A stretch of 64,000 nt of DNA from assembly GCA_029260295.1 (NCBI GenBank), contig JAJDDN010000006.1, positions 248,001 to 312,000 on the forward strand, in the 5' to 3' direction. Below are positions 1 to 64,000 of this stretch, in pieces. A program made the position numbers and the translations under genes. The notes under the pieces are model-generated. The model was not told where the DNA came from, ran no database searches, and saw only the letters and a program-made list of their open reading frames with translations. Position 1 is the stretch's first letter; the number at the start of each line of letters is the position of its first letter. The stretch is from Phycisphaerales bacterium (GTDB lineage: Bacteria > Planctomycetota > Phycisphaerae > Phycisphaerales > UBA1924).

Positions 1-179
1 GCAATCCGCTCGATGGGTGGATCGGCGGGGGCGTGGAGCTCAACTTCACCTACGGGGCTGATCCGAATGATCGGCTTGGCGTGCTTGGTGATGGCTTTGT
101 CTCAACGGTGCCGGCGCCGGGGTCGTTGCTTGTCTTGAGTGGCGTGCTTGTAATGGGTAAGAGGCGGCGCTGCGGCTGA
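1..179 (+). CDS. C-terminal end of a PEP-CTERM-like secreted protein (partial)
   Basis: Only the last 58 codons lie in the window; the frame is open from base 3 to the TGA at 177-179. The tail reads VPAPGSLLVLSGVLVMGKRRR followed by CG: a Pro-Ala-Pro element, a short hydrophobic stretch and a basic end. That is the architecture of PEP-CTERM sorting signals in the Planctomycetes variant, so the protein is probably exported and processed at the membrane (inference from the family). The upstream part is Gly/Asp-rich and gives no function. A good hairpin terminator follows about 30 bases downstream. Confidence 0.7.
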   Translation, partial: NPLDGWIGGGVELNFTYGADPNDRLGVLGDGFVSTVPAPGSLLVLSGVLVMGKRRRCG

Positions 180-205
180 TCTGATGTGCATAAAGATTGA
201 TCAAC

Positions 206-245
206 GAGGGCGTCCCGGTTCCTGCCCGAGGCGCCCTCTTTCATT
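206..245 (+). terminator. Rho-independent terminator after the PEP-CTERM-like gene
   Basis: GAGGGCG at 206-212 pairs with CGCCCTC at 232-238 and is followed at once by a T-rich tract (TTTCATTTTTT). It lies between the end of the partial gene and gmk. Confidence 0.7.
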
Positions 246-331
246 TTTTAAAGGTCTTTGATACGAAGAGCCCCTAACCCGGGAGGCTCTTCACTTTGGG
301 GGGTATGCTGGTTCGTATGGAGATGATCGCA

Positions 332-946
332 ATGGATACCGGCTACCCACGACTTCCGACAGACACCGACAACGGGCTGTTGTTGATCCTTTCTGGGCCA
401 TCTGGCGTAGGAAAGACAACCATTACACGCGGTGTTGAGCGGGCGATTGGGGATTCTGTATTCTCGGTGAGCTACACAACGCGGGCCAAGACAGAGGCTG
501 ATATCGAGGGAGTTGATTACCACTTTATTCCAGACGAAGAGTTTGATGACCTGGTGGAAAAGGGCTTGTTTTTGGAATGGGCCGATGTGTTTGGGAAGAA
601 ATACGGCACGCGACGCAAGTGGGTCGCCGAGCAGCTCGCACGCGGGCGGCTGGTGATTCTGGAGATCGATGTGCTGGGGGCTCAGCAGGTCAAAGACAAG
701 ATGCCCGAGGCGTTTGGGGTCTTTATTCTGCCTCCGAGCGAAGACGAACTGCTCAACCGGCTCCGGAACCGCAAGCGGGAGTCCGAAGAACTGATCCAGA
801 AACGGTTTGCAGAAGCCAAGCGCGAGATCGCGTTTGCCAAGGAATCGGATGTGTACGACACCTTTGTGATCAACGAGGATGTCGAGACCGCGATCGCCGA
901 GGCGATCACGAAGGTCGCGGCGGCTCGCCTGAATCACGCCAAATAA
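332..946 (+). CDS. gmk: Guanylate kinase
   Basis: Guanylate kinase phosphorylates GMP (and dGMP) to GDP with ATP in the cytoplasmic purine salvage pathway. The P-loop GPSGVGKT is near the N-terminus. It is followed by the GMP-binding SYTTRAK and GVDYHF segments, the YGT segment and the lid region with repeated Arg (NRLRNRKR), all typical of the family. From the ATG at 332 the protein is 204 aa, a normal length; GGAG at 319-322 is well spaced for this start. The frame is also open upstream, with a TTG at 296 (preceded by GGGAGG) and an ATG at 305, so the start is not certain. The next gene is convergent. Confidence 0.93.
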   Translation: MDTGYPRLPTDTDNGLLLILSGPSGVGKTTITRGVERAIGDSVFSVSYTTRAKTEADIEGVDYHFIPDEEFDDLVEKGLFLEWADVFGKKYGTRRKWVAEQLARGRLVILEIDVLGAQQVKDKMPEAFGVFILPPSEDELLNRLRNRKRESEELIQKRFAEAKREIAFAKESDVYDTFVINEDVETAIAEAITKVAAARLNHAK

Positions 947-960
947 TCAGATAATCATGC

Positions 961-1359
961 TCAGCAGCCGTCTGGACACTGGTAACAGAACTCTTCTTTG
1001 GTGATCTTGCCGTTTTCTACGGTGTAGTTGGCGACTTCTTTCATGATCATTCGTGGGAATGAGCCGTCTTTGGACTCCATGTCCAGGTCGAAAATGACGC
1101 TGAACCCGGATTGGCCGACGAACGGGCCGGTGACCTCGCACGAGTGGCAGATTACGCCGGCTTGCCATTCTTTGTATTTGGCGATGACAGCGTCGCGGCC
1201 AACGAAGGTTTTGCCGTCGCCTTCGATGCTGGTCCAACTCTCGGCGAAGTGCTTGTCCCAGATCTGGGTGTCGTGGGCGCACATGTCCTCGGATTCGATC
1301 TTGCAGTGGGCGACGAGGTCATTGGCGATTTGGGCGATGGTGGTTGTTGCGATGGTCAT
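961..1359 (-). CDS. SnoaL-like / NTF2-fold small protein
   Basis: This 132-aa protein has the size and pattern of a SnoaL-like (NTF2-fold) domain. It has an N-terminal helical stretch (residues 1-40), then GRDAVIAKYKEW, then beta-rich segments including FSVIFDLDME and a C-terminal KITKEEFCYQCPDGC. Such proteins are small alpha+beta barrels acting as isomerases, hydrolases or binding proteins; the substrate cannot be told. The tail with three cysteines (CYQCPDGC) is unusual and could bind metal or form a disulfide (inference). An AGGAG ribosome site lies 6 bases before the ATG. The gene is convergent with gmk. Confidence 0.75.
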   Translation of the reverse strand: MTIATTTIAQIANDLVAHCKIESEDMCAHDTQIWDKHFAESWTSIEGDGKTFVGRDAVIAKYKEWQAGVICHSCEVTGPFVGQSGFSVIFDLDMESKDGSFPRMIMKEVANYTVENGKITKEEFCYQCPDGC

Positions 1360-1551
1360 GGAGTTCTCCTGCGTTGCGATTTTGTTTGCTTTCTGTTTGG
1401 AGTATACCGCTGGAGCCCGGCGACAGATGCGGGAAGGTCCGAAATCATCGATGAATTGTAAAGAGCGTGTGAAATCGGTGGTTTTGGGTTGAGTTTAGAG
1501 AGCAATTCTGGTGTACTGGGTGTGGAATCTAATCTGTATTGAGGGCGAGAT

Positions 1552-3174
1552 ATGTTTTTGTTGTGTACATCTTTGTTTGGGGCGGTGTTGTGTCTTGGGC
1601 CCGACGGGGCGGTGGGTTCTACGCGTTCGAATCTGGACACGATCGAAGCTGTTCCGTACGCACTCCAGTTGAGCGATGTTGGCAGCGCGATCGGGATCGG
1701 GGCGTTGAATCATGGGATGGGGATGGGGACGGGGGTCATCGCGGCGGACTACGACAACGACGGCGATGTTGACCTATTTGTGCCCAGCGGGGTTGGGTTT
1801 GCTTCACAGTTGTATAGAAACGACGGCGGGGTCTTTACGGAGATCGCTGTGGCGTCGGGGATTACGGATCTGGACAATGCGCGCTCGGCGTTGTGGTTTG
1901 ATGCTGATGGGGATGATTTGCTCGATCTGGTGGTCCAGTACGACCAGTTTCAGATGCCAGGCGTGATCGGAACGCGGACGCTGGCGTTGTTTGCCCAGCA
2001 GGCGGATCATTCGTTTGTTGAGGTGACGGCTGGGTCTGGGTTGGACGGGATGCCATTGCTTGTGCCTCAGACGCATGGGGGGGCGATGAGTGCGGGGGAT
2101 CTGACGGGTGATGGGCGGCTGGATTTGGTCGTGACGACCTGGGATCAGGGGGTGTGGATCTTCCGGAATGATGGGGGGATGGTGTTTACGGATATCACGA
2201 GCGATTCGCCGCTCGATGGGGTGGCGAGCGCTTTTTGGCAGCCGGTGATGTTTGATCAAGATCTGGATGGGGATCTTGATGTATTTGTGGCGCATGATTT
2301 TTCGCCCAACTCGATGTTGGACAATGATGGGACGGGATCATTTATCGATACGGCGGCGGTTTTGGGATTGGATAGTGCGTTCAACGAGATGGGGGCGACG
2401 CTTGGTGACTGCGACAATGACGGGGATCTGGATCTGTATGTGACAAACCTGTATGGCGTTGCGGAACACAATGTGTTCTTTACCAAGTCCAATGTCGGGA
2501 TCGGGTACGACGAGGAATCCGTTGCGCTCGGTGTGGATAACGGCGGGTGGGGATGGGGGACCGTGTTTGTTGATTACGACAATGACGGGCGGCTGGATCT
2601 GGCTGAAGTCAATGGATCTGAGTTTGGCGGGGCCGATGTGCCTTGGAAGCTTTGGATGAACCGCGGGCCGATGGTCGGGACGCCGGTGTATGCAGCGGAA
2701 GAAGGGTCGATCGGGTTTAACTACGGGGACTCTGGATCGGCGATGCTTTATGCGGACATTGATCGGGATGGGGATCAGGACTTTATTGCAACGGTGATGA
2801 ACGGCCCTGTTCGTGTGCTGGAAAGCAATACGACCGATGCTCGGCCCAACAATCGGTGGCTGGTGGTGCGTCCGAGGATGCCTGGGACGAATAACACTCG
2901 TGCGATCGGGGCGGTGGTAACGACGCGGACCGGAAGCGTGACGCGTACGCGGCTGATCAGCGCGGGGACGAGTTTCATGGCTCAGGTCCCGGCCGAGGCG
3001 CACTTTGGGATCGGGCAGAGCACGGTGATTGACGAGCTGATTGTCAAGTGGCCCGACGGGACGCAGACGGTGCTGATTGATGTTGCGCCAGGGCAGGTGC
3101 TCGATGTGGTGCCTGTGATTCCTCGGAAGGGATCGGCGCTGCGCGATCGGATCAGGACTTGGATCCGCCGCTGA
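1552..3174 (+). CDS. CRTAC1-family FG-GAP/VCBS repeat protein with ASPIC/UnbV end
   Basis: A 540-aa secreted protein with a short hydrophobic N-terminus (MFLLCTSLFGAVLCLG) that looks like a signal peptide. The body carries repeated calcium-binding FG-GAP/VCBS motifs of the form DYDNDGDVDLFV, DLTGDGRLDLVV, DQDLDGDLDVFVA, DCDNDGDLDLYV, DYDNDGRLDLAE and DIDRDGDQDFIA, the blades of a beta-propeller. The last 90 residues match the ASPIC/UnbV domain (NNRWLVVRPRMPG, then IDELIVKWPDGTQTVLIDV), which defines the CRTAC1 family, common and multicopy in Planctomycetes. The role is unknown; adhesion or glycan contact outside the cell is likely. Its last 23 bases overlap the 3' end of the convergent membrane-protein gene. 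Confidence 0.88.
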   Translation: MFLLCTSLFGAVLCLGPDGAVGSTRSNLDTIEAVPYALQLSDVGSAIGIGALNHGMGMGTGVIAADYDNDGDVDLFVPSGVGFASQLYRNDGGVFTEIAVASGITDLDNARSALWFDADGDDLLDLVVQYDQFQMPGVIGTRTLALFAQQADHSFVEVTAGSGLDGMPLLVPQTHGGAMSAGDLTGDGRLDLVVTTWDQGVWIFRNDGGMVFTDITSDSPLDGVASAFWQPVMFDQDLDGDLDVFVAHDFSPNSMLDNDGTGSFIDTAAVLGLDSAFNEMGATLGDCDNDGDLDLYVTNLYGVAEHNVFFTKSNVGIGYDEESVALGVDNGGWGWGTVFVDYDNDGRLDLAEVNGSEFGGADVPWKLWMNRGPMVGTPVYAAEEGSIGFNYGDSGSAMLYADIDRDGDQDFIATVMNGPVRVLESNTTDARPNNRWLVVRPRMPGTNNTRAIGAVVTTRTGSVTRTRLISAGTSFMAQVPAEAHFGIGQSTVIDELIVKWPDGTQTVLIDVAPGQVLDVVPVIPRKGSALRDRIRTWIRR

Positions 3175-4201
3175 TTCTGAGTTCTTGCTTCAGGGCTCTT
3201 TTGAGTACCCTTGCTTTGTTTTTGTGGCCTTTGGCGACGAGCAGATCAAACCAAGAGCCGTCGGCTAGGCGGGCCCGGGCGGTATGGGTGTACCAAGCCT
3301 CTTTATTGTTTTTCATCTTTGTCTTTGAATCAACTGCGATCGAGCGGATGTTGTCGATGCCGAGTGTCTTGTCGCTGCGGGTGAGGATGCCGGTATCGAA
3401 ATCGATGGTCAGCTTGTAATGCGGGTTAAACTTTCTGCTTGCCTTTAGAGCGGTATTGAACACCGCAAGAACCAGGCAACTGATGAGTGTTGCCAGCACG
3501 GTGGTCGCCGATGAGTTAAAGCCCCTGTCGACTAATAGAAGCACGAAGGTCATGATAAAGCTGGTGACCCCGAGTGTTGATAGGAATATGAACCAGAGGG
3601 GATAAGCATGGTCACGGAGCACGGTTATCGATTGGCTCCGGGAAACCATGTATGGCTCGATCCATCGGGCATCGCCGGTTATGTTTTTGCGCCGCCACAT
3701 GCGGAGAAAGAAGCAGACCCCGATCAGGCCGAGGCAGTGGAACGGGAGAAGAAGAATGCCGACAACGGCCGGGAACTCATCAAAGGATCTGTCGATCACG
3801 GATACCGATGGATCGTCAGGATCGTGATAGATTGTGATCGCTGAGTTGGCCGGGTACTGGGCGATGAGTGCTTTCGCGTAGTCGGGGGATCCTCGACCCC
3901 AGATGACAAAGGAGTATTGCTCGCTTGTGTACTGCTGGCCGCCGACCGTGTATTCATACTCAATGACAGGTTTATAGTCGGCTGTGGTCGTGCCTCGCCC
4001 GCTGCCTCCGGTTCCGTGGTATACCTCGCTGACATAGGAATCCGTTACGACCGCGTCTGCAGCGATGTAGCTTTGCTTGGCATTCTGCTGCTTGGAGAGC
4101 TCTCGGAGAATCAATCCGTCGAAACCAAGAACAAACGCATTCCAGAAGATCACGACGATCATCAGGCATCCGATACCTTTGCTCTTCGGTTTGTCTGCCA
4201 T
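3152..4201 (-). CDS. DUF3592-type membrane protein
   Basis: A 349-aa integral membrane protein. An N-terminal membrane segment (GCLMIVVIFWNAFVLGFDGLI cut at about residue 30) is followed by an extracytoplasmic beta-rich region containing YKPVIEYEYTVGGQQY and ITIYHDPDDP, hallmarks of DUF3592. Further membrane helices come at about 145-165, 205-225 and 235-250, then a cytoplasmic C-terminal part ending in basic helices. The function of the family is unknown. The start has GAGGATCA just before the ATG. The 3' end overlaps the CRTAC1 gene by 23 bases in convergent orientation, so transcripts of the two would be partly antisense. Confidence 0.75.
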   Translation of the reverse strand: MADKPKSKGIGCLMIVVIFWNAFVLGFDGLILRELSKQQNAKQSYIAADAVVTDSYVSEVYHGTGGSGRGTTTADYKPVIEYEYTVGGQQYTSEQYSFVIWGRGSPDYAKALIAQYPANSAITIYHDPDDPSVSVIDRSFDEFPAVVGILLLPFHCLGLIGVCFFLRMWRRKNITGDARWIEPYMVSRSQSITVLRDHAYPLWFIFLSTLGVTSFIMTFVLLLVDRGFNSSATTVLATLISCLVLAVFNTALKASRKFNPHYKLTIDFDTGILTRSDKTLGIDNIRSIAVDSKTKMKNNKEAWYTHTARARLADGSWFDLLVAKGHKNKARVLKRALKQELRISGGSKS

Positions 4202-4223
4202 TGATCCTCTGATTCTTCTTGGG

Positions 4224-5417
4224 CTAGCTGATGCTCAGCGTTGGTGCTTGGCTGCTCTTGTTCATCGATGCGAGGGTGACCTGTGCGATGAGTTGGTCGG
4301 TGAGCTGCTCTAGGGCCGCGGGGAGTTGTGGGCCGCCTGCGGAATCGGCTTCAAAGTTCTTAGTGGGATTTCCGTCGTCCATGTTTCGGCGGAGGGCGGT
4401 GTTGATTGGGATTGAACCCAAGAACGGCAATCCGAGGTTCTGTGCCATCTTTTGTGCGCCGCCTTTGCCGAAGATGTCGTATTCTTTGCCGTCGTCTCCG
4501 ATGAAGTAGGACATGTTCTCGACGACACCGAGGCGATCTACACCGAGGGACTCGAACATCTTTGATGCGCGGACGGCGTCGTCTTGCGCTACTTTTTGTG
4601 GGGTGCAGACGATGACGGCTCCGGTGAGCTGGACGCTCTGAGCGAGTGTCAGGGGGACATCGCCGGTGCCTGGTGGGAGGTCGATGATGAGGAAATCAAG
4701 CTCGCCCCATTGGGTGCGTTCGATGAGTTGGGTAAATGCACCGTGGGCCATTGGGCCTCGCCAGATGAGTGGTTTGTCTGCATCGACGAGTTTGCCCATG
4801 GTGATGGATTTGATGCCGTGGACTAAGAATGGCTGGAGTGTTGATTCGATGACGGCTTGGTCGAGTGCTTGGAGTCCGAGCATTGTTGGGAGTGATGGTC
4901 CATAGATGTCGCCATCGAGGACGCCGACGGAGTGGCCCTTGCGTGCCAGTCCAATGGCGAGGTTGATGGCGACGGTGGATTTGCCGACGCCTCCCTTGCC
5001 GGCTCCCACTGCGATGATGTGCTTGACACCTGGAACACCGGCTGCGTTTGTGTTTTGGGGTGCTTGTTCTGGTTGTTTTTCTTTTGGTGTTTCAGCACTG
5101 GTCTTGGTATCGCTCTTCAACTTCAAAACAACCTGTCCGGCGTGGTCTACGAAGTCGATGATGAGGCCGAGGCTTTCTACGCCTTCTGCTTTGGCGGCTG
5201 CGCGGATGACTTGCTCTGCAAACTTGCCCATGTTGGAGAGCGCGTTGCGGTCTGGTTGTTGCTGGTCTGGGTGGCCTTGGGTGTAGCAGATGCGGACGGA
5301 GGCGTCGTCGCTGCAGAGGGCGATGTTGAGGACGCAGTCGCGGCTGACAAGGTCGCCGCCGTCTGGGTGGGCGACTCCGGAGAGGGCGTCGTTGATGAGT
5401 TCTTTGGTCAGTGGCAT
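4224..5417 (-). CDS. mrp: Mrp/ApbC (NBP35) family P-loop ATPase
   Basis: A 397-aa iron-sulfur cluster carrier-type ATPase. Residues 1-90 form a DUF59-like domain, followed by a Pro/Gln/Lys linker and the deviant Walker A GKGGVGKST at about 140-148. DGDIYGPSLPTMLG and the LPPGTGDVPLTLAQ segment are signature motifs. The start MPLTKELIND at 5417 is preferred over an upstream open frame because GGAAG sits 8 bases upstream and homologues begin this way. Oddity: the usual Cys-X-X-Cys pair in the NMSYF segment is absent; here the sequence runs NMSYFIGDDGKEYDIFG. Cluster binding by that CXXC pair is therefore not possible and the role in Fe-S transfer is less sure. Confidence 0.9.
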   Translation of the reverse strand: MPLTKELINDALSGVAHPDGGDLVSRDCVLNIALCSDDASVRICYTQGHPDQQQPDRNALSNMGKFAEQVIRAAAKAEGVESLGLIIDFVDHAGQVVLKLKSDTKTSAETPKEKQPEQAPQNTNAAGVPGVKHIIAVGAGKGGVGKSTVAINLAIGLARKGHSVGVLDGDIYGPSLPTMLGLQALDQAVIESTLQPFLVHGIKSITMGKLVDADKPLIWRGPMAHGAFTQLIERTQWGELDFLIIDLPPGTGDVPLTLAQSVQLTGAVIVCTPQKVAQDDAVRASKMFESLGVDRLGVVENMSYFIGDDGKEYDIFGKGGAQKMAQNLGLPFLGSIPINTALRRNMDDGNPTKNFEADSAGGPQLPAALEQLTDQLIAQVTLASMNKSSQAPTLSIS

Positions 5418-5633
5418 GCGGGAATCTTCCGTTGGTGGGTGGGTAGGGATTCGCTTGAAATACAGTCTTTGTGCAGGAATAACCGGCACAATCGGAATCG
5501 GTAGGATCATAGACCTAGGAAGATTTGGATGGGGGTGCAATACAAGGAAACGAGCGGCGTTTGGCTGGTCGATAGGGACTATTAGAACACACCGCCGGGC
5601 CTGACGCCCCGCCTCTATGGGAGAAACTTACGA

Positions 5634-6497
5634 ATGAATACTTTGTACACAAAACGGTTTGGGATTACAGTGATGATCGCTGCACTTGCTGGTGGTGCTG
5701 TTGCTGCAGAACCCAAGAGCGAAGACTCGGGATTGCTTCGCGGGCCCAAGGTTGTTGACGCGTCGGGACCTGATGCGGGGGATTCAATGAGTGGTTCTGG
5801 AGAGGCTTCAAAGCGTGCCGGGGATATGCCGCTGCGTGCGTACCTTGGTGCGATCCGCGGATTGAATAAAGCCGCGAAGGATAATCCTGAGTTGGCACTC
5901 ACCGATGAACAGAAGGAACAGATCAAAGAGATCGCCAAATCGCATAAAGAAAAGATGGATGCGTTTATGGAAGCGAACAAAGACGAGATCGAAGGGGTGC
6001 GTGGTCAGCGCGGGCAGCGTGATGGCGAGCAGAATCGCGAACGCGGAGAGCGGGAGGCCAAGGGCGAACGCAAGCAACGCGAAGGCGGCGACGACCGGCA
6101 ACTCCAACGACAACGACCCGGCGGGGAACTCGGTGAAGAGAAACGCACCCGCCAAGGCGAGCGGCCTTCGCCCGAACAACAGCAGCGGATGCGCGAGAAA
6201 CGAGCAGAGTTCATGAGCAAGGCCCCGTCGGATCAAGCGGCCAAGAAACAGTTGTGGGCGGTGCTCACGCCGGCACAGCAGGCGGCGGTCAAAGAGAATG
6301 TTTCCAAGTTGCGTCAGCAACGCCAAGAGCGTGTTGACAAGGCGATGGAAGGACGAGGCGATAGCAAGGGTGAAAGTAAGAGAAAGAGCAAGGGCGAACG
6401 CAAGCTCAAGGGCAAGCCTGAGCAAGAGGGCATGATCCCGATTCAATCTCCGATTTTCGGGATTGACGAGCCTCTCCCAGATCCTGAAGACTGCTAA
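5634..6497 (+). CDS. Secreted, highly charged Arg/Glu/Gln-rich protein
   Basis: A 287-aa protein with a signal peptide (residues 1-25, ending AVAAEP). A short conserved-looking stretch LALTDEQKEQIKEIAKSHKEKM (about 85-105) is followed by about 90 residues rich in Arg, Glu, Gly and Gln (QRGQRDGEQNRERGEREAKG), then a second helical piece, KKQLWAVLTPAQQAAVKENV. The two LTxEQ/LTPAQ helices recall the LTxxQ motifs of Spy/CpxP-like periplasmic proteins and of Planctomycetes secreted proteins. I infer a periplasmic stress or chaperone-like role at low confidence. The ATG follows the segment GGGAGAAACTTACGA. A strong terminator follows. Confidence 0.75.
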   Translation: MNTLYTKRFGITVMIAALAGGAVAAEPKSEDSGLLRGPKVVDASGPDAGDSMSGSGEASKRAGDMPLRAYLGAIRGLNKAAKDNPELALTDEQKEQIKEIAKSHKEKMDAFMEANKDEIEGVRGQRGQRDGEQNRERGEREAKGERKQREGGDDRQLQRQRPGGELGEEKRTRQGERPSPEQQQRMREKRAEFMSKAPSDQAAKKQLWAVLTPAQQAAVKENVSKLRQQRQERVDKAMEGRGDSKGESKRKSKGERKLKGKPEQEGMIPIQSPIFGIDEPLPDPEDC

Positions 6498-6541
6498 ATA
6501 CAAGTCCAAACAAACCACACCATCCTGATTTCTTCAGGCGG

Positions 6542-6574
6542 GCAGCGGGCGGGAACGCTCGCTGCTTGTTTTTT
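6542..6574 (+). terminator. Rho-independent terminator
   Basis: GCAGCG-G-GCG at 6542-6551 pairs with CGC-T-CGCTGC ending at 6565 around a GGAA loop, followed by TTGTTTTTT. It ends the charged-protein gene and touches the stop codon of the convergent DoxX-family gene. Confidence 0.8.
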
Positions 6575-7016
6575 AGGCGTCGGGGCCAGAAGCGTCAGCC
6601 GCGAACTTGGAGCCGATGATCGGGAGCTGGGCTCGGCGGACGGCGAGGATTCCGAGTGCAGAGAGGAACGCGACGACGGCCATGACGAACATCATCGGGC
6701 CTTCGAGGTCCGGGTGAACATCAGCGGAGATCGAGATACCGAGCTTGGTGATGTGCCCCATCATCGCCCCGGCCATGAGCCCGGCGGTGAGCAGTGCACC
6801 AAAGATGGTGGTCTTGGGAACAAGAATCAGGATAATCGCGATGGCCTCAAATGCGCCCACGGCGTAGCGACCCATGGGCTCGGCTCCGAGCTCGGTGAAG
6901 AGGGCGATGGCGCCTTCTGCTCCGGTGAGCTTGGGGATTGGACCTGCCATGAGGAATATCACGACGATGATCACTTGAAGAATCCAGCTGACGATTGGTT
7001 TTTTGGCTTGGGCCAC
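6573..7016 (-). CDS. DoxX-family membrane protein
   Basis: A 147-aa protein with four predicted membrane helices (about 10-28, 50-70, 72-92 and 105-125). The start VSWILQVIIVVIFLMAGPIPKL and the segment GAFEAIAIILILVP fit the DoxX/DoxD-like family. These proteins are linked to thiosulfate/quinone oxidoreduction or respiratory complexes in some species, but most members have no defined role. The start is a GTG at 7016 with AGGAGACACTC just upstream. It lies downstream of nuoF on the same strand, about 130 bases away, so read-through from nuoF is possible. Confidence 0.8.
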   Translation of the reverse strand: MAQAKKPIVSWILQVIIVVIFLMAGPIPKLTGAEGAIALFTELGAEPMGRYAVGAFEAIAIILILVPKTTIFGALLTAGLMAGAMMGHITKLGISISADVHPDLEGPMMFVMAVVAFLSALGILAVRRAQLPIIGSKFAADASGPDA

Positions 7017-7144
7017 GAGTGTCTCCTTTGAAAGCGGACCGTTATGGCCCTGTGAACAAACATAACACTCCTGATGACCAGATTATTCGATCAATAGACG
7101 GGGATCTGGCAGGATTCATTGTTCTGGGACGAAACCCTGCTGAA

Positions 7145-8530
7145 TTAGGCCAAACCGGCCATATCAACGGTCACAGGAACATATGTCCGCTGGACACGGC
7201 CTTGGAACTCTTCTGGGAATTTTTCCATGATGGTGCGGACGGCCCAGCTGTTGCCGTCGGCCAAACCGCAGATGGTGGTGCCGGGCATGGAGCCCATGGA
7301 GTTGGCGATTTCGAGAGCGAGATCGAGGTCTTTGGATTTGGCGTCGCCGGCTTCGATGCGGGTCATTATCTGGTACAACCAGCCTGAGCCTTCTCTACAA
7401 GGTGTGCACTGGCCGCAGCTTTCGTGCTTGAAGAATCGCGTGATGTTGCGTGCGACGCTGACCATGTCGGTATCCTCGTCAAATACAGTCGGGCCTGAGG
7501 TGCCGAGCCCGAGGACGCCGTGTTGTTTGCCGATGTCGAAGTCTAAACAGGCTTCGTACTGATCGGTCCCGAGGATGCCCATCGAGACGCCACCTGGGAT
7601 GGCGGCTTTGTATTTTTTGCCGCCCTTGATGCCGCCGCAGTAGTCTTCGATGAGTGTGCGGAGGGGGACGCCGAGTTCGAGTTCGTAGCAGCCCGGTTTT
7701 TCGACATGCCCTGAGACGCCCATGAGTTTGGTGCCGAAACTTGGCGGCCCGCCAATGCTGGACTCAACGCCGAGCTCGCAGAAGGCCTTGGCACCATCGG
7801 TCAGGATGTATGGGAGATGTGCGAGGGTCTCGACATTGTTGATGATGGTCGGGCGACCGAAGAGGCCTTTGATCGCGGGGAATGGCGGTTTGATGCGTGG
7901 CCAGCCGCGCTTGCCCTCGATGCCTTCGAGGAGCGCGGTTTCTTCGCCGCAAATGTACGCACCGGCTCCGCGGTGGACATAGCACTCGGCGACGAACGGA
8001 TCGCCCGATGGGTTGGACTGGTTGATCAGCCCCTTCTCACCGAAGATGCCGTTGTCGTAGGCTTCTTTGATTGCGTTTTCGAGGACCTTGGCTTGGTGGT
8101 GGTATTCGCCGCGGATGAAGATGTAGGCCTTGGTGAGTCGGCAGGCGTACATGCAGATGGCGATGCCTTCGAGCATGCCGTGGGGATCGAAGTCCATGAG
8201 GAGGCGGTCTTTGAATGTGCCTGGTTCTGATTCGTCTGCGTTGATTGCGAGGTAGCGGTCTTGGCCGTCGGCTTCTGGGAGGAAGGTCCATTTGAGACCG
8301 CATGGGAAGCCCGCGCCGCCGCGTCCGCGGAGGACCGCGTCTTTGACTTCGCTGGTGACATCCTCGGGTTTCATGGTGAGGGCTTTGCGGAGTCCCTCGT
8401 AGCCACCGGTCTTGACGAACTCTTCGTATCCGACGACATGGCGGTCGCGGATGTGCCCGAATGGGGCCGTTGGGATTCGTTTGAGCAGGATGTGCTCGGA
8501 GAGTGTGTTGTCCCAGACTTTTTTCGGCAT
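7145..8530 (-). CDS. nuoF: NADH-quinone oxidoreductase subunit F (NuoF)
   Basis: A 461-aa NADH-binding subunit of Complex I. It accepts electrons from NADH on FMN and passes them to the N3 [4Fe-4S] cluster. Visible motifs are the glycine-rich NADH/FMN site RGRGGAGFP (68-76), the FMN segment NADESEPGTFKDR, GAGAYICGEETAL (188-200), and the cluster ligands in SCGQCTPCREG (Cys372, Cys375, Cys378) plus Cys421. GGAG lies 7 bases upstream of the ATG. The partners nuoE and nuoD lie upstream on the same strand but separated by unrelated genes. It probably shares the N module with the nuoE product. Confidence 0.97.
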   Translation of the reverse strand: MPKKVWDNTLSEHILLKRIPTAPFGHIRDRHVVGYEEFVKTGGYEGLRKALTMKPEDVTSEVKDAVLRGRGGAGFPCGLKWTFLPEADGQDRYLAINADESEPGTFKDRLLMDFDPHGMLEGIAICMYACRLTKAYIFIRGEYHHQAKVLENAIKEAYDNGIFGEKGLINQSNPSGDPFVAECYVHRGAGAYICGEETALLEGIEGKRGWPRIKPPFPAIKGLFGRPTIINNVETLAHLPYILTDGAKAFCELGVESSIGGPPSFGTKLMGVSGHVEKPGCYELELGVPLRTLIEDYCGGIKGGKKYKAAIPGGVSMGILGTDQYEACLDFDIGKQHGVLGLGTSGPTVFDEDTDMVSVARNITRFFKHESCGQCTPCREGSGWLYQIMTRIEAGDAKSKDLDLALEIANSMGSMPGTTICGLADGNSWAVRTIMEKFPEEFQGRVQRTYVPVTVDMAGLA

Positions 8531-8628
8531 TGATCGGCTCCAAGCTGACTAGAGGGCAAGTTGGTCGATTCTAGCCGGCTGAGGGGTCATTTGTGCATCG
8601 GGTGGGGTCTATGACGGTATGCTGAAGC

Positions 8629-9633
8629 ATGAAAATACTTGTACTCGGCGGGACTCAGTTCAGTGGCAGGGCGTTTGTAGAGCAGGCGAGCGGCAGCGGT
8701 CATGATCTGACCATTTTGCACCGATCCGCGGCTGATCCGGGACTCCCAAAGTCCGTCCGGCGGCTCATTGGTGACCGTGATCCCAAGATTGGGGATGGAT
8801 TGGGTGAAATCAAGGCATTGATCGATGCCGGGGAGCGGTTCGATGCGGTGGTTGATATGTGCGGGTATGTGCCGAGGGTGGTAACCGAGAGCTGTGAACT
8901 GCTCATGGACCACACGGATATGTACCTGTTTACCTCCACGATCAGCGTGTATCCAAGATACGGCAACGAGGCCTCGCCGGATGAGGATTCGGAGCTTATT
9001 GATCTTGAGGACAAAGCCGTCGAAGAGGTCAACGGCGAGACTTATGGGGGATTGAAGGTCCTGTGCGAGCAGGTTGTGACCAAATACTTCCCCCAGAACT
9101 CGTGTATCGTGCGGCCGACGGTGATTGCTGGGCCGAATGATCCGACGGATCGGATTACTTGGTGGACGCGGATGCTTGGGACGCAGGAACGGATGATCTT
9201 CCCGATGGAGCCTTGCGGATTGGCTGGGTTTATTGACGCGCGTGATCTGGCGGAGTTCTTTCAGCATTGCATCGAGCAGAAGACATTCGGGATTTTCAAC
9301 GCGGTTGGCCCGGAAGCGGGGTTGCCATTGCGGTCATTTATTGAGCGGACGCACAAGGCACTGGGTTCCAAATCCGAGCTTGTTGAAGTCGATACGGCTC
9401 GGCTTGCTGAACTCGAAGTGAACCCGTGGACGGATATTCCGACCTGGATTCCTGAGGACGGACAATCGATGTACCGGATCTCGTGTCAGCGAGCGATGAA
9501 CGCGGGGCTCACGATGCGGCCGCTTGAGGAGACCATGCGTGATGTTCGCGCGTGGGATGTGGGGCGTGGGGAGCCGGAACTCACGGCGGGGATGTCTGCG
9601 GAGAAGATGCAAGAGGCGATCGGGAAGGTCTAA
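8629..9633 (+). CDS. NAD-dependent epimerase/dehydratase-like (short-chain extended family)
   Basis: A 334-aa Rossmann-fold protein. The N-terminal nucleotide site is GGTQFSG (residues 7-13), one residue off the usual GxxGxxG, as in atypical extended SDRs such as the CSP41/isoflavone reductase-like groups. The YGGLK segment (about 142) offers the catalytic Tyr and Lys of the YxxxK motif. RPTVIAGPNDPTDR and FIDARDLAEF are typical substrate-domain motifs. The substrate is unknown; members modify nucleotide sugars or bind RNA. The gene is divergent from nuoF and convergent with the following small gene, with no intergenic base. Confidence 0.85.
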   Translation: MKILVLGGTQFSGRAFVEQASGSGHDLTILHRSAADPGLPKSVRRLIGDRDPKIGDGLGEIKALIDAGERFDAVVDMCGYVPRVVTESCELLMDHTDMYLFTSTISVYPRYGNEASPDEDSELIDLEDKAVEEVNGETYGGLKVLCEQVVTKYFPQNSCIVRPTVIAGPNDPTDRITWWTRMLGTQERMIFPMEPCGLAGFIDARDLAEFFQHCIEQKTFGIFNAVGPEAGLPLRSFIERTHKALGSKSELVEVDTARLAELEVNPWTDIPTWIPEDGQSMYRISCQRAMNAGLTMRPLEETMRDVRAWDVGRGEPELTAGMSAEKMQEAIGKV

Positions 9634-9843
9634 TCACGGGTCGTTGCGGTATTCGACTTCTTCGATGGTGGTTTTTCGAAGGATGACTTTGTTGCCATCG
9701 ATTTGGGCATCGGCTTCTTGGGTCGTTTTGGAGATGGTTTCGGTGCGGGAGGTTGTATCGACGGGTTTGGCGGTCGAGTGCCAGAGGTGGCCGAAGAACT
9801 GGCCGATGGCTCGGGTGATCGGGATTTCTTTGTCGGGCTTCAC
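9634..9843 (-). CDS. Small hypothetical protein (69 aa)
   Basis: The reading frame encodes a 69-aa polar protein with the segment GQFFGHLWHSTAKP near the N-terminus and a C-terminal KVILRKTTIEEVEY. The N-terminal FGHLW and the ending TTIEEVE look like small conserved Planctomycetes proteins of unknown function (my recollection, not checked). The start is a GTG at 9843 with a weak ribosome site, only 18 bases from the ATG of the divergent tag gene, which leaves little promoter space. It might belong to a transcript starting inside tag. Its stop abuts the stop of the epimerase gene. Confidence 0.55.
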   Translation of the reverse strand: MKPDKEIPITRAIGQFFGHLWHSTAKPVDTTSRTETISKTTQEADAQIDGNKVILRKTTIEEVEYRNDP

Positions 9844-9861
9844 GCTCTATGGTAGTGCCTT

Positions 9862-10443
9862 ATGACCAAAAAGAATGAACATCGGTGCGAGTGGGCGAGG
9901 ATGGAATCTGAGATTCTGTACCACGATACAGAATGGGGGGTGCCGAACCGGGATGAGCATCATTTGTTTGAGATGCTGACGCTTGAAGGGGCCCAGGCGG
10001 GGCTGAGCTGGTCGACGATCCTGAACAAACGCGAAGGGTACCGGAAGCTCTTTAAGAGGTTTGATCCCAAGAAGGTCGCCAAGTTCACGCAGGACGATAT
10101 CGAACGGCTGATGCTTGATGCGTCGATCGTGCGGAACCGGCTCAAGATCGAATCAACCGTCAGCAACGCCAAGGCGGTGCTCGAGTTGTACAAACAAGGG
10201 ACGAGTTTGAGCGAGTTGATGTGGTCATATGTGGATGACACGCCGATGGTGAATCGGTTTGAGACTCAGGATGATCTGCCGGCGCAGACGGAGTTGTCGA
10301 AGTTCATTTCGAAGGATCTGAAGAAACGCGGGTTTCGGTTTGTTGGGCCGACGATTATGTATGCGATGATGCAGGCGTGTGGAATGGTCAATGACCACAC
10401 GACCAAATGCCTGAGGCATAAAGACTGTTCGCAGATGAAGTGA
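9862..10443 (+). CDS. tag: DNA-3-methyladenine glycosylase I
   Basis: Tag removes 3-methyladenine from alkylated DNA as the first step of base excision repair. The 193-aa protein has the family start RCEWA and YHDTEWG. The helix-hairpin-helix core includes LTLEGAQAGLSWSTILNKRE (Glu38 and Trp46 region contact the base) and FRFVGPTIMYAMMQACGMVNDH. Zinc ligands are in place: Cys9, His21, His179 and Cys183, matching the Cys-His/His-X3-Cys set of the E. coli enzyme. It is convergent with nuoE, with 10 bases between the stops. Confidence 0.96.
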   Translation: MTKKNEHRCEWARMESEILYHDTEWGVPNRDEHHLFEMLTLEGAQAGLSWSTILNKREGYRKLFKRFDPKKVAKFTQDDIERLMLDASIVRNRLKIESTVSNAKAVLELYKQGTSLSELMWSYVDDTPMVNRFETQDDLPAQTELSKFISKDLKKRGFRFVGPTIMYAMMQACGMVNDHTTKCLRHKDCSQMK

Positions 10444-10453
10444 GAACGAAGTC

Positions 10454-11026
10454 TCAAAGGTCTTCTTTGACCGCTCCGGTGCCGCCGGGTTTGTAGGAGC
10501 CGTTCTGGATCTGGTCGATCATTTCGACGGCTCGTTCTGGGGTCAGGTTCTCATGCAGATCTTCGTTGTAGAGGGCTGCTGGGGCGGTGCCGCAGGAGCC
10601 GATGCATTCGAGTTCGACGAGGGTGAACTTGTTGTCGGGGGTGGTCTGGCCGACATCGATGCCGAGCTTTTCTTTGATCGCTTCGGTGCATGCGGTCGCG
10701 CTGCAGAACTCGCAGGCGATCGAACGGCAGACGGAGATCAGGTTCTCGCCCTTGTTGTGCTCCCAGTACTCTTCGTAGAAGGAGACGGTATCGAGGACTT
10801 CGCCTGGGGTGATGCTGAGAACCTCGGCGATTTCTTTCATGGCTTGTTTGGGGACCCAGCCGTAGTGGTGCTGGACGAGATGGAGGGCTTGGAAGAGGGC
10901 ACCCTTTGGTTTCTGGTAGCGCGGGATGTACTCGTCGCGGAGTTTTTTGACCATGTCGGCGGTCAGGTAGGGCTCGTCGCGGGTTTCGATGGTTGCGGAG
11001 CCGGAGTTTTTGGTGATCCAGGGCAT
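10454..11026 (-). CDS. nuoE: NADH-quinone oxidoreductase subunit E (NuoE)
   Basis: A 190-aa thioredoxin-fold subunit that carries the N1a [2Fe-2S] cluster next to NuoF. Ligands are Cys100, Cys105, Cys141 and Cys145 (CRSIAC and CIGSC, the expected C-x4-C and C-x3-C spacing). The helical N-terminus ALHLVQHHYGWVP and the EVLDTVSFYEEY segment are typical. AAGGA lies upstream of the ATG. On this strand the order is nuoD, nuoE, nuoF, but two genes lie between nuoD and nuoE and three (two on the other strand) between nuoE and nuoF. Confidence 0.96.
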   Translation of the reverse strand: MPWITKNSGSATIETRDEPYLTADMVKKLRDEYIPRYQKPKGALFQALHLVQHHYGWVPKQAMKEIAEVLSITPGEVLDTVSFYEEYWEHNKGENLISVCRSIACEFCSATACTEAIKEKLGIDVGQTTPDNKFTLVELECIGSCGTAPAALYNEDLHENLTPERAVEMIDQIQNGSYKPGGTGAVKEDL

Positions 11027-11097
11027 TGATGGAATCCTTGTGGGTTTAGGCCGGGGGATCGTAGGTGCTTGGATCTGATTTGGCCCATTGGCTGGGG

Positions 11098-11484
11098 TCA
11101 GTCCTTGAGGAGGCTGACATCGTATGGGGTCCAGCTTGTGGAGGTGCCTCTTGAGATTCTGGCGGTGTAGGAGCCGCGTTTGATGACGAACTGCTCTGGG
11201 TCTGTAATCGAGCTGCCTGATGCGCCGATCAGGAGGATGACGCGTTCCATGGGTGGGGATTCGACGGGGCCGAGGGTTTGTTCCTCGCCGGCTTTGATGG
11301 CGATGGACTCAAGAATAATGGCATCGGCAAACTTGGGACGGTGCTCGATGCGGGCGTTGAGGTTGGTTGTCGAGTCATTGATGACGCGGACGGTGTAGGT
11401 GGGGTTGATCGAACAGCCCGTGATGGAAATCAGCGAAAGAACCGAAATGACAGAGATAGCGATTGATCTGATTGCTTGCTTCAT
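11098..11484 (-). CDS. Small lipoprotein of unknown function (YcfL-like size)
   Basis: The ATG at 11484 gives 128 aa. A signal peptide with a lipobox LISITGCS puts the mature N-terminal Cys at about residue 24, so the protein should be lipid-anchored on the periplasmic side. The mature part is a small beta-rich domain: YTVRVINDSTTNLNARIEHR, a GEEQTLGPVESPP turn, RVILLIGASG and a final SYTARISRG. I do not recognise a named family. It lies just upstream of nuoE on the same strand, with 71 bases between them. Confidence 0.7.
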   Translation of the reverse strand: MKQAIRSIAISVISVLSLISITGCSINPTYTVRVINDSTTNLNARIEHRPKFADAIILESIAIKAGEEQTLGPVESPPMERVILLIGASGSSITDPEQFVIKRGSYTARISRGTSTSWTPYDVSLLKD

Positions 11485-11520
11485 GCTTGGACTGTACGCG
11501 GCTGAACGCAATGGGATTGA

Positions 11521-12270
11521 TCAGGGACAGCCTGCTCCGAAGATCGTGAGGAACTGGGAGATATCGAAGAAGTCGAGTTGGCCGTCGGCGTTGAAGTCGG
11601 CGGGCGAGCAGGGCTCTGTCGGCGGCGGGGTGTGTGTCGTGACGGTGTACCGAACTGCCGAACCTGCTCTTCCTCGGAAGGCCACGGTCGATGCGTTGAC
11701 CGGCCCCCCGCTGTTGATGGCTTGGATGTCAAATGCGCCCGGCTGGATCAGTCGAACGAGCACTTCGTCGACTTCCTCGTTGTCTGCGTTGATTGTGTAG
11801 TCGATTGCTGTGTCTGGTAGCGAGGTCATCGCCAGAGAGAATGGGCCTTGGAGACCTTTGAGGGCGAGGGTGAATGTCATTCCCCCGGCTGGGAGATCAA
11901 AGAACTTCATGATTTCAAGAGTTCCGTTTCCGCCGTTGGTGTTCGAATATCGGAACTCGAGTTCACCCCCAACATCTGAGGTAATCACAATATCGTCGTT
12001 GGGATTTGGTGTGAGATCGTGGTAGATGATGGTGTAGTCTGAGACGGGGAAGTTGGTAAAGGAGCCACCGTTGAGTGTTGGCGGGGCGTCGGTGTCCCAA
12101 ACAATCACGCATTCGAGAACCCCGTGGGTTGCTGGTGAGACTGTATCAAATGGGATACGGTCAGCAGCGCTGCTGGAGCCCATTGAAAAAAGCCTGAGTT
12201 CGAGGAGTTCGGCGTTGGCAAAGTTTGAGGCTGCCAAGAGGGTTGCGATAGATATGTATATGCGGTTCAT
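11521..12270 (-). CDS. Secreted protein with single-loop GC-type dockerin-like C-terminus
   Basis: A 249-aa protein from the ATG at 12270 (MNRIYISIATLLAASNFANA is the signal peptide). The middle is beta-rich with no recognised catalytic motif; it resembles choice-of-anchor style secreted proteins. The C-terminus has one EF-hand loop, DFNADGQLDFFD, followed by FLTIFGAGCP. The opening Cys of CSPAD and the penultimate Cys bracket the loop. It is the only such protein outside the 25-46 kb cluster and the only one with one loop instead of two. It sits between nuoE and nuoD on their strand. Confidence 0.8.
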   Translation of the reverse strand: MNRIYISIATLLAASNFANAELLELRLFSMGSSSAADRIPFDTVSPATHGVLECVIVWDTDAPPTLNGGSFTNFPVSDYTIIYHDLTPNPNDDIVITSDVGGELEFRYSNTNGGNGTLEIMKFFDLPAGGMTFTLALKGLQGPFSLAMTSLPDTAIDYTINADNEEVDEVLVRLIQPGAFDIQAINSGGPVNASTVAFRGRAGSAVRYTVTTHTPPPTEPCSPADFNADGQLDFFDISQFLTIFGAGCP

Positions 12271-12421
12271 GTGTATGTCCATTATGTTTGAATGATCCAA
12301 TCGTTCTTCCAACAACGATCGAAGTATAAATGAATTCTGGCGTGGATGCAAGAACATTCTTTCATGCCGTATAGAACATGAATACCTGGCGGATAGAGCG
12401 TGCCGAGGAATGAAATCTTTT

Positions 12422-13711
12422 CTACCGATCCAGCTCGCCCGCGACGATGTTGAGCGAGCCCATGACCGCGACGAGGTCGGCGAGCATGTGGCCTTCGAGC
12501 ATCTTGGGGATCATGGAATAGTTGATGAAGCTTGGCGGGCGGGTCTTGGCTCGGAAGGAGCATTTGGAGCCGTCAGCGACTATGTAATAACCCAGCTCGC
12601 CGTTGGCGGTTTCGTGGGCGCCGTAGACCTCGCCGATGGGGGCTTCCCAGCCGCGGTTGGTCATGATGAGCTCGAAGTGCTGGATGAGCCCTTCGATGGA
12701 GCCGTAGACATCAGACTTGGGTGGCTTGGTCATTTTTTCGTCGGCGAAGACATCGGTCGGGCCATCTGGGATCCGGTCGATGAGCTGGTCGATGATGCGG
12801 ATGGATTGCTTGATCTCTTCGATGCGGACCAAGAAGCGGCAGTAGCAGTCGCCGTCGCGTGCGATGGGGACATCGAACTCGACGGCCTTGGCACCATTGC
12901 CGTCCCAGTTGTCGGCGTAGCAGAGGTAGGGCTCGTCCTTGCGGAGGTCGCGGCGAACACCTGAGCCGCGAGCGATCGGGCCGGTGGCGCTGTAGGCGAT
13001 GGCCTCGTCGTGGGTGATGACGCCGATGCCTTGGGTGCGGTCCATGAAAATGCGGTTGCGTTCGACCAGGTTCATCAGATCATCGACGGCTTCTTCGAGC
13101 ACGCCGTGCAGGAATTTTTTGGTCATACGGGCGAAGACTTCTTCGTCCGGGATTTCTTTGACGATGCCACCAACGCGGGACCAATCCGGATGGAATCGCT
13201 GGCCCGAGGCGTAGTCCATGATGTCATAGATGTGCTCGCGGGGATTGAACGCGTAGAGGAAGCCGGTGATCGCGCCGACATCAAGACCGGCGGCTCCAAC
13301 GCACAGCAGGTGGTCCTGGATGCGTCCGAGCTCGGCCATGATGGTGCGGAGGACTTTGCACTTGGTTGAGATTTCGATGCCGAAGAGTTTTTCGACGGTG
13401 TGGTGCCAGCAGATGCCATTGGAGATCGAGGAGAGGTAGTTCATCCTTGAAACAATTGTCACATACTGGTTGTAGTCCATATGCTCGGCGAGCTTCTCGA
13501 ATCCAGAATGCAGATACCCGATGTGTGGCGTGCAGCGCGCGACGCGTTCGCCGTCGAGTTCGAGGACGAGGCGGAGGGTGGTGTGGGTCGCGGGGTGCTG
13601 GGGGCCGAAGTTGAGGACCCAGCGGTCGCCGGTGTCGACATGGTCTTTGAGGTAATCGACCTTGTCGGTGTTTGGGTCGATCCCGGTGTCCGGCGTGAGT
13701 GTGTATGGCAT
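12422..13711 (-). CDS. nuoD: NADH-quinone oxidoreductase subunit D (NuoD, 49 kDa)
   Basis: A 429-aa quinone-site subunit of Complex I. The family motifs are present: LNFGPQHPATHTTLRLVLEL, GYLHSGFEKLAEH, NQYVTIVSRMNYLS with the following region, and the C-terminal end PSFINYSMIPKMLEGHMLADLVA, ending LNIVAGELDR. The last Arg is typical of NuoD. The start MPYTLTPDTG at 13711 is chosen because AAGGGAT lies 7 bases upstream; the frame is open a further 24 codons. No nuoA, B or C is next to it: upstream lies a divergent metal transporter. Confidence 0.96.
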   Translation of the reverse strand: MPYTLTPDTGIDPNTDKVDYLKDHVDTGDRWVLNFGPQHPATHTTLRLVLELDGERVARCTPHIGYLHSGFEKLAEHMDYNQYVTIVSRMNYLSSISNGICWHHTVEKLFGIEISTKCKVLRTIMAELGRIQDHLLCVGAAGLDVGAITGFLYAFNPREHIYDIMDYASGQRFHPDWSRVGGIVKEIPDEEVFARMTKKFLHGVLEEAVDDLMNLVERNRIFMDRTQGIGVITHDEAIAYSATGPIARGSGVRRDLRKDEPYLCYADNWDGNGAKAVEFDVPIARDGDCYCRFLVRIEEIKQSIRIIDQLIDRIPDGPTDVFADEKMTKPPKSDVYGSIEGLIQHFELIMTNRGWEAPIGEVYGAHETANGELGYYIVADGSKCSFRAKTRPPSFINYSMIPKMLEGHMLADLVAVMGSLNIVAGELDR

Positions 13712-13863
13712 CTTCGATCCCTTTAGAATGATCCCGAGCAAGTGCCCGGGGCGTGCTGGGCGATGATAGAGCGAAACTGGCACTTTGGCACTCTCGGAGG
13801 TGGGAATGCGTACGATCTTGGCTCATGTGGGAATCTTTGAGCCCTCGGGCGGGATATTGAACT

Positions 13864-15192
13864 ATGGAAGCTTTCTTTACAGAACTGTGGATGATCCTGA
13901 CCGAATCGTCGGTCTGGTTGATCTTTGGATTTTTACTCGCTGGGGTGGTTCATGTGCTGGTGCCTCGGGAGTGGATGATGAAGCATCTGGGAGGTAAGGG
14001 GATCGTTCCGATCGCCAAGGCCTCTCTGCTTGGGATCCCGCTGCCGTTGTGCTCGTGTGCGGTGATCCCGGTCGCTGCCGGGCTCCGCGAACAGGGCGCG
14101 TCCAAAGGGGCCAGCGCGGCGTTTGCGATTTCTACGCCTCAGACCGGTGAGGAATCGGTCCCGTTGACATGGGGGTTGTTCGGGCCATTCTTCGCGCTTG
14201 CTCGTCCGGTGATCGCGGTGTTTACTGGATTGCTGGCGGGGATCTTGATTGATTTGACGCATCGGAATGAAACCGAATCCAAATCTGAAACACAAGCCGA
14301 CTCGATCGAGGATCCCAATGCTATTGGGTTGTCGATCACCAACGCGGACGATGCGGGTGCTGTCGTTGCTCAGACGGAGAAGAAAGCGACCGGTTCGTGC
14401 TGCTCATCAAAGCCCAAGCCCGAAGCAAGTTCGTGTTATTCCTCTACCAAACCCAAGGCAGAACCTGCGAGCGGATCGTGCTGCTCGTCCACGCCTCAGA
14501 AGACGGGGCTCGGGTTTGCGGGCTCGACCAAGGAAGCATTCCGGCATGGGTTCGGGGTGATGCTTGTTGATCTGGCGATGTGGCTCGCTCTCGGGCTGGT
14601 CATGGCGGCGGTCATCGGCTCGGCGGTGCCTCCGGGGTGGTTCGAGGAGCATGTCGGGTCTGGGCTTTGGCCCAAACTGGTCATGCTGGTTGTGGGGATT
14701 CCACTCTATATCTGCGCGACGAGTTCGACGCCTTTGGCGTTTGGGCTTGTGTCTGCCGGGCTCTCGCCGGGGGCGGCCCTTGTACTGCTGCTCTCTGGAC
14801 CAGCGACCAATGTGGCGACGATGAGTTGGCTGATTAAAGACCTTGGTGCCAAGGCATTGGTGATCTATTTGAGCGTGATTGCAGGTGTGGCACTTGGTGC
14901 TGGGATCATCTTTGATGCGTTCTTCCTCAACATGGTGACGCTGGCCGACACCGCATCCAAGCATGAGCACGGGATGGGCGGCTTCGGGTACAAAGAAGTC
15001 GCGGCCGTGATCTTTGTGATGCTCATGGCATGGGCGCTTGGGATCAAGGCCCGAAAGTGGCTCGATGCTCATAAAGTCGGAACACCAACCCCCCAAAGCA
15101 GCGGCGGATGCTGCTCGTCGACCGGAGCCTCTTCTTGCGGGTGTTCATCGCAAGAAAAACCCGCTCCAAAGAGCGGGTGCTGTGGGTCTTGA
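13864..15192 (+). CDS. SO_0444-type Cu/Zn efflux permease with cysteine-rich linker and tail
   Basis: A 442-aa polytopic membrane permease of the YraQ/SO_0444 family. Two similar membrane halves (about 1-130 and 225-395) each carry the conserved SASG-like or GIPLPLCSCAVIP and GIPLYICATSSTPLAFG loops, where Cys residues line the transport path. The halves are joined by a soluble linker (about 138-222) with CCSS, CYSS and CCSS clusters set in Lys/Pro. The C-terminus holds three more Cys clusters (CCSS, CGCSS, CCGS). These are likely cytoplasmic metal-collecting sites for Cu or Zn (inference). The gene is divergent from nuoD. Its 3' end contains a terminator for the opposite strand. Confidence 0.87.
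   Translation: MEAFFTELWMILTESSVWLIFGFLLAGVVHVLVPREWMMKHLGGKGIVPIAKASLLGIPLPLCSCAVIPVAAGLREQGASKGASAAFAISTPQTGEESVPLTWGLFGPFFALARPVIAVFTGLLAGILIDLTHRNETESKSETQADSIEDPNAIGLSITNADDAGAVVAQTEKKATGSCCSSKPKPEASSCYSSTKPKAEPASGSCCSSTPQKTGLGFAGSTKEAFRHGFGVMLVDLAMWLALGLVMAAVIGSAVPPGWFEEHVGSGLWPKLVMLVVGIPLYICATSSTPLAFGLVSAGLSPGAALVLLLSGPATNVATMSWLIKDLGAKALVIYLSVIAGVALGAGIIFDAFFLNMVTLADTASKHEHGMGGFGYKEVAAVIFVMLMAWALGIKARKWLDAHKVGTPTPQSSGGCCSSTGASSCGCSSQEKPAPKSGCCGS
15151..15178 (-). terminator. Rho-independent terminator for pepA, embedded in the permease coding end
   Basis: ACCCGCTC at 15159-15166 pairs with GAGCGGGT at 15171-15178 around a CAAA loop. Read on the minus strand the hairpin is followed by TTTTTCTTG, so it ends transcripts of the aminopeptidase gene. 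On the plus strand there is no T tract; there it encodes part of the cysteine tail of the permease. Confidence 0.75.
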
Positions 15193-15205
15193 TGGATTAA
15201 AGCGA

Positions 15206-16696
15206 TTAGCTCCGCTCGACTACTTCAGCAAGCAGGCGTGCACCGAATCCGGTTGGGCCCGGGTTGATCGGGCCCTTGGTGGACTTGGTCGCGTGGGTGC
15301 CTGCGATGTCGACATGGGCCCACTTGACGCCGTCTTCGACAAAGTGCTCGAGGAACGCGGCACCCTGGATTGGGTGCGCCTCACGGACTGGAGCGCTGTT
15401 GACGATGTCAGCGATCGGTGACTTCATAAGCGCCGTGTAATCTTTATCGAGCGGCATGCGCCACACGCGTTCGTTCGAGGCTTGACCCGCGTCGCTGAAC
15501 TTCTCGAAGAGTGCATCGTCGTTGGACCAGCACCCGGCGTATGCAGAGCCCAGCGCGACGACAACGCCGCCCGTAAGCGTGGCGATGTCGACGACGAACT
15601 CTGGTTTTTCTTTTTCGCACGCCCAGCAGAGCCCGTCGGCCATAACCAATCGCCCCTCGGCGTCGGTGTTGGTGATCTCGACGGTCACGCCGTTGCGGAA
15701 CTCGATGACATCGTCGGGGCGGTAGGCCTCGTCGGAGATCGAGTTCTCGGCTGAAACGAGCAGTGCAACGACCGGGCGGTTTGGTTTGATGACATTGGCG
15801 ATGATGTGCATCGCGCCGATAGCGCCGCAGCCGCCGTCTTTGTCTCGTTTCATGCCGACCATGCCGCCGCCGACTTTGATCGAGAGGCCGCCGGAGTCGT
15901 AGGACATGGTCTTACCGACGATAACGATTGGTGCTTTGGACTTGCCGCTCTTGGGGGTGTACTCCATGCGGATCATGCAGGGCTTGTTCTCGCTTGCTTT
16001 ACCGACATTGATAAGCCCGTTGAGGCGTTCGTCTTCGAGTTTCTTTCCTGAGAACACGGTGCACTTCATGCCTGTCTTGCGAGCGATTTTTTTGCACTCG
16101 CCAGCGATCCACATCGGGGTCGCGATGTTTGGCGGGGTCTGGGAGAGCGTGCGGGCGATGTTCGAGCCCTCGGCCATCCCGAGTCCGCGGCGGAGCCCGT
16201 CTTCGAACTTGGCGTGCGAACCTGATAGGGTAAGTGTTGGTTTTTTGGCGACGGTTGTTGCCGATCCGCGGAGGCCGTCGTAGGTCCAGCAGACCAATCC
16301 GAATCCTTCGCCGAGCATCGCGCCGACATCGAACGGCTTGACCTGTGCTTTCTTGGAGAGCTTGGCCATCGCACCGCTGAGGGCGAACTGAACCGAGTTG
16401 ATCCCGGCGGCACTCAGTGCACGACCGAGGGCACCGCCTGAGTTTCGGAGCGTAGCAATGTCGAAGCTGGCTTTGTCGCCGAGCCCGATGATGAAGACGC
16501 GGTCGTAGCCCTTGGTTGGGTAGGCTTGGACGATCGAGCCGGCGTCGCCTGTGGCTTCGGATCGCTTGGAGGCGGCGGCGATGGAGCCGTCGGTGTCGAG
16601 TGCTTTGGTGTCGGCGTCGAGGGGCTGACCTTTGAACATGCCGACGACGAGGGCTTTGGATTTGGAGCGGGAACCGACTTTGATTGGATCGAACAT
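15206..16696 (-). CDS. pepA: Leucyl aminopeptidase, M17 family (PepA type)
   Basis: A 496-aa cytosolic aminopeptidase using two metal ions to cleave N-terminal residues. The C-terminal catalytic domain shows VGKTMSYDSGGLSIK, GMKRDKDGGCGAIGAM, the signature NTDAEGRLVMADGL (metal-binding Asp/Glu and catalytic Arg) and DIATLTGG. HVDIAGTHA near the end is typical as well. The N-terminal half (1-170) is the macro-like domain. AGGAG sits 8 bases before the ATG. A promoter candidate lies about 100 bases upstream and a terminator overlaps the neighbouring permease gene. The substrate preference cannot be read from sequence. Confidence 0.93.
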   Translation of the reverse strand: MFDPIKVGSRSKSKALVVGMFKGQPLDADTKALDTDGSIAAASKRSEATGDAGSIVQAYPTKGYDRVFIIGLGDKASFDIATLRNSGGALGRALSAAGINSVQFALSGAMAKLSKKAQVKPFDVGAMLGEGFGLVCWTYDGLRGSATTVAKKPTLTLSGSHAKFEDGLRRGLGMAEGSNIARTLSQTPPNIATPMWIAGECKKIARKTGMKCTVFSGKKLEDERLNGLINVGKASENKPCMIRMEYTPKSGKSKAPIVIVGKTMSYDSGGLSIKVGGGMVGMKRDKDGGCGAIGAMHIIANVIKPNRPVVALLVSAENSISDEAYRPDDVIEFRNGVTVEITNTDAEGRLVMADGLCWACEKEKPEFVVDIATLTGGVVVALGSAYAGCWSNDDALFEKFSDAGQASNERVWRMPLDKDYTALMKSPIADIVNSAPVREAHPIQGAAFLEHFVEDGVKWAHVDIAGTHATKSTKGPINPGPTGFGARLLAEVVERS

Positions 16697-16793
16697 TTCA
16701 GAATCTCCTGTTTTTCTGAATAAATATACAAGGCTCAGAGGGGAAAGTTGCCTGAATGACGCTCAAAGCGGGATTTTGATCAGGAATCAGTCC

Positions 16794-16821
16794 ATTGTAA
16801 TGTAGACCGGTTTTGGCACAA
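16794..16821 (-). promoter_or_regulatory. Candidate sigma-70-like promoter for pepA
   Basis: Read on the minus strand: TTGTGC, a 16-base spacer, then TACAAT. It is 98 bases upstream of the pepA start. Spacing and -10 fit the sigma-70 consensus; the -35 is only a partial match. Confidence 0.4.
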
Positions 16822-16867
16822 TGGCGCGAAATTGGTCCAATACATGCTCTCCAACAAGGCGAGGGCC

Positions 16868-18298
16868 TTATGCCGGGGCAGCAGCCTTGGCTTCGAACAA
16901 AGATTTGGTTTCGCCCGCGAGATAAAAACTGCCCAAGATCAGGAGCAGGTCGTTGGGGCCCAATGACATTCCTGCGGATTTGATGGCCTGGGTTGGTGTG
17001 GGGTAGGACTCGCAAGATCTGCTGAACCGTTCGGTGTATCGCTTTGAGAGTTCATCGGGATCCATGGCCCGCGCGTTGGATGACGACTTGGTAAAGATGA
17101 CCTTGTCGGCACGGGCCTTGAGTTCTTCGAGCATCGCGTCGGATTTTTTATCAGCACCGCATCCGAAGATAACAACCATCGAATCAAAGGTGACTTGCTG
17201 TGCTACTGCTTTGAGCGTTTCTTTGACACTTTCGGGGGTGTGGGCACCATCGACATAGACCTTTGGGCGATTGTTGATTTTTTCGAGTCGGCCTTGGCGA
17301 GGGGTGTGCTCGAGTCCGGCGATGATTTGTTGTTCGGGGAGGTCGAAGCCGTGGTTTCGGAGTTCAAGAATGACCGCTAGGGCCAGGCCGCAGTTGGCGC
17401 CCTGGTGCTCGCCTAGGAGCGGCACGGACATGTGCTCAAAACAGTCCGGGCCTTGCCCGACGCAGACCTTTGGGTGTGGGCCACGGGATGTTGCGGATTG
17501 GAATCGGGAGGAGTAGAGAATATCTTGGCCCAGGACCGCCAGTTCACACCCGACTTCTTGAGCTTTGGATCTAAAAATCTCGATGACATCATCGGACTGG
17601 GGAACACTGACGGCCGCGGCCCCGGGTTTCATGATGCCCGCTTTTTCCGCAGCGATCTTTTCAAGCGTGTCTCCAAGGACATCGGTGTGTTCGAGATGGA
17701 TACTGGTGAGCCCGATGACGACGGGGCTGGCGACATTGGTGCAGTCGAGGCGTCCGCCGAGCCCGGTCTCGAGAATCACGATATCGACCGCTTCTTGGGC
17801 AAAAACAACGAATGCCAGGGCGGTCAAAAGCTCGAAATAGGTCGCCTGGCCGTGTTCTTTGGCGATGGAGGCCGCGGCGTCTTTGCACTGACTCAGAGCG
17901 ACGCCGAACTGTTCTTTGTTGACCAGAGAGCCGTTGATACGGACGCGTTCTCGCTCATCGGTGAGGTGCGGGCTGGTGAAGAGCCCTGTGGTGTAGCCGC
18001 TGGACCTCAGACAACTTTCGAGCATGGCACAGGTCGAGCCCTTGCCTTTGGAACCCGCGATATGGACGACGGGGACCGCCAGGTGGGGGTCGCCGAGTGC
18101 CTTGACCAGGGCATGCATGCGGTCGAGTTTGAAAGAATCTTGTGTGAGCTTTTTGGAATGAATCTGCTCAAAGTTGACACTCGAGTTGAGGAAGTCGAGG
18201 GCGGCCTGGTAGTTCACAAACAGACCCGGAGCGTGGCTTGCTTTGGCACGACTCTTTGATCGTGATTCAACTTGTTTGGTGTCTCCACGGCGCGGCAT
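16868..18298 (-). CDS. folC: Folylpolyglutamate synthase / dihydrofolate synthase (FolC)
   Basis: A 476-aa Mur-ligase-fold enzyme that adds glutamate to folates (and in bifunctional members to dihydropteroate). The P-loop is GSKGKGST at about 82-89. Other signatures are GLFTSPHL, the ERERVRING segment, ILETGLGGRLDCTNV, the TSIHLEHTDVLGDTLEKIA loop with AAEKAGIMKPG, and VYVDGAHTPES in the C-terminal domain. The ATG at 18298 gives the usual length; an upstream TTG at 18331 is also in frame. No clear Shine-Dalgarno site is visible. pepA follows downstream. Confidence 0.93.
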   Translation of the reverse strand: MPRRGDTKQVESRSKSRAKASHAPGLFVNYQAALDFLNSSVNFEQIHSKKLTQDSFKLDRMHALVKALGDPHLAVPVVHIAGSKGKGSTCAMLESCLRSSGYTTGLFTSPHLTDERERVRINGSLVNKEQFGVALSQCKDAAASIAKEHGQATYFELLTALAFVVFAQEAVDIVILETGLGGRLDCTNVASPVVIGLTSIHLEHTDVLGDTLEKIAAEKAGIMKPGAAAVSVPQSDDVIEIFRSKAQEVGCELAVLGQDILYSSRFQSATSRGPHPKVCVGQGPDCFEHMSVPLLGEHQGANCGLALAVILELRNHGFDLPEQQIIAGLEHTPRQGRLEKINNRPKVYVDGAHTPESVKETLKAVAQQVTFDSMVVIFGCGADKKSDAMLEELKARADKVIFTKSSSNARAMDPDELSKRYTERFSRSCESYPTPTQAIKSAGMSLGPNDLLLILGSFYLAGETKSLFEAKAAAPA

Positions 18299-18379
18299 GG
18301 GGAGATCATAACAGACAATCTCAAAATACAAAGCACAAAATGAGTGAACTTTAGAATGTCAGGGTACTTACCTACTCGG

Positions 18380-19153
18380 TTAAGAACTGGCTTGATTTAA
18401 AAGAGCTTTCATGTCGGCGACCGCTGTTCGCAACCCGACAAACACGGCGCGGGCCACGATCGAATGCCCGATGTGTAGCTCGTTGAGATTCGGGAGTGCC
18501 GCGATGTGATGGACATTGTGAAAGTTGAGCGCGTGGCCGGCGTTGAACCGCATGCCGAGCTCGTTGATGCGGCTGCCGGCACCTTGTACTTGCTGGAGAG
18601 CTGAGTGCAGATTCTGCTGATGAAGATCACCGCCGCATTGATGGAACGCGCTGGCGTATGGGCCGGTATGGACCTCGCAGATATCAAACCCAACCTCTTT
18701 GGCGGCCTCAACTTGTGCGATATCTGGATCAATGAACGCGCTGACAACGAGGCCGCTGTCTTTGAGCCGGGCGACCGCGTCTTTGATTTGTGCTTGCTGG
18801 CCCAGAACATCGAGCCCGCCCTCTGTGGTGACCTCTAATCGCCCCTCAGGGACCAGCATTGAGGTATTTGGCTGAAGATCACACGCGATGGCCACCATTT
18901 CGTCGGTCGCGGCCATCTCCAGATTCAGGCGGACATTGACCAGTTGGCGCAGGAGCTGGGCATCGCGGTCCATGATGTGGCGGCGGTCTTCGCGGAGATG
19001 GATGGTGATTGAATCGGCCCCGCCGAGCTCGGCCTCGTGGGCGGCCCGGATTGGATCAGGCTCGGCGCCGCTGATTGCGGGGTCGGGCTGACCGCGGTAA
19101 CGGGCGTTGCGGACCGTGGCGACATGATCGATATTGACTCCGAGCTGGATCAT
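18380..19153 (-). CDS. pdxJ: Pyridoxine 5'-phosphate synthase (PdxJ)
   Basis: PdxJ condenses 1-deoxy-D-xylulose 5-phosphate with 3-amino-2-oxopropyl phosphate to give PNP in the DXP-dependent vitamin B6 pathway. The 257-aa TIM barrel starts LGVNIDHVATVRNARY and contains GADSITIHLREDRRHIMDRD, LNLEMAATDEM, PEGRLEVTTEGGLDV, SAFIDPD, EVHTGPYA and GHALNFHNV, all family signatures. The ATG at 19153 is chosen because homologues start here. The gene lies 43 bases downstream of a secreted-protein gene on the same strand and may be cotranscribed with it. dxr for the DXP pathway is elsewhere in the window (52.7 kb). Confidence 0.96.
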   Translation of the reverse strand: MIQLGVNIDHVATVRNARYRGQPDPAISGAEPDPIRAAHEAELGGADSITIHLREDRRHIMDRDAQLLRQLVNVRLNLEMAATDEMVAIACDLQPNTSMLVPEGRLEVTTEGGLDVLGQQAQIKDAVARLKDSGLVVSAFIDPDIAQVEAAKEVGFDICEVHTGPYASAFHQCGGDLHQQNLHSALQQVQGAGSRINELGMRFNAGHALNFHNVHHIAALPNLNELHIGHSIVARAVFVGLRTAVADMKALLNQASS

Positions 19154-19196
19154 GGTCGATTGTAGGGTTCTCGCCTGCGAGGCGGATCGGGCCTGA

Positions 19197-21263
19197 TTAT
19201 CTCCTGACCCGTTTGATGGCCTTATCCAGAAGCTTCCGCTGGCCCTCGGTGAGCCCGGGACGGAGAGATTCGAGGAGCCCGATTGCACGGGGCATGGATT
19301 CTCGCCTGATGATCATCGCGAGTTGCTCGGCGTCCTGGATTTCCTGCCTGGTGCGTAGGTTACTTTGCAGGAGTCCCAATGCACGCTGGTCATCAAAACG
19401 CATAAGTTTGTATCGGGCCGCAAACCACATCGCGTCTCGGGTCATGCGGTCGCTCCGCGCATCGAGCGAGAGGTGCTCGAATGCATCGAGCACAAGGTCT
19501 CTTTCCCCCTGGCGGAATGCGGCCTGGACAATGGCTTTGGCCCCAAAATCGTCTACCGCTTCTGGCTTGTCGTGGATGAGTGCCTTGGCCAATCGGACAA
19601 CGGCGTCGTCGCGATTAGAGAGAACGAAGTCCTCAATAGCATCTGTGTACCGCCCGGCTTTGAGCGCGTCCTTTGCTCGCTTGACGAGTTCTTCCCCGCC
19701 TTGGGTTTGGATGAACTCTTTGATCGGATCGGGGATAGAACTGAGTCGTGTCCCACAGGGAGTGATTGTTTTTAGCGGGTCGCCAATTACGGCGATCTTC
19801 CACGCCTGACCATCGTCGTAATGGGCCGCGGCGGCAAAGGGGAGCTGCCCGAGTAGGCGGCGTGCGACCAGGGGTGTCGGTACAAATCCAGAAAGGAATG
19901 GTTCGTCCACCGAGCCCGCATAGAGATACACGCCACGCTGCAGCCATCGCCCCCCCACCGTGTCTGGTTTAAATGGCGTGCTGAGCGAGAAGGAATGGAC
20001 CATGTGGAGCGCACTGGGGCGGGCGAGGAACGGTAGATCGCCGGGTTTGCCTTGGCCGTCTGGTGATTGGGGGAGGTCGTAGTAATACGGCGACCCCTTG
20101 GAGTTCATTAGGATCAGCGAAGCGTCAACGGGCCTTGAATCACTCCGCCCCCTGAAGCTTGCTTGGGAGTTTCTGGGCTCGTCGTAGAGCTCGGTTGTAA
20201 ACCCGGCCTTGGAGAGGATCGATTCGGCCTCGGTCCCGTCGTATCTTTTCCAATCGCCATCGCTGGGGTATCCATCCCAGATGAATGCGTTGTCGAGAGG
20301 CAAGAACAAAGAACACATGGCTTGGTAGACCGTTGATGAGGTTGAGCCGAAGAACTGCCCGCACCAGGCCCACCGCATGCCTCCCATAGATGATTCGGAT
20401 CGGCCGATCCGGTCTGTTGTTGCTAGGCGGTCGCGGGGCTGGGGGCCTGTATTGATTTTAACCCCGGCGCGGAAGGCGAGTGTAACAGCATCGATCTCAT
20501 CGCCGATTTCATCGAAGGAGAGGTTGAGTCTGAGGAGGCCTTGCTCGATGGCCTGGTTGATCACTTGTGCTTGCGATGGGCTGAGATCTTTGTTCTGGTT
20601 CTGCGGCCCCTTGAGGTAGATGACCGGCTGGAACCGGCCCGCGGCGATCGCCAGACCCGCGGCCCAGTGATGATCCATCGGATCGAGCACCACCACACCC
20701 GAAGAGTGCACCCCGGTTGCCTTGAGTTTGGCTAGGGTGGTCGCCCAGTCAGGCTCTGGTTCATAGAAAGATGCGGCAAGCGCACGGTTGATGGCGTCTT
20801 GTCGCTGCTGAGCGTCTTTGCCCCATGCGATCTGACCGGCCCCAGAAATCCGAACGACCTGCTCGGGTTCGAAGGCACGCACAAATCGTGCGATGTGCTC
20901 GCGGCTTGTGTCGGTGCCGTCGTCGTAGAGGATTGGGAACTTGAGCGGGCCTTCCCACTGGCTGATGGCGTCGAGGTAGGCCGATGGGCTGTCGACGATG
21001 ATGACCACCGGGACCACCTGCATGGTCCGGGCGAGGAGCGATGAGCGGATCCCCGCGCGGCGGTTGGGATCGGCGGTCGCAACGGAGGCGAACACCTGAC
21101 TTATGGTCATCGGGGCAATCTGCTGATCGACGACGGGCTCGGGGGCGGGGATATCTGGTGGGATTTGCGCAGGCTGAGAATCTTGAGCTGTCACCTGAAA
21201 GGCGAATACGCCGAGCAGGATTGAATGAAAGATATTGCGAATGAGGGGAGAGAATGGTGGCAT
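19197..21263 (-). CDS. Large secreted protein of unknown function (688 aa)
   Basis: From the ATG at 21263 a signal peptide (residues 1-29, ending VTAQD) precedes a 660-aa mature protein. A Pro-rich stretch (QPAQIPPDIPAPEPVVD) is followed by two alpha/beta-like segments with VVPVVIIVDSPSAYLDA and VHSSGVVVLDPMDH. The part near residues 520-590 (YLYAGSVDEPFLSGFVPTP, then KIAVIGDPLKTI) recalls the C-terminal end of TIGR03790/C25-like secreted proteins, where GDP marks the last strand. The last 100 residues are helical, repeat-like and could be TPR-related. No catalytic set is recognised. It is divergent from trpE with about 85 bases between starts. Confidence 0.7.
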   Translation of the reverse strand: MPPFSPLIRNIFHSILLGVFAFQVTAQDSQPAQIPPDIPAPEPVVDQQIAPMTISQVFASVATADPNRRAGIRSSLLARTMQVVPVVIIVDSPSAYLDAISQWEGPLKFPILYDDGTDTSREHIARFVRAFEPEQVVRISGAGQIAWGKDAQQRQDAINRALAASFYEPEPDWATTLAKLKATGVHSSGVVVLDPMDHHWAAGLAIAAGRFQPVIYLKGPQNQNKDLSPSQAQVINQAIEQGLLRLNLSFDEIGDEIDAVTLAFRAGVKINTGPQPRDRLATTDRIGRSESSMGGMRWAWCGQFFGSTSSTVYQAMCSLFLPLDNAFIWDGYPSDGDWKRYDGTEAESILSKAGFTTELYDEPRNSQASFRGRSDSRPVDASLILMNSKGSPYYYDLPQSPDGQGKPGDLPFLARPSALHMVHSFSLSTPFKPDTVGGRWLQRGVYLYAGSVDEPFLSGFVPTPLVARRLLGQLPFAAAAHYDDGQAWKIAVIGDPLKTITPCGTRLSSIPDPIKEFIQTQGGEELVKRAKDALKAGRYTDAIEDFVLSNRDDAVVRLAKALIHDKPEAVDDFGAKAIVQAAFRQGERDLVLDAFEHLSLDARSDRMTRDAMWFAARYKLMRFDDQRALGLLQSNLRTRQEIQDAEQLAMIIRRESMPRAIGLLESLRPGLTEGQRKLLDKAIKRVRR

Positions 21264-21348
21264 CTCTACACTGTACCGCCCTAGCGGCTCTCGGGTTCGT
21301 TGGGTGGGTTCATCGGCTTGACAAATCCGCACGCATAGACTGCTCGAC

Positions 21349-22962
21349 ATGCCCTCCTCAATACTCCAAGAGTTTACAGACACCATCGACAATGCCTGCA
21401 AGAACGGGCACGGGGTTGTTGTGGTGCCTGTCGGTATCCGGGTGCTTGCTGACCAGCTCACACCGGTGCTTGCGTACCGGAGATTGGTGAGTGCTGACGA
21501 TCGGACCGCGCCTTCGTTCCTGCTTGAATCGGTTGAGGGAGGGACGCACCAAGGGCGGCACTCGATCCTTGGATCGCGGCCGGTCATCGAGGTCAGCGCT
21601 CGTGATGGGGAAGTGACTATTTCGGATCATCGGAGCGGCCAGACTACGACTGAGCCTTGCGCGGATCCACTGGCCAAGGTACGGGAACTCTCTGACGGCT
21701 GGCAACTGGCTCTGCCCAGCAACGCGGTTGATCAGGGGCTGATCCCGGAGTGCGTTCTTGGCGGGTGGTTTGGGTATGCGGGGTATGACTCGGTGCGGTA
21801 CGCTGAGCCGGTGAAGCTTGATCCAAAGCATGCGCCGAGGGATGACCGGGGATTACCTGAGATCGCGTTTGGGTTTTATGACACGCTGGTGATCTTTGAT
21901 CATGTCGAGAAGCTTGTGCATCTGGTCCGGCTGGCGGTTGTCAATACGGGCGACGATCCTGCTGCTATTTATGAACAGTCGCTGATTGATCTTGAGGCCC
22001 TTGCGGTGGAGATCCAGCATCATGCGAAGCCTTTGGTGCTTGGGCGGGTGGCACGGAAGCCGTCGGTGAAAACCAAGGCGATGCCGGCCAATACGACGAC
22101 CGCAGAGCACGCGGCGATGATCGAGAAGGCTAAGGAATACATCAAGGCTGGGGACATCTTTCAGGTGGTGCTGGGGCATCGCTTTGAGCGGCGGACCAAT
22201 GCGGACCCGTTTGATGTGTACCGATCTTTGCGAGCGGTGAATCCGTCGCCTTACATGGTGTATCTGCAGACAAGCGGGTGTATTTTGGTCGCGTCGTCGC
22301 CTGAGATTCTTTGCCGGGTTCGGCGGGGGGATGATGGGAAACTTGTTGTGACCAATCGTCCGCTGGCGGGGACTCGCCGGCGGGGGCGGACGCCTGAAGA
22401 GGATTTGGCCCTTGAGCAGGATTTGCTTGCTGATCCTAAGGAATGTTCTGAGCATTCGATGCTGGTGGATCTTGGGCGGAACGATGTTGGGCGGGTTGCG
22501 GTGCCGGGGTCGATCAAGCTTGATTCGATTATGGACATCGAGCGGTACTCGCATGTGATGCATATCTCGTCGACTGTGACTGGGATTGTCCGTCAGGGGC
22601 TCGATTGCTGGGATGCTTTGCGTGCGGCCCTGCCAGTGGGGACGATTTCGGGGGCACCGAAGGTCCGGGCGATGCAGATTATTGATGAGCTTGAGAAAGT
22701 TCGGCGTGGTCCGTATGGCGGGGGGCTTGGTTGGGTGGGGCTCGATCAGGAGATGGACATTGCTCTTGCGCTGCGGACGATCGTGGTGCCGATTGATCGA
22801 ATTGATGAATCGAATCCTGACGGGGTCTGGGAGTACCACATCCAGGCGGCGGGCGGGATCGTTGCGGATTCGGTTGCCGAGCTTGAGTTTCTTGAGACGG
22901 TCAATAAAGCGGCGGCTCTTGGGCGGGCGATCGATCTTGCCGAGGACGCTTTTTCTGATTAA
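21349..22962 (+). CDS. trpE: Anthranilate synthase component I (TrpE)
   Basis: A 537-aa chorismate-utilising enzyme that makes anthranilate from chorismate, first step of tryptophan synthesis. The N-terminal domain has the feedback motif SFLLESVEGG (about 57-66). The catalytic domain has AGDIFQVVLGHRF, NPSPYMVYLQ, ASSPEILCRV, RPLAGTRRRG, DLADPKE-type ECSEHSMLVDLGRNDVGRV, ALPVGTISGAPKVRAMQIIDELE and GGGLGW with the final IQAAGGIVADS. Length and motifs favour TrpE over PabB, since LLES and the full feedback region are present. No trpG/trpD is adjacent. A hairpin lies about 30 bases beyond the stop. Confidence 0.94.
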   Translation: MPSSILQEFTDTIDNACKNGHGVVVVPVGIRVLADQLTPVLAYRRLVSADDRTAPSFLLESVEGGTHQGRHSILGSRPVIEVSARDGEVTISDHRSGQTTTEPCADPLAKVRELSDGWQLALPSNAVDQGLIPECVLGGWFGYAGYDSVRYAEPVKLDPKHAPRDDRGLPEIAFGFYDTLVIFDHVEKLVHLVRLAVVNTGDDPAAIYEQSLIDLEALAVEIQHHAKPLVLGRVARKPSVKTKAMPANTTTAEHAAMIEKAKEYIKAGDIFQVVLGHRFERRTNADPFDVYRSLRAVNPSPYMVYLQTSGCILVASSPEILCRVRRGDDGKLVVTNRPLAGTRRRGRTPEEDLALEQDLLADPKECSEHSMLVDLGRNDVGRVAVPGSIKLDSIMDIERYSHVMHISSTVTGIVRQGLDCWDALRAALPVGTISGAPKVRAMQIIDELEKVRRGPYGGGLGWVGLDQEMDIALALRTIVVPIDRIDESNPDGVWEYHIQAAGGIVADSVAELEFLETVNKAAALGRAIDLAEDAFSD

Positions 22963-22985
22963 AGACATGATTGGTCATATTTAAT

Positions 22986-23014
22986 CATAAAAAACCCCGC
23001 CAACTGCGGGGTTT
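22986..23014 (-). terminator. Terminator between trpE and the HU gene (strong on minus strand)
   Basis: AAACCCCGC at 22992-23000 pairs with GCGGGGTTT at 23006-23014 around CAACT. On the minus strand it ends in TTTTTTATG, a canonical terminator for the HU gene 90 bases upstream. On the plus strand only GTTTAG follows, so termination of trpE would be weaker. Confidence 0.8.
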
Positions 23015-23103
23015 AGAGATGCGTCGGTCGGATCAGCGTGGTCGGCGATGAGTGTGGGTCAGGCCGCGTGATCCGGTCGAGCTGTTGCTTGTTGCACCGG
23101 CGT

Positions 23104-23397
23104 TCAGGAGGACTGAACGCCGTTGGTGTGCAGGTTTTCTTTGAGCTGCTGCGAGGGTTTGAACGAGCAGGTTGTTGATTCAGGGATCTGAATCGGCTGC
23201 TTGGTCGCTGGGTTCATTCCTGTGCGGGCTGATCGGTGTTTTTTGGTGAAGGTGCCGAATCCTGAGATGGCGACCTTCTGTTCTTCCTGAAGCCCATGCG
23301 AGATTGATGCGATGACCGCTTCGATTGCTCGCCCAGCATCTGCTTTGCTGGTTTCGAGCTGGGAAGCGACGGAGTCTACGAGATCTGATTTGTTCAT
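23104..23397 (-). CDS. hup: HU/IHF-family DNA-binding protein
   Basis: A 97-aa nucleoid protein that bends DNA as a dimer. It begins MNKSDLVDSVASQLETSKAD (typical helix 1-2), then VAISGFGTFTKKHRSARTGMNP, with the conserved GFGTF and RxGxNP beta-arm containing the intercalating Pro in NPATKQPIQIP. The C-terminal helix region is a little longer than E. coli HU. It is divergent from a dehydrogenase gene (228 bases between starts, room for both promoters). A 9-bp perfect hairpin (23099-23107 with 23113-23121) spans its stop codon, without a T tract. Confidence 0.95.
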   Translation of the reverse strand: MNKSDLVDSVASQLETSKADAGRAIEAVIASISHGLQEEQKVAISGFGTFTKKHRSARTGMNPATKQPIQIPESTTCSFKPSQQLKENLHTNGVQSS

Positions 23398-23625
23398 TTG
23401 TGCGCCTCCAAGAGCTTGGTGCTGCGTGGTGTATGTTCAGATCGGGTCGTCCATGGCCCGGCCTCTGATTAATACTTATTCGGACATAAATGTGACATAG
23501 CATGAATTTCCCCGTATGCCGGGGCTATCCCACCGGGCGGGGGCTTGTGTAGAATCAGTCTCTCTCGCGTGACCAGCTACCCTTGCCAAACACCGCAATT
23601 TCTTTATTTTCAGCAGTTTACAACC

Positions 23626-24570
23626 ATGGACAAGCCACTAATCCTCATCACAGAGCCGATCGCATGCGAACCAAGTTTGTGGCTGAATGAATATTGTGAT
23701 GCCCAAACAATCGGGATCGGCGATGAAGGGTTTGACGATCTACTCTCGGGCACCCAGGGGCTGGTTGTCAGAACCTATACCAAGGTTGATGGGGCAATGC
23801 TCGACCGGGCTCCGAATCTGAAGGTTGTTGGACGGGCGGGGGTTGGCCTGGACAATATTGATCTTGACGCGTGCGCCGATCGTGGCGTTCGGGTTGTTCA
23901 TACGCCCCGCGCCAACGCGATGGCGGTGGTTGAGTACACGATCTCGATGCTGCTCAATACACTGCGGCCGATCAATGCCATGTCAGAACACCTGGATACG
24001 GATCATTGGCATGCGGCTCGTGAAGCGGCGATCACGCCGGGGTCTGTAGTCGGCACATCGCTTGGCATTGTGGGCATGGGGCACATCGGATCTCGGGTTG
24101 CCCGCGCGGGCTTGGGTCTTGGGATGGAAGTCTCGTTCAATGACCTGCGAGAGATCGAACCGAAAGATACACTTGGCGCTTCGTGCAAATCGTTTGAGAA
24201 ATTGCTTGGGCAGAGCCGGTGTGTGAGCGTGCATGTGGACGGGCGGGCAGAAAACCGGGGGGTGATCGGGCAACATGAGTTTGGCTTGATGCGTGCTGAT
24301 GTGATTCTGGTCAACGCGTCGCGTGGGTTTGTTGTTGATCCGGATGCGGCGGTTTGCTTTGCCAAAGCCAATCCTGATGCGCGATTGGTGTTTGATGTGC
24401 ATGATCCTGAGCCGATCGATCTAGGTTCTGAGTTGATGGGGCTTGGCAATGTGATCCTGACGCCACATATCGCGGCGGCGACGAAGCAGGCCAAGCTGGC
24501 GATGAGTTGGGTGGTTCGTGATGTTTGGGCGGTGCTCAACGGGCGGGAGCCCGAGTTCCCGGCGAACTGA
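23626..24570 (+). CDS. D-2-hydroxyacid dehydrogenase (D-3-phosphoglycerate dehydrogenase-like)
   Basis: A 314-aa NAD-dependent dehydrogenase. The start MDKPLILITEPI at 23626 is preferred over the longer open frame. Motifs: VGRAGVGLDNIDLDACADRG and VVEYTISMLL in the substrate domain, nucleotide site GIVGMGHIGSRVA, catalytic Arg in NASRG, the acidic residue in DVHDPEP and catalytic His in TPHIAAAT. It lacks the C-terminal ACT regulatory domain found in long SerA, so it is either a short-type SerA (serine synthesis) or another 2-hydroxyacid dehydrogenase. Nothing nearby settles the substrate. Confidence 0.88.
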   Translation: MDKPLILITEPIACEPSLWLNEYCDAQTIGIGDEGFDDLLSGTQGLVVRTYTKVDGAMLDRAPNLKVVGRAGVGLDNIDLDACADRGVRVVHTPRANAMAVVEYTISMLLNTLRPINAMSEHLDTDHWHAAREAAITPGSVVGTSLGIVGMGHIGSRVARAGLGLGMEVSFNDLREIEPKDTLGASCKSFEKLLGQSRCVSVHVDGRAENRGVIGQHEFGLMRADVILVNASRGFVVDPDAAVCFAKANPDARLVFDVHDPEPIDLGSELMGLGNVILTPHIAAATKQAKLAMSWVVRDVWAVLNGREPEFPAN

Positions 24571-25008
24571 CTGTTTCGGGATGAGAATGGGGCCATTAGC
24601 CCGATATCTGCAACCATTGGGCGGTGTGATACGAAGAGTAGAGCGGTGCCGAGTTTGCGTGGTGCCAGTTGCTATCAGTTCTGATGGCAACAAAAGGTGA
24701 ACTGATCAATACAGAGAAATTAGACAGGTTCTTGGACCTCGATGGTGTGGACTCTCGGGCTCTTCAGGATGGAGCGTCCGAGATGATCTCAAGCAGGCTT
24801 GAATCGTGTGATTCTGGAGTGCTAAAGGGGTTTTTGCCTTGATTTTGAGGCAGAATTCGGGCATTGTGTGCATGGTCGCTCAGTTTGTTCTGGGTGGATG
24901 CGCATTGTTGTGTACACGGCTTTTTATCGGGCCATGCTGCGCACCCAGACTTGATTGATCGTGCTCGAGCTCTTTTGGCTCGGCCAACTCAGAAGGAAAG
25001 AGATATAT
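24571..25008. other. Intergenic stretch upstream of the dockerin cluster
   Basis: About 440 bases without a secure gene between the dehydrogenase and the first subtilase. A 52-codon open frame (24684-24842) is listed separately. The last 20 bases hold the ribosome site AAGGAAAG for the subtilase at 25009. I see no clear riboswitch, tRNA or terminator hairpin here. Confidence 0.5.
24684..24842 (+). CDS. Possible 52-aa small protein
   Basis: An ATG at 24684 opens 52 codons to a TGA at 24840-24842. The product starts MATKGELINTEKLDRFLDLD and ends DSGVLKGFLP; it is polar and acidic with a helix-like N-terminal half. There is no good ribosome site before the ATG and I recognise no family, so this may be a chance frame. 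Confidence 0.25.
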   Translation: MATKGELINTEKLDRFLDLDGVDSRALQDGASEMISSRLESCDSGVLKGFLP

Positions 25009-27597
25009 ATGAACCACTCGACTCTCCACAAGGCAATGACAAATACCGCAGCAGCGGCTGGGTTGGCAATTGTACTCGCTAGCGGCGGCGCGGTCGCCAA
25101 TGACTCGTTTGTGAACCCGGGTGTCAAAGCGATTGACGGGACGATGATCACCGGATCGGCGGCCCCAGTTGTTCTGAGCAACGCCCAGAAGCGGAACATC
25201 AGTAAAGCATTCAACTGGGAGGTTCGTGATGCCGGATTGCTCGACGGGAGCATTGTCCCTAGCGAGCTCTTTATCGAAACGATCGGGCTCAAAGAACGGA
25301 CCAACCGACTGACCGTCAAAGTCAAGAGTGAATCCCAGATGTTCCAACAGATCAGCACAGATCTGGCGGTTGCAGAAGCCACGGGTGAACAGACTCGCGC
25401 GGCTGCGGCGGTCAATGATCAGAACGGGATCGAGTTTGATGCACAGGTCCAGGTACGGATGCTCGAAGCGCGGTCGCGGCTGGCGCCGTCGCTGATCGAG
25501 GCGTTTGATGATGTTGACATGCACACGGTTCAACTGCCCGCCGGCGTGAGCGCCGAGACAATGGCCGAGGTTTTGATGCAGACCGGTGATTACGAGTTTG
25601 TTTCAATCGACTGGCTGTGCTACCCGGTTGACACGGTCCCCAACGATCCACGGGTCAACCTTCAGTGGTACCACCCTTCGACAAGAATCGACACCTACGG
25701 CGCATGGGACCTGACAACAGGCTCGGGCGAGATTATCGCGGTATGTGATACCGGCGTTGACCAGGACCATCCTGATCTGCAGGCGGCGCTTGTGTCTGGG
25801 TTTAATGCGGTGACCAATACCTCTCAAGCCGATGGTGGGATTGTTGACGACACCCTCAATGGCCACGGCACAATGGTTGCGGGATCCGCGGCGGCGATCG
25901 GGAATAACGGAGTTGGGGTGTCGGGGATCGGGTGGAACTTCGGGATCATGCCTTGCCGGGTATCAACAAACTCTGGGGGCACCGCTTTCTTGTCGGACAT
26001 CTTGCAGGCCGCCCGGTGGGGATCGGACAACGGGGCTTATGTATCGAACTGTTCATACGGCGGAGCTGAAGACAACGCCACCAATACCACCGGGATTTCA
26101 ATGCGATTTCAGGGGCATCTGCTTGTCTTTGCGTCGGGCAATGACGGGATCGGCAATCAAACAAGCGACTGGGAGAAGGTGACCATTGTTGGTGCATCAA
26201 ACTCGAGCGACAACTATGCTTCGTTCTCGAACTTTGGGGTCGGGGTTGACTGCATCGCTCCGGGCGTCAATGTCCAGACAACGACAAGAACCGGGGGCTA
26301 TGGGAATACCACCGGGACCAGTTTTTCGTCACCGATTACAGCCGGGGCACTCATGCTTATTCACTCGGCCAATCCAGCACTGAGCGCCGACGAGGTCGAG
26401 GCGGTTTTGTTGAACTCGTGTGACGACAAGCAGGCAATCGGCGAGGATATTCAAACAGGGAATGGACGGATCAATGTTGGGCGTGCGGTTGAGGATGCAA
26501 TCTTTGGCCCGTCGACAGTATCTCTTCCGTATCTCGATCAGTTCAATGATCCATCGCTTACGCTGTGGCGGAACCCGACGGGCGATGTGGCGGTTAACTC
26601 TGACGCATTGGCTGAGCCCAGCGGTCCAGATTCTTTGAATCTTTCTGGGGCGGCTCAAATTAATACTGTTGAGATCAGGGCCGCGGAGTTTTTGACTACA
26701 ACCGGGCAGATCAGTTTCTACACGCAGCACTCGGGCACCGAGGCGGGTGAGGATCTGATCGTTGAGCACACTAACATTTCTGGCACATGGCTCCCGCTGG
26801 CGGTCATCCCTTCAAGTGGTGTTGACCAGGGTGAGTTTGTGTCTCATATGATTGAGATCCCCTTGTTTGCGATTCATAACCAGCTTCAGCTACGCTTTAC
26901 AACAGCGGGTGACCAGATTGATGACAACTGGTATATCGACGATGTAGAGATCAAGTTCTTTGAGGGTAACAGCGTCCCTTGGAGCGACGACTTTGAGTCT
27001 GGAATTTCGATGAACTTCAACTGGGAATCGAGTACCGCAACCCCGAGTACTGCCGGGGACAATGAGCCATCGGGCACCCAGAGTGCGAACCTTGATAACT
27101 CTGATAGCATGACCACCAAATCCATCGATGCGACTACGGTGTTTCCGATCGTGTATGTCCAGTTCTACACGCAGCACAAGGGTGTAGAAATCGGCGAGTC
27201 GTTGTTTGTGGAATACAAGGATATCTTTGGAGCTTGGAACGAACTGGCGACCGTTGTTTCTGACGGGATTGACCATAGCGGGTTCAATTTGAATCAGCTT
27301 GAACTCCCCGTGTTTGCGTTTGGGGCTGATCTCCAGCTTCGCCTGACGGCTCTTGGTGATGAGGCCGACGACGACTGGTTTGTTGACAACATCGCGGTTA
27401 CAAAGGACTTCATTGACGAACCAGATCCATGCCCGGCGGACATGAATGGCGATGGCGCTCTGGATTTCTTTGATATTGCTGCATTCCTGAGCGCATTTAG
27501 TGCCCTCGATTCTGTGGCTGACTTTAATGGTGACGGGCAATGGGATTTCTTCGATATCGCATCGTTCCTGTCCGCGTTTAGTGCCGGGTGCCCGTAA
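25009..27597 (+). CDS. Secreted S8 subtilase with double GC-type dockerin domain (first of three)
   Basis: An 862-aa exported serine protease. Signal peptide at residues 1-32 (ending GGAVAND). A propeptide-like region of about 190 residues precedes the peptidase S8 domain, with Asp in IIAVCDTGVDQDHPDL, His in GHGTMVAGSAAA and Ser in GTSFSSPITAGA. Two related beta-sandwich modules follow (each with YTQHxGxExGExL and DDDWFVD/DDNWYID segments, MAM/jelly-roll-like). The last 55 residues hold two EF-hand loops (DMNGDGALDFFD and DFNGDGQWDFFD) and end AGCP. The ATG at 25009 has AAGGAAAG 8 bases upstream. It heads a tandem pair with the next gene, 74 bases away. Confidence 0.92.
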   Translation: MNHSTLHKAMTNTAAAAGLAIVLASGGAVANDSFVNPGVKAIDGTMITGSAAPVVLSNAQKRNISKAFNWEVRDAGLLDGSIVPSELFIETIGLKERTNRLTVKVKSESQMFQQISTDLAVAEATGEQTRAAAAVNDQNGIEFDAQVQVRMLEARSRLAPSLIEAFDDVDMHTVQLPAGVSAETMAEVLMQTGDYEFVSIDWLCYPVDTVPNDPRVNLQWYHPSTRIDTYGAWDLTTGSGEIIAVCDTGVDQDHPDLQAALVSGFNAVTNTSQADGGIVDDTLNGHGTMVAGSAAAIGNNGVGVSGIGWNFGIMPCRVSTNSGGTAFLSDILQAARWGSDNGAYVSNCSYGGAEDNATNTTGISMRFQGHLLVFASGNDGIGNQTSDWEKVTIVGASNSSDNYASFSNFGVGVDCIAPGVNVQTTTRTGGYGNTTGTSFSSPITAGALMLIHSANPALSADEVEAVLLNSCDDKQAIGEDIQTGNGRINVGRAVEDAIFGPSTVSLPYLDQFNDPSLTLWRNPTGDVAVNSDALAEPSGPDSLNLSGAAQINTVEIRAAEFLTTTGQISFYTQHSGTEAGEDLIVEHTNISGTWLPLAVIPSSGVDQGEFVSHMIEIPLFAIHNQLQLRFTTAGDQIDDNWYIDDVEIKFFEGNSVPWSDDFESGISMNFNWESSTATPSTAGDNEPSGTQSANLDNSDSMTTKSIDATTVFPIVYVQFYTQHKGVEIGESLFVEYKDIFGAWNELATVVSDGIDHSGFNLNQLELPVFAFGADLQLRLTALGDEADDDWFVDNIAVTKDFIDEPDPCPADMNGDGALDFFDIAAFLSAFSALDSVADFNGDGQWDFFDIASFLSAFSAGCP

Positions 27598-27671
27598 TAC
27601 ATCGTACTTGACAACACACTCATAGCCGAGACCTAAGACTCACCTCGGCAACTTCTTGGAGACGAAGACCT

Positions 27672-30071
27672 ATGTCAACTCATTCGAAGCTCGGTCACAC
27701 AGCATTGGTGTGTTCAATCATGTTGTGCTGTGGATTGCCCGTGGGGGTTTCCGCTGCCGCCCCAGCACATGGTTCTAAGACTCTCGGGGTTGAGAACGAG
27801 AGCAGTGCTCAGAAGGTCGACCGTGTCCGATCGGTGTTGGTTCTTCAGCCTGGGGACCAAGAAGCTATGGGCGTGGCGGTTCTTGAGCCGCTTGTCTTTA
27901 TCGAGTCCGCTCAGAACAGGGAGTTCACCGGAGAGGTTATTGTTCATGCCAAAGGTGGCCGGGCCCCGATCGCACGGGCTCGCCTTGGGGTGATGGTGAT
28001 CAAGTCGAGTGCCTTTGTCGACGAGTACACGATTGCGGTTCCTCAGGGTTTGAGTGAGGGTGAGTTTGCAGCAATGCTGATGGCTACGGGCGATTATGAG
28101 TTTGTTGAGCCCAACTGGATGCTCTTCCCGAACGAGATCCCGAACGACTCACAGTTTGGATCAAGCTGGCAGCATACCAGAATCGAGTCAGCAGCAGCAT
28201 GGGATCTGCATACCGGCCAAAGCGATATCGTGGTTGCGGTTTGCGATTCAGGAGCGGACACGAACCACCCGGATCTTCAGGACGCCCTTGTATCTGGTTT
28301 CAATGCGGTCAGTAACCTGGCCCAGGACAACGGCGGTGATGTTGAAGACATCAACGGGCACGGGACCTTTGTTTCAGGGTGCGCCGCGGCCCAGGGCAAC
28401 AACGGGACCGGGGTCGTTGGAGTCGGGTGGAACTTTGGACTCATGCCGGTTCGGGTTAGTAATCTTGCCAGCGGTAATGCCGGCTCGTTTGATATTCTTG
28501 AAGGCGCCCGTTGGGCGGTGGATAACGGGGCCAGCGCGATCAATGTCTCATACTCCGGGGGAACAAGTTCTGGTAATCAGACAACGGCCAAATACATTAT
28601 TGATCGAGGCGGCCTTCTTTTTTGGGCGTCAGGGAACGACAACTCCTTTGTTGGATTCGACGGGCAGGATCTGATTATGGTTGGATCAACAACCTCGTCT
28701 GACAACAAGTCTGGGTTCTCAAACTTTGGACCTGCTGTTGATCTTACTGCCCCGGGATCGAGTGTCCGATCGACACGGATTGGCGGGGGCTATGGGAATG
28801 GATCGGGTACGAGCTACGCTTCGCCGATCGCTGCGGGTGTAGGAGCGATGGTCTTCTCGGTCCGATCGGATCTCAGCGGTCATGATGTTCAGGACATTTT
28901 GTACTCCAGCGTTGATGATCTTGGTGCTCCGGGGCGTGACGACAACTTTGGCCGCGGAAGGGTTAATACATTCAACGCGATTCAGGTTGCTCTTGGGTAC
29001 ACACCAAGGGTCCAGCTCCCGGTTGTTGAGTCCTTTGAAAGCGGGAGCTGGATGGATCTGTTGACCGTAACATCTGGGGATGTTTCAACGGTCGTTGATG
29101 CCGACTCATCTGGCTCGGGATCAGTGCTACTTTTTAACGGAGCAGCCCAGGTCACCAGCGCCCCGCTCGGTGGTGCGATGATCCCTGCTGTGACAGGCTT
29201 GAGCTTTGGGTTGAAAGTCGCCGGGGCTGAGCCGGGAGATTCACTTCTTCTTGAGATGCTTCTGCCCGATGGAGAGTGGCAAACTCTGGTTGACTACACC
29301 GCATCAGGAACTGATACAGCGGGATACCTCCCGTTTGCAATACAACTTCCCAACGAGTCGAGGTGGCATGGGCTCAAACTCAGGGTATCGACGGATGGAT
29401 CGGCGGATTCGAGCCAGTGGCTGATCGATGATTTCAGTATTGGCATTCTCGAAGGTGTGCCTACGGCCCCGTTTGTTGACTCCTTTGAGGCTGGGGTGAT
29501 TTCACCACTGACCTGGGCAAACGATACGGGGGTCGGGGTCAGTATCTGGAACTCTACACATGCTGCTGAGTTTGTAGGTGTCCAGTCAATCGAATCACTC
29601 GATATCCCTATGTTCCAGTTTGGGATTACGCCGGGCTTTGTCCGTGTTGATGCTTGGACCGATGACAACTTGGATAACAGTGACTTTATTGATGTCGAGA
29701 TCAGGAATGTAGTTGGAACCTGGGTTCTTCTTGGCACGCTTTCGGGCGAGTCGCTGAGCCAAACTCCTGAAACCTTCGAGTTCCAGACCCCGATCACCGC
29801 GTGGGCAATCGACACCCTGCGTGTTCGGCTGACCTCGGCTGGCGAAAATCCGATCTACATCGACAATGTGTATGTTGGCCCTGACCAGTCGCCTCAGGCG
29901 TGCTCGGCCGCGGACTTTACCGCAGACGGCATGCTAGATTTCTTTGATATTTCGGCATTCCTCACCGAGTTTGAGAGTGGAAATCCGATTGCAGATCTCA
30001 GCGGGGACGGCGACTTGGACTTCTTCGATATCTCGACATTCCTGACAATCTTTGGTCAGGGCTGCCCCTGA
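27672..30071 (+). CDS. Secreted S8 subtilase with double GC-type dockerin domain (second)
   Basis: A 799-aa protein with a signal peptide (1-29, ending GVSAAAP), a propeptide and an S8 domain: Asp in VVAVCDSGADTNHPDL, His in GHGTFVSGCAAA and Ser in GTSYASPIAAGVG. Two jelly-roll-like modules follow (around VVESFESGSW and FVDSFEAGV). The end has loops DFTADGMLDFFD and DLSGDGDLDFFD and the final GQGCP. It is clearly a paralogue of the gene upstream: GVVGVGWNFGLMPVRVS here matches GVSGIGWNFGIMPCRVS there. Between them a small hairpin (27625-27630 with 27644-27649) has no T tract, so cotranscription is likely. GGAG precedes the ATG. Confidence 0.92.
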   Translation: MSTHSKLGHTALVCSIMLCCGLPVGVSAAAPAHGSKTLGVENESSAQKVDRVRSVLVLQPGDQEAMGVAVLEPLVFIESAQNREFTGEVIVHAKGGRAPIARARLGVMVIKSSAFVDEYTIAVPQGLSEGEFAAMLMATGDYEFVEPNWMLFPNEIPNDSQFGSSWQHTRIESAAAWDLHTGQSDIVVAVCDSGADTNHPDLQDALVSGFNAVSNLAQDNGGDVEDINGHGTFVSGCAAAQGNNGTGVVGVGWNFGLMPVRVSNLASGNAGSFDILEGARWAVDNGASAINVSYSGGTSSGNQTTAKYIIDRGGLLFWASGNDNSFVGFDGQDLIMVGSTTSSDNKSGFSNFGPAVDLTAPGSSVRSTRIGGGYGNGSGTSYASPIAAGVGAMVFSVRSDLSGHDVQDILYSSVDDLGAPGRDDNFGRGRVNTFNAIQVALGYTPRVQLPVVESFESGSWMDLLTVTSGDVSTVVDADSSGSGSVLLFNGAAQVTSAPLGGAMIPAVTGLSFGLKVAGAEPGDSLLLEMLLPDGEWQTLVDYTASGTDTAGYLPFAIQLPNESRWHGLKLRVSTDGSADSSQWLIDDFSIGILEGVPTAPFVDSFEAGVISPLTWANDTGVGVSIWNSTHAAEFVGVQSIESLDIPMFQFGITPGFVRVDAWTDDNLDNSDFIDVEIRNVVGTWVLLGTLSGESLSQTPETFEFQTPITAWAIDTLRVRLTSAGENPIYIDNVYVGPDQSPQACSAADFTADGMLDFFDISAFLTEFESGNPIADLSGDGDLDFFDISTFLTIFGQGCP

Positions 30072-30088
30072 TTGAGTTGGGTCATTTC

Positions 30089-30133
30089 AAAAATAAAGAC
30101 CGGGCACGGATCAGATCCGTGCCCGGCTTATAT
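30089..30133. terminator. Bidirectional terminator between convergent subtilase genes
   Basis: CCGGGCACGGAT at 30100-30111 pairs perfectly with ATCCGTGCCCGG at 30115-30126 around CAG. On the minus strand TCTTTATTTTT follows (strong); on the plus strand CTTATATTAA (weak). It serves the genes on both sides. Confidence 0.85.
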
Positions 30134-30152
30134 TAACTCTTGAGGATTCTGA

Positions 30153-33100
30153 TTATGGACAGCCGGCATTGAATGCGGCGATGAACGCGGATATATCAAA
30201 GAAGTCCAGTGCCCCGTCGTTGTTCATATCGGCTGACAAACTCCCGCTTCCAAACGCACTCAGGAATGCCGAAATATCAAAGAAGTCCAGCTCTCCATCT
30301 CCGGTAAAATCTGGGACGCAGCCTGTTGTGTCGTCGCACACAAAGCGAGTGATCTGGACATTGTCGAGGCCCGCTTCGATGACATTCTGGGTGCCTACAT
30401 CGTTGGCGATGAAGCGGAACCGCATCGTCGATGAAGCGGCAATCTCTTGGCCAACAAGAATGGTGTCGCTTCGCCATAACGGAGAGACTGATACCGAGGT
30501 CCGCAGGCGGGTCCAGTTGTTGCCCGCGTCTGTTGAGCCCTCGACGGCCCATTCATCGCCGTTGACTTCACCTGTGGCGATGTCAGAGTACCAGTAATCG
30601 AAGGAGAACTCTCCGCCGCTGGAGATGTCGTAGATCGGGGATGTCAGGGTTGTAGTGCCGTTGTCTACATCGGAGTTGCAGGAGTTACCCGCGTCGTTGT
30701 CGGTGACCCAGCATTGTCCCGAGCCGTCGGAGTCGCTGGCTGGCGCGCCTCTCTCTGAACAGTTTACGGGCATGCCTCGGGTCCACTCGCCATCTGTGGT
30801 ATCGCTTGAAACGGACCATCCGTTGTCGGTCTGGAAGTTGTCAGTCAGGACAACTTTGACTTCACCGATCTCGGTGTGGGTCGGGCCGCTGGCACCGAGC
30901 GGTGGCGAGAATACCGAACCAGCGACTACGCCGTTTGCGGAAATATAGTACTCGACAACCTGCCCGCAATCGGCTCCGGGAACGGTCCCTGAGAAGGAGC
31001 CGTCGCCGTTGTCGATCATCGGGACTGAGATGAATCCACCGGGGGCGAAGTGGTAGTTGAGCATAACTGAACCAGGAATCATTGTGTCAACTCCTTCGTT
31101 AACGAATCCGAGTACATCGATCGGGGTGCCGGGCAGAACAAGCGCGGGCGCCGACTCTGCCAGTGAGATCGATAGAAGGCCTTCGCCGAGATCAAGTGAT
31201 GAGGTGAGCGCGAATGATTGAGGGCCGTCTGAGATCGAAGTACCAAGCACCTGGATCTGCCATGTGCCCGAGGCCGGATTTTCGACCATGACCTGCTCAA
31301 TATTGTTGAGGTGATCTTCTTGCGTACGGACAGCCCCGGCACTTGGGCTGGCGGGGTTGAGCGTCCATGGATAGTGGCGGGTGCCGCTTGGATCGGTCAC
31401 GATCAAGTCTAGATCGTTCACGAGAGCGGGCGACACATTTGGTGCACCTGCGGGATCATCCCAAGCGATTGTGACGCGGAAGGCGGGATCACCCGGATTG
31501 ACATTGACTGTGAAGGTCGATGATGTTCCTTGGTCGACTGTTTCTTCTTTGAAGTTTCCGGTGCGTAAGAAATCGATGCTGTTGACCGCGCGGATCGAGC
31601 CATAGCCGCTCTGGAAATCTGGACCGGCGTTGAGGATGTCTACCGACCCCTCGATCAAGATGGCTTTCATGAGTTGATTGGATGGGTCGCCCCAAGCCGG
31701 GAACTGCGCCCTGAAATCTTGGAGGATCAAGGCCCCGACGCCAGCGGCGGTTGGCGAGGCCATGGAGGTTCCGCACAAAGTGATGTACTGGGTGTTTGAG
31801 CCATCGCCCGTTGAAGTCACGCCGTTGTCTGAGCCGCTCTGACAACCGGGAGCTGATACAACGGGGCGGATACGGCCATCATCGGATGGGCCCCAACTCG
31901 AGAAGCTGGTCATCGAGTCGTTGTTTGAGTTGACGGCACCGATGGAGATTGCGTTTTTGTTGTTCCCGGGAGGTGCTGTGGTGCCATAGCCTGTGCCACA
32001 GCGGCCGCTGCCTCGTTCGTTGCCCGCCGCCCAGAAGATGGTGATGGGATCTCCGAGTGAACCCCGGATGACATTATCGATGACGCCGGCGGTGATGCCG
32101 TAGTCACCTTGCCAGGTACAGGGGTAGCCGTTCTGCGCGACATTGGAGCCGATGGAGTTGTTTGAAATGGATGCTCCAAGGGACAAGGCAAGCGAGTAGT
32201 CGGATTCAAGATCACCCGGATCGGTGTACAGGAACCCCGCGCTCAATCCGCCCGGAACTTCGAAGCCTGCGCCGAGGATATTGACACCGGGCGCCATGCC
32301 TCGATTATTGATGTTGGTGCTCCCGTCACCACCGATCGTGCCGGCGACATGGGTTGCGTGGAAGTTCACTGGGGTCGAATCAATGTTTGTAGCGCGGCCC
32401 GAAAAATCATTGTGCGTCGTGCGGACCGAACCCCCGTCGTAGACAAGAACGGTGACGCCTGTGCCATCGAGCGAATACGGGGCCGACTGCGCGGTGTTGG
32501 CTTGTGTGAGAACGCGGTTCGAAGAGTTTGTTGCTTCTAGCGGCGGGAGCGGCGGCTCGATCCACTGAACGCGACCGTCATCTGCGAGCTTCTTGAGCTG
32601 CTGGTAGGGCATCTCGACGACCAGTGTGTTCATAGACATCACGACCGAGCGGATTGTGCCTTTGTATGATTTGAGCAGCTTGTCCATCTCTGGGGAGGCG
32701 ACATCGACATCGGGGTGCATCATGACATAGGCCGCGACGGTGTAGTTCTCTGTGGTGCCACTGATTGCTTTAACGGTGTCGCTGCCGACGATGGCCCATG
32801 ATGGCATCTCGTCGTTCTGGATTAACGGGTGAAGTTTGTGGCCGCGGGTGATCTGGCCTGCATCGATTAGGCGTGTCTCGAGGACAACGGTATCGGCATT
32901 GACACTGACGCGGGCGAAGTAGGTGTTGTCACCTACCGGACTGAGTAGTTCAAGACCATCGTCCTTGAATGCTTGGCGCGATGCTTTGTCTGGTGTTTCA
33001 GAGAGCTGGACCAAAACATACCCGCCGCTGCTGGCCGGGGTGTTGAGGACGGCGGCGGATTGCAGCACCGACTTTGGTGATTGGTGGCTCAGCCGAGCGT

Positions 33101-33227
33101 TTCTAGCTGCTGGATCACTGGTATTTTTCCATTGCACGGGTGCGGCGGTAGCCTGCCCGCTCGATAAAATAATCGTGGTCGCCAGAGTCGTTGAAAGAAC
33201 CGATCCGTTGATAAGCTTGAGCCGCAT
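30153..33227 (-). CDS. Secreted S8-family peptidase, 1024 aa, with double GC-type dockerin domain (third)
   Basis: A different subtilase subtype from the two plus-strand ones. Signal peptide 1-29 (ATAAP). A 200-residue propeptide region ends at WIEPPLPPLE. In the S8 domain the Asp motif is VTVLVYDGGSVRTTHNDF (DGGS instead of the usual DTGV/DSGV), His is in HATHVAGTIGG and Ser in CGTSMASPTAAGVG. A P-domain-like beta-sandwich follows (FTVNVNPGDPAFRVTIAWDD, then GTWQIQVLG), a second beta-rich module and a MAM-like module. The tail has DFTGDGELDFFD and DMNNDGALDFFD loops and ends AGCP. GGAGG precedes the ATG by 5 bases. It is probably an extracellular endopeptidase. Confidence 0.92.
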   Translation of the reverse strand: MRLKLINGSVLSTTLATTIILSSGQATAAPVQWKNTSDPAARNARLSHQSPKSVLQSAAVLNTPASSGGYVLVQLSETPDKASRQAFKDDGLELLSPVGDNTYFARVSVNADTVVLETRLIDAGQITRGHKLHPLIQNDEMPSWAIVGSDTVKAISGTTENYTVAAYVMMHPDVDVASPEMDKLLKSYKGTIRSVVMSMNTLVVEMPYQQLKKLADDGRVQWIEPPLPPLEATNSSNRVLTQANTAQSAPYSLDGTGVTVLVYDGGSVRTTHNDFSGRATNIDSTPVNFHATHVAGTIGGDGSTNINNRGMAPGVNILGAGFEVPGGLSAGFLYTDPGDLESDYSLALSLGASISNNSIGSNVAQNGYPCTWQGDYGITAGVIDNVIRGSLGDPITIFWAAGNERGSGRCGTGYGTTAPPGNNKNAISIGAVNSNNDSMTSFSSWGPSDDGRIRPVVSAPGCQSGSDNGVTSTGDGSNTQYITLCGTSMASPTAAGVGALILQDFRAQFPAWGDPSNQLMKAILIEGSVDILNAGPDFQSGYGSIRAVNSIDFLRTGNFKEETVDQGTSSTFTVNVNPGDPAFRVTIAWDDPAGAPNVSPALVNDLDLIVTDPSGTRHYPWTLNPASPSAGAVRTQEDHLNNIEQVMVENPASGTWQIQVLGTSISDGPQSFALTSSLDLGEGLLSISLAESAPALVLPGTPIDVLGFVNEGVDTMIPGSVMLNYHFAPGGFISVPMIDNGDGSFSGTVPGADCGQVVEYYISANGVVAGSVFSPPLGASGPTHTEIGEVKVVLTDNFQTDNGWSVSSDTTDGEWTRGMPVNCSERGAPASDSDGSGQCWVTDNDAGNSCNSDVDNGTTTLTSPIYDISSGGEFSFDYWYSDIATGEVNGDEWAVEGSTDAGNNWTRLRTSVSVSPLWRSDTILVGQEIAASSTMRFRFIANDVGTQNVIEAGLDNVQITRFVCDDTTGCVPDFTGDGELDFFDISAFLSAFGSGSLSADMNNDGALDFFDISAFIAAFNAGCP

Positions 33228-33289
33228 ACCGACCTCCAGATGTCAAACAATCTGCAGCACCCAAACAACTCGGGCGATTTGCGGACTGT

Positions 33290-33319
33290 AAAAACTTACC
33301 CGGACCCTTTGGGGCCCGG
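33290..33319 (-). terminator. Probable terminator downstream of the third subtilase start region/multiheme gene
   Basis: CCGGACCC at 33300-33307 pairs with GGGCCCGG (33312-33319) with one A-C mismatch and a TTTG loop. Read on the minus strand TTTTT follows after five bases. It lies just past the stop of the multiheme gene and upstream of the next minus-strand gene. Confidence 0.45.
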
Positions 33320-33333
33320 ATAAGGAAAGGCTG

Positions 33334-35259
33334 TTATGGGCATCCCGCGCTGAACATAGTCAGGAATGCCGCGATGTCGAAGAAGTCCCACTGTGCATCG
33401 CCGGTGATGTCCGCCGATGGGTGTTGGCTTGAGAAGGCGGACAGGAATGCCGCGATGTCAAAGAAGTCCGCGGCACCATCGCCGTTGAAGTCTGCGGGGC
33501 ATCCGCCGGTGATTTCGATGGTCATGAAGTCCATCTCTACGATCGGGCTTTTGCCGTGGAGCACCCACTGGGTGTAGGCGATCTCGCCGGTACTCGGATT
33601 CAAGGGGTCAAGACCTGTTTCGTCATTATCGTCGCGGAGGAACTCGATGTACTCCTTGCTGACGAGTTGGAAGTACACCCGAACCTCGGCCTGGGTCGCG
33701 CCAGCTGGGATGGCGAAGTCTGTATCGTCCCAGTACTGGCCATCTATATATGAGTATCCAACGGGTGCGGCCTGCACCGATTCAAACCCGGCGTTTGTGA
33801 ATCCGCGGGGCGGGATGCGGTTGTCTTTGATCCAGACATTGTTTGCTGCGAAGTGGAACCCGACGCCTTCGGGGATCCCGGTCGCCGCCGATACCGCGGC
33901 ATCGACACCCAGATGGGCCTCGTACACCTTGGTGTCGCCCTGCGAGAGCACGGCTGTTGCGTTGTCGTAGGCGCCAAGCTCTTCGACGAGTGCGCCGGAT
34001 CCATCAAGGAAGCGGACATTGATCCACATCCGGCGGCCTTCTGGGTAGCCGGTCGGGAGCTTGTGCCCGGTCTGATTAATGATCCGTGTTGTCAGTGTTG
34101 AGCCGTCTTCGGAGAGCTCAAGGTCAGAGGCGTTGGTAAGCATGCCCTCGGCTCTCGTGATTGAATCCGCGGCGGATGTCGCATCGAGCCCAGTCTCGAT
34201 GTCGGGATAGAGCGACCGAACCGCGTTGATGACCCAGTTATTTCCTCCGTTGAATGCGTGCTGTGGCATGTCGGGACGGGGTGTCGGATCAATGCGGCAT
34301 GCGTTGGCGTTCTGATCTGGCATATGGCAATCTTGGCAGGTCGAAACCATCGGGTTGTCGCCGCCGAATCGGCCGCTCATGTCGATGGGTGCGATTGCAA
34401 AGGCACTCTGCGACCATTCTGACGAGGTGCGTTCAACGGGGAACATGTCGTACTTGTCGAATGTTTCGTGCGGGGTGCCGATGGCGTTGAGTGCGTAAGT
34501 GCCGTCTGGTTGTTTGGAGAATGCCGGATTGGAGACATCATGGCAGGTCGCGCACATGGCTGAGTCTTGGTGGAAGGGTGAGAGCTCCCAGACATGGTAG
34601 AAAAACTCCGGACCAAGATCGAACGGGCCTCTTCGGCGATCAAAGAAGTCCATCACAAATGCACCCGAGTGCGGGTTTGGTGTAGTTTCGTCGATGCCTT
34701 GGTTGGTGCCTTTGACGCCATTGAAAACTTCAAGGTCAACAACGGGGCTTACTCCGGGCTTGTACTCCGGGTCGACCATACGGTGACAGAAGTTACACGA
34801 CACACCCTGAAAGTCGAGTGGTTCGAGCAGTGAACCGTCAGATCCATCGGGGTCATTAGGATCACCCGGGTTTGTATTTCCAGCGCGTCCTGCGAGCCAG
34901 CCGCCAGGGGTATGACACCGCAGGCAAAGATCGCCGGCGAAGGCGACATCCTGGTTTGCAACGGACATGGCGGCGTGGAAGATTGGGTCCCGCATCGCCT
35001 GGCCCATCATCGAAGAGACCCAGTTCTCATAGGGGTCAAAGTCGTGCTCTGGAACTGAATGGCACGCCGCGCAGTTGTTTCCGTCTGCGATCGGATGATT
35101 CATTGTTTCGGGCTGGGTGCCGGGTAGGAAAAAATCTTCAATGGTTGTTGGGACTGGTGCCCCATACGCGATCGACGACGATCCGGCCAGGACCATCGCT
35201 CCTGCTATCACACATGACCGCTTTAAAAATGCGGCGATACCGCTCTGGTAACTTCTCAT
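33334..35259 (-). CDS. Secreted multiheme cytochrome c-like protein (five CXXCH) with double GC-type dockerin domain
   Basis: A 641-aa exported protein. Signal peptide 1-33 (ending AYGAP). Five heme c attachment sites: CAACH (63-67), CLRCH (112-116), CNFCH (155-159), CATCH (236-240) and CQDCH (308-312); all are in the N-terminal half, as in cytochrome c554/NrfA-like or perchlorate-type multiheme electron carriers. The second half is beta-rich (LTTRIINQTGHKLPTGYPEG, a segment often seen in multiheme proteins of this kind), so it may be an oxidoreductase rather than only a carrier. The end carries DFNGDGAADFFD and DITGDAQWDFFD loops and SAGCP. GGAGG lies 7 bases before the ATG. No maturation genes are adjacent. 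Confidence 0.9.
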   Translation of the reverse strand: MRSYQSGIAAFLKRSCVIAGAMVLAGSSSIAYGAPVPTTIEDFFLPGTQPETMNHPIADGNNCAACHSVPEHDFDPYENWVSSMMGQAMRDPIFHAAMSVANQDVAFAGDLCLRCHTPGGWLAGRAGNTNPGDPNDPDGSDGSLLEPLDFQGVSCNFCHRMVDPEYKPGVSPVVDLEVFNGVKGTNQGIDETTPNPHSGAFVMDFFDRRRGPFDLGPEFFYHVWELSPFHQDSAMCATCHDVSNPAFSKQPDGTYALNAIGTPHETFDKYDMFPVERTSSEWSQSAFAIAPIDMSGRFGGDNPMVSTCQDCHMPDQNANACRIDPTPRPDMPQHAFNGGNNWVINAVRSLYPDIETGLDATSAADSITRAEGMLTNASDLELSEDGSTLTTRIINQTGHKLPTGYPEGRRMWINVRFLDGSGALVEELGAYDNATAVLSQGDTKVYEAHLGVDAAVSAATGIPEGVGFHFAANNVWIKDNRIPPRGFTNAGFESVQAAPVGYSYIDGQYWDDTDFAIPAGATQAEVRVYFQLVSKEYIEFLRDDNDETGLDPLNPSTGEIAYTQWVLHGKSPIVEMDFMTIEITGGCPADFNGDGAADFFDIAAFLSAFSSQHPSADITGDAQWDFFDIAAFLTMFSAGCP

Positions 35260-35453
35260 TGCACAACCTCCAAGATTTTTCGTGCACTCATCTCTCAGAC
35301 CCGATCGGGTCTTTCCACATAACTATTGTCCCCAGACCAACAACTGGATGCAAGAAATCGCCCTTAATTACGGGATATTCTTGCCTGTTGGATTAGTCAG
35401 GTCTGATCGTGTTATCAGCGTCCGATACTTAAGATAAGCGACCTGTATATCTC

Positions 35454-36272
35454 TTATGGACACCCGGCACCAAACGCGGCCAGGAAGGTCGCGATATCGA
35501 AGAAATCCCATGCTCCATCGCCGTTCATATCGGCGGCGGGATCTTGAGCGCTGAACGCCGTCAAGAATGCGGAGATATCAAAGAAGTCGAGTACGCCATC
35601 GCCGGTGAAGTCCGCGGGACAATCTGGGATGTCTGCGGTGGCAACCATTGTTGCTGTGCCGCTGACAATCACATCTCCTATTACACTCCCGTTAACAATC
35701 AAAGGCTGAGTCGCGGCGATCTGGATTGAGCTGGTCATGGTCATTACACCATTACTCGAAGCCACCGATCCTGAGTAAGGCGCACCTGATGGGCCCAGGG
35801 TTGATAGATCAATCACTTCCGACCCTGAACCGAATAAGAAAATGTCATAGTTGACTGTCATCACACCACCAAGAATGACCGGGACGCTTGGAAAATCGAA
35901 GTTACCACCGACAACAGGTACTGGGCCGAGAATAACACCCGGGTTTGCGTACTCAACAGTCCCGCCAACAAGGCTTGCATCGGCAGTAGACAAGAACCCG
36001 AGCGACCAGTTGTAGATCAGGCTTGAGTCCATTGAAGCAAAGAAGTCGTGAAGCCAGAGCGAGGATGCCGCCTCGGGATCATCGGCCGCGGCCTGGACGA
36101 GTCCTGAAAGAGACGATGTGCTGGTGTCTGTATCTCCGCCCAGTCCGCCCAGATCTATCTCGATGATTAGATCAACCGAGGATTGCGCCGGGTCGATCGT
36201 AAAGTCCAAAACTGACTGGGCTGAGGCTGCCGAAACAACACCGGCTAGACACAATACACAAACTGCTTTCAT
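35454..36272 (-). CDS. Secreted protein of unknown function with double GC-type dockerin domain
   Basis: The ATG at 36272 (after GGAGAGAG) gives 272 aa. Signal peptide MKAVCVLCLAGVVSAASAQS. The mature part (about 20-215) is all-beta in appearance, starts LDFTIDPAQSSVDLIIEID and has two long hydrophobic strands (VILGPVPVVGGNFDFPSVPV and a SGTATMVATA end), with no catalytic motif. It looks like a beta-sandwich structural or binding module of the PEP-CTERM-like 'choice of anchor' sort. The end has DFTGDGVLDFFD and DMNGDGAWDFFD loops and GAGCP. Confidence 0.85.
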   Translation of the reverse strand: MKAVCVLCLAGVVSAASAQSVLDFTIDPAQSSVDLIIEIDLGGLGGDTDTSTSSLSGLVQAAADDPEAASSLWLHDFFASMDSSLIYNWSLGFLSTADASLVGGTVEYANPGVILGPVPVVGGNFDFPSVPVILGGVMTVNYDIFLFGSGSEVIDLSTLGPSGAPYSGSVASSNGVMTMTSSIQIAATQPLIVNGSVIGDVIVSGTATMVATADIPDCPADFTGDGVLDFFDISAFLTAFSAQDPAADMNGDGAWDFFDIATFLAAFGAGCP

Positions 36273-36360
36273 CGACTCTCTCCTGTACAAAGTTGGATTC
36301 GAGAACCCTGACGAGCCCTCTCAAAGTTTTAGTAAACACACACGGCGCGATCGGCTTTGA

Positions 36361-39300
36361 TTACAAACAATCCCCGCTAAAGATCTGCAGGAACAGTGCT
36401 ATATCAAAGAAATCAAAGTCGCCGTCGCCATTGATATCTGATCTGACATCATCCGAACTGAAGAAGTTTAGGAACTGTACTATATCAAAGAAGTCAAGCA
36501 CATTGTCCCCTGTCAGATCCGCCACACAAGTGAGGACCACGAAAGCCCGGTCCGGTTCGTAGATCACCCGGTACACTAAACCGATCCCGGGTTCAGGAAC
36601 GATTACCGAGGCAAACTCTCCGGACACCGATCCTCCAGAGACGATGTCCCAGGTGTCTCCAAACATAGGGGAGTATCCGTCGTCGAGATTCACCGTCAGT
36701 GTTCCATCAAGACTCACGACTGATCCGTTCCCAATAGTCAGCCGATCAAACTCACCGGCGAGCAATCCGCCCAGGTCCGCGATCATGCCTGAAGTCGCTG
36801 AGAAGTTCAGGGTGTCAACATCAATCTGCCGCTGGGTCGAACTCGGATCGAATGTCCCGTCCATGTTCATTTCGCCGACCACCAACCCAGAACCGGTAAT
36901 GGTCTGGCCCGCGCCGATTGTCCCGATGAACCCCTGGTCATTGAGAATCTGTGCATCACCAAAGTTCCCGGCCAACTCCATATCAATCGTGCCCGTCCCG
37001 TCGATTGTTGTTGCCGAAAGGAAGCGGAGATGGGCGTTGAACACGGCGTCATCGGAGTTCACTAAAATTACACCGTTGTTGGTTAGTGGCCCCGCCAGCC
37101 CGACAATCCCACCCTGGCCACGAATGCCAAGTGTTCCAGCATTGGTCATATTCGAGAGCGTAGCTGTGCCGTTGGTGACCATGTCCACGATGCCCGCTCC
37201 CGATGAATCAAAGGTGCCGCCATCGAACGAGGCTCCATTGATCAACGCAAGCACACCGTCGTCTGAGCGATACACACCACTCCCGGTGTGATTCCCGCGG
37301 AGTTCGAGCGAGAAAACCGGATCGTTCCCGTTGATCGTGCCATTGTTGATGATGGTTCCACCACTGCGGCCATCAACCTGCCCCGAGCCCTGAATAGTCT
37401 GGCTCGCCCCAATGGTACCGAGGAACACGCCATCGGTGAACAACTGCGCATCACCCGAATTCCCGGCACTCACCATCGTGACCGTTCCCGATCCGTTGAT
37501 GGCAGTGTCGGCCGCGAATCGGAGGTGTGCATTGAATACCGCTCCGTCTGAGTTGAGCGTGAGATTCCCGTCATTGGTCATCGGCCCAGCGAGTGTGATC
37601 GACCCGCCCTGCCCGCGGACACCCATCTCTCCAACATTGGTCACATCTGAGAGCGTCGCAATGCCGTTGGTTGTTGCGTCCACGATCCCGGCGCCTGTGG
37701 AATCAAAGATCCCGTCCTGCAACACAAGCCCGTTTCCGAGCGAGAGGATCCCGTCATCGGAGCGGTACACCCCAACACCATTGCCGTTGTGGTTCCCACG
37801 CAACTGGAGCGAGATCGCAGAAGCCTTCCCGACCGCTGCGTGATTTCCGTTGATGACACCATTGTTGATGATGGTCCCGCCCGATCGGCCATCGATCATC
37901 CCGCTGCCATTGATTATTTGATTGGCACCGATCGTTCCGCTAAATATTCCATTGGTATAGAGCTGAGCATCACCGAGATCGCCGGTACTCACCATATGGA
38001 TGGTGCCCAAACCACTAATCGAAGTCGAGGTATCAAACCTCAGATGAGCATTGAAGATGTTGGTGTTTGAGTTGATCGTAAGGGCGCCATCGTTGGTCAG
38101 TTGACCTGTAAGACTGATCACGCCCCCCTCGCCAACGATCCCCATCTGCCCAAGATTCGTCACATTTGAAATCGTGGAGATCCCGTTGTGATCCGTCCGA
38201 ACGATCCCGGTTCCCGATGAATCAAAGGTGCCGGCGTCAAGATTCAGCCCGTTGCGAAGGAGCAGAGTCCCGTTGTCGGAGCGGTATATCCCGCCGCCGT
38301 TATGGTTCCCCGCAAGCCCGAGCCCGAAGGCCGCATCGTTGCCGTTGATGGTGCCCAGGTTTACGATCGTGCCCCCGCTTGCACCGGTGATCAGCCCGCT
38401 GCCTTCAACGGTTTGATCTACACCGATGGTGCCATTAAACGCCCCGTTGGTCAGGATCTGCGCATCGCCAATATCTCCCGCCGCACTTTTCATCAGCACA
38501 TTCCCGGTCCCGCTGACTGTGGCCGCGGTTTGGAATCGGACATGGGCGTTGAATATAGCGTTGTCGGAGTTGATGGTGATTGTGCCGTTGTTCACGACAT
38601 CACCATTGAGCAGCAAGAACCAAGCCTGCCCAGGGATATCGAGATCACCAAAGTTTGAAATAGCCCCGATCGTCGCGTTGTTCTGGACCTGTATATTCCC
38701 GCCATTAATCGAGATCAGTTGCCCGCCTGTCGTTACCGAGCCATTGCCCAACAGCAGCGTCCCGCTATCGGCACCCGCGCGACCTGTAGCTGTCTGATTC
38801 AGGGTTCCGGCCAGTCGCAATCCTGCTCCCGCTGGATCGTCAGCAATGATGTCGCCCGAGTTGTTCATGATTCCCGAGATCTGGCCCGAACCGTGAATCG
38901 TGTGCCCGTTGGCATGCGAAACTGTGAATCCGTTGGGCACGATTTGCGCATCGCCTGGTTCATTCAGTGTTGTCAAGAGAATCGAGCCGCTTCCCGAAAT
39001 CGTGGCATCAACACCAAAGGACAGGTGCGTATTGAAAATAGTCGACGGAACATTAATAGAAATGGATCCGTCGTTGAATAGGTCACCATTCAATGTCGTT
39101 GTGCTGCTCCCGCCAATCTCAAGAACCGCCAGCGGGTTTGTGACAGTCAGCGATCCATAGTTAAAGTGGTTGGTCACACTTACGAGATACGAACCAGCCA
39201 GCCCGATCACAGCGTCCTCGCCGATGGCGTTGGGAATATTGGCCCCGGCCCAGTTGCCAGCAAGATTCCAGTTCCCGTCAACCGCCGCAGCCCAGTCAAT

Positions 39301-39372
39301 TACCTGCGCTCCAGCACTGGTCCCAGCCAAGGCCACGATTGCACACGCCGACAAACTCAGATTCCGTTTCAT
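36361..39372 (-). CDS. Large repetitive beta-rich secreted protein with atypical GC-type dockerin end
   Basis: The ATG at 39372, after AGGAGAAACC, gives 1003 aa. Signal peptide 1-24 (ending TSAGAQ). The N-terminus WAAAVDGNWNLAGNW resembles the start of autotransporter-like passenger domains. The body is four to five repeats of about 160-173 residues, each with FNAHLRF, GDAQ, GTIG, a GSG...GG.I.N.G.INGN segment, GNH, YRSDDG and FDSSGAGIV, consistent with a beta-helix. There is no beta-barrel at the end; instead the dockerin loops are DLTGDNVLDFFD and DINGDGDFDFFD. The last residues are SGDCL rather than GCP, alone among the cluster. Probably a surface adhesin or scaffold component (inference). 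Confidence 0.9.
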   Translation of the reverse strand: MKRNLSLSACAIVALAGTSAGAQVIDWAAAVDGNWNLAGNWAGANIPNAIGEDAVIGLAGSYLVSVTNHFNYGSLTVTNPLAVLEIGGSSTTTLNGDLFNDGSISINVPSTIFNTHLSFGVDATISGSGSILLTTLNEPGDAQIVPNGFTVSHANGHTIHGSGQISGIMNNSGDIIADDPAGAGLRLAGTLNQTATGRAGADSGTLLLGNGSVTTGGQLISINGGNIQVQNNATIGAISNFGDLDIPGQAWFLLLNGDVVNNGTITINSDNAIFNAHVRFQTAATVSGTGNVLMKSAAGDIGDAQILTNGAFNGTIGVDQTVEGSGLITGASGGTIVNLGTINGNDAAFGLGLAGNHNGGGIYRSDNGTLLLRNGLNLDAGTFDSSGTGIVRTDHNGISTISNVTNLGQMGIVGEGGVISLTGQLTNDGALTINSNTNIFNAHLRFDTSTSISGLGTIHMVSTGDLGDAQLYTNGIFSGTIGANQIINGSGMIDGRSGGTIINNGVINGNHAAVGKASAISLQLRGNHNGNGVGVYRSDDGILSLGNGLVLQDGIFDSTGAGIVDATTNGIATLSDVTNVGEMGVRGQGGSITLAGPMTNDGNLTLNSDGAVFNAHLRFAADTAINGSGTVTMVSAGNSGDAQLFTDGVFLGTIGASQTIQGSGQVDGRSGGTIINNGTINGNDPVFSLELRGNHTGSGVYRSDDGVLALINGASFDGGTFDSSGAGIVDMVTNGTATLSNMTNAGTLGIRGQGGIVGLAGPLTNNGVILVNSDDAVFNAHLRFLSATTIDGTGTIDMELAGNFGDAQILNDQGFIGTIGAGQTITGSGLVVGEMNMDGTFDPSSTQRQIDVDTLNFSATSGMIADLGGLLAGEFDRLTIGNGSVVSLDGTLTVNLDDGYSPMFGDTWDIVSGGSVSGEFASVIVPEPGIGLVYRVIYEPDRAFVVLTCVADLTGDNVLDFFDIVQFLNFFSSDDVRSDINGDGDFDFFDIALFLQIFSGDCL
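36890..39040. repeat. Tandem coding repeats of about 480-520 bp in the repetitive surface protein
   Basis: The codons for FNAHLRF-like segments recur near 37030, 37530, 38050, 38545 and 39030 on the minus strand, a period of about 480-520 bases. Each unit also carries GDAQ, GTIG, YRSDDG and FDSSG. The copies have diverged, with the first (N-terminal) copy least alike. Confidence 0.85.
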
Positions 39373-39515
39373 TGGTTTCTCCTGTACAAAAACCAAAACC
39401 ACATAATGTCCAAGTATGCAGAATAGCATACTCGATCCGAATTCCAAAGACCAAAATGAGATATACAACCTAGTTTACAGTTCAAATACAACCCTCTCAG
39501 TTTCTAAACCGGATT

Positions 39516-39546
39516 CAAAAAAACCGGCCGCACTGATGCGGCCGGT
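39516..39546 (-). terminator. Rho-independent terminator after the sugar dehydrogenase-like gene
   Basis: ACCGGCCGCA at 39523-39532 pairs with TGCGGCCGGT at 39537-39546 around CTGA. On the minus strand it ends in TTTTTTT, about 40 bases after the stop at 39584. Confidence 0.85.
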
Positions 39547-39583
39547 CATTGTACTTTAAATCAACAAAGGGCGAACAAACTGC

Positions 39584-40939
39584 TTATGGGCAGCCGGCAG
39601 AGAACGCGGTCAAGAACGCGGCGATATCGAAGAAATCAAACTGGCCGTCGCCGGTAAAATCCGCACTGAGATCCCCACCGGAGAACGCGGTCAGAAACGC
39701 GGCAATATCAAAGAAGTCGAGTGCCCCGTCGCCGTTCATGTCTGGAAGACACGCGCTCTCGCACGCATCAGAGACCCCGTTGCCGTCGTCATCTGGCGCG
39801 GCCGGGTTCACGATTTTGTACACCACACCCGCAAAGAGGTCGGAGATGTACAACTCGCCGTCTTCGGCTTCCCCGAATGACGAGAGTCCGAAACCGAAGT
39901 TGAACTCGGTTGATCGGGCGTAGCCATTATCTTGGTCGAGTGTCCAGACATTGCCACCGCAGTAATCACCGAAGAAGTAGAGCCCTTGGAATGCTTCGCC
40001 AAGCTCGCAGCCACGGTAGACATAGCCACCGGTGACCGAACAGTTCCCGCCGGAATGGTTGTAGACATGCTGGGGATCGGTCCAGCCCGTTGCGCCACAT
40101 GACAATCCTGTGGCAACCAGGCCTTCGCGGCAGCGCCAGCCGTAGTTGTTCCCGCCGGCGTTACCGACATTGTGATTAACCTCTTCCCATGCGTTCTGGC
40201 CGACATCGGCGATCCACATGTCGCCGTTGTCACGGTCGAAGCTTGTCCGCCACGGGTTACGCAGGCCGTAGTGCCAGATCTCGGCGCGTGTTCCCGCGTC
40301 GCCGTCGTCGGCCCACGGGTTACCGGCAGGGATCCCGTATTGCAATCCGGCGTCCTGGGTGTCGACATCGATGCGGAGCATCTTGCCGAGCAGTTGGCTG
40401 AGGTTGGCCGCCCGGTTTCCTGGATCGTTACCCGAGCCGCCGTCGCCCATACCAATGTAAAGGAAACCGTCAGGCCCAAAGCCGATCCAGCCACCGTTGT
40501 GGTTGGAGAATGGCTGGCTGATGGTCATCAAGATCCGGGCTGAGTTGAGATTGGCTGTATCTGGATTGCCCACCGAGACCTGATATTCAACAACGCGGGT
40601 TGCCCCACCGCTGCCGGTGTAGTTCACATAGAACTTGCCGTTGTTTTCGTAGTCTGGATGGAACGCGAGGCCAAGGAGTCCGCGTTCGTCACCGCCGCTG
40701 TTGCCGCCGGTTACGAGTGGATCGATATCCATAAATGGCGTGGCCAACAGATTGCCGTCTGCGTCGATGATACGGACCGCACCCTCTTGTTCGATGACAA
40801 ACATACGGTTTGAACCGTCGCCGGCATGAGTCATAAACACCGGACGGTCAATGCCGTTGGCGTACACCTGTCTGGCCAACTGACCATGAGCACTGGCTGC
40901 TCCGACGGCGAGAATACATGTACACAAAAGATGCTTCAT
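39584..40939 (-). CDS. PQQ-dependent sugar dehydrogenase-like beta-propeller with double GC-type dockerin domain
   Basis: A 451-aa secreted protein. Signal peptide 1-20 (HGQ). The body is a six-bladed beta-propeller of the glucose/sorbosone dehydrogenase (GSDH) family: RPVFMTHAGDGSNRMFVIEQEG cut short, GLLGLAFHPDYENNG, HNGGWIGFGPDGFLYIGMGDGG, GKMLRIDVD, EIWHYGLRNPWR, DMWIADVGQ and WEEVN. The His in the HNGGWIGF motif is the expected catalytic base and the Arg-Asn-Pro-Trp-Arg segment binds PQQ in characterised enzymes. It would oxidise aldose-type sugars with PQQ (family knowledge). The end has DMNGDGALDFFD and DFTGDGQFDFFD and SAGCP. GGAGACC precedes the ATG. Neighbours include the diheme peroxidase and multiheme genes. 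Confidence 0.92.
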   Translation of the reverse strand: MKHLLCTCILAVGAASAHGQLARQVYANGIDRPVFMTHAGDGSNRMFVIEQEGAVRIIDADGNLLATPFMDIDPLVTGGNSGGDERGLLGLAFHPDYENNGKFYVNYTGSGGATRVVEYQVSVGNPDTANLNSARILMTISQPFSNHNGGWIGFGPDGFLYIGMGDGGSGNDPGNRAANLSQLLGKMLRIDVDTQDAGLQYGIPAGNPWADDGDAGTRAEIWHYGLRNPWRTSFDRDNGDMWIADVGQNAWEEVNHNVGNAGGNNYGWRCREGLVATGLSCGATGWTDPQHVYNHSGGNCSVTGGYVYRGCELGEAFQGLYFFGDYCGGNVWTLDQDNGYARSTEFNFGFGLSSFGEAEDGELYISDLFAGVVYKIVNPAAPDDDGNGVSDACESACLPDMNGDGALDFFDIAAFLTAFSGGDLSADFTGDGQFDFFDIAAFLTAFSAGCP

Positions 40940-41129
40940 TGGATGGTCTCCCTACAGATCCATTTGGTTTCTTTGATCAGACTTCAGATTGACTGCCGAT
41001 TCAAAATCTCGGCATGACAGCGTATGCAAGGGCGAGTGCCCACCCTATACCTTCGGGCCAAAAGCCCCACGGTTGCAAGGAAATCGCATACTGCCGGTCC
41101 TAAATCAATAATGAACCGGACCAGACAAC

Positions 41130-43046
41130 TTATGGGCAGCCCTGTCCAAACGCAGACAGGAATGTGGATATATCGAAGAAATCCAACTGTCCATCACCAC
41201 TTAGGTCCGCAGATGAATGACCAGATGAGAATGCCCCGAGGAAATTCGCAATATCAAAGAAGTCCGATAAGCCGTCGCCGTTGAAGTCCGCGGCACAAGC
41301 AACCAAACACGGGACCGCTTCGGTGCAGAACAAATCCAACTGAGCAGCAGGCGAACGGACAAACCCATCACCCCCGCCCTTAATCCCGGCAGGGTCAGAG
41401 ATGACCCACTGCATGTAAATCCGCTGCCCATCAATCGCCGTGTTGTTGGCGATCGGGTAGGCGAGTGTTCCGAACCCTCCGCCGCTGCCCATACCAGCGA
41501 GCGTGATCGGGCCGATCAGTTGATCAGCAGGCACCACACCACCAACCGGTGGATCCTGTGAAACCGCGACCCATGCTTGGGCTCCGCCGAGCGCGAAATC
41601 AACACCGATCTTAAAATCATCGTTGCCCAGGTTCGGGGGGATCACCGCGATCATCTTGGGGACAAACCCGCCCGAGCCAATATCGCCGCTCCCGACGATT
41701 TCCGGATTGGGAACAACCCGCTCGGCGTAGAGGCCGGGACGATCAAACGGGAATGTCTCGTTTGCCACTCGTGGATCCGTGAGGGCGTTGACCAAGAAAT
41801 CCTTGACAGCGACCTCGCCTGATTCACTAAACAAAATCGGTGATCGAACGAGGAAGTGAGCGTTGTCAAAGAACGGCTGCCGGCCGTTGCGGTGCCCATA
41901 GAAATCAAAGATGTCATCAATATCACTGAGCCCGCCGGTGTGCATCAACCGGTTCCTCAGAGCAACATTCCGTATAGACGGGGTCTTAAACTTCCCACGG
42001 TCTGCACTCAATCCCGTCACCCCTTGGCGGCCGATGTCTTCGAACACAGGGCGCACCCCGTCAACCATGAGGTCAAAGTTGCTGAAGGTCGGAGCCGCGT
42101 GGCAGAAACCGCACGCCGAGGCCTGGAACAGGCTAAACCCGGCCTTTTGTTCGAATGTCATCGCACCCTCATCGCCGTCATTCCACAGGTCCCAGGGGGT
42201 TTGGTTGGGGATCAATGTACGCTGGTAGGTACCCATCGCAAAGGCAATCCGTACTGCAGTAATATCTGGATCGCCGAATGCGAGTTCAAAGAGCTCGGCG
42301 TAGGTCGGATCGACAGCGATGGCCGCGAGCATGTCTGGCGGGATTGAATCCGAAAGCGCCAGCGGACGCACACGATCGAGCTTGTCGCGGACCTGGTCCC
42401 ATGTCCGCCCGGCATGTCCCATTTCAACATCGCTCATGATCGGGCCGGTGGCCTGGATTTCAAGACCGGCTACCCCAGATTGGAATAACAGCTCGCCTGT
42501 TTCAGGGTCTATAAAGTTCAGTTCCGCTCGCCCGTCCCAGAACAGACTCCCCGCGAACATCCCCATCATGTTGGACTGCGCCACGCGGCCGGTCACCTGT
42601 ACATCAAGACCGAATGAATCGCTCTGCTGGTACACATCCATCTCGTCCATCCGGATCACACCCGGAGAGCCGAGCACATCGTCAGCGGTCAAGAACGATT
42701 CGTCGAATCCCGGATGCAGGCCCGGGCGGGGGTCAGCCCCACCACTGGCAGGAATATGACAGGTGCCACACGAAATCGTGCTATCGCTCGAAAGTTGTTC
42801 ATCCCAGAACAGGATCTTTCCCAGCACACGCTTGGATTCTGAGTATGGGTTCTGCATCGGGGTGCTGGGTTCCCACAAAGAAGCCCCCGCCTGGGGCAGT
42901 GGGACATCGAATGCCTCCATACCCGCCTTGGCTTGATCGATCCCGAACTGGTCTTGAGCGTGCACAGGAGTTGACAGCAAAAATGCCATGATCCCGAACC
43001 GAATCGGCGTTGCGATACCCTTCAGTGAAGATGTGTTCATCATCAT
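41130..43046 (-). CDS. Diheme cytochrome c peroxidase/MauG-like protein with double GC-type dockerin domain
   Basis: The start at 43046 (AGGAG 6 bases upstream; three successive Met codons) gives 638 aa. Signal peptide 1-31 (TPVHAQD). Two heme c sites, CGTCH (93-97) and CGFCH (312-316), sit in the two domains of the CcpA/MauG fold, with LGKILFWDEQLSSDSTISCG before the first and RGKFKTPSIRNVALRNRLMHTGG after the second, as in bacterial diheme peroxidases. A beta-rich C-terminal region of about 130 residues comes before loops DFNGDGLSDFFD and DLSGDGQLDFFD and the final GQGCP. It would reduce peroxide or oxidise a protein partner with electrons from another cytochrome (inference). Confidence 0.93.
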   Translation of the reverse strand: MMMNTSSLKGIATPIRFGIMAFLLSTPVHAQDQFGIDQAKAGMEAFDVPLPQAGASLWEPSTPMQNPYSESKRVLGKILFWDEQLSSDSTISCGTCHIPASGGADPRPGLHPGFDESFLTADDVLGSPGVIRMDEMDVYQQSDSFGLDVQVTGRVAQSNMMGMFAGSLFWDGRAELNFIDPETGELLFQSGVAGLEIQATGPIMSDVEMGHAGRTWDQVRDKLDRVRPLALSDSIPPDMLAAIAVDPTYAELFELAFGDPDITAVRIAFAMGTYQRTLIPNQTPWDLWNDGDEGAMTFEQKAGFSLFQASACGFCHAAPTFSNFDLMVDGVRPVFEDIGRQGVTGLSADRGKFKTPSIRNVALRNRLMHTGGLSDIDDIFDFYGHRNGRQPFFDNAHFLVRSPILFSESGEVAVKDFLVNALTDPRVANETFPFDRPGLYAERVVPNPEIVGSGDIGSGGFVPKMIAVIPPNLGNDDFKIGVDFALGGAQAWVAVSQDPPVGGVVPADQLIGPITLAGMGSGGGFGTLAYPIANNTAIDGQRIYMQWVISDPAGIKGGGDGFVRSPAAQLDLFCTEAVPCLVACAADFNGDGLSDFFDIANFLGAFSSGHSSADLSGDGQLDFFDISTFLSAFGQGCP

Positions 43047-43135
43047 CTGATACTCCTGTGCGATTGTCACTGGACACCGATTCTGCGCCTCTACACAAGG
43101 CCGAGAATGCACCAGCACTTATTCGATCGTAGGAG

Positions 43136-44125
43136 CTATGGACACCCCTGCCCGAACGCCGTCAAGAACGCTGATATATCGAAGAAATCAAACTGGCCAT
43201 CACCTGTGAAGTCTGCGATTGGGTCTTGGCTTGAAAATGCGGTCAGGAATGTTGAAATATCAAAGAAATCAAGCACGCCGTCCATGGTGAAATCCGCGGG
43301 GCATGATGCGACGCACTCGGTGGTCCCCGGTCCAAACCAGTCGCCAGCAACCAAATCGCATGTTTGCAGATCCAGTTGGAGACACGCCCCGGTTGCTGGG
43401 ATCTCGCAGGCTCCAAGACACTGGACCTCTGCACATGTAGATCCGGGGCCGCTCCATACACCACCGAGCAACCCCGCCTCTTCTTCGGTCATCCCGTCAA
43501 TACACCCGCCGTTCTGGAGGCACACCGAGCCAACAAGACCGCCGGTGCAATCAACGATGACGCGAATGATCCAATCTCCGGTCACGCCGAGAGATTCGGC
43601 TGATCGCCATTGGCTGCCGTTGACCTTGACCGTGTTTTTGCCTGGGGTGATACCGGAGTCATCAAAGAGGATGCTTGGGCCAGAAACGGTAGAGCTGTTA
43701 AAGAACTTAAGCGAAACAACGAACTCTTCGCCCGCTGTGACCGGGATATCGATCGGGATTGTCTGGTTTTCGTCGGTAAAACGGAACTCGTTGAGCCCGC
43801 CGTCTTGAAGGGCCGGGCCGAGTAGTTCGCTTTTGATTGGGCCAGCATTTGGAAATGTCCCAGATTCATATACGATGATCGAATCTTCCAAGGAAGTTTG
43901 TGCCCCGCCTGCCAGCGATCGCCAAAATACCTGGATCGCTACTATTGAGCCGTCGCATGGCGATGTTAACCAGACAGCCGCCTCTTCGCCGGCAATAAAG
44001 CAGGGACAGATACTCGCATTATCTCCGGCGGTAAGACTGTCGTTCTGAAGAACCACCTCGTCACCAAGGACACTCATAGCACTCAGCCCTATCAGGGCAC
44101 ACATCGAAGCAAACTTGATAGGCAT
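43136..44125 (-). CDS. Secreted Cys-rich protein with double GC-type dockerin domain
   Basis: A 329-aa protein with a signal peptide (1-21, ending VLGDE). Residues 25-190 form a beta-sandwich-like module (VVLQNDSLTAGDNASICPC, then FVVSLKFFNSSTVSGPSILF). Next come two short Cys-rich repeats (GSVCLQNGGCIDGMTEEE...GVWSGPGSTCAEVQC and GACLQLDLQTCDL...GDWFGPGTTECVASC), each with Cys and a GxWxGPGTxC motif, resembling the repeats found before dockerins in other Planctomycetes secreted proteins. Loops DFTMDGVLDFFD and DFTGDGQFDFFD then end GQGCP. It is only 89 bases from the start of the peroxidase gene on the same strand. Confidence 0.88.
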   Translation of the reverse strand: MPIKFASMCALIGLSAMSVLGDEVVLQNDSLTAGDNASICPCFIAGEEAAVWLTSPCDGSIVAIQVFWRSLAGGAQTSLEDSIIVYESGTFPNAGPIKSELLGPALQDGGLNEFRFTDENQTIPIDIPVTAGEEFVVSLKFFNSSTVSGPSILFDDSGITPGKNTVKVNGSQWRSAESLGVTGDWIIRVIVDCTGGLVGSVCLQNGGCIDGMTEEEAGLLGGVWSGPGSTCAEVQCLGACEIPATGACLQLDLQTCDLVAGDWFGPGTTECVASCPADFTMDGVLDFFDISTFLTAFSSQDPIADFTGDGQFDFFDISAFLTAFGQGCP

Positions 44126-44405
44126 AACAAATACTCACTCTCATGGTTTCATACAAACACAACCAACGCGCCATTTAGGCGTACTACCCCATGCCCACCA
44201 TACCAGAATCGGTGTCAAAAGCGAGAACAATTCCAACATTTCCAGATTGACAACATACAAATATCGGACCCAAGAAGCCGGTTCAAAGGCCCATTGCTGT
44301 TTGCCAGCAAGCTATGACTCCAGACTGCTATCGCGCCAAGTGTGATACACTTAGCATTCACTCACAGAATCGATTCCCAAAATTCCAATCAATACACAAA
44401 ACATC

Positions 44406-44996
44406 ATGCCACAAACAACTCCGCCAGAAACCATCCCATTTTTCATTGTTGAAGACATCGCAACCATGGAGGCACTTGCCAATCCTGTAAGGTGGGAGAT
44501 CCTCGAAGCCGCGGCAGCTCTCGGGGACTGCTCTGCCGCTGACATTGCTGAATACACGGCCCGCGCACGCACCTCACTCTACCCCCATATCCAGGACCTT
44601 GTTGAGTGCGGGCTGATCTACGAGACGGACACCCGCCTAATGGGCAAACGGTACGAACAACTCTACCGCCCCAAGGCGTTCATGGTCGGCACCCGGTTCA
44701 ATCAGGACGATCCAAAGAATCTTGACTACCACACCACCTATTCAAACGCTCTAGCCCGGCTCCTATCTCGAAAGTACAACCGCGCATCAAACGAACCCGG
44801 CGCCAACCCACGCACCGATAAACGAAATCACCACTGTGGAAGCCACAGCATCTGGGTCGATGACAAACAACTCGCCAAACTCAATACAATGATCGATGAA
44901 CTCTGGGATTTTTGTGAGAGTTCACGCCCCGCCGAAGGAAAGAAGCTTTTGCATCTCGGGCTCTTCCTCAGCCGGCACATCCCCAAATCCAAATAG
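44406..44996 (+). CDS. Winged-helix (ArsR-like) transcriptional regulator
   Basis: A 196-aa protein whose residues 15-80 form a winged helix: MEALANPVRWEILEAAAAL is the typical ArsR/GntR-like opening helix and SAADIAEYTARARTSLYPHIQDLVE the recognition part. The remainder (about 85-196) is a unique sensing or dimer domain with a His/Cys segment (KRNHHCGSHSIWV) that could bind metal (inference). It is the only plus-strand gene in this part of the minus-strand secretome cluster and is divergent from the gene at 43136. The ATG lacks a clear ribosome site. It is a plausible regulator of the dockerin genes, with no direct evidence. Confidence 0.75.
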   Translation: MPQTTPPETIPFFIVEDIATMEALANPVRWEILEAAAALGDCSAADIAEYTARARTSLYPHIQDLVECGLIYETDTRLMGKRYEQLYRPKAFMVGTRFNQDDPKNLDYHTTYSNALARLLSRKYNRASNEPGANPRTDKRNHHCGSHSIWVDDKQLAKLNTMIDELWDFCESSRPAEGKKLLHLGLFLSRHIPKSK

Positions 44997-45015
44997 ACAT
45001 CGGCAGGCAGCCGAA

Positions 45016-46362
45016 CTATGGGCATCCTTTGGTGAATGCTGATAGAAACGCGCTGATATCAAAGAAATCAAACTCGCCATCGCCGGTAAAGTCCGCGACA
45101 GGATCGCTAGAACCAAACGCTGTCAGGAATGTGGATATATCGAAAAAGTCCAGTGCGCCATCGCCGTTGATGTCGGCGACACAACCCATCACGGGGGTTG
45201 CGACAAACACGCCGATGGTCCCGTTGCGTAAGAACGCGCTAAAGGCAACCTGGCCCGCGTCGTTGATGTCAATTACGCCACTGGTCACTTGCTTGCCATC
45301 GAGCCCGCCGAAGTCAATCCCCATCGCAAGTGGACCCAGATCGGTGTCAATGACCTGGTCCCACCCGACAAGCTTGACCAGACTGTCGCCATCGCCGACC
45401 CAGATCGCGGTTGAGTCATTCGAAACATCGCTTGCCCGAAAGGCGACCCAGCCGTTTGAACTGATTACTGGTGGAAAGTTGGCGAATGAATTATTCTGAA
45501 TATCGGCGTTATCGCCGCTTGCGATCATCGTTGTTGCTGACCCGTCCCAGTGATTGACTTCCCAGATCGAACCGGATGTCCGGCGTGCCGAGAACGCGAC
45601 ATCGCCGTTCTGCGCGATCGCTGTGGAGTTGACAACCGCGTTCCACATCGACCCGGTCTCGGCCACTGTTGTCGGGACGCCCATCGCGTCAAACCGGACT
45701 ACGCGTCGACTCGGCCCGCTTGCCGGGATTGTGCTCGTCACAATCTGGCGCGCATCATTCATCTCTGGCGAGAAGATGAATGTGTAGTTCCCTGAGAAGG
45801 TGGTGGCGATCGTTGTTTGGGTACGGATCCCACCAACAAAGTGATCTGTCACAAGTTTATCTTCAGAACCGAAGTCCCCGCGGTAACACACCGCACCATC
45901 GCTCGCAAGGGTCACCGAACTTACACTCGACACGCCCTCGGACCCACCGCCTGAGAAGTTCTCAAGCAGCACCCCGGAGGTGTCATAGAGCTGCGCCCCA
46001 TCGCCAAAGCTTCCAAGCTCGATAGCGATCATCCCGTTTCGAAGATCCAGCGTTGTGGACCAGATTGGATCGACCGGTGCCGGTGCTGTAAAGATCATGC
46101 CACCGATACCGCCCTGTCCATAGAACACACCTTCTTGTCCGCCAAGAACCACACGGATCGCCACATCCCCATCATCGCCAATCGAAACATACTGCGAAGA
46201 CAACAGACTGGGAAATGGCAGGTTAAACGGAACAGTGGCCTCGTCAAGGCTTGATCTGCACTGGAGTTCAAAGGTCCACTCGGTTGGAACCTCGGCCTGG
46301 GCCACACCAACAAGACAAACAACAAAGGCCAAACCACAAGCAGGGGCATTCAAACGGATCAT
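45016..46362 (-). CDS. Secreted NxxGxVAF-repeat protein with double GC-type dockerin domain
   Basis: A 448-aa protein with a signal peptide (1-24, ending GVAQAE) and GGAGAGATCC before the ATG. The body has short beta repeats in which a polar turn precedes VAF or a like strand: SIGDDGDVAIRVV, LASDGAVCYRG, IAQNGDVAFSARR, ISSNGWVAFRA and INDAGQVAFSAF. Planctomycetes carry many such propeller-like repeat proteins of unknown function. The end has loops DINGDGALDFFD and DFTGDGEFDFFD and KGCP. It is the last member of the cluster before housekeeping genes resume. Confidence 0.88.
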   Translation of the reverse strand: MIRLNAPACGLAFVVCLVGVAQAEVPTEWTFELQCRSSLDEATVPFNLPFPSLLSSQYVSIGDDGDVAIRVVLGGQEGVFYGQGGIGGMIFTAPAPVDPIWSTTLDLRNGMIAIELGSFGDGAQLYDTSGVLLENFSGGGSEGVSSVSSVTLASDGAVCYRGDFGSEDKLVTDHFVGGIRTQTTIATTFSGNYTFIFSPEMNDARQIVTSTIPASGPSRRVVRFDAMGVPTTVAETGSMWNAVVNSTAIAQNGDVAFSARRTSGSIWEVNHWDGSATTMIASGDNADIQNNSFANFPPVISSNGWVAFRASDVSNDSTAIWVGDGDSLVKLVGWDQVIDTDLGPLAMGIDFGGLDGKQVTSGVIDINDAGQVAFSAFLRNGTIGVFVATPVMGCVADINGDGALDFFDISTFLTAFGSSDPVADFTGDGEFDFFDISAFLSAFTKGCP

Positions 46363-46510
46363 ATGGATCTCTCCGGGTCAGTAGGATAAAGGCTCGCGAA
46401 TCAAACGCGAACCATGAAGCACGAAGATACCCGATCATCCACAGAGTTCAAAGCGAATTCTGATCAAACTAAAATTGTGTTGCGATCCAAACGAAACTCA
46501 CTCGTGCAGC

Positions 46511-47725
46511 CTAAGACTTGCCGACCAGACCCTCGTTGGTCTCAAAGCGAGCAAGCGCGGTGAGCAGTTGCTCGACCTGCTGCGGCGGCGGCATGTTCAT
46601 CATGCGGCGACGCAAAGCGGTAATCGTTTTAAGCGGCTCGGCACCGATAAGCTTCTCGTCCTTCCGGGTCCCACTGGCGGCAAGATTGATCGCAGGGAAC
46701 AACCGCTTCTCAGCAATCTTCCGATCAAGGATCAGCTCCATGTTGCCCGTGCCCTTGAACTCTTCGAAGATGACCTGGTCACCCTGCGAGCCGGTATCGA
46801 CAAGACAGGTCGCGATGATCGTGAGTGATCCGCCCTCTTCGGTATTGCGAGCGGCACCAAAGATTTTTTTGGGAACCTCGAGCGCCTTGGAATCGATCCC
46901 GCCCGAGAGTGTCCGCCCAGAGTTGGCGTGCCTGCCAGAGCGGTTAAACGCTCGGCCAAGACGCGTCAGCGAATCAAGCACCACCATGACATGCTGCCCG
47001 TTCTCGACCATCCGCTTGCAGCGGTCGAGGGTCTGGGTTGAGATCTCGATGTGCCGCTTGATGTCGTGGTCGTTGCTTGATGCGATGACCTCGATCCGGT
47101 CGCGGTCCCATGGCTTATCCCACTCCGCGTCGCCCTCGCGCTGTGCCAGGTTCCCAAGGAATGCCCTTGTAAAGTCGGTCACTTCTTCGGGGCGCTCATC
47201 GATCAGAAGGGCGACCACATGGACATCGGGGTGATTGATGAGAATCCCGGTGGTAATGTCTTTGAGCAGCGTTGTCTTGCCGGCTTTGGGTGGCGAAACG
47301 ATCATCCCGCGCTGGCCGCGGCCGATCGGGCAGAACATATCAATCAGCCGGCATGATGGAGCACATCCGGGATATTCGAGTTGCAGGATCGGCTCGGGGT
47401 CGATTGATGTCAGGTCCTCGAACTTCTTGCGATTGGCGAACGCTTCGGGAGTCATCCCTTCGATACTGACAAAGCGTTCAACGACCGGCCTTGGTTGACG
47501 CGGGCCGTTGTTCTTCCCGCGCCGGCGGCGGCGGGGCTTTTTCATTTCGACTTCGACCTCAACCCGCAAGCCATCGCGGAGGGGGAGCTCGTCGCCGAAG
47601 TGAACCGGAACAAACGGATCGTCTTTAATTTCAGAGCCCTCTTGCGCATCGACTACCGTGCCGTTGATACGAACACGCCCCTCGGTGCGCTGTGACCATT
47701 CCAAAATGCCTGTGAGCATAGTCAT
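46511..47725 (-). CDS. rho: Transcription termination factor Rho with atypical N-terminal region
   Basis: A 404-aa hexameric RNA helicase. Rho core motifs are present: LIDMFCPIGRGQRGMIVSPPKAGKTT (P-loop PKAGKTT), VVALLIDERPEEVTDF, VIASSNDH, LDSLTRLGRAFN (Q-loop region), SGGIDSKALEVPKKIFGAARN and NMELILDRKIAEKRLFPAINL. The primary RNA-binding region is odd: a short MLTGILEWSQRTEG segment with a PRRRRRGKNNGPR basic insert replaces the usual GFGFLR cold-shock motif, and there is no helical Rho_N domain. Start taken as the ATG at 47725; a Met two codons later is equally possible. The gene is divergent from the enzyme I gene, with 271 bases between them. Confidence 0.93.
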   Translation of the reverse strand: MTMLTGILEWSQRTEGRVRINGTVVDAQEGSEIKDDPFVPVHFGDELPLRDGLRVEVEVEMKKPRRRRRGKNNGPRQPRPVVERFVSIEGMTPEAFANRKKFEDLTSIDPEPILQLEYPGCAPSCRLIDMFCPIGRGQRGMIVSPPKAGKTTLLKDITTGILINHPDVHVVALLIDERPEEVTDFTRAFLGNLAQREGDAEWDKPWDRDRIEVIASSNDHDIKRHIEISTQTLDRCKRMVENGQHVMVVLDSLTRLGRAFNRSGRHANSGRTLSGGIDSKALEVPKKIFGAARNTEEGGSLTIIATCLVDTGSQGDQVIFEEFKGTGNMELILDRKIAEKRLFPAINLAASGTRKDEKLIGAEPLKTITALRRRMMNMPPPQQVEQLLTALARFETNEGLVGKS

Positions 47726-47996
47726 CCAAACCCATTCTTCAAAGTGAAGAGTTCTGCTGCCTAGTTCTAGTACCGGCAATCCAAAGCTCGGGGGCAACGA
47801 TCATCGCCTCGCACAAACCGTGGATCACAACTGCGTGATGAGCAAACTCTGCCCTCAACGCTAAAAGTATAGTCCATCATTCCGATCAATGTGTCAAGCA
47901 CCAAATCCGCCTTTCTGCCGAGAGAAACAGGTAAGCGTCCGATAGCTACCCTTGAAACCTTCATTGCGCTAAGATAGTCACCGAATACCGCTCCAT

Positions 47997-49757
47997 ATGA
48001 AACGCATCACAGGCATCCCGGTTTCCAAAGGACTCGTCATCGGGCGTGTCTATCTATTGGAAGAAGACCGCTCGTTCCGCGTAGGTCCCCAGGCGATCAA
48101 CGCCAAGGACGCCCCCGCACAAATCGAACGCTTCGAACTCGCAAGAAGGGCCGCGATCGCCGATCTCGATGCCCTGCACGAAGAATCCACCGGCGAGATG
48201 GGCACCGAAGCGGCCAAAATCTTCTTGTTCCATATCGGTGCCCTCAACGACCCCACCATTCTCAAGCCCATCCGTTCGATGATCGAGGATGACCATGTCT
48301 CGCCCGAATACGCGACCAGCTTTACCCTCAAAAAACTCGCCGACCGCTTCGCCAAGCACCCCGACTCCACCTTCCAGTCCAAGGTTGACGATCTCCGTGA
48401 CCTCGCCTCCAGGCTCCTCCGCAAACTCAGCGGCAAGTCCGCCGCCTCGCTCTCGCAGGTCGGAGAGAACACGATCGTCATCGCCCGAGACCTGACACCT
48501 ACCCAGACCGCAGGCTTCAATCGGCATCACATCACCGGCTTCGTCACCGACCTGGGCGGACGCACCTCGCATACCGCAATCGTCGCGGGAGCCTTATCCC
48601 TGCCGGCTGTAGTGGGCACAAGCAACATCACCGCCCAGTGTCATGATGGCCAAACGATCATCGTCGACGGGAACAAGGGCACCATCATCCTCGATCCCGA
48701 CGAGGAAACCATCGCCCAGTACAAATCACTGATCCAATCCGCCGAAGAGGCCCGGATCTCGCTCCATGAGCTTGCAAATCTCCCCGCCATCACCACCGAT
48801 GGTGTAGAAATCGAGCTCTTGGGCAACATCGAGTTTGCCGACGAAATCACCCGTCTTCTCGATGACGGCGGCCAGGGCGTCGGGCTCTTCCGCACCGAGT
48901 TCCTCTACCTCACCGGCAAAGCACCGCCCACCGAAGACGACCACTTCAACGCCTACAAACAGTGCATCGACATGCTCGATGGCAAGCCCTTGACCATCCG
49001 CACCATCGACCTCGGGGCCGACAAATATACCCAGGAGCAAGAAGAAACCCCAGAACGCAACCCGTTCCTCGGGCTCCGCTCGATCCGGTACTCGCTCCAG
49101 AACCAAAAAATGTTCCGCACACAGCTCAGGGCCATCCTCCGCGCCAGTGCTCTGGGCCCCGTCAAGGTCATGTTCCCGCTGATCACCAATATCAGCGAGT
49201 TCCGCTCAGCGCGGTACTTTCTCAATGAAGAAATGGAAGAACTGGCCGAAGACGGTATCGAATATAACCCAAACATCGAGGTCGGGATGATGGTCGAGGT
49301 CCCCGCCGCGGCCCTGATGGCGTCCGCATTTGCGCGAGAAGTGGACTTTTTCTCGGTCGGAACCAATGACCTCGTTCAATATACTCTTGCTGTGGACCGA
49401 ACCAATGAACGGGTGGCGTCGTTATATACACCGATTCACCCCGCTGTCCTGCGTCTGGTCCGCGATGTGGCCCGTGCCGGGCGTAAAAGGGACATCCCCG
49501 TGTCCTGCTGCGGGCAGTCGGCAGCAGATCCTGCCTTTGCCGCGTTGCTGATCGGTCTGGGCGTGCGTACCCTCTCAGTAACGGCATCGAGCCTCCCGCT
49601 CCTCAAAAGGACAATCAGAGGACTCGATACCAAACGATGCGAACGGATCGCCAAACGGGCGATCGGGTTCGATTCCGAAGCCGAATCTTCGAGCTATGTG
49701 TTCAATCGGCTAAGAAAAATAGTCCCCGAGGTCTTCGACGGCCGTTCCGTCCTCTGA
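47997..49757 (+). CDS. ptsI: Phosphoenolpyruvate-protein phosphotransferase (PTS enzyme I-type)
   Basis: A 586-aa enzyme I homologue that takes phosphate from PEP. The phospho-histidine motif is GGRTSHTAIVAG (about residue 188). PEP-binding TIM-barrel motifs are LLGNIEFADEI, GVGLFRTEFLYL, RTIDLGADK, NPFLGLRSIRY, GMMVEVPAAAL and FFSVGTNDLVQYTLAVDR. Near the end the usual CGEMAGDP is here SCCGQSAADP: the Cys is kept but the Glu is Gln. No HPr or EII gene is seen within the window, so it may be part of an incomplete (regulatory) PTS, common in this phylum. The gene is divergent from rho. Confidence 0.92.
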   Translation: MKRITGIPVSKGLVIGRVYLLEEDRSFRVGPQAINAKDAPAQIERFELARRAAIADLDALHEESTGEMGTEAAKIFLFHIGALNDPTILKPIRSMIEDDHVSPEYATSFTLKKLADRFAKHPDSTFQSKVDDLRDLASRLLRKLSGKSAASLSQVGENTIVIARDLTPTQTAGFNRHHITGFVTDLGGRTSHTAIVAGALSLPAVVGTSNITAQCHDGQTIIVDGNKGTIILDPDEETIAQYKSLIQSAEEARISLHELANLPAITTDGVEIELLGNIEFADEITRLLDDGGQGVGLFRTEFLYLTGKAPPTEDDHFNAYKQCIDMLDGKPLTIRTIDLGADKYTQEQEETPERNPFLGLRSIRYSLQNQKMFRTQLRAILRASALGPVKVMFPLITNISEFRSARYFLNEEMEELAEDGIEYNPNIEVGMMVEVPAAALMASAFAREVDFFSVGTNDLVQYTLAVDRTNERVASLYTPIHPAVLRLVRDVARAGRKRDIPVSCCGQSAADPAFAALLIGLGVRTLSVTASSLPLLKRTIRGLDTKRCERIAKRAIGFDSEAESSSYVFNRLRKIVPEVFDGRSVL

Positions 49758-50065
49758 TCCTCGGTACCAAACCACCGCGCCGTGTGCACACCAGCGCCGC
49801 CGGGACACGCCCTCCGCCAGCCTCCTGAACTCTTTCAGATCGGCTCTGCGACCAAGACGGCTTCCCGGCCCTGCACGACACGCACCGCGCATAACCAGTG
49901 AGCGAGCGAAGCGTTTGAAAAACCGCACGCGCCTGACCAATCCGATCACACCAGTCACCCTCACGGATGATTCAGCATCGCCATCGCGATGCACGCTGAT
50001 CGACCAACCAGCCGCCTTGCATTCTACAAATACGCTTCCTTCGCCAACGACTCAGGAATCTATCA
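49758..50065. other. Intergenic stretch between enzyme I and RNase E/G genes
   Basis: About 308 bases. No convincing coding frame is seen; a 94-codon minus-strand frame across it has a poor composition and is rejected. I see no terminator hairpin with a T tract. It probably holds the leader of the RNase E/G gene, which in bacteria such as E. coli is autoregulated through its leader (family knowledge; nothing here shows it). Confidence 0.4.
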
Positions 50066-52732
50066 ATGACCGACGAACCCAAAGACGCAGCAGCGTCCAC
50101 TGAATCCGAATCCACTTCCAAGACCACCAAGAAAAAAACCACTCGCAAAAAAACCACAAAGAAGACTACAGCGACTACCAAAAAAGTAGCCAAGAAGCCA
50201 GCTGCCAAGAAAGCCGCTTCAAAGAAGGTTACTAAAAAAACGACCAAGAAAAAGGTCGCCAAGAAAACAACCAAAAAGACGGCATCAAAGGAAGCCGCCG
50301 AAGAAACGATCGTTGAGGACACCACCAGCGAAGCTGTTGTTGTAGAAGCCCCCGATCAGGATCAGCCCGCTGATACCCAGAATGAAGACGCCCAGAGCGA
50401 AGACGGCCCGGCCGAAGAATCCGAAGCTCCAAAGAGATCTCGCCGAAGATCCTCCAAAAAAACCTCCAAGATTGCTTCTACCAAGAAGTCTGACGATTCC
50501 AAGCCAGCTCCCAAATCGGCACCCAAATCAAGAACCAAGCCCAAGGCCGAAGAAAAACGGCCATACACCGAGATGATCGTCAACTATGTCCCCGGAGAGG
50601 ACTGCCGGATCGCCATCGTCGAAGACGGGCAGCTCGAAGATGTGTTCTCTGAGAACACCAACAAGGTCTCCCGCGTCAACAACATCTATGTCGGCCGCGT
50701 GACCAATGTTGAGGCCTCGATCCAGGCCGCATTCATCGACTTCGGAACGGAGTTCAACGGCTTCCTCCATATCTCCGACATCCACCCGCAGTACTTCGCC
50801 AAAGGTGACGATAAAACCGAACGCGTCGGCAAGAAAACGCCGCACCGCGAGCGTCCACCGATCCAAGAATGCCTCAAGCGTGGGCAAGAGATCATCGTTC
50901 AGGTCCTCAAAGAAGGCGTCGGGACCAAGGGCCCATCGCTGACCTCGTACCTCTCGATCCCGGGCCGCTTCCTTGTGATGATGCCCGGGATGGACAAGGT
51001 CGGTGTCTCTCGCAAAGAAGAAGACGACGACAAACGCAAAGCAGCCAAGAAGGTGCTCAACACGCTCGATCTCCCCGATGGATTCGGGTTCATCCTCCGC
51101 ACCGCAGGATTCGACCGCAACAAAACCGAACTCAAGCGTGACCTCGCCTACCTCCAGCGGCTCTGGTCGGACATGGAAAAACGACGCAAGGGCGGCAAGA
51201 AGCCACGCCTGCTCTACTCCGAATCTGATCTACTTGTCCGCACCGTCCGCGACTTGCTCTCATCTGAAATGGACCGTGTTGTCATCGACTCCGAGGCCGC
51301 CCTCAAACGCGTCGCCCGGTTTGTCAAGATCGCCGCACCGCGTTCGCACGCCAAGCTCGCCCACTATGTCGGGACATCGCCGATCTTCCACGCGTTTGAT
51401 ATCGAACGCCAGATCGAAGAGATCCACGCCCGCGAAGTCGTCCTCCCATCGGGCGGCCGGCTCGTCATCGACCAGACCGAAGCACTGGTCGCCATCGATG
51501 TCAACTCCGGAAAGAGCCGCGGCGCCAAAGACGCCGAGACCAACGCGTACAGAACAAACCTCGAGGCGGTTGATGCCATCTGTCGTCAACTCCGGTTGCG
51601 AGATCTCGGCGGGCTGGTTGTCAATGACCTGATCGACATGCGGTACATGTCGCACCGGAGAGACATCGAGAACCGATTCAGAGAACGCCTCAAACGCGAC
51701 CGGGCCAAGACCTCTGTCGCGCCGATCTCTGAGTTTGGGCTCCTAGAAATGACCCGCCAGCGTATGCGTGGCTCGATGGAATCACAACACTTCGCGGACT
51801 GCCCGATCTGCCGCGGCCGCGGGCTCGTTCAGCGTCCCGGTTCGATTGCCGATGCCGCCCTCCGAGACCTGGCCTCGCTGGTTGACCACAAAAGCGTCCA
51901 CCACGCCGAGCTTGTTGTCAATCCACGAGTCGCATCTGAGCTGCTCTCGACCAAGAGATCAACACTCATCCGTGTGGAGCTCAGCTCCGGCAAAGCGGTC
52001 GATGTCCGCGTTTCTGATTCGCTCCCGATGGACCGATTCGCCTTGTACGCGTACGAAGCCAACGGCAACGATCTCGATACCGAGAAACTGGCCAAACTCA
52101 CCAAGCCCAAACCAAGTGTTGTCGATTGGTCCACGATCGATACAGATGACACCGGGTGGGCGATCGACATGACCGAAGAGAGCGATGAATCCACGGTCCT
52201 CAAGCTGGCCGAGGATTATGCGCGGAAGGCCGAGAAGGCCGAGAAGGCGGATCTCCCGATTGATGATTCCACACCGCTTGTAGATGAGAACGGCGAACCG
52301 GTCAAAAAGAAACGCCGCCGCCGTCGTCGTGGTCGCGGACGCTCCGAAGGGGACGAAGGAACCCAAAGCAGCTCAGAAACCGGATCCGACGACAGGCCAA
52401 GCGACAGATCTAGCAACAGGTCGAACTCCGAGAAGCCGGATACACCGAGAGCGGATACCAACGAGGAGCCGGAATCCAAACCGGAACTCGACGAGAACGG
52501 CGAGCCTATCAAAAAGAAACGCCGCCGTCGCCGCGGTGGCCGGGGCCGGTCGCGCTCTGATTCAGAGACTGAAAACACCGAGGGCTCAGGCTCTTCGTCC
52601 AAGCCCGAATCAAGGCCCGAGCCGAAACCAGAACCAGTCGCCGAACCCAAGCCACGCCGAAGGGGTTTGTATTCCGGAGGCCGCAGAAAGCTCTCGAGCG
52701 CCGAAGTCGCCGCGATCGATCGTGACACATAA
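50066..52732 (+). CDS. rne: Ribonuclease E/G-family endoribonuclease with Lys-rich N-extension and duplicated basic C-terminus
   Basis: An 888-aa endoribonuclease for rRNA/tRNA processing and mRNA decay. Residues 1-165 are a Lys/Thr/Ala tract (KKTTRKKTTKKTTATTKKVA-type) followed by an acidic spacer and RRSSKKTSK. The S1 domain starts near 170 (MIVNYVPGEDCRIAIVEDGQ; VSRVNNIYVGRVTNVE). The catalytic core has VAIDVNSGKSRGA and LRDLGGLVVNDLIDM, supplying the metal-binding Asp residues, and the zinc-link Cys in CPICRGRG. The C-terminal 150 residues hold two related blocks (DENGEPVKKKRRRRRR and DENGEPIKKKRRRRRG, each followed by GRGRS), a likely RNA-binding and scaffold region. dxr starts 6 bases after the stop. 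Confidence 0.93.
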   Translation: MTDEPKDAAASTESESTSKTTKKKTTRKKTTKKTTATTKKVAKKPAAKKAASKKVTKKTTKKKVAKKTTKKTASKEAAEETIVEDTTSEAVVVEAPDQDQPADTQNEDAQSEDGPAEESEAPKRSRRRSSKKTSKIASTKKSDDSKPAPKSAPKSRTKPKAEEKRPYTEMIVNYVPGEDCRIAIVEDGQLEDVFSENTNKVSRVNNIYVGRVTNVEASIQAAFIDFGTEFNGFLHISDIHPQYFAKGDDKTERVGKKTPHRERPPIQECLKRGQEIIVQVLKEGVGTKGPSLTSYLSIPGRFLVMMPGMDKVGVSRKEEDDDKRKAAKKVLNTLDLPDGFGFILRTAGFDRNKTELKRDLAYLQRLWSDMEKRRKGGKKPRLLYSESDLLVRTVRDLLSSEMDRVVIDSEAALKRVARFVKIAAPRSHAKLAHYVGTSPIFHAFDIERQIEEIHAREVVLPSGGRLVIDQTEALVAIDVNSGKSRGAKDAETNAYRTNLEAVDAICRQLRLRDLGGLVVNDLIDMRYMSHRRDIENRFRERLKRDRAKTSVAPISEFGLLEMTRQRMRGSMESQHFADCPICRGRGLVQRPGSIADAALRDLASLVDHKSVHHAELVVNPRVASELLSTKRSTLIRVELSSGKAVDVRVSDSLPMDRFALYAYEANGNDLDTEKLAKLTKPKPSVVDWSTIDTDDTGWAIDMTEESDESTVLKLAEDYARKAEKAEKADLPIDDSTPLVDENGEPVKKKRRRRRRGRGRSEGDEGTQSSSETGSDDRPSDRSSNRSNSEKPDTPRADTNEEPESKPELDENGEPIKKKRRRRRGGRGRSRSDSETENTEGSGSSSKPESRPEPKPEPVAEPKPRRRGLYSGGRRKLSSAEVAAIDRDT

Positions 52733-52738
52733 ACACAA

Positions 52739-53989
52739 ATGCCCGCCGACACGAGCAATCCAGTACCCGCCCCCCCGCTGCTGCGGGTCGCTATCCTCGG
52801 GTCCACAGGATCCATCGGCACACAAACACTCGAAACAATCGAGCATCTCAACACACTCAACGCGCAGGGCAAGCACCCGACACGCTATGAGGTGGTCGCG
52901 ATGTGTGCCCATCAGAATACGGCAAAGCTCGCCCAGCAGGCCGTCGCCCATCCCGGAGCAACACTCGGCCTGACCAACCCGGATTCTGGCACTAAGGATA
53001 CCGATCCGTCATCGCTGATCCACCATCCAAACGCAGCAACAACGCTTATCGAAGACACCCGGCCAGATCTGGTCATCGGTGCCATTGTTGGGATCGCGGG
53101 ACTCCCATCAACCCTCCGGGCCGCACAGCTCGGCATCAACATCGCGCTGGCAAACAAAGAGTCTCTCGTTGCGGGCGGAAGGATTGTAACCGGCGCGCTC
53201 TTTGAATCGGGTGCTAAAATCTATCCGGTTGATTCGGAACATGCGGGGCTTTGGCAGTGCCTTTTGTCATTGGAAGGCCCCAACTACGCACCGCCTTCAA
53301 ACGCCCTGGAATCAATCCGCCGTGTGACACTCACCGCTTCGGGTGGCCCGTTCCTTGACAGATCGCTTGCAGAAATCCAGGACGCCACAATCGAGCAGGC
53401 CCTGAACCACCCGACCTGGACAATGGGCAAGAAAGTATCCATCGACAGCGCGACCCTCATGAACAAGGCCCTCGAACTCATCGAGGCCCACTGGCTCTTC
53501 GGGCTGAGCGCCGACCAGCTCGACGCGGTGATCCATCCACAATCTACAGTCCACGCGATCGTTGAAACTATTGACGGATCGACACTTGCTCACATGGGCC
53601 CGACAGACATGCGGTGCCCGATCCAGCACACACTGACCCATCCAAACCGTGCCCAATCCCAAGCACGCCCGCTCGACATCACTACCCTGGGGTCGCTTGA
53701 CTTTAAGCCCATCAGCAGCACACGCTTCCCCGCGATCAACATCGCCAAAGAAGTTATCAGGAACGGAGACAGCGCGGGCCCCGTCCTCAACGCGGCCAAC
53801 GAGGCCGCTGTCGAAGCTTTCTTAAACAAACAGATAGCCTTCGGTGCAATCACGACCATCGTTCAGAGCACCCTTGAAAGATTCGACCACCGCGCTGCCG
53901 ATTCGCTTGAAACGGTACTGGGCATCCACGACCAAGCCAAAGCAATCGCGACCGAACTGATCAACTCAAGCGCCGCGGCCACCCCATGA
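52739..53989 (+). CDS. dxr: 1-deoxy-D-xylulose 5-phosphate reductoisomerase (Dxr/IspC)
   Basis: Dxr converts DXP to 2-C-methyl-D-erythritol 4-phosphate using NADPH, the committed step of the MEP isoprenoid pathway. The 416-aa protein has ILGSTGSIGTQTLE (NADPH site), ALANKESLVAGG, KIYPVDSEHAGLWQCL, TASGGPFLD, NHPTWTMGKKVSIDSATLMNK (with catalytic Asp/Glu ligands) and PQSTVHAIVE. The start follows the RNase E/G stop by 6 bases and the next gene overlaps it by 4 bases (ATGA), so these genes form one transcription unit. There is a Pro/Ala-rich N-terminal leader of about 12 residues before the fold. Confidence 0.96.
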   Translation: MPADTSNPVPAPPLLRVAILGSTGSIGTQTLETIEHLNTLNAQGKHPTRYEVVAMCAHQNTAKLAQQAVAHPGATLGLTNPDSGTKDTDPSSLIHHPNAATTLIEDTRPDLVIGAIVGIAGLPSTLRAAQLGINIALANKESLVAGGRIVTGALFESGAKIYPVDSEHAGLWQCLLSLEGPNYAPPSNALESIRRVTLTASGGPFLDRSLAEIQDATIEQALNHPTWTMGKKVSIDSATLMNKALELIEAHWLFGLSADQLDAVIHPQSTVHAIVETIDGSTLAHMGPTDMRCPIQHTLTHPNRAQSQARPLDITTLGSLDFKPISSTRFPAINIAKEVIRNGDSAGPVLNAANEAAVEAFLNKQIAFGAITTIVQSTLERFDHRAADSLETVLGIHDQAKAIATELINSSAAATP

Positions 53990-55779
53990 ACAAGCCCTCT
54001 CCACAATCAGCCGCAAAGCACAACCGCCTGCTCACACAGATCAAAGAAATCTATGCCCTCTACCAGCAGGGCCAATTTGACAAAGCCGAGCCTCAGGCCG
54101 CGCGGCTTGTCGCCAAGAACCCAAAGTCCTCCCACGCCCACACGCTGGCCGCCATGATTGCGGCGGCGACCGGCCAGCAAGACCGAGCCCTGTATCACGC
54201 AAACACCGCGATCAAAATCGACCCACAAAACACAGACGCCCTCACTACGCTCGCCTCCATCCACGCCCTCGCATCGGATCACACCAAAGCACTCGGCTTC
54301 TATCAACAAGCCCTCGCAATCCAGCCTGATCACCCCGGCGCTCTTTCTGGCCTCGGCACCACACAATCCGAGCTCGGGCAATACCAAGCCTCGCGAGAGA
54401 CGCTCAAGAAAGTCCACGAGCTATCACCGAATCTTCCTGAGCCAGTCGTCAACCGCGCCCTCCTTGAACTCGACACCACCCACGCTCATCGTGCGATTGA
54501 AATTCTTGACTCGGCACCACCCGAGATCCGTAACCACCCAGCAATACTCGATCTATACGCTCTCGCCCACTCGTACGACGATACCAAATCCCCCGAGCAA
54601 GCCTTCAAAGCCCACAAAGACTACGGCACACAACTCGAAACAGACATCCGGCCAATATCAAAGCACACCAACCCCAAAGACCCGGACCGGAAGCTCAAGA
54701 TCGGATACCTATCGGGCGATTTCCACCAGCACTCGATCACCTACTTCCTAGAACCAATCCTCCAGAACGCCAAAAAAGCCGAGTTTGAAACACACATTTT
54801 CACTACCTCAGCCCACAGAGACCATGTCACTGAACGGCTCAATGAGCACGCCGACCACTGGCACCAATGCAACGCGATGACCCTCCCGGTAATCTCAGAG
54901 TTCATCAAATCCCAAGGCATCGACATCCTCATCGAACTCACCGGGCATTTTTCGGGACACAAGCTCCCAGTCTTTGCCGCACGCCCTGCGCCGGTTCAGA
55001 TCTCGTTCATCGGGTACGGCAACACCACCGGGCTCACGAGAATCGATGCACGATTCATCGACGCCATCACCGACCCAGAACCATCAGCAGATTCGCTCGC
55101 TACCGAGACCCTTGTTCGCCTCCCGGGCTGCTTCCTTTGCTACCAGCCCCCAGAATGCGAAACCCCTCCCACAAAGTCTCCCGGCGAGACCAGGCCGTTC
55201 ACCCTCGGCTCGTTCAACAACCTCAAAAAACTCTCGAACTCATCGATCAATGTGTGGTCTCAGATTCTTGCCCAGCGGCCAGAAACAACCCTGCTGATCA
55301 AATCACCAAAACTCGCTAATAAAGAACTCAAGGATGAACTCATCAAACGCTTCGCAAAGAAAGGCGTCGACGAATCCCGCCTCGACCTCCGCACCTTTGC
55401 CCCCACTACCAAAGACCACCTCGACACCTACAACGAACTCGACCTTGCCCTGGACACCTTCCCGTACACAGGAACCACCACCACCTGCGAATCGCTCATC
55501 ATGGGTGTCCCCACGCTCACCCTTCTCGGCCAAACCCATGCCGGGCGGGTCAGCGCGTCGCTCCTGACCGCTATTGATCACGGCGAGTTGATTGCCGAAT
55601 CAGAGTCGGATTACATCACAAAGGCTCTTGATATCATCGACCAAGGAACCCTCAGCAAGGACGCCCGCGACACACTCCGCGACCAAACCCTCAACTCCCT
55701 GCTCTGTGATGCCAAGGCGTACACCCTCAAGGTCGAGGATGCATACCGTACCCTCTGGACGCAATGGTGCTCCAAATAG
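53986..55779 (+). CDS. TPR plus GT41 (SPINDLY/O-GlcNAc transferase-like) glycosyltransferase
   Basis: A 597-aa protein. Residues about 1-200 are TPR repeats (QGQFDKAEPQAARLVAKNPK, GQQDRALYHANTAIKIDPQN, SDHTKALGFYQQALAIQPDH, GQYQASRETLKKVHELSPN). Residues about 230-590 are the GT41 domain (KIGYLSGDFHQHSITYFLEP, ELTGHFSGHKLPVFAARPAPVQ with a conserved His, ISFIGYGNTTGL, LGSFNNLKKLSNSSINVWSQIL and GTTTTCESLIMGVPTL). These enzymes attach GlcNAc or fucose to protein Ser/Thr; the bacterial targets are mostly unknown. It overlaps dxr by 4 bases and lies upstream of a sulfotransferase gene, suggesting protein or glycan modification. Confidence 0.92.
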   Translation: MNKPSPQSAAKHNRLLTQIKEIYALYQQGQFDKAEPQAARLVAKNPKSSHAHTLAAMIAAATGQQDRALYHANTAIKIDPQNTDALTTLASIHALASDHTKALGFYQQALAIQPDHPGALSGLGTTQSELGQYQASRETLKKVHELSPNLPEPVVNRALLELDTTHAHRAIEILDSAPPEIRNHPAILDLYALAHSYDDTKSPEQAFKAHKDYGTQLETDIRPISKHTNPKDPDRKLKIGYLSGDFHQHSITYFLEPILQNAKKAEFETHIFTTSAHRDHVTERLNEHADHWHQCNAMTLPVISEFIKSQGIDILIELTGHFSGHKLPVFAARPAPVQISFIGYGNTTGLTRIDARFIDAITDPEPSADSLATETLVRLPGCFLCYQPPECETPPTKSPGETRPFTLGSFNNLKKLSNSSINVWSQILAQRPETTLLIKSPKLANKELKDELIKRFAKKGVDESRLDLRTFAPTTKDHLDTYNELDLALDTFPYTGTTTTCESLIMGVPTLTLLGQTHAGRVSASLLTAIDHGELIAESESDYITKALDIIDQGTLSKDARDTLRDQTLNSLLCDAKAYTLKVEDAYRTLWTQWCSK

Positions 55780-55796
55780 AACCGCCGAGACACGCA

Positions 55797-56600
55797 ATGC
55801 CCCCCACTTCCCCAGTTGTATGGATCGCCTCATACCCCAAGAGCGGCAACACCTGGCTCCGCTTCATGCTCTACTCCGCCCTCTACGGCCCACCAAAGAG
55901 CTCGGCCGATGTCCCCACAAAGATCCAGGACATCCACCGTAAAATGCCGACCAACCCGGATTCGTCTGGCCCTACATACATGAAAACACACTTCGAACTC
56001 ACGAGCCAGCATCCACGATTATCAGAAACCGACCGGGCGATCCACATCATCCGGAACCCGCGCGATGTGATGTTGAGCACAATCAACTACCGAAAGCTCA
56101 CCTCCAGCGACACCAATCAGGTTCTCAAAAAGCACTATGCAAAATCCTTCATGACGCTCAGAGGTGACCCGGATTTTGCCAAAATGGGGTTTGGTACTTG
56201 GGCCTCACACGCTCGCTCTTGGCGGAACACCGACCGCTTCCCGGTCCTCCCGCTGAGCTACGAAGAACTCAAGGCCGATCCTAAATCGCAGCTCATTAAG
56301 ATTCTTGAGTTTCTTGAAATACACAAAACACCGGATGAGATCACTGAGGCATTAACAGCGAGCTCGTTTGATTCCATGCGTGCCTTAGAAATCCGCGAGA
56401 AGAGTGCCGACAAATCGAACGATCTCACCAAGCGACTCTTTGTGGGTTCAAACGACGCAACCCGCAAAGGTGTTTACTTCATGAACCAAGGGAAATCAAA
56501 CCAGTCTCTTGATGGCATTACCCCCGGACTCAACGCCCAGTTCAACGCCGCCTTCAAGGACGACCTCGCCGAGTTTGGTTACGAGAGTTCGTCGTCGTAA
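55797..56600 (+). CDS. Sulfotransferase-domain protein
   Basis: The ATG at 55797 gives 267 aa; an ATG at 55764 inside the end of the previous gene is also in frame. The PAPS-binding 5' phosphosulfate loop is YPKSGNTWLR near the N-terminus, the second conserved part is HIIRNPRDVMLSTINYRKL (3'-phosphate binding Arg/Ser), then LPLSYEELKADPKSQLIKILEFL and a final RKGVYFMNQGK. It transfers sulfate from PAPS to a sugar or other hydroxyl, with substrate unknown. It follows the GT41 gene by 18 bases and converges with the next gene, overlapping by 22 bases. Confidence 0.9.
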   Translation: MPPTSPVVWIASYPKSGNTWLRFMLYSALYGPPKSSADVPTKIQDIHRKMPTNPDSSGPTYMKTHFELTSQHPRLSETDRAIHIIRNPRDVMLSTINYRKLTSSDTNQVLKKHYAKSFMTLRGDPDFAKMGFGTWASHARSWRNTDRFPVLPLSYEELKADPKSQLIKILEFLEIHKTPDEITEALTASSFDSMRALEIREKSADKSNDLTKRLFVGSNDATRKGVYFMNQGKSNQSLDGITPGLNAQFNAAFKDDLAEFGYESSSS

Positions 56601-57388
56601 CCGAGCAAGGAGCAGGTTTCGTGGTACCGCTCATCGGAACCAAATCGCTCCATCAAAGATTCATCCACACCCTTTTGAGTCAGTGGCCGGATTTCTGATT
56701 TCCTTGTGCCCTCGCTCCCACCCCTTGCGGTGTCCCCAGTCACATGCTCATAATCACCCCACCGCTGAGCGTATCCGGGATCAAATCCGATCTCCAGCAT
56801 CGCGCACAGCTTCTCTAGCTCCCCATCTGGATCACGCGTCAGGTCTTCGTACCGGACATAGCCGCAAGCGGATGCATACTTGGCAAATGCGAGATTGCCG
56901 TCGAGAAACAAATCCCAATCAATCTCCCCGATCACCGCCACCTTACTCAGCGAACAGTATTGGTCCACAGGATGCCGAACGGTGCACGCCTCGACAAACT
57001 CGTAGGCCTCGCCAAGCGAATCGCGGAGCCCGGTTCCCATCCCCGCCTTTGCGTACGGCAGCCCGTAATAATCTAGATGTGACCAATCCCGAAGCACGAG
57101 CCAATCGCCACGCCCACTGGCGCGAGTCTCGCACATTGATATAAACTGCAGCATCGTGGGCCCCCCACTGACCCCGCCAAGCCTTCTCCATCGCGACACC
57201 TGTTTCTTATCAACTAGCCCGAACCAATCAACAGCCTGTGTCATGAGATTCGACATCGCAAGATTCGCTGGATGCACCTCAGAAAGCATCACCACCTTGT
57301 CCATCGACCCGAGACACTTGGTGATAAGCGTCCCGCCCGTGCGGGCAAGGTGTCGCAAAATCCGAATCTTTGGCTTTCGAGATTCCAT
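56579..57388 (-). CDS. Probable sulfotransferase-family protein
   Basis: A 269-aa protein from the ATG at 57388 (a TTG at 57394 is also in frame), preceded by AAGGG. The N-terminus ILRHLARTGGTLITKCLGSM matches the P-loop-like start of the sulfotransferase family 3 clade (RTGGT in place of PKSGT). FVEACTVRHPVDQYCSLSKV matches the 3'-phosphate site with Arg and Ser, and YVRYEDLTRDPDGELEKLCAMLEIGF the later motif, ending in a Cys/Leu tail. It starts 9 bases after the epimerase stop (same strand) and is probably translationally coupled to it. Its 3' end overlaps the convergent sulfotransferase gene by 22 bases. Confidence 0.8.
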   Translation of the reverse strand: MESRKPKIRILRHLARTGGTLITKCLGSMDKVVMLSEVHPANLAMSNLMTQAVDWFGLVDKKQVSRWRRLGGVSGGPTMLQFISMCETRASGRGDWLVLRDWSHLDYYGLPYAKAGMGTGLRDSLGEAYEFVEACTVRHPVDQYCSLSKVAVIGEIDWDLFLDGNLAFAKYASACGYVRYEDLTRDPDGELEKLCAMLEIGFDPGYAQRWGDYEHVTGDTARGGSEGTRKSEIRPLTQKGVDESLMERFGSDERYHETCSLLGYDDELS

Positions 57389-57397
57389 CAACAACCC

Positions 57398-58387
57398 TTA
57401 CCGGCAACCAAGAGCATCGGCGTGCTCCTGCATCCACACCCACTGCTGAGCGATCCCATCTGCAATCGAAGTACACGCTCTATACCCGAGCTCATCTTTG
57501 GACCTCGACAAATCCGCCCATGTCCGGTCCACATCCCCAGGCTGCATCGGCAACTGGTTAACCACCGCTTCGCGGCCAACAACACGCTCGACCGTTGAAA
57601 TCAACTCTCGGAGTTCCATCGGATGATCGCTCCCGAGATTCCAGATCCGGTACCCGTGCGAATCAATCCGCTCGTAAGCGGCCATCACCCCAGAAACGAT
57701 ATCGTCGATATAGGTAAAGTCCCTGCTCATCGACCCATCGCCAAACATCTTGATCGTCTCGCCCTTTGAAATCTTCCCAAGGAATATGCGGATCGCCAGG
57801 TCCGGACGCTGCCCGGGTCCAAAGACGGTAAAGAACCGGAGCATCGCAATCGGAAGCCCGGTCAGATAGTGGTGTGTATCGGCGATCAACTCGCACGATC
57901 GCTTGGTGGCCGCGTATGGAGAGATCGGGTGCTCGATAAAATCAGTCTCTGCAAACGGGATCTTCTCGTTGTTCCCGTACACCGATGATGAAGATGCCGC
58001 CAGCACTCGCTTGCACCCCGCACCAGTTGCAGCCGACAACACCGATTGTGTCCCCATCACATTAATCTTGGCATACCCGACCGGGTCAGCGATCGAGGGC
58101 CGAACGCCCGCCTTGGCCGCCAGGTGCACAACACCGGTGACCCCATGCTCGCTCATCAATCTTTCAAGAGAACCCGTCGAGCAGATATCCAGCTCGGCAA
58201 ATGCAAAATCTCCGCCGGCATCGCGGACCATCTGGAGATTGTGATCTTTGAGCTCACGGCTGTAGTACGGGTCAAAATTATCAACCCCCACAACCTTGGC
58301 ACCCCGCCCGAGCAACTCGCAGCACACATGTGACCCAATAAACCCGGCGGCACCGGTGACCAATATAGATTCGTTCGAGTAGTCCAT
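57398..58387 (-). CDS. NAD-dependent UDP-sugar epimerase (UDP-glucuronate 4-epimerase-like)
   Basis: A 329-aa extended SDR. The Rossmann site is VTGAAGFIGSHVCCELL (residues 10-26). Catalytic Ser/Tyr/Lys are in AASSSSVYGN and SPYAATKRSCE (YxxxK). The substrate motifs YYSRELKDHN (UDP-GlcA epimerase-like), VRPSIADPVGYAKIN, FFTVFGPGQRPDLAI and RDFTYIDDIVSG point to a UDP-glucuronate/UDP-galacturonate epimerase of cell-surface polysaccharide synthesis. The leader region (58388-58600) is long and contains a hairpin with a T tract on this strand. The sulfotransferase gene follows 9 bases downstream. Confidence 0.9.
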   Translation of the reverse strand: MDYSNESILVTGAAGFIGSHVCCELLGRGAKVVGVDNFDPYYSRELKDHNLQMVRDAGGDFAFAELDICSTGSLERLMSEHGVTGVVHLAAKAGVRPSIADPVGYAKINVMGTQSVLSAATGAGCKRVLAASSSSVYGNNEKIPFAETDFIEHPISPYAATKRSCELIADTHHYLTGLPIAMLRFFTVFGPGQRPDLAIRIFLGKISKGETIKMFGDGSMSRDFTYIDDIVSGVMAAYERIDSHGYRIWNLGSDHPMELRELISTVERVVGREAVVNQLPMQPGDVDRTWADLSRSKDELGYRACTSIADGIAQQWVWMQEHADALGCR

Positions 58388-58472
58388 TCATGCCTCTCTC
58401 TACTACCTAGAGCTACAACGGAACTCGATGCTAGGTTCTCTTCTGTCTCACCTAACCCGCGATACAGCGTGC

Positions 58473-58513
58473 GCAAAAAGAAAGCAGGGTGCCATGGGTA
58501 CACGGCACCCCGC
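58473..58513 (-). promoter_or_regulatory. Candidate leader terminator/attenuator of the epimerase-sulfotransferase operon
   Basis: GGGTGCC (58487-58493) pairs with GGCACCC (58504-58510), plus an outer GC pair. On the minus strand it is followed by TGCTTTCTTTTTG. It stands 85-125 bases upstream of the epimerase ATG, in the position of an attenuator or of a terminator for an upstream small transcript. Confidence 0.45.
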
Positions 58514-58573
58514 TGGAGGAGAGAGAGATCTGTATAGAATGATCGAAATAGACGCCTTTCAAGTATTCTTATC

Positions 58574-58597
58574 GGCAATTTGTCACAAATCCTTGCC
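58574..58597. promoter_or_regulatory. Candidate operator dyad
   Basis: A perfect inner inverted repeat ATTTGT-C-ACAAAT (58578-58590) lies within an outer GGCAA (58574-58578) and TTGCC (58593-58597) pair. It is centred between divergent genes, so a dimeric regulator site is possible. Confidence 0.35.
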
Positions 58598-58773
58598 TAT
58601 CTTGACACAATACCATGTTTGTTTGGCATTCGTTTGTGTTTATTCTGTGAAATCATGTGGATATCTCGGTCCCACTCTCCCAACAATGTCGATACACTAG
58701 CGTGCTTTTTCAACACCCAAATAGAACAAGATCACGCCCAATAGAGATCACCAGCCCCAACTGCACACCCACC

Positions 58774-59301
58774 ATGACCCCGACCCAAGACGACGAACCC
58801 CACTCTGCACCCAGTAATCCTCTGGGCCCCATTGAACTCGAGCTTATCGATCCGCTACATCTTTTGGATCATGCTGACCATACCAATATTAAAAACTGGG
58901 CGGCCGCGGTCTTCTCACAACTCGCCGCCACGGGATCTGTCAGAGCCAAAATTGTCAATGACCATCAGATGTCCGCTGCACATAAACGCTTCTCAAATAT
59001 CGATGGCACCACCGATGTCCTCACCTTCGATCTCTCCCCGCAAGGTTCAACAAAATGCATCGAACACAAAGTGCTCGATACCGATCTCATCATTTGTTTT
59101 GACGAAGCATCCAGACAAGCCGAGCAGCACAACCACTCGCCGGCACACGAACTCCTTCTATACATCATCCATGGCACCCTCCACTGCCTCGGGTATGATG
59201 ACCATACCGACGAAGACTTCAAAGCAATGCACAACAAAGAAGACCAACTCCTGACCGCCGCCGGCATCGGACCACTCTTCGGCCGAGGTACACACTCATG
59301 A
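58774..59301 (+). CDS. ybeY: Endoribonuclease YbeY
   Basis: YbeY is a zinc-dependent RNase for 16S rRNA maturation and 70S quality control. The catalytic zinc motif H-x3-H-x5-H is intact in HGTLHCLGYDDH (about residues 133-144). Also seen is TDVLTFDLSPQG (the TDVLSFP motif). From the ATG at 58774 (after a short polar leader) the protein is 175 aa, the usual length; a longer frame upstream is rejected. It overlaps the CorC/HlyC gene by 4 bases (ATGA), a common genomic pairing. Confidence 0.93.
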   Translation: MTPTQDDEPHSAPSNPLGPIELELIDPLHLLDHADHTNIKNWAAAVFSQLAATGSVRAKIVNDHQMSAAHKRFSNIDGTTDVLTFDLSPQGSTKCIEHKVLDTDLIICFDEASRQAEQHNHSPAHELLLYIIHGTLHCLGYDDHTDEDFKAMHNKEDQLLTAAGIGPLFGRGTHS

Positions 59302-60623
59302 TCCCCACCCCAGGCTGGCTCTTTATTATTCTTTGCGTGCTGCTCGTCATCTCAGGCGTGCTCGCATCGATATCAGTCTCCCTCATCACCATGTCACGCT
59401 CGAAGCTCGCCTCGCTTATTCAACGCGACGAATCTTCCCCGCTCGCCCGGCGCCTAGCCATTATTGAGCAGGACCCGGACGGGCACGCGGCGGCGATTAA
59501 AATCATCGGAATCTTCGTCAACCTACTCATCGGATTGGCGAGTATTTACTGGATCTCGGGTATCCTCACGCTCCCGTCTCCCAACATCGGATCCATAGTC
59601 GCTGGTGTCCTGATCGCCACTTCTATTACCTGGCCCGTCACCATGCTTGTCCCTATCGGCGTTGCAAACCACGCCGGCGAACGCTTCGTCGCGATTTTCT
59701 CTCGTCCGGTCCGCGCTGCCCATGCTGTTTTCTACCCGCTCCTCTTTGCCATGAGGTTCCTCGACGAGGTCATCCGCAGACTCGCCGGCACCGACCTGAC
59801 GCCCGCCGAAGACGCGATCAGCTCCGAGCTACTTTCAGTCGTTTCCGAAGGCCAGCGCGAGGGGCACATCGACGAAACCGAGCGTGACATGCTCGAAGCG
59901 GTTGTTGAGTTCCGCTCAACACTCGCCGAATCCGTCATGACACCCCGCACAGAGGTCGATGCCCTCGAATACACCGACGACCTCGACGCGGTCCAACACT
60001 TCATCGACGAGCACGGCCACTCCCGCGCCCCCGTCTACGAAGAAAACCTCGATCACATCGTCGGCATGCTCTACGCCAAGGACCTCCTCGGATGGATCAT
60101 GGCCAACGGCTCTGACAACAGCGAATCGTTCAATCTCAAATCGATCCTCCGCCCACCCTCCTTTGTCCCCGAAACCAAAACAGTCCGCGAGCTCCTCGCC
60201 CAGCTCTTGGCAGACAAGGTCCACATCGCCATCATCATCGATGAATACGGCGGCACCTCCGGGCTCGTCACCATGGAAGACATCGTCGAAGAAATCTTTG
60301 GCGAGATCCAAGACGAATACGAAGACCCCGAAGACGACCCCTCAGGCGTTGAAATAGATGAAGCCGCGACCTCCGCAGAAATCGACGCCCGCACAGAAAT
60401 CGACGATGCCAACGACGATCTCGAACGCCTCAACATCCAGATCCCAGAATCTGACGACTATGACACCGTCGCCGGCTACATCAATACCACCCTTGGACGA
60501 ATCCCTGAACAGGGCGAGCAAGTCACACAGCACTGCATGAATATCACGATTCTTGAAGCCGAACCAACCCGCGTTCTTCGCATCGCTGTTGAGCCCGCAC
60601 CCTCCGATACATCGAAAGACTAA
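59298..60623 (+). CDS. CNNM/CorC (HlyC) family membrane protein with CBS domains
   Basis: A 441-aa protein with three to four membrane helices in the DUF21/CNNM domain (about 7-28, 68-88, 97-122 and 140-160). A CBS pair follows: ESVMTPRTEVDALEYTDDLD, then DHIVGMLYAKDLL, VRELLAQLLADKVHIAIIIDEYGGTSGLVT with MEDIVEEIFGEIQDEYE. The C-terminal CorC_HlyC domain is DYDTVAGYINTTLGRIPEQGE. Members export or sense Mg2+ or other divalent cations. An acidic tract (EDPEDDPSGVEIDE) lies between CBS and the last domain. It overlaps ybeY by 4 bases. Confidence 0.92.
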   Translation: MIPTPGWLFIILCVLLVISGVLASISVSLITMSRSKLASLIQRDESSPLARRLAIIEQDPDGHAAAIKIIGIFVNLLIGLASIYWISGILTLPSPNIGSIVAGVLIATSITWPVTMLVPIGVANHAGERFVAIFSRPVRAAHAVFYPLLFAMRFLDEVIRRLAGTDLTPAEDAISSELLSVVSEGQREGHIDETERDMLEAVVEFRSTLAESVMTPRTEVDALEYTDDLDAVQHFIDEHGHSRAPVYEENLDHIVGMLYAKDLLGWIMANGSDNSESFNLKSILRPPSFVPETKTVRELLAQLLADKVHIAIIIDEYGGTSGLVTMEDIVEEIFGEIQDEYEDPEDDPSGVEIDEAATSAEIDARTEIDDANDDLERLNIQIPESDDYDTVAGYINTTLGRIPEQGEQVTQHCMNITILEAEPTRVLRIAVEPAPSDTSKD

Positions 60624-60749
60624 AAACCAAAGCAACTGCCGCCTTGTAAGCAGTGAATATATTGTGGATATTTTTGTCCTATTTTGTTGTAATTGAGATC
60701 TCTTCGCAATAACCTCACAGCTCACCCCTCTTTATCAGTGAGTATTGCC

Positions 60750-62102
60750 ATGTCCGAGCTCCTCAACAACACCACCCACCGCATCGGGACCCTCAAGTCC
60801 ATCATCAAGGATCTCCACAAGGGCCAATCCCCCGAGGCTACCAAAGCCAAGCTCCGCGAGTTGGTTCAGCACTGCGACGCCACCGAGATCGCCCAGATGG
60901 AGCAAGAGCTCATTGACGACGGCATCCCGGTCTCTGAGATCATGGCCATGTGCGATCTCCACGCCCATGTCATCAATGAGATCCTCCCAGACCCGCAAAG
61001 CCTTGATCCCTCAACACTCGTCCAAGACAACAACCCCCTCCCGCCCGGGCACCCAATAAACACCTTCAAACAAGAAAACGCTGCCATCGACCGCCAGCTC
61101 GAACTCCTCGGCGAGTCCTTTGCAAAGCTCGCCAAAGCCCCGGAGGATGGCTCGCTGACGCCCGCAATGGAAACACTCATCGAGACCCGCACGCTCCTCA
61201 ACGAGCTGATGGACATCGAGAACCATTACCAGCGCAAAGAACACCTGCTCTTCTCGATGCTAGAACGCCACGATATTGCTGGCCCCTCCACCGTCATGTG
61301 GGCCAAGGACGACCAAGCCCGCGAGTTCCTCAACCAACTCCACCAAGCCGTCATGCAAGAAGGTGTCACATGTGCAGAGTGGAAAACCATCATCCCCGTC
61401 GTCGCCCGTCCCGCGTTCGTTGCCATCACAGAAATGGTCTTCAAAGAAGAGCACATCCTCTTTCCCATGGCACTTAAAACGCTCACCGAAATCGAATGGG
61501 GTGATATCTGGACCCAGTCCCCCCAGTTCGGCTGGTGCCTCGTCGATCCCCAAGCCGGCTACACCCCACCGAGTAATCAAACAACAGGGGAACCAACTCT
61601 TCCAGACGACTTGCCAGACCCCTCCGCTGTTTCTCTGAATCTGATCCCCCCTTCGGCCGGACGCGCCAAGCCGCTCCCCGGTGCCATTATGTTCCCAACA
61701 GGCGCGCTCACCCTTGAACAGATGATCTCGATTTTCTCAAACCTCCCGGTAGATCTAACCTTCGTTGATGCTGATGACCGGGTCCGGTTCTTCAGCGAGG
61801 GCCCGGACCGGGTCTTTATCCGTCCAAAGGCGGTCATTGGCCGGAAGGTCCAGCACTGCCACCCGCCCGGAAGTGTGCACATCGTCGATGAGATCATCGA
61901 GGACTTTAGATCAGGAAAGGAATCGGTCGCCGATTTCTGGATCGAGTTCCAAGGCAGGTTCGTCCTGATCCGGTACTTCGCACTCCGCGACAACGATGGG
62001 AAGTACCTGGGAACCCTAGAAGTCACGCAAGACATCACCAGAGAACGCGCCCTCACCGGCGAACGCCGCCTCCTCCAATATGACGAACCCAAACCCGCGT
62101 AA
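60750..62102 (+). CDS. DUF438 / hemerythrin HHE / PAS domain sensor-like protein
   Basis: A 450-aa cytoplasmic protein. DUF438 is at about 10-75 (LKSIIKDLHKGQSPEATKAK; EMEQELIDDGIPV as QMEQELIDDG). A hemerythrin-like helical bundle is at about 95-235, with His/Glu ligand candidates in GHPINTF, IENHYQRKEHLLFSMLERHDI and FKEEHILFPMAL. It is followed by a PAS-like domain at about 315-435 (LTFVDADDRVRFFSEGPDRVF; VIGRKVQHCHPPGSVHIVDEI; RDNDGKYLGTLEVTQDITRERAL). Hemerythrin HHE proteins bind O2, NO or iron, so this is probably a sensor of redox or gas (inference). Start taken at the ATG at 60750. It faces two PAS-LuxR regulators. Confidence 0.85.
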   Translation: MSELLNNTTHRIGTLKSIIKDLHKGQSPEATKAKLRELVQHCDATEIAQMEQELIDDGIPVSEIMAMCDLHAHVINEILPDPQSLDPSTLVQDNNPLPPGHPINTFKQENAAIDRQLELLGESFAKLAKAPEDGSLTPAMETLIETRTLLNELMDIENHYQRKEHLLFSMLERHDIAGPSTVMWAKDDQAREFLNQLHQAVMQEGVTCAEWKTIIPVVARPAFVAITEMVFKEEHILFPMALKTLTEIEWGDIWTQSPQFGWCLVDPQAGYTPPSNQTTGEPTLPDDLPDPSAVSLNLIPPSAGRAKPLPGAIMFPTGALTLEQMISIFSNLPVDLTFVDADDRVRFFSEGPDRVFIRPKAVIGRKVQHCHPPGSVHIVDEIIEDFRSGKESVADFWIEFQGRFVLIRYFALRDNDGKYLGTLEVTQDITRERALTGERRLLQYDEPKPA

Positions 62103-62107
62103 TCCCC

Positions 62108-62803
62108 CTACAAGACCCAGCTGCAGCCCTCCGAAGAGGGCTTACACATCCGAACCCGCATCGAATCATCAACCGTCAGCCCGGCATCGCGGGCCATGAT
62201 CGCCAACTCGACCTTGTTGGTCTTATGAAGCTTGGCCCCAATAGAGATCCGATGATTCTCGACGGTTTTGACCGAGCGATGCAGCAACGCCGCGATTTCT
62301 TTCGCCGTCAGCCCTTGCCCGATCATCGCGAGCACTTCGAGTTCTCGCCTGGTCAACACGCATAAATCCCCGAGCCCCATGACCTCCGATTCAATCACAG
62401 GCACCTCCGAATCAAACAAGAGATCAGCCTCCTCGCCAGCCCCAATACGACGAGTCACCACAAGCACTTGAAAGTCTTGCTCACTGCCTGGATTTGTAAA
62501 TGGTCTCATCCAACCAAACTGCTGGCGACCCTGCCAAATCGTTCGCATGACGCACGCTTGACCTGTCTGCTCCATCCGTCGGTAGAGCTCTATCCGTTCA
62601 TCGGCCCACTGCTTTGGGAACCCGAGTTCGTGGAGCGTCTTGCCTAGCACATCCTCAGACCTTTGGGGTTCTGAAAAATAAAACCGCAAAGACTTTTTAT
62701 TGACATACAGCAGCAACCCATCACGATCTAGCACAGACACCCCGGTCAATGGATCACTGCTTAGTACTTTAAGAATTTCACTATTGACAAGTTTCAAAAT
62801 CAA
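62108..62803 (-). CDS. PAS-LuxR (GerE) transcriptional regulator, copy 2
   Basis: A 231-aa protein from a TTG at 62803 (no in-frame ATG fits the homologous start). Residues 5-115 form a PAS-like domain (VSVLDRDGLLLYVNKKSLRFYF; VVTRRIGAGEEADLLFDSEV). Residues about 145-215 are the LuxR HTH: LTRRELEVLAMIGQGLTAKEIAALLHRSVKTVENHR cut into parts, with AKEIA and VKTVENHR contacting DNA. It lacks a receiver domain, so it is not a normal response regulator. It is paralogous to the next gene (about half identical by eye) and is convergent with the hemerythrin gene, 5 bases apart. Confidence 0.88.
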   Translation of the reverse strand: MILKLVNSEILKVLSSDPLTGVSVLDRDGLLLYVNKKSLRFYFSEPQRSEDVLGKTLHELGFPKQWADERIELYRRMEQTGQACVMRTIWQGRQQFGWMRPFTNPGSEQDFQVLVVTRRIGAGEEADLLFDSEVPVIESEVMGLGDLCVLTRRELEVLAMIGQGLTAKEIAALLHRSVKTVENHRISIGAKLHKTNKVELAIMARDAGLTVDDSMRVRMCKPSSEGCSWVL

Positions 62804-63079
62804 TGCCTCTATTCAACCCGCTCCGCCAGCCATAAAATTCTGAACTCACTGGGTGGTGAGTTCGCCGCAAAGCATAGCAAAACCACACGACCGTACTTGT
62901 GATTTGAGATTGAAAAAATCAACCAGAAATACAGAACCATCTGTTCCACCGAAATCAGCTTCGCCTTATTTTTCATGCAGATTAACTGTGCAAGACGATC
63001 TATATATCAGGATATCCGGGCTGTTGTTTGTCGAAATATTGTTGCTCACGCAAGCCAAGAATTTTTTCGAGACCAATGC

Positions 63080-63754
63080 TCAATCGCCCCTGCCCTTTAA
63101 AGCATTTTGTAAACGAGATCTTGCCGAGTCATCTACCATCAGCCCTGCCTCTCGCGCAATCAGAGCCAGCTCGACTTTGTTTGATTTATGCAGTTTGTTC
63201 CCAATTGAGATCCGGTGATTCTCGATGGTTTTAACAGAACGGTGCATAATCATCGCGATCTCTTTGGCCTTCAACCCCTGTCCGATAAATACCAACACTT
63301 CAATCTCACGCTTAGTGAGCACCTGAAGATCTCCCAAATCGGCGACTGATGATTTTACGACCGTCATCTTTGAATCAAGCAAACGATCCGCCTCTTCCCC
63401 ACCACCTATCCGGCGTGTCACGACCAGTACGCGGAAATCTTCTCCGTCCTCTTGCGACAGCGGGCGGAACCAGCTGAACTGTTGCCGGCCCTGCCAGATC
63501 GTTCGCAAGAGTTGTTCTTCGCCAGTCTGCTCAACCTCACGGAGAATTGCGATTCGTTCATCTACCCACTCTTTGGGGAACCCATTTTCGCCCCCTGTCT
63601 TTCCAATAATATCCTCCCGAACAATCTGTTCAGGAAAGAAAAACCGAATCCCGGTATCATTGATGTAGAGCAACACCCCGTTTCGGTCCGCTACATGAAT
63701 CCCGGTTCCGGGATCACTGTTCAGAAACTTAAATATTTCGTCGTATCTGGCCAT
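63080..63754 (-). CDS. PAS-LuxR (GerE) transcriptional regulator, copy 1
   Basis: A 224-aa paralogue of the downstream gene. The PAS part starts MARYDEIFKFLNSDPGTG and reads GVLLYINDTGIRFFF. Shared middle motif RTIWQGRQQFSW.RP, then VLVVTRRIGGGEEAD. The C-terminal HTH has LTKREIEVLVFIGQGLKAKEI and SVKTIENHRISIG. The upstream divergent cysS start is only 71 bases away, so its promoter must lie in or near that gap. Between the two regulator genes 276 bases have no gene. It is likely a light-, redox- or gas-responsive regulator (inference from PAS and neighbour). Confidence 0.88.
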   Translation of the reverse strand: MARYDEIFKFLNSDPGTGIHVADRNGVLLYINDTGIRFFFPEQIVREDIIGKTGGENGFPKEWVDERIAILREVEQTGEEQLLRTIWQGRQQFSWFRPLSQEDGEDFRVLVVTRRIGGGEEADRLLDSKMTVVKSSVADLGDLQVLTKREIEVLVFIGQGLKAKEIAMIMHRSVKTIENHRISIGNKLHKSNKVELALIAREAGLMVDDSARSRLQNALKGRGD

Positions 63755-63825
63755 TCGTAGAGTATCCCCTCAGACGGGAATTATATACAGTACCCAGTGT
63801 CAACGCGCCCTCCTACGATGACACA

Positions 63826-64000
63826 ATGACATTTAAACTCTACAACACAATCACAAAAAAACAACAACCATTTGTTCCCAACGATTCAACTCGCATCACT
63901 TTCTATTCCTGCGGCCCAACGGTATATGACGATGCACATATCGGAAATTTTAGATCCTTCCTCGCAGCTGACCTCCTCCGCAGATGGGTCGAATCCCCCC
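63826..64000 (+). CDS. cysS: Cysteinyl-tRNA synthetase, N-terminal part (cut by window edge)
   Basis: The first 58 codons are present. The start MTFKLYNTITKKQQPF is typical. FYSCGPTVYDDAHIGNFRSF contains the zinc-binding Cys of the CGPTVY motif and the class I HIGH signature as HIGN. It charges tRNA-Cys with cysteine. The rest lies beyond base 64000. It is divergent from the PAS-LuxR gene. Confidence 0.93.
   Translation, partial: MTFKLYNTITKKQQPFVPNDSTRITFYSCGPTVYDDAHIGNFRSFLAADLLRRWVESP

Follow-up and report, generated by a model that had tools for sequence, protein, structure and literature searches.

GC-type dockerin tails with a genome-characteristic FF pair on a cluster of exported proteins in a Phycisphaerales bacterium

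The window, a stretch of 64,000 nucleotides from a Phycisphaerales bacterium, contains at 25009-46362 ten genes whose products end in a tail of two DFFDI loops, at the positions given by an earlier reading made from the sequence alone (the sequence-only reading). The genes, their tails, and a related single-loop protein are listed in Table 1. Recognised cores of tagged proteins are peptidases, propellers, and cytochromes, with one amylase-like core in each of two sets, and their export signals were called by the authors' own heuristic. The earlier view that the cores are otherwise unrelated fails for the three S8 subtilases among the ten and holds in that the tag spans very different exported cores. 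The multihaem protein contains CxxCH motifs and has an MtrC/MtrF-like Pfam match of 1.3e-05, below gathering, while the single-loop protein matches no Pfam family at E<=0.001. In one core family, some members carry a PEP-CTERM-like end and others a GC dockerin.

Table 1. Tagged genes and dockerin tails of the window (NF041540 cut-off, 29 bits)
Feature	Position	Strand	Evidence
S8 subtilase, signal peptide, likely start 25009	24955..27597	+	Peptidase_S8 9.4e-39
GC-type dockerin of 24955..27597	27430-27594	+	NF041540 44.2 bits
S8 subtilase	27672..30071	+	Peptidase_S8 1.3e-40; GC-type dockerin 29901-30068, NF041540 39.8 bits
S8 subtilase	30153..33227	-	Peptidase_S8 1.4e-33; GC-type dockerin 30156-30320, NF041540 44.0 bits
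Multihaem cytochrome-like protein	33334..35259	-	GC-type dockerin 33337-33501, NF041540 46.1 bits
Small secreted protein, core without assignment	35454..36290	-	GC-type dockerin 35457-35621, NF041540 51.5 bits
Long repetitive secreted protein	36361..39468	-	GC-type dockerin 36364-36528, NF041540 32.3 bits
Glucose/sorbosone dehydrogenase-type propeller	39584..40939	-	GSDH 1.6e-38; GC-type dockerin 39587-39751, NF041540 45.6 bits
Di-haem peroxidase (MauG-like)	41130..43118	-	CCP_MauG 1e-30; GC-type dockerin 41133-41297, NF041540 39.3 bits
Secreted protein, core without assignment	43136..44125	-	GC-type dockerin 43139-43303, NF041540 47.2 bits
DUF7453 / NxxGxxAF choice-of-anchor repeat protein	45016..46362	-	TIGR05002 51.3 bits, cut-off 50
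GC-type dockerin of 45016..46362	45019-45183	-	NF041540 44.5 bits
Half-dockerin (single loop, both Cys), secreted protein	11521..12357	-	Tail 11524-11610, ORF and sequence

An alignment of the ten tails keeps D-F-F-D-I in both loops throughout (20/20), and the single-loop protein brings this to the 21 of 21 loops first claimed. The observed loop is D-x-[NTS]-[GNAM]-D-[GNA]-x-x-D-F-F-D-I; the DFFD part of the proposed form DxNGDGxxDFFD therefore stands, while its DxNGDG part is not universal. The cysteine pair flanking the module is also present as described. The last Cys is the penultimate residue in all ten tails, as GC in nine and as DC in one, where the protein at 36361..39468 terminates in DCL in place of GCP. 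The first Cys falls in one column in 9/10 tails and lies one residue upstream in the tail at 29898-30068. Tails in the window are of a 54-residue form, and the NF041540 model has 67 positions.

This tail family has already been named by NCBI as NCBIfam NF041540, dockerin_GC, whose proteins receive the product name GC-type dockerin "domain-anchored" protein. All ten window proteins pass the cut-off of 29 bits (32.3-51.5 bits, highest for 35454..36290) with the whole model covered, and all ten have the Cys of the C-terminal GC motif, a feature read from the family name. The half-dockerin scores 17.6 bits, under the cut-off, and aligns to the second half of the model alone. None of the ten reaches the gathering threshold of 22.9 bits for Pfam PF00404 (dockerin type I), for which the single listing among them is 13.4 bits. 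The first tail of A3 scores 18.7 bits against PF00404, and among 49 other tagged proteins a single one matches it, at 2.4e-07.

A genome-wide profile search yields 105 NF041540 matches on seven of eight contigs, 98 of them over the cut-off, which rules out a tail confined to the cluster, and the local-cluster-only reading was dropped. The ten-gene patch nonetheless has 10 of the 105 matches, the highest density of any 21.4 kb in the genome; 500 random placements averaged 4.5 and never exceeded 7. The DFFDI pattern is not due to chance, as the DNA pattern GAYTTYTTYGAYAT has 193 occurrences genome-wide and its reversed control has none; among the first 100 of 193 places, those listed, three (C1:29834, C2:19425, and C4:1652) are in frames that appear by eye unrelated to dockerins.

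The AlphaFold2 model of the tail (pLDDT 95.3) contains two calcium-type loop-helix repeats packed as in solved dockerins, and all 17 PDB entries listed for it by VIA-align are dockerin entries. Foldseek returned nothing at E<=0.001 and, at E<=10, 2 dockerin and 23 calmodulin-type entries. The compact fold anticipated by the sequence-only reading is thus borne out by structure prediction as dockerin-type. The two Cys are jointly present or jointly absent in 176 of 183 tails; 14 tails were scored without a Cys, and 7 of these lack only one (one of the 7 being mis-scored). Such coupled conservation supports a disulfide clasp, and because 7 of the 14 Cys-deficient tails lack only one, the clasp appears dispensable in some copies. 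The paired Cys probably form the disulfide, and the loops probably bind calcium.

The residues typical of a genome lie at loop positions 10, 11, 14, and 18, and likewise at 13 and 16; of these, 10 and 11 are published cohesin-specificity positions. The pair at 10-11 is FF in this genome; other pairs occupy these positions in most of eight genomes compared, and FF is the commonest pair in none of them, the comparison tails being a non-random set of the best-scoring 10 per genome (9 for G065). The code is not strictly one per genome: GA is common to G105 and G069, G066 is mixed, and G065 and G080 are variable. The buried-looking positions 13, 16, and 20 likewise differ between genomes. An apparent FF code in G083 (37 pattern matches) was rejected, as the four sites read belong to another register and a different tail.

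The sequence-only reading proposed one common docking partner and suggested looking for cohesin-like or other partners in the same genome. Dockerins are known as one partner of a very tight pair. In this genome, the Pfam cohesin profile PF00963 gives 0 matches at E<=10 and the planctomycete cohesin profile A2 (10 rows) gives 0 at E<=1, so a cohesin-dockerin system with an encoded cohesin is not found by these profiles; genome completeness is 92%, and profiles may miss remote cohesins. A cellulosome, with plant-polysaccharide enzymes on cohesin scaffolds, is likewise not seen, since cohesin is undetected and the cores are mostly of other kinds. The PEP-CTERM set of this genome has 13 matches over the cut-off, and the 30 of its 38 PEP-CTERM matches with a locus reach at best 4.7% probability in hhalign against the cohesin and A4 profiles. 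A tandem PEP-CTERM pair at G000:C2:160320-161190 looks cohesin-like by eye. Among 61 genomes it has strong matches only here and in G092, with two further marginal ones, and its six sequences give hhalign values of 0.5-1.3% versus 0.07-0.33% in four control families; it is a lead for a candidate receptor. A survey of neighbours clustered 569 ORFs taken from the window, from loci of the genome itself, and from 79 named loci. The best 40 groups inspected contain no widely recurring tail-less group; two small exported-looking groups do recur, the L144 group with four ORFs spread over three genomes and a PEP-CTERM pair shared by two genomes (L145 and L165). Cohesin, A4, and candidate-family profiles match nothing at E<=1 among these 569 tag-neighbouring ORFs.

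Tails are alike within a genome and their codon diversity is under expectation at 6 of 27 positions (four Phe and two Gly), as would follow if one tail had recently been copied or spread by gene conversion, no shared partner being needed. Synonymous codons are however near saturation, at core frequencies in 21/27 positions, and no two tails among the 3655 pairs exceed 87% identity, so the uniformity is held by selection; the codon data largely refute recent copying, which is now scarcely credible. The first Phe codon is TTC in 162/167 cases, a strong preference that is partly a Phe-Phe codon-pair effect, as TTC also comes first in 101/118 FF pairs of cores. A C-terminal sorting signal for a secretion or anchoring machine of the PEP-CTERM or type IX style is consistent with the "domain-anchored" naming and with a last Cys that is exactly penultimate in 91 of the 105 matches, with 81 matches ending in GCP. 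It is nevertheless distinctly improbable: the genome has its separate PEP-CTERM set, the predicted fold is that of a dockerin, and the tail is not always at the extreme C-terminus. One copy lies just after a signal peptide (L331:4002-5369, 32.0 bits, residues 43-95) and one is internal in G142 (38.3 bits, residues 226-281 of 709), both over the cut-off with both Cys, and the tail is therefore a module.

Binding to a polymer such as lipopolysaccharide or exopolysaccharide, or to another tail, would dispense with a protein receptor. Calcium modules can bind glycans, and both the cohesin profiles in the genome and the profiles on neighbouring ORFs left a protein partner undetected, yet the contact positions vary between genera and are mostly uniform per genome, as for a matched protein partner, and this explanation is improbable. 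A glycan specific to the species, or self-association, may give the same pattern. An ordinary cohesin-dockerin pair, whose true cohesin is too diverged for the profiles or falls within the 8% of the genome absent from the assembly, is rather unlikely. Some relatives do encode cohesins: they occur in 9 of 121 order genomes, and profile A2 matches at E<1e-6 in 6 of 61 f1 genomes. A 733-aa G155 protein combines a cohesin match with a terminal GC-type dockerin over the cut-off; a 2835-aa protein of the same genome has a GC tail without matching cohesin, and NF041540 finds nothing at E<=0.01 in the cohesin protein of G128. For the cohesin-like family A4, missed by Pfam, an alignment with the cohesin profile spans 97 columns at a probability of 69%. 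Against this pairing stand the empty searches of the present genome and the relatives, in that among the same 121 genomes the 36 f1 genomes with GC dockerins include a cohesin match in G027 alone, and that marginal, with none in the single-contig, 99% complete G012. A4 was also rejected as a universal receptor, since only 4 of the 61 genomes have near full-length matches to it, the remaining listed ones covering its C-terminal part, mostly the PEP-CTERM end.

The reading modestly favoured here is that of a clasped dockerin that binds one lineage-specific surface receptor and is held at a shared place. A disulfide joining the penultimate Cys to the one ahead of loop 1 would close the two calcium-loop/helix repeats into one unit, and all tags would bind the same lineage-specific receptor through a contact surface that either repeat forms from loop residues 10 and 11 together with residues 14 and 18 of the next helix. 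About 100 exported proteins would thereby be held at one shared site, most likely the cell surface. The claim of one common partner gains from the genome-characteristic residues held by selection at recognition positions, which suggest such a partner, and a cohesin as that partner is unsupported by the profile searches of this genome. The single receptor may be a surface protein not recognised as a cohesin; that each genome has one lineage-private, non-cohesin receptor collecting 100 or more exported proteins, its surface changed in concert with the tags between genera, is a tentative proposal on which doubt slightly prevails. Under it, the first candidates would be the A4 family and fast-evolving PEP-CTERM proteins such as the G000:C2:160320-161190 pair.

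All ten tails belong to the same family as NF041540 dockerin_GC, with FF at positions 10-11 setting the tails here apart from the commonest pairs of the eight other genomes sampled. They resemble the type I dockerins of clostridial cellulosomes (PF00404) in predicted fold, two calcium-type repeats, and lineage-specific residues at positions 10-11, and differ in their sub-gathering Pfam scores, Cys clasp, undetected cohesin, and recognised cores that are mostly not glycoside hydrolases. Like PEP-CTERM/exosortase tags, one tag is common to many exported proteins; unlike them, the GC tail is a folded module, also N-terminal or internal, and coexists with a PEP-CTERM set. A "Planctosome" is proposed for freshwater planctomycetes, in which cohesin/dockerin proteins are tied to peptidases (PMC6461901). 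Relatives of the present genome similarly have cohesin proteins with HYR-like domains, whereas a cohesin adaptor is undetected here at E<=1 and a cohesin match at E<1e-6 occurs in just the 6 of 61 f1 genomes.

Members of one bacterial family have up to about 100 or more dockerins per genome, and few of the tested genomes have a recognisable other half of the pair. The genome-characteristic code offers a direct handle: tags with different codes are expected not to cross-bind, and the receptor is expected to be a protein whose surface varies along with the code. If true, this reading would give protein engineering a set of binding tags that exclude one another and are possibly stabilised by disulfides, and it would explain the organisation of exported proteases, cytochromes, and propellers in these planctomycetes.

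The DFFDI double-loop tail is a 54-residue C-terminal module carried in the window by ten adjacent genes with exported products. Its layout is C-x-x-D-...-DFFDI..FL..F-linker-AD-...-DFFDI..FL..F-x-x-GC-P. The sequence-only reading, which had reported two calcium loops bracketed by cysteines, described the tail correctly; it belongs to a known domain family, the GC-type dockerins (NCBIfam NF041540, cut-off 29 bits), since 10/10 window tails exceed the cut-off. None of the ten proteins reaches the gathering score of the Pfam dockerin model, and a literature search returned no paper with the phrase 'GC-type dockerin'. An eleventh protein keeps both cysteines around a single loop and, at 17.6 bits, does not reach the cut-off. 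It and the own-genome copy C2:25700 (locus L043) are half-dockerins with one loop and both cysteines; PMC8063739 mentions non-duplicated 'half-dockerins' in Ruminococcus flavefaciens.

The own genome (GCA_029260295.1; 2.91 Mb, 92% complete) contains 105 NF041540 matches (E<=0.001), 98 of them over the cut-off, on seven of its eight contigs. One match (C8:582049) is probably a non-member, and the search missed at least one two-loop tail (C4:17633). The 54-residue form is found in 86/105 tails, an exactly penultimate last Cys in 91/105, and a GCP end in 81/105. The tags are clustered: 38 neighbours lie less than 3.5 kb apart, where the expectation is 12.3 and none of 2000 random placements exceeds 25. 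The densest stretch is the window patch, and six other chosen 20-kb stretches have no NF041540 match. By a loose ad hoc heuristic, 101/105 tagged proteins have a signal-peptide-like start versus 9/23 other window genes. Domain families listed for 104 scanned tagged proteins, at most 25 per table, include LVIVD and FG-GAP propellers, S8, M12, M64, M14, M10, and M43 peptidases, MauG peroxidases, MtrC-like cytochromes, an endonuclease, and an amylase. 'Choice-of-anchor B' proteins, whose name denotes a family with a varying anchor, make up 7/55 and 4/49 tagged proteins in two scanned sets.

The GC dockerin is not a C-terminal signal, because one own-genome copy is N-terminal (L331, in the table) and one in the relative G142 (38.3 bits) is internal, flanked by a cohesin-like core and another domain. 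Members of A4, a cohesin-like core family that Pfam misses, have a PEP-CTERM-like end in three genomes, as judged by eye and with a single sub-threshold Pfam match; those of G142 and, by eye, G158 carry a GC-type dockerin. The own genome has 38 PEP-CTERM matches at E<=1, 13 over the cut-off. At L145, L165, and, with similarity judged by eye, L392, tag and PEP-CTERM gene appear to form a conserved neighbour pair.

Coordinates of the tagged genes and associated features, in the own genome (G000) and in relatives
Feature	Position (strand)	Remarks
Ten tagged genes	25009-46362	
Eleventh protein, half-dockerin	11521-12357 (-)	
Winged-helix-like regulator	44406-44996 (+)	Sole clear untagged gene within cluster; HVO_A0114-like, 26.9 bits, below cut-off of 27.6; relatives also adjoin tags in two named bins (L147, L135)
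Weak PEP-CTERM-like end	105-170 (+)	15.0 bits, below cut-off; at window's left edge
Weak PEP-CTERM-like end	G000:C6:247454-247522	14.6 bits, below cut-off; just outside left edge
Metalloprotease-like protein HELGHNLGFHHG	L331:4002-5369	Module right after signal peptide; both Cys; 32.0 bits
PEP-CTERM gene	L145:3281-4025 (-)	Just downstream of tagged gene, named bin
PEP-CTERM gene	L165:3293-4025 (-)	Just downstream of tagged gene, named bin
Protein similar by eye to L145/L165	G000:C8:572841-573189 (L392)	~120 bases from own-genome tag
Small protein	L336:10435-11043 (-)	Cohesin-like core missed by Pfam; PEP-CTERM-like end
Small protein	L338:6343-6966 (+)	As L336
Small protein	L339:12895-13500 (-)	As L336

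The two cysteines are mostly retained or lost together. Nine genomes supplied 183 tails for the count, 104 from the own genome and 79 from the others (C8:582049 and the wrongly oriented L257 dropped, C2:25700 scored by hand); 169 have both, seven neither, two only the first, and five only the last (Fisher p = 2e-8), the last class including L281, whose first Cys sits just beyond the counted stretch. This pairing is not merely decay, because copies without either Cys can have intact loops (C8:16790, L308, L309). PMC12484212 reports that a dockerin associated with an S8 protease is clasped intramolecularly, and we infer a disulfide form of this clasp here.

Within the order, 80/121 genomes match NF041540 and 73 exceed the cut-off (up to 45 candidates per genome scored). 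The window genome's family, f1, supplies 36 of the 80 and is absent from the 20 no-match genomes listed (21 further genomes also lack a match). Counted in full, 12 chosen genomes hold between 2 and 93 matches each. In a phylum-wide draw, 15/246 genomes match, seven over the cut-off; five of the 15 are f1, with counts that are lower bounds, and the remaining ten have no more than four each. Most named relatives are Phycisphaerales metagenome bins. The single-contig genome G012 (99% complete) has 223 first-look candidates, of which 45 were scored and 45 match, and no Pfam cohesin match. In the two tails seen from the congeneric G107 (L234, L235), each repeat has a longer, AGNPDGTPDG-type calcium loop; position 10 is F in 4/4 of these loops and position 11 in 2/4. 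G083 (L340-L343) has a different tail, approximately DFNxNGVFPEDxDVxDFFxVLAGG twice with extra Cys, which mostly escapes NF041540 (4 matches versus 37 DNA-pattern sites).

No cohesin partner was detected in the own genome, which has no Pfam cohesin match at E<=10 and none at E<=1 to a profile of ten planctomycete cohesins. Pfam cohesin matches 9/121 order genomes, one of them f1 (G027, below cut-off), and the planctomycete profile matches 6/61 f1 genomes at E<1e-6. With none in the own genome and few in f1, the general receptor is, as far as profiles see, apparently not a cohesin; a diverged cohesin is possible. One cohesin protein, in G155, has a GC-type tail at its own end (32.6 bits, over the cut-off). 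Several cohesin proteins found in relatives have HYR-like domains, as does the 'planctosome' adaptor (PMC6461901). The L336, L338, and L339 genes adjoin genes with cohesin matches, and their products (hhalign 69% to cohesin) are possibly an anchoring cohesin.

Loop positions 10 and 11 are FF in 161/172 loops of the 86 canonical own-genome tails. In the best-scoring ten tails from each of eight other genomes (nine for G065), the commonest pairs are AA in G080 (11/20), TA and IA in G065 (5/18 each), AD in G101 (19/20), TQ and TR in G098 (12/20 and 5/20), FA in G022 (14/20), and GA in G105 (10/20) and G069 (12/20); G066 is mixed (IE 5/20). The code is thus strict in some genomes and looser in others, and G105 and G069 have it in common. 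Genome information above shuffles peaks at positions 14 (1.57 bits), 10 (1.52), 13 (1.21), 18 (1.15), and 11 and 16 (1.10 each); of these, 13 and 16 seem to belong to the core, and position 12 is invariant but also served as alignment anchor. In published work, dockerin specificity determinants are positions 10 and 11 (PMC8063739) and putative recognition residues are 10, 11, 17, 18, and 22 (PMC3413522). Across 61 f1 genomes, the DNA pattern for [DN]FFD[IVM] occurs 209 times in the own genome, 184 in G092, 134 in G142, 200 in G040 and 112 in G130 (raw counts whose register may differ), 37 in G083 (in a different register at the sites read), and no more than 10 in any other genome.

Codons at 27 near-invariant positions of 86 tails were compared with the cores of the same proteins. 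Diversity is close to the cores at 21/27 (Asp homozygosity 0.50-0.54 versus 0.50) and lower at four Phe and two Gly positions, a Phe-Phe codon-pair effect accounting for part of the Phe difference. Tail DNA identity over 3655 pairs averages 62% and peaks at 87%, and the tails are old relative to synonymous change. FF is fixed about as strongly as the calcium ligands, although relatives carry other residues at 10-11; with such fixation in old tails, a binding partner shared within each genome would be the simplest cause. A known domain family serves here as a genome-wide tag in a genome with no detected cohesin, and its contact code is characteristic of the genome and under selection.
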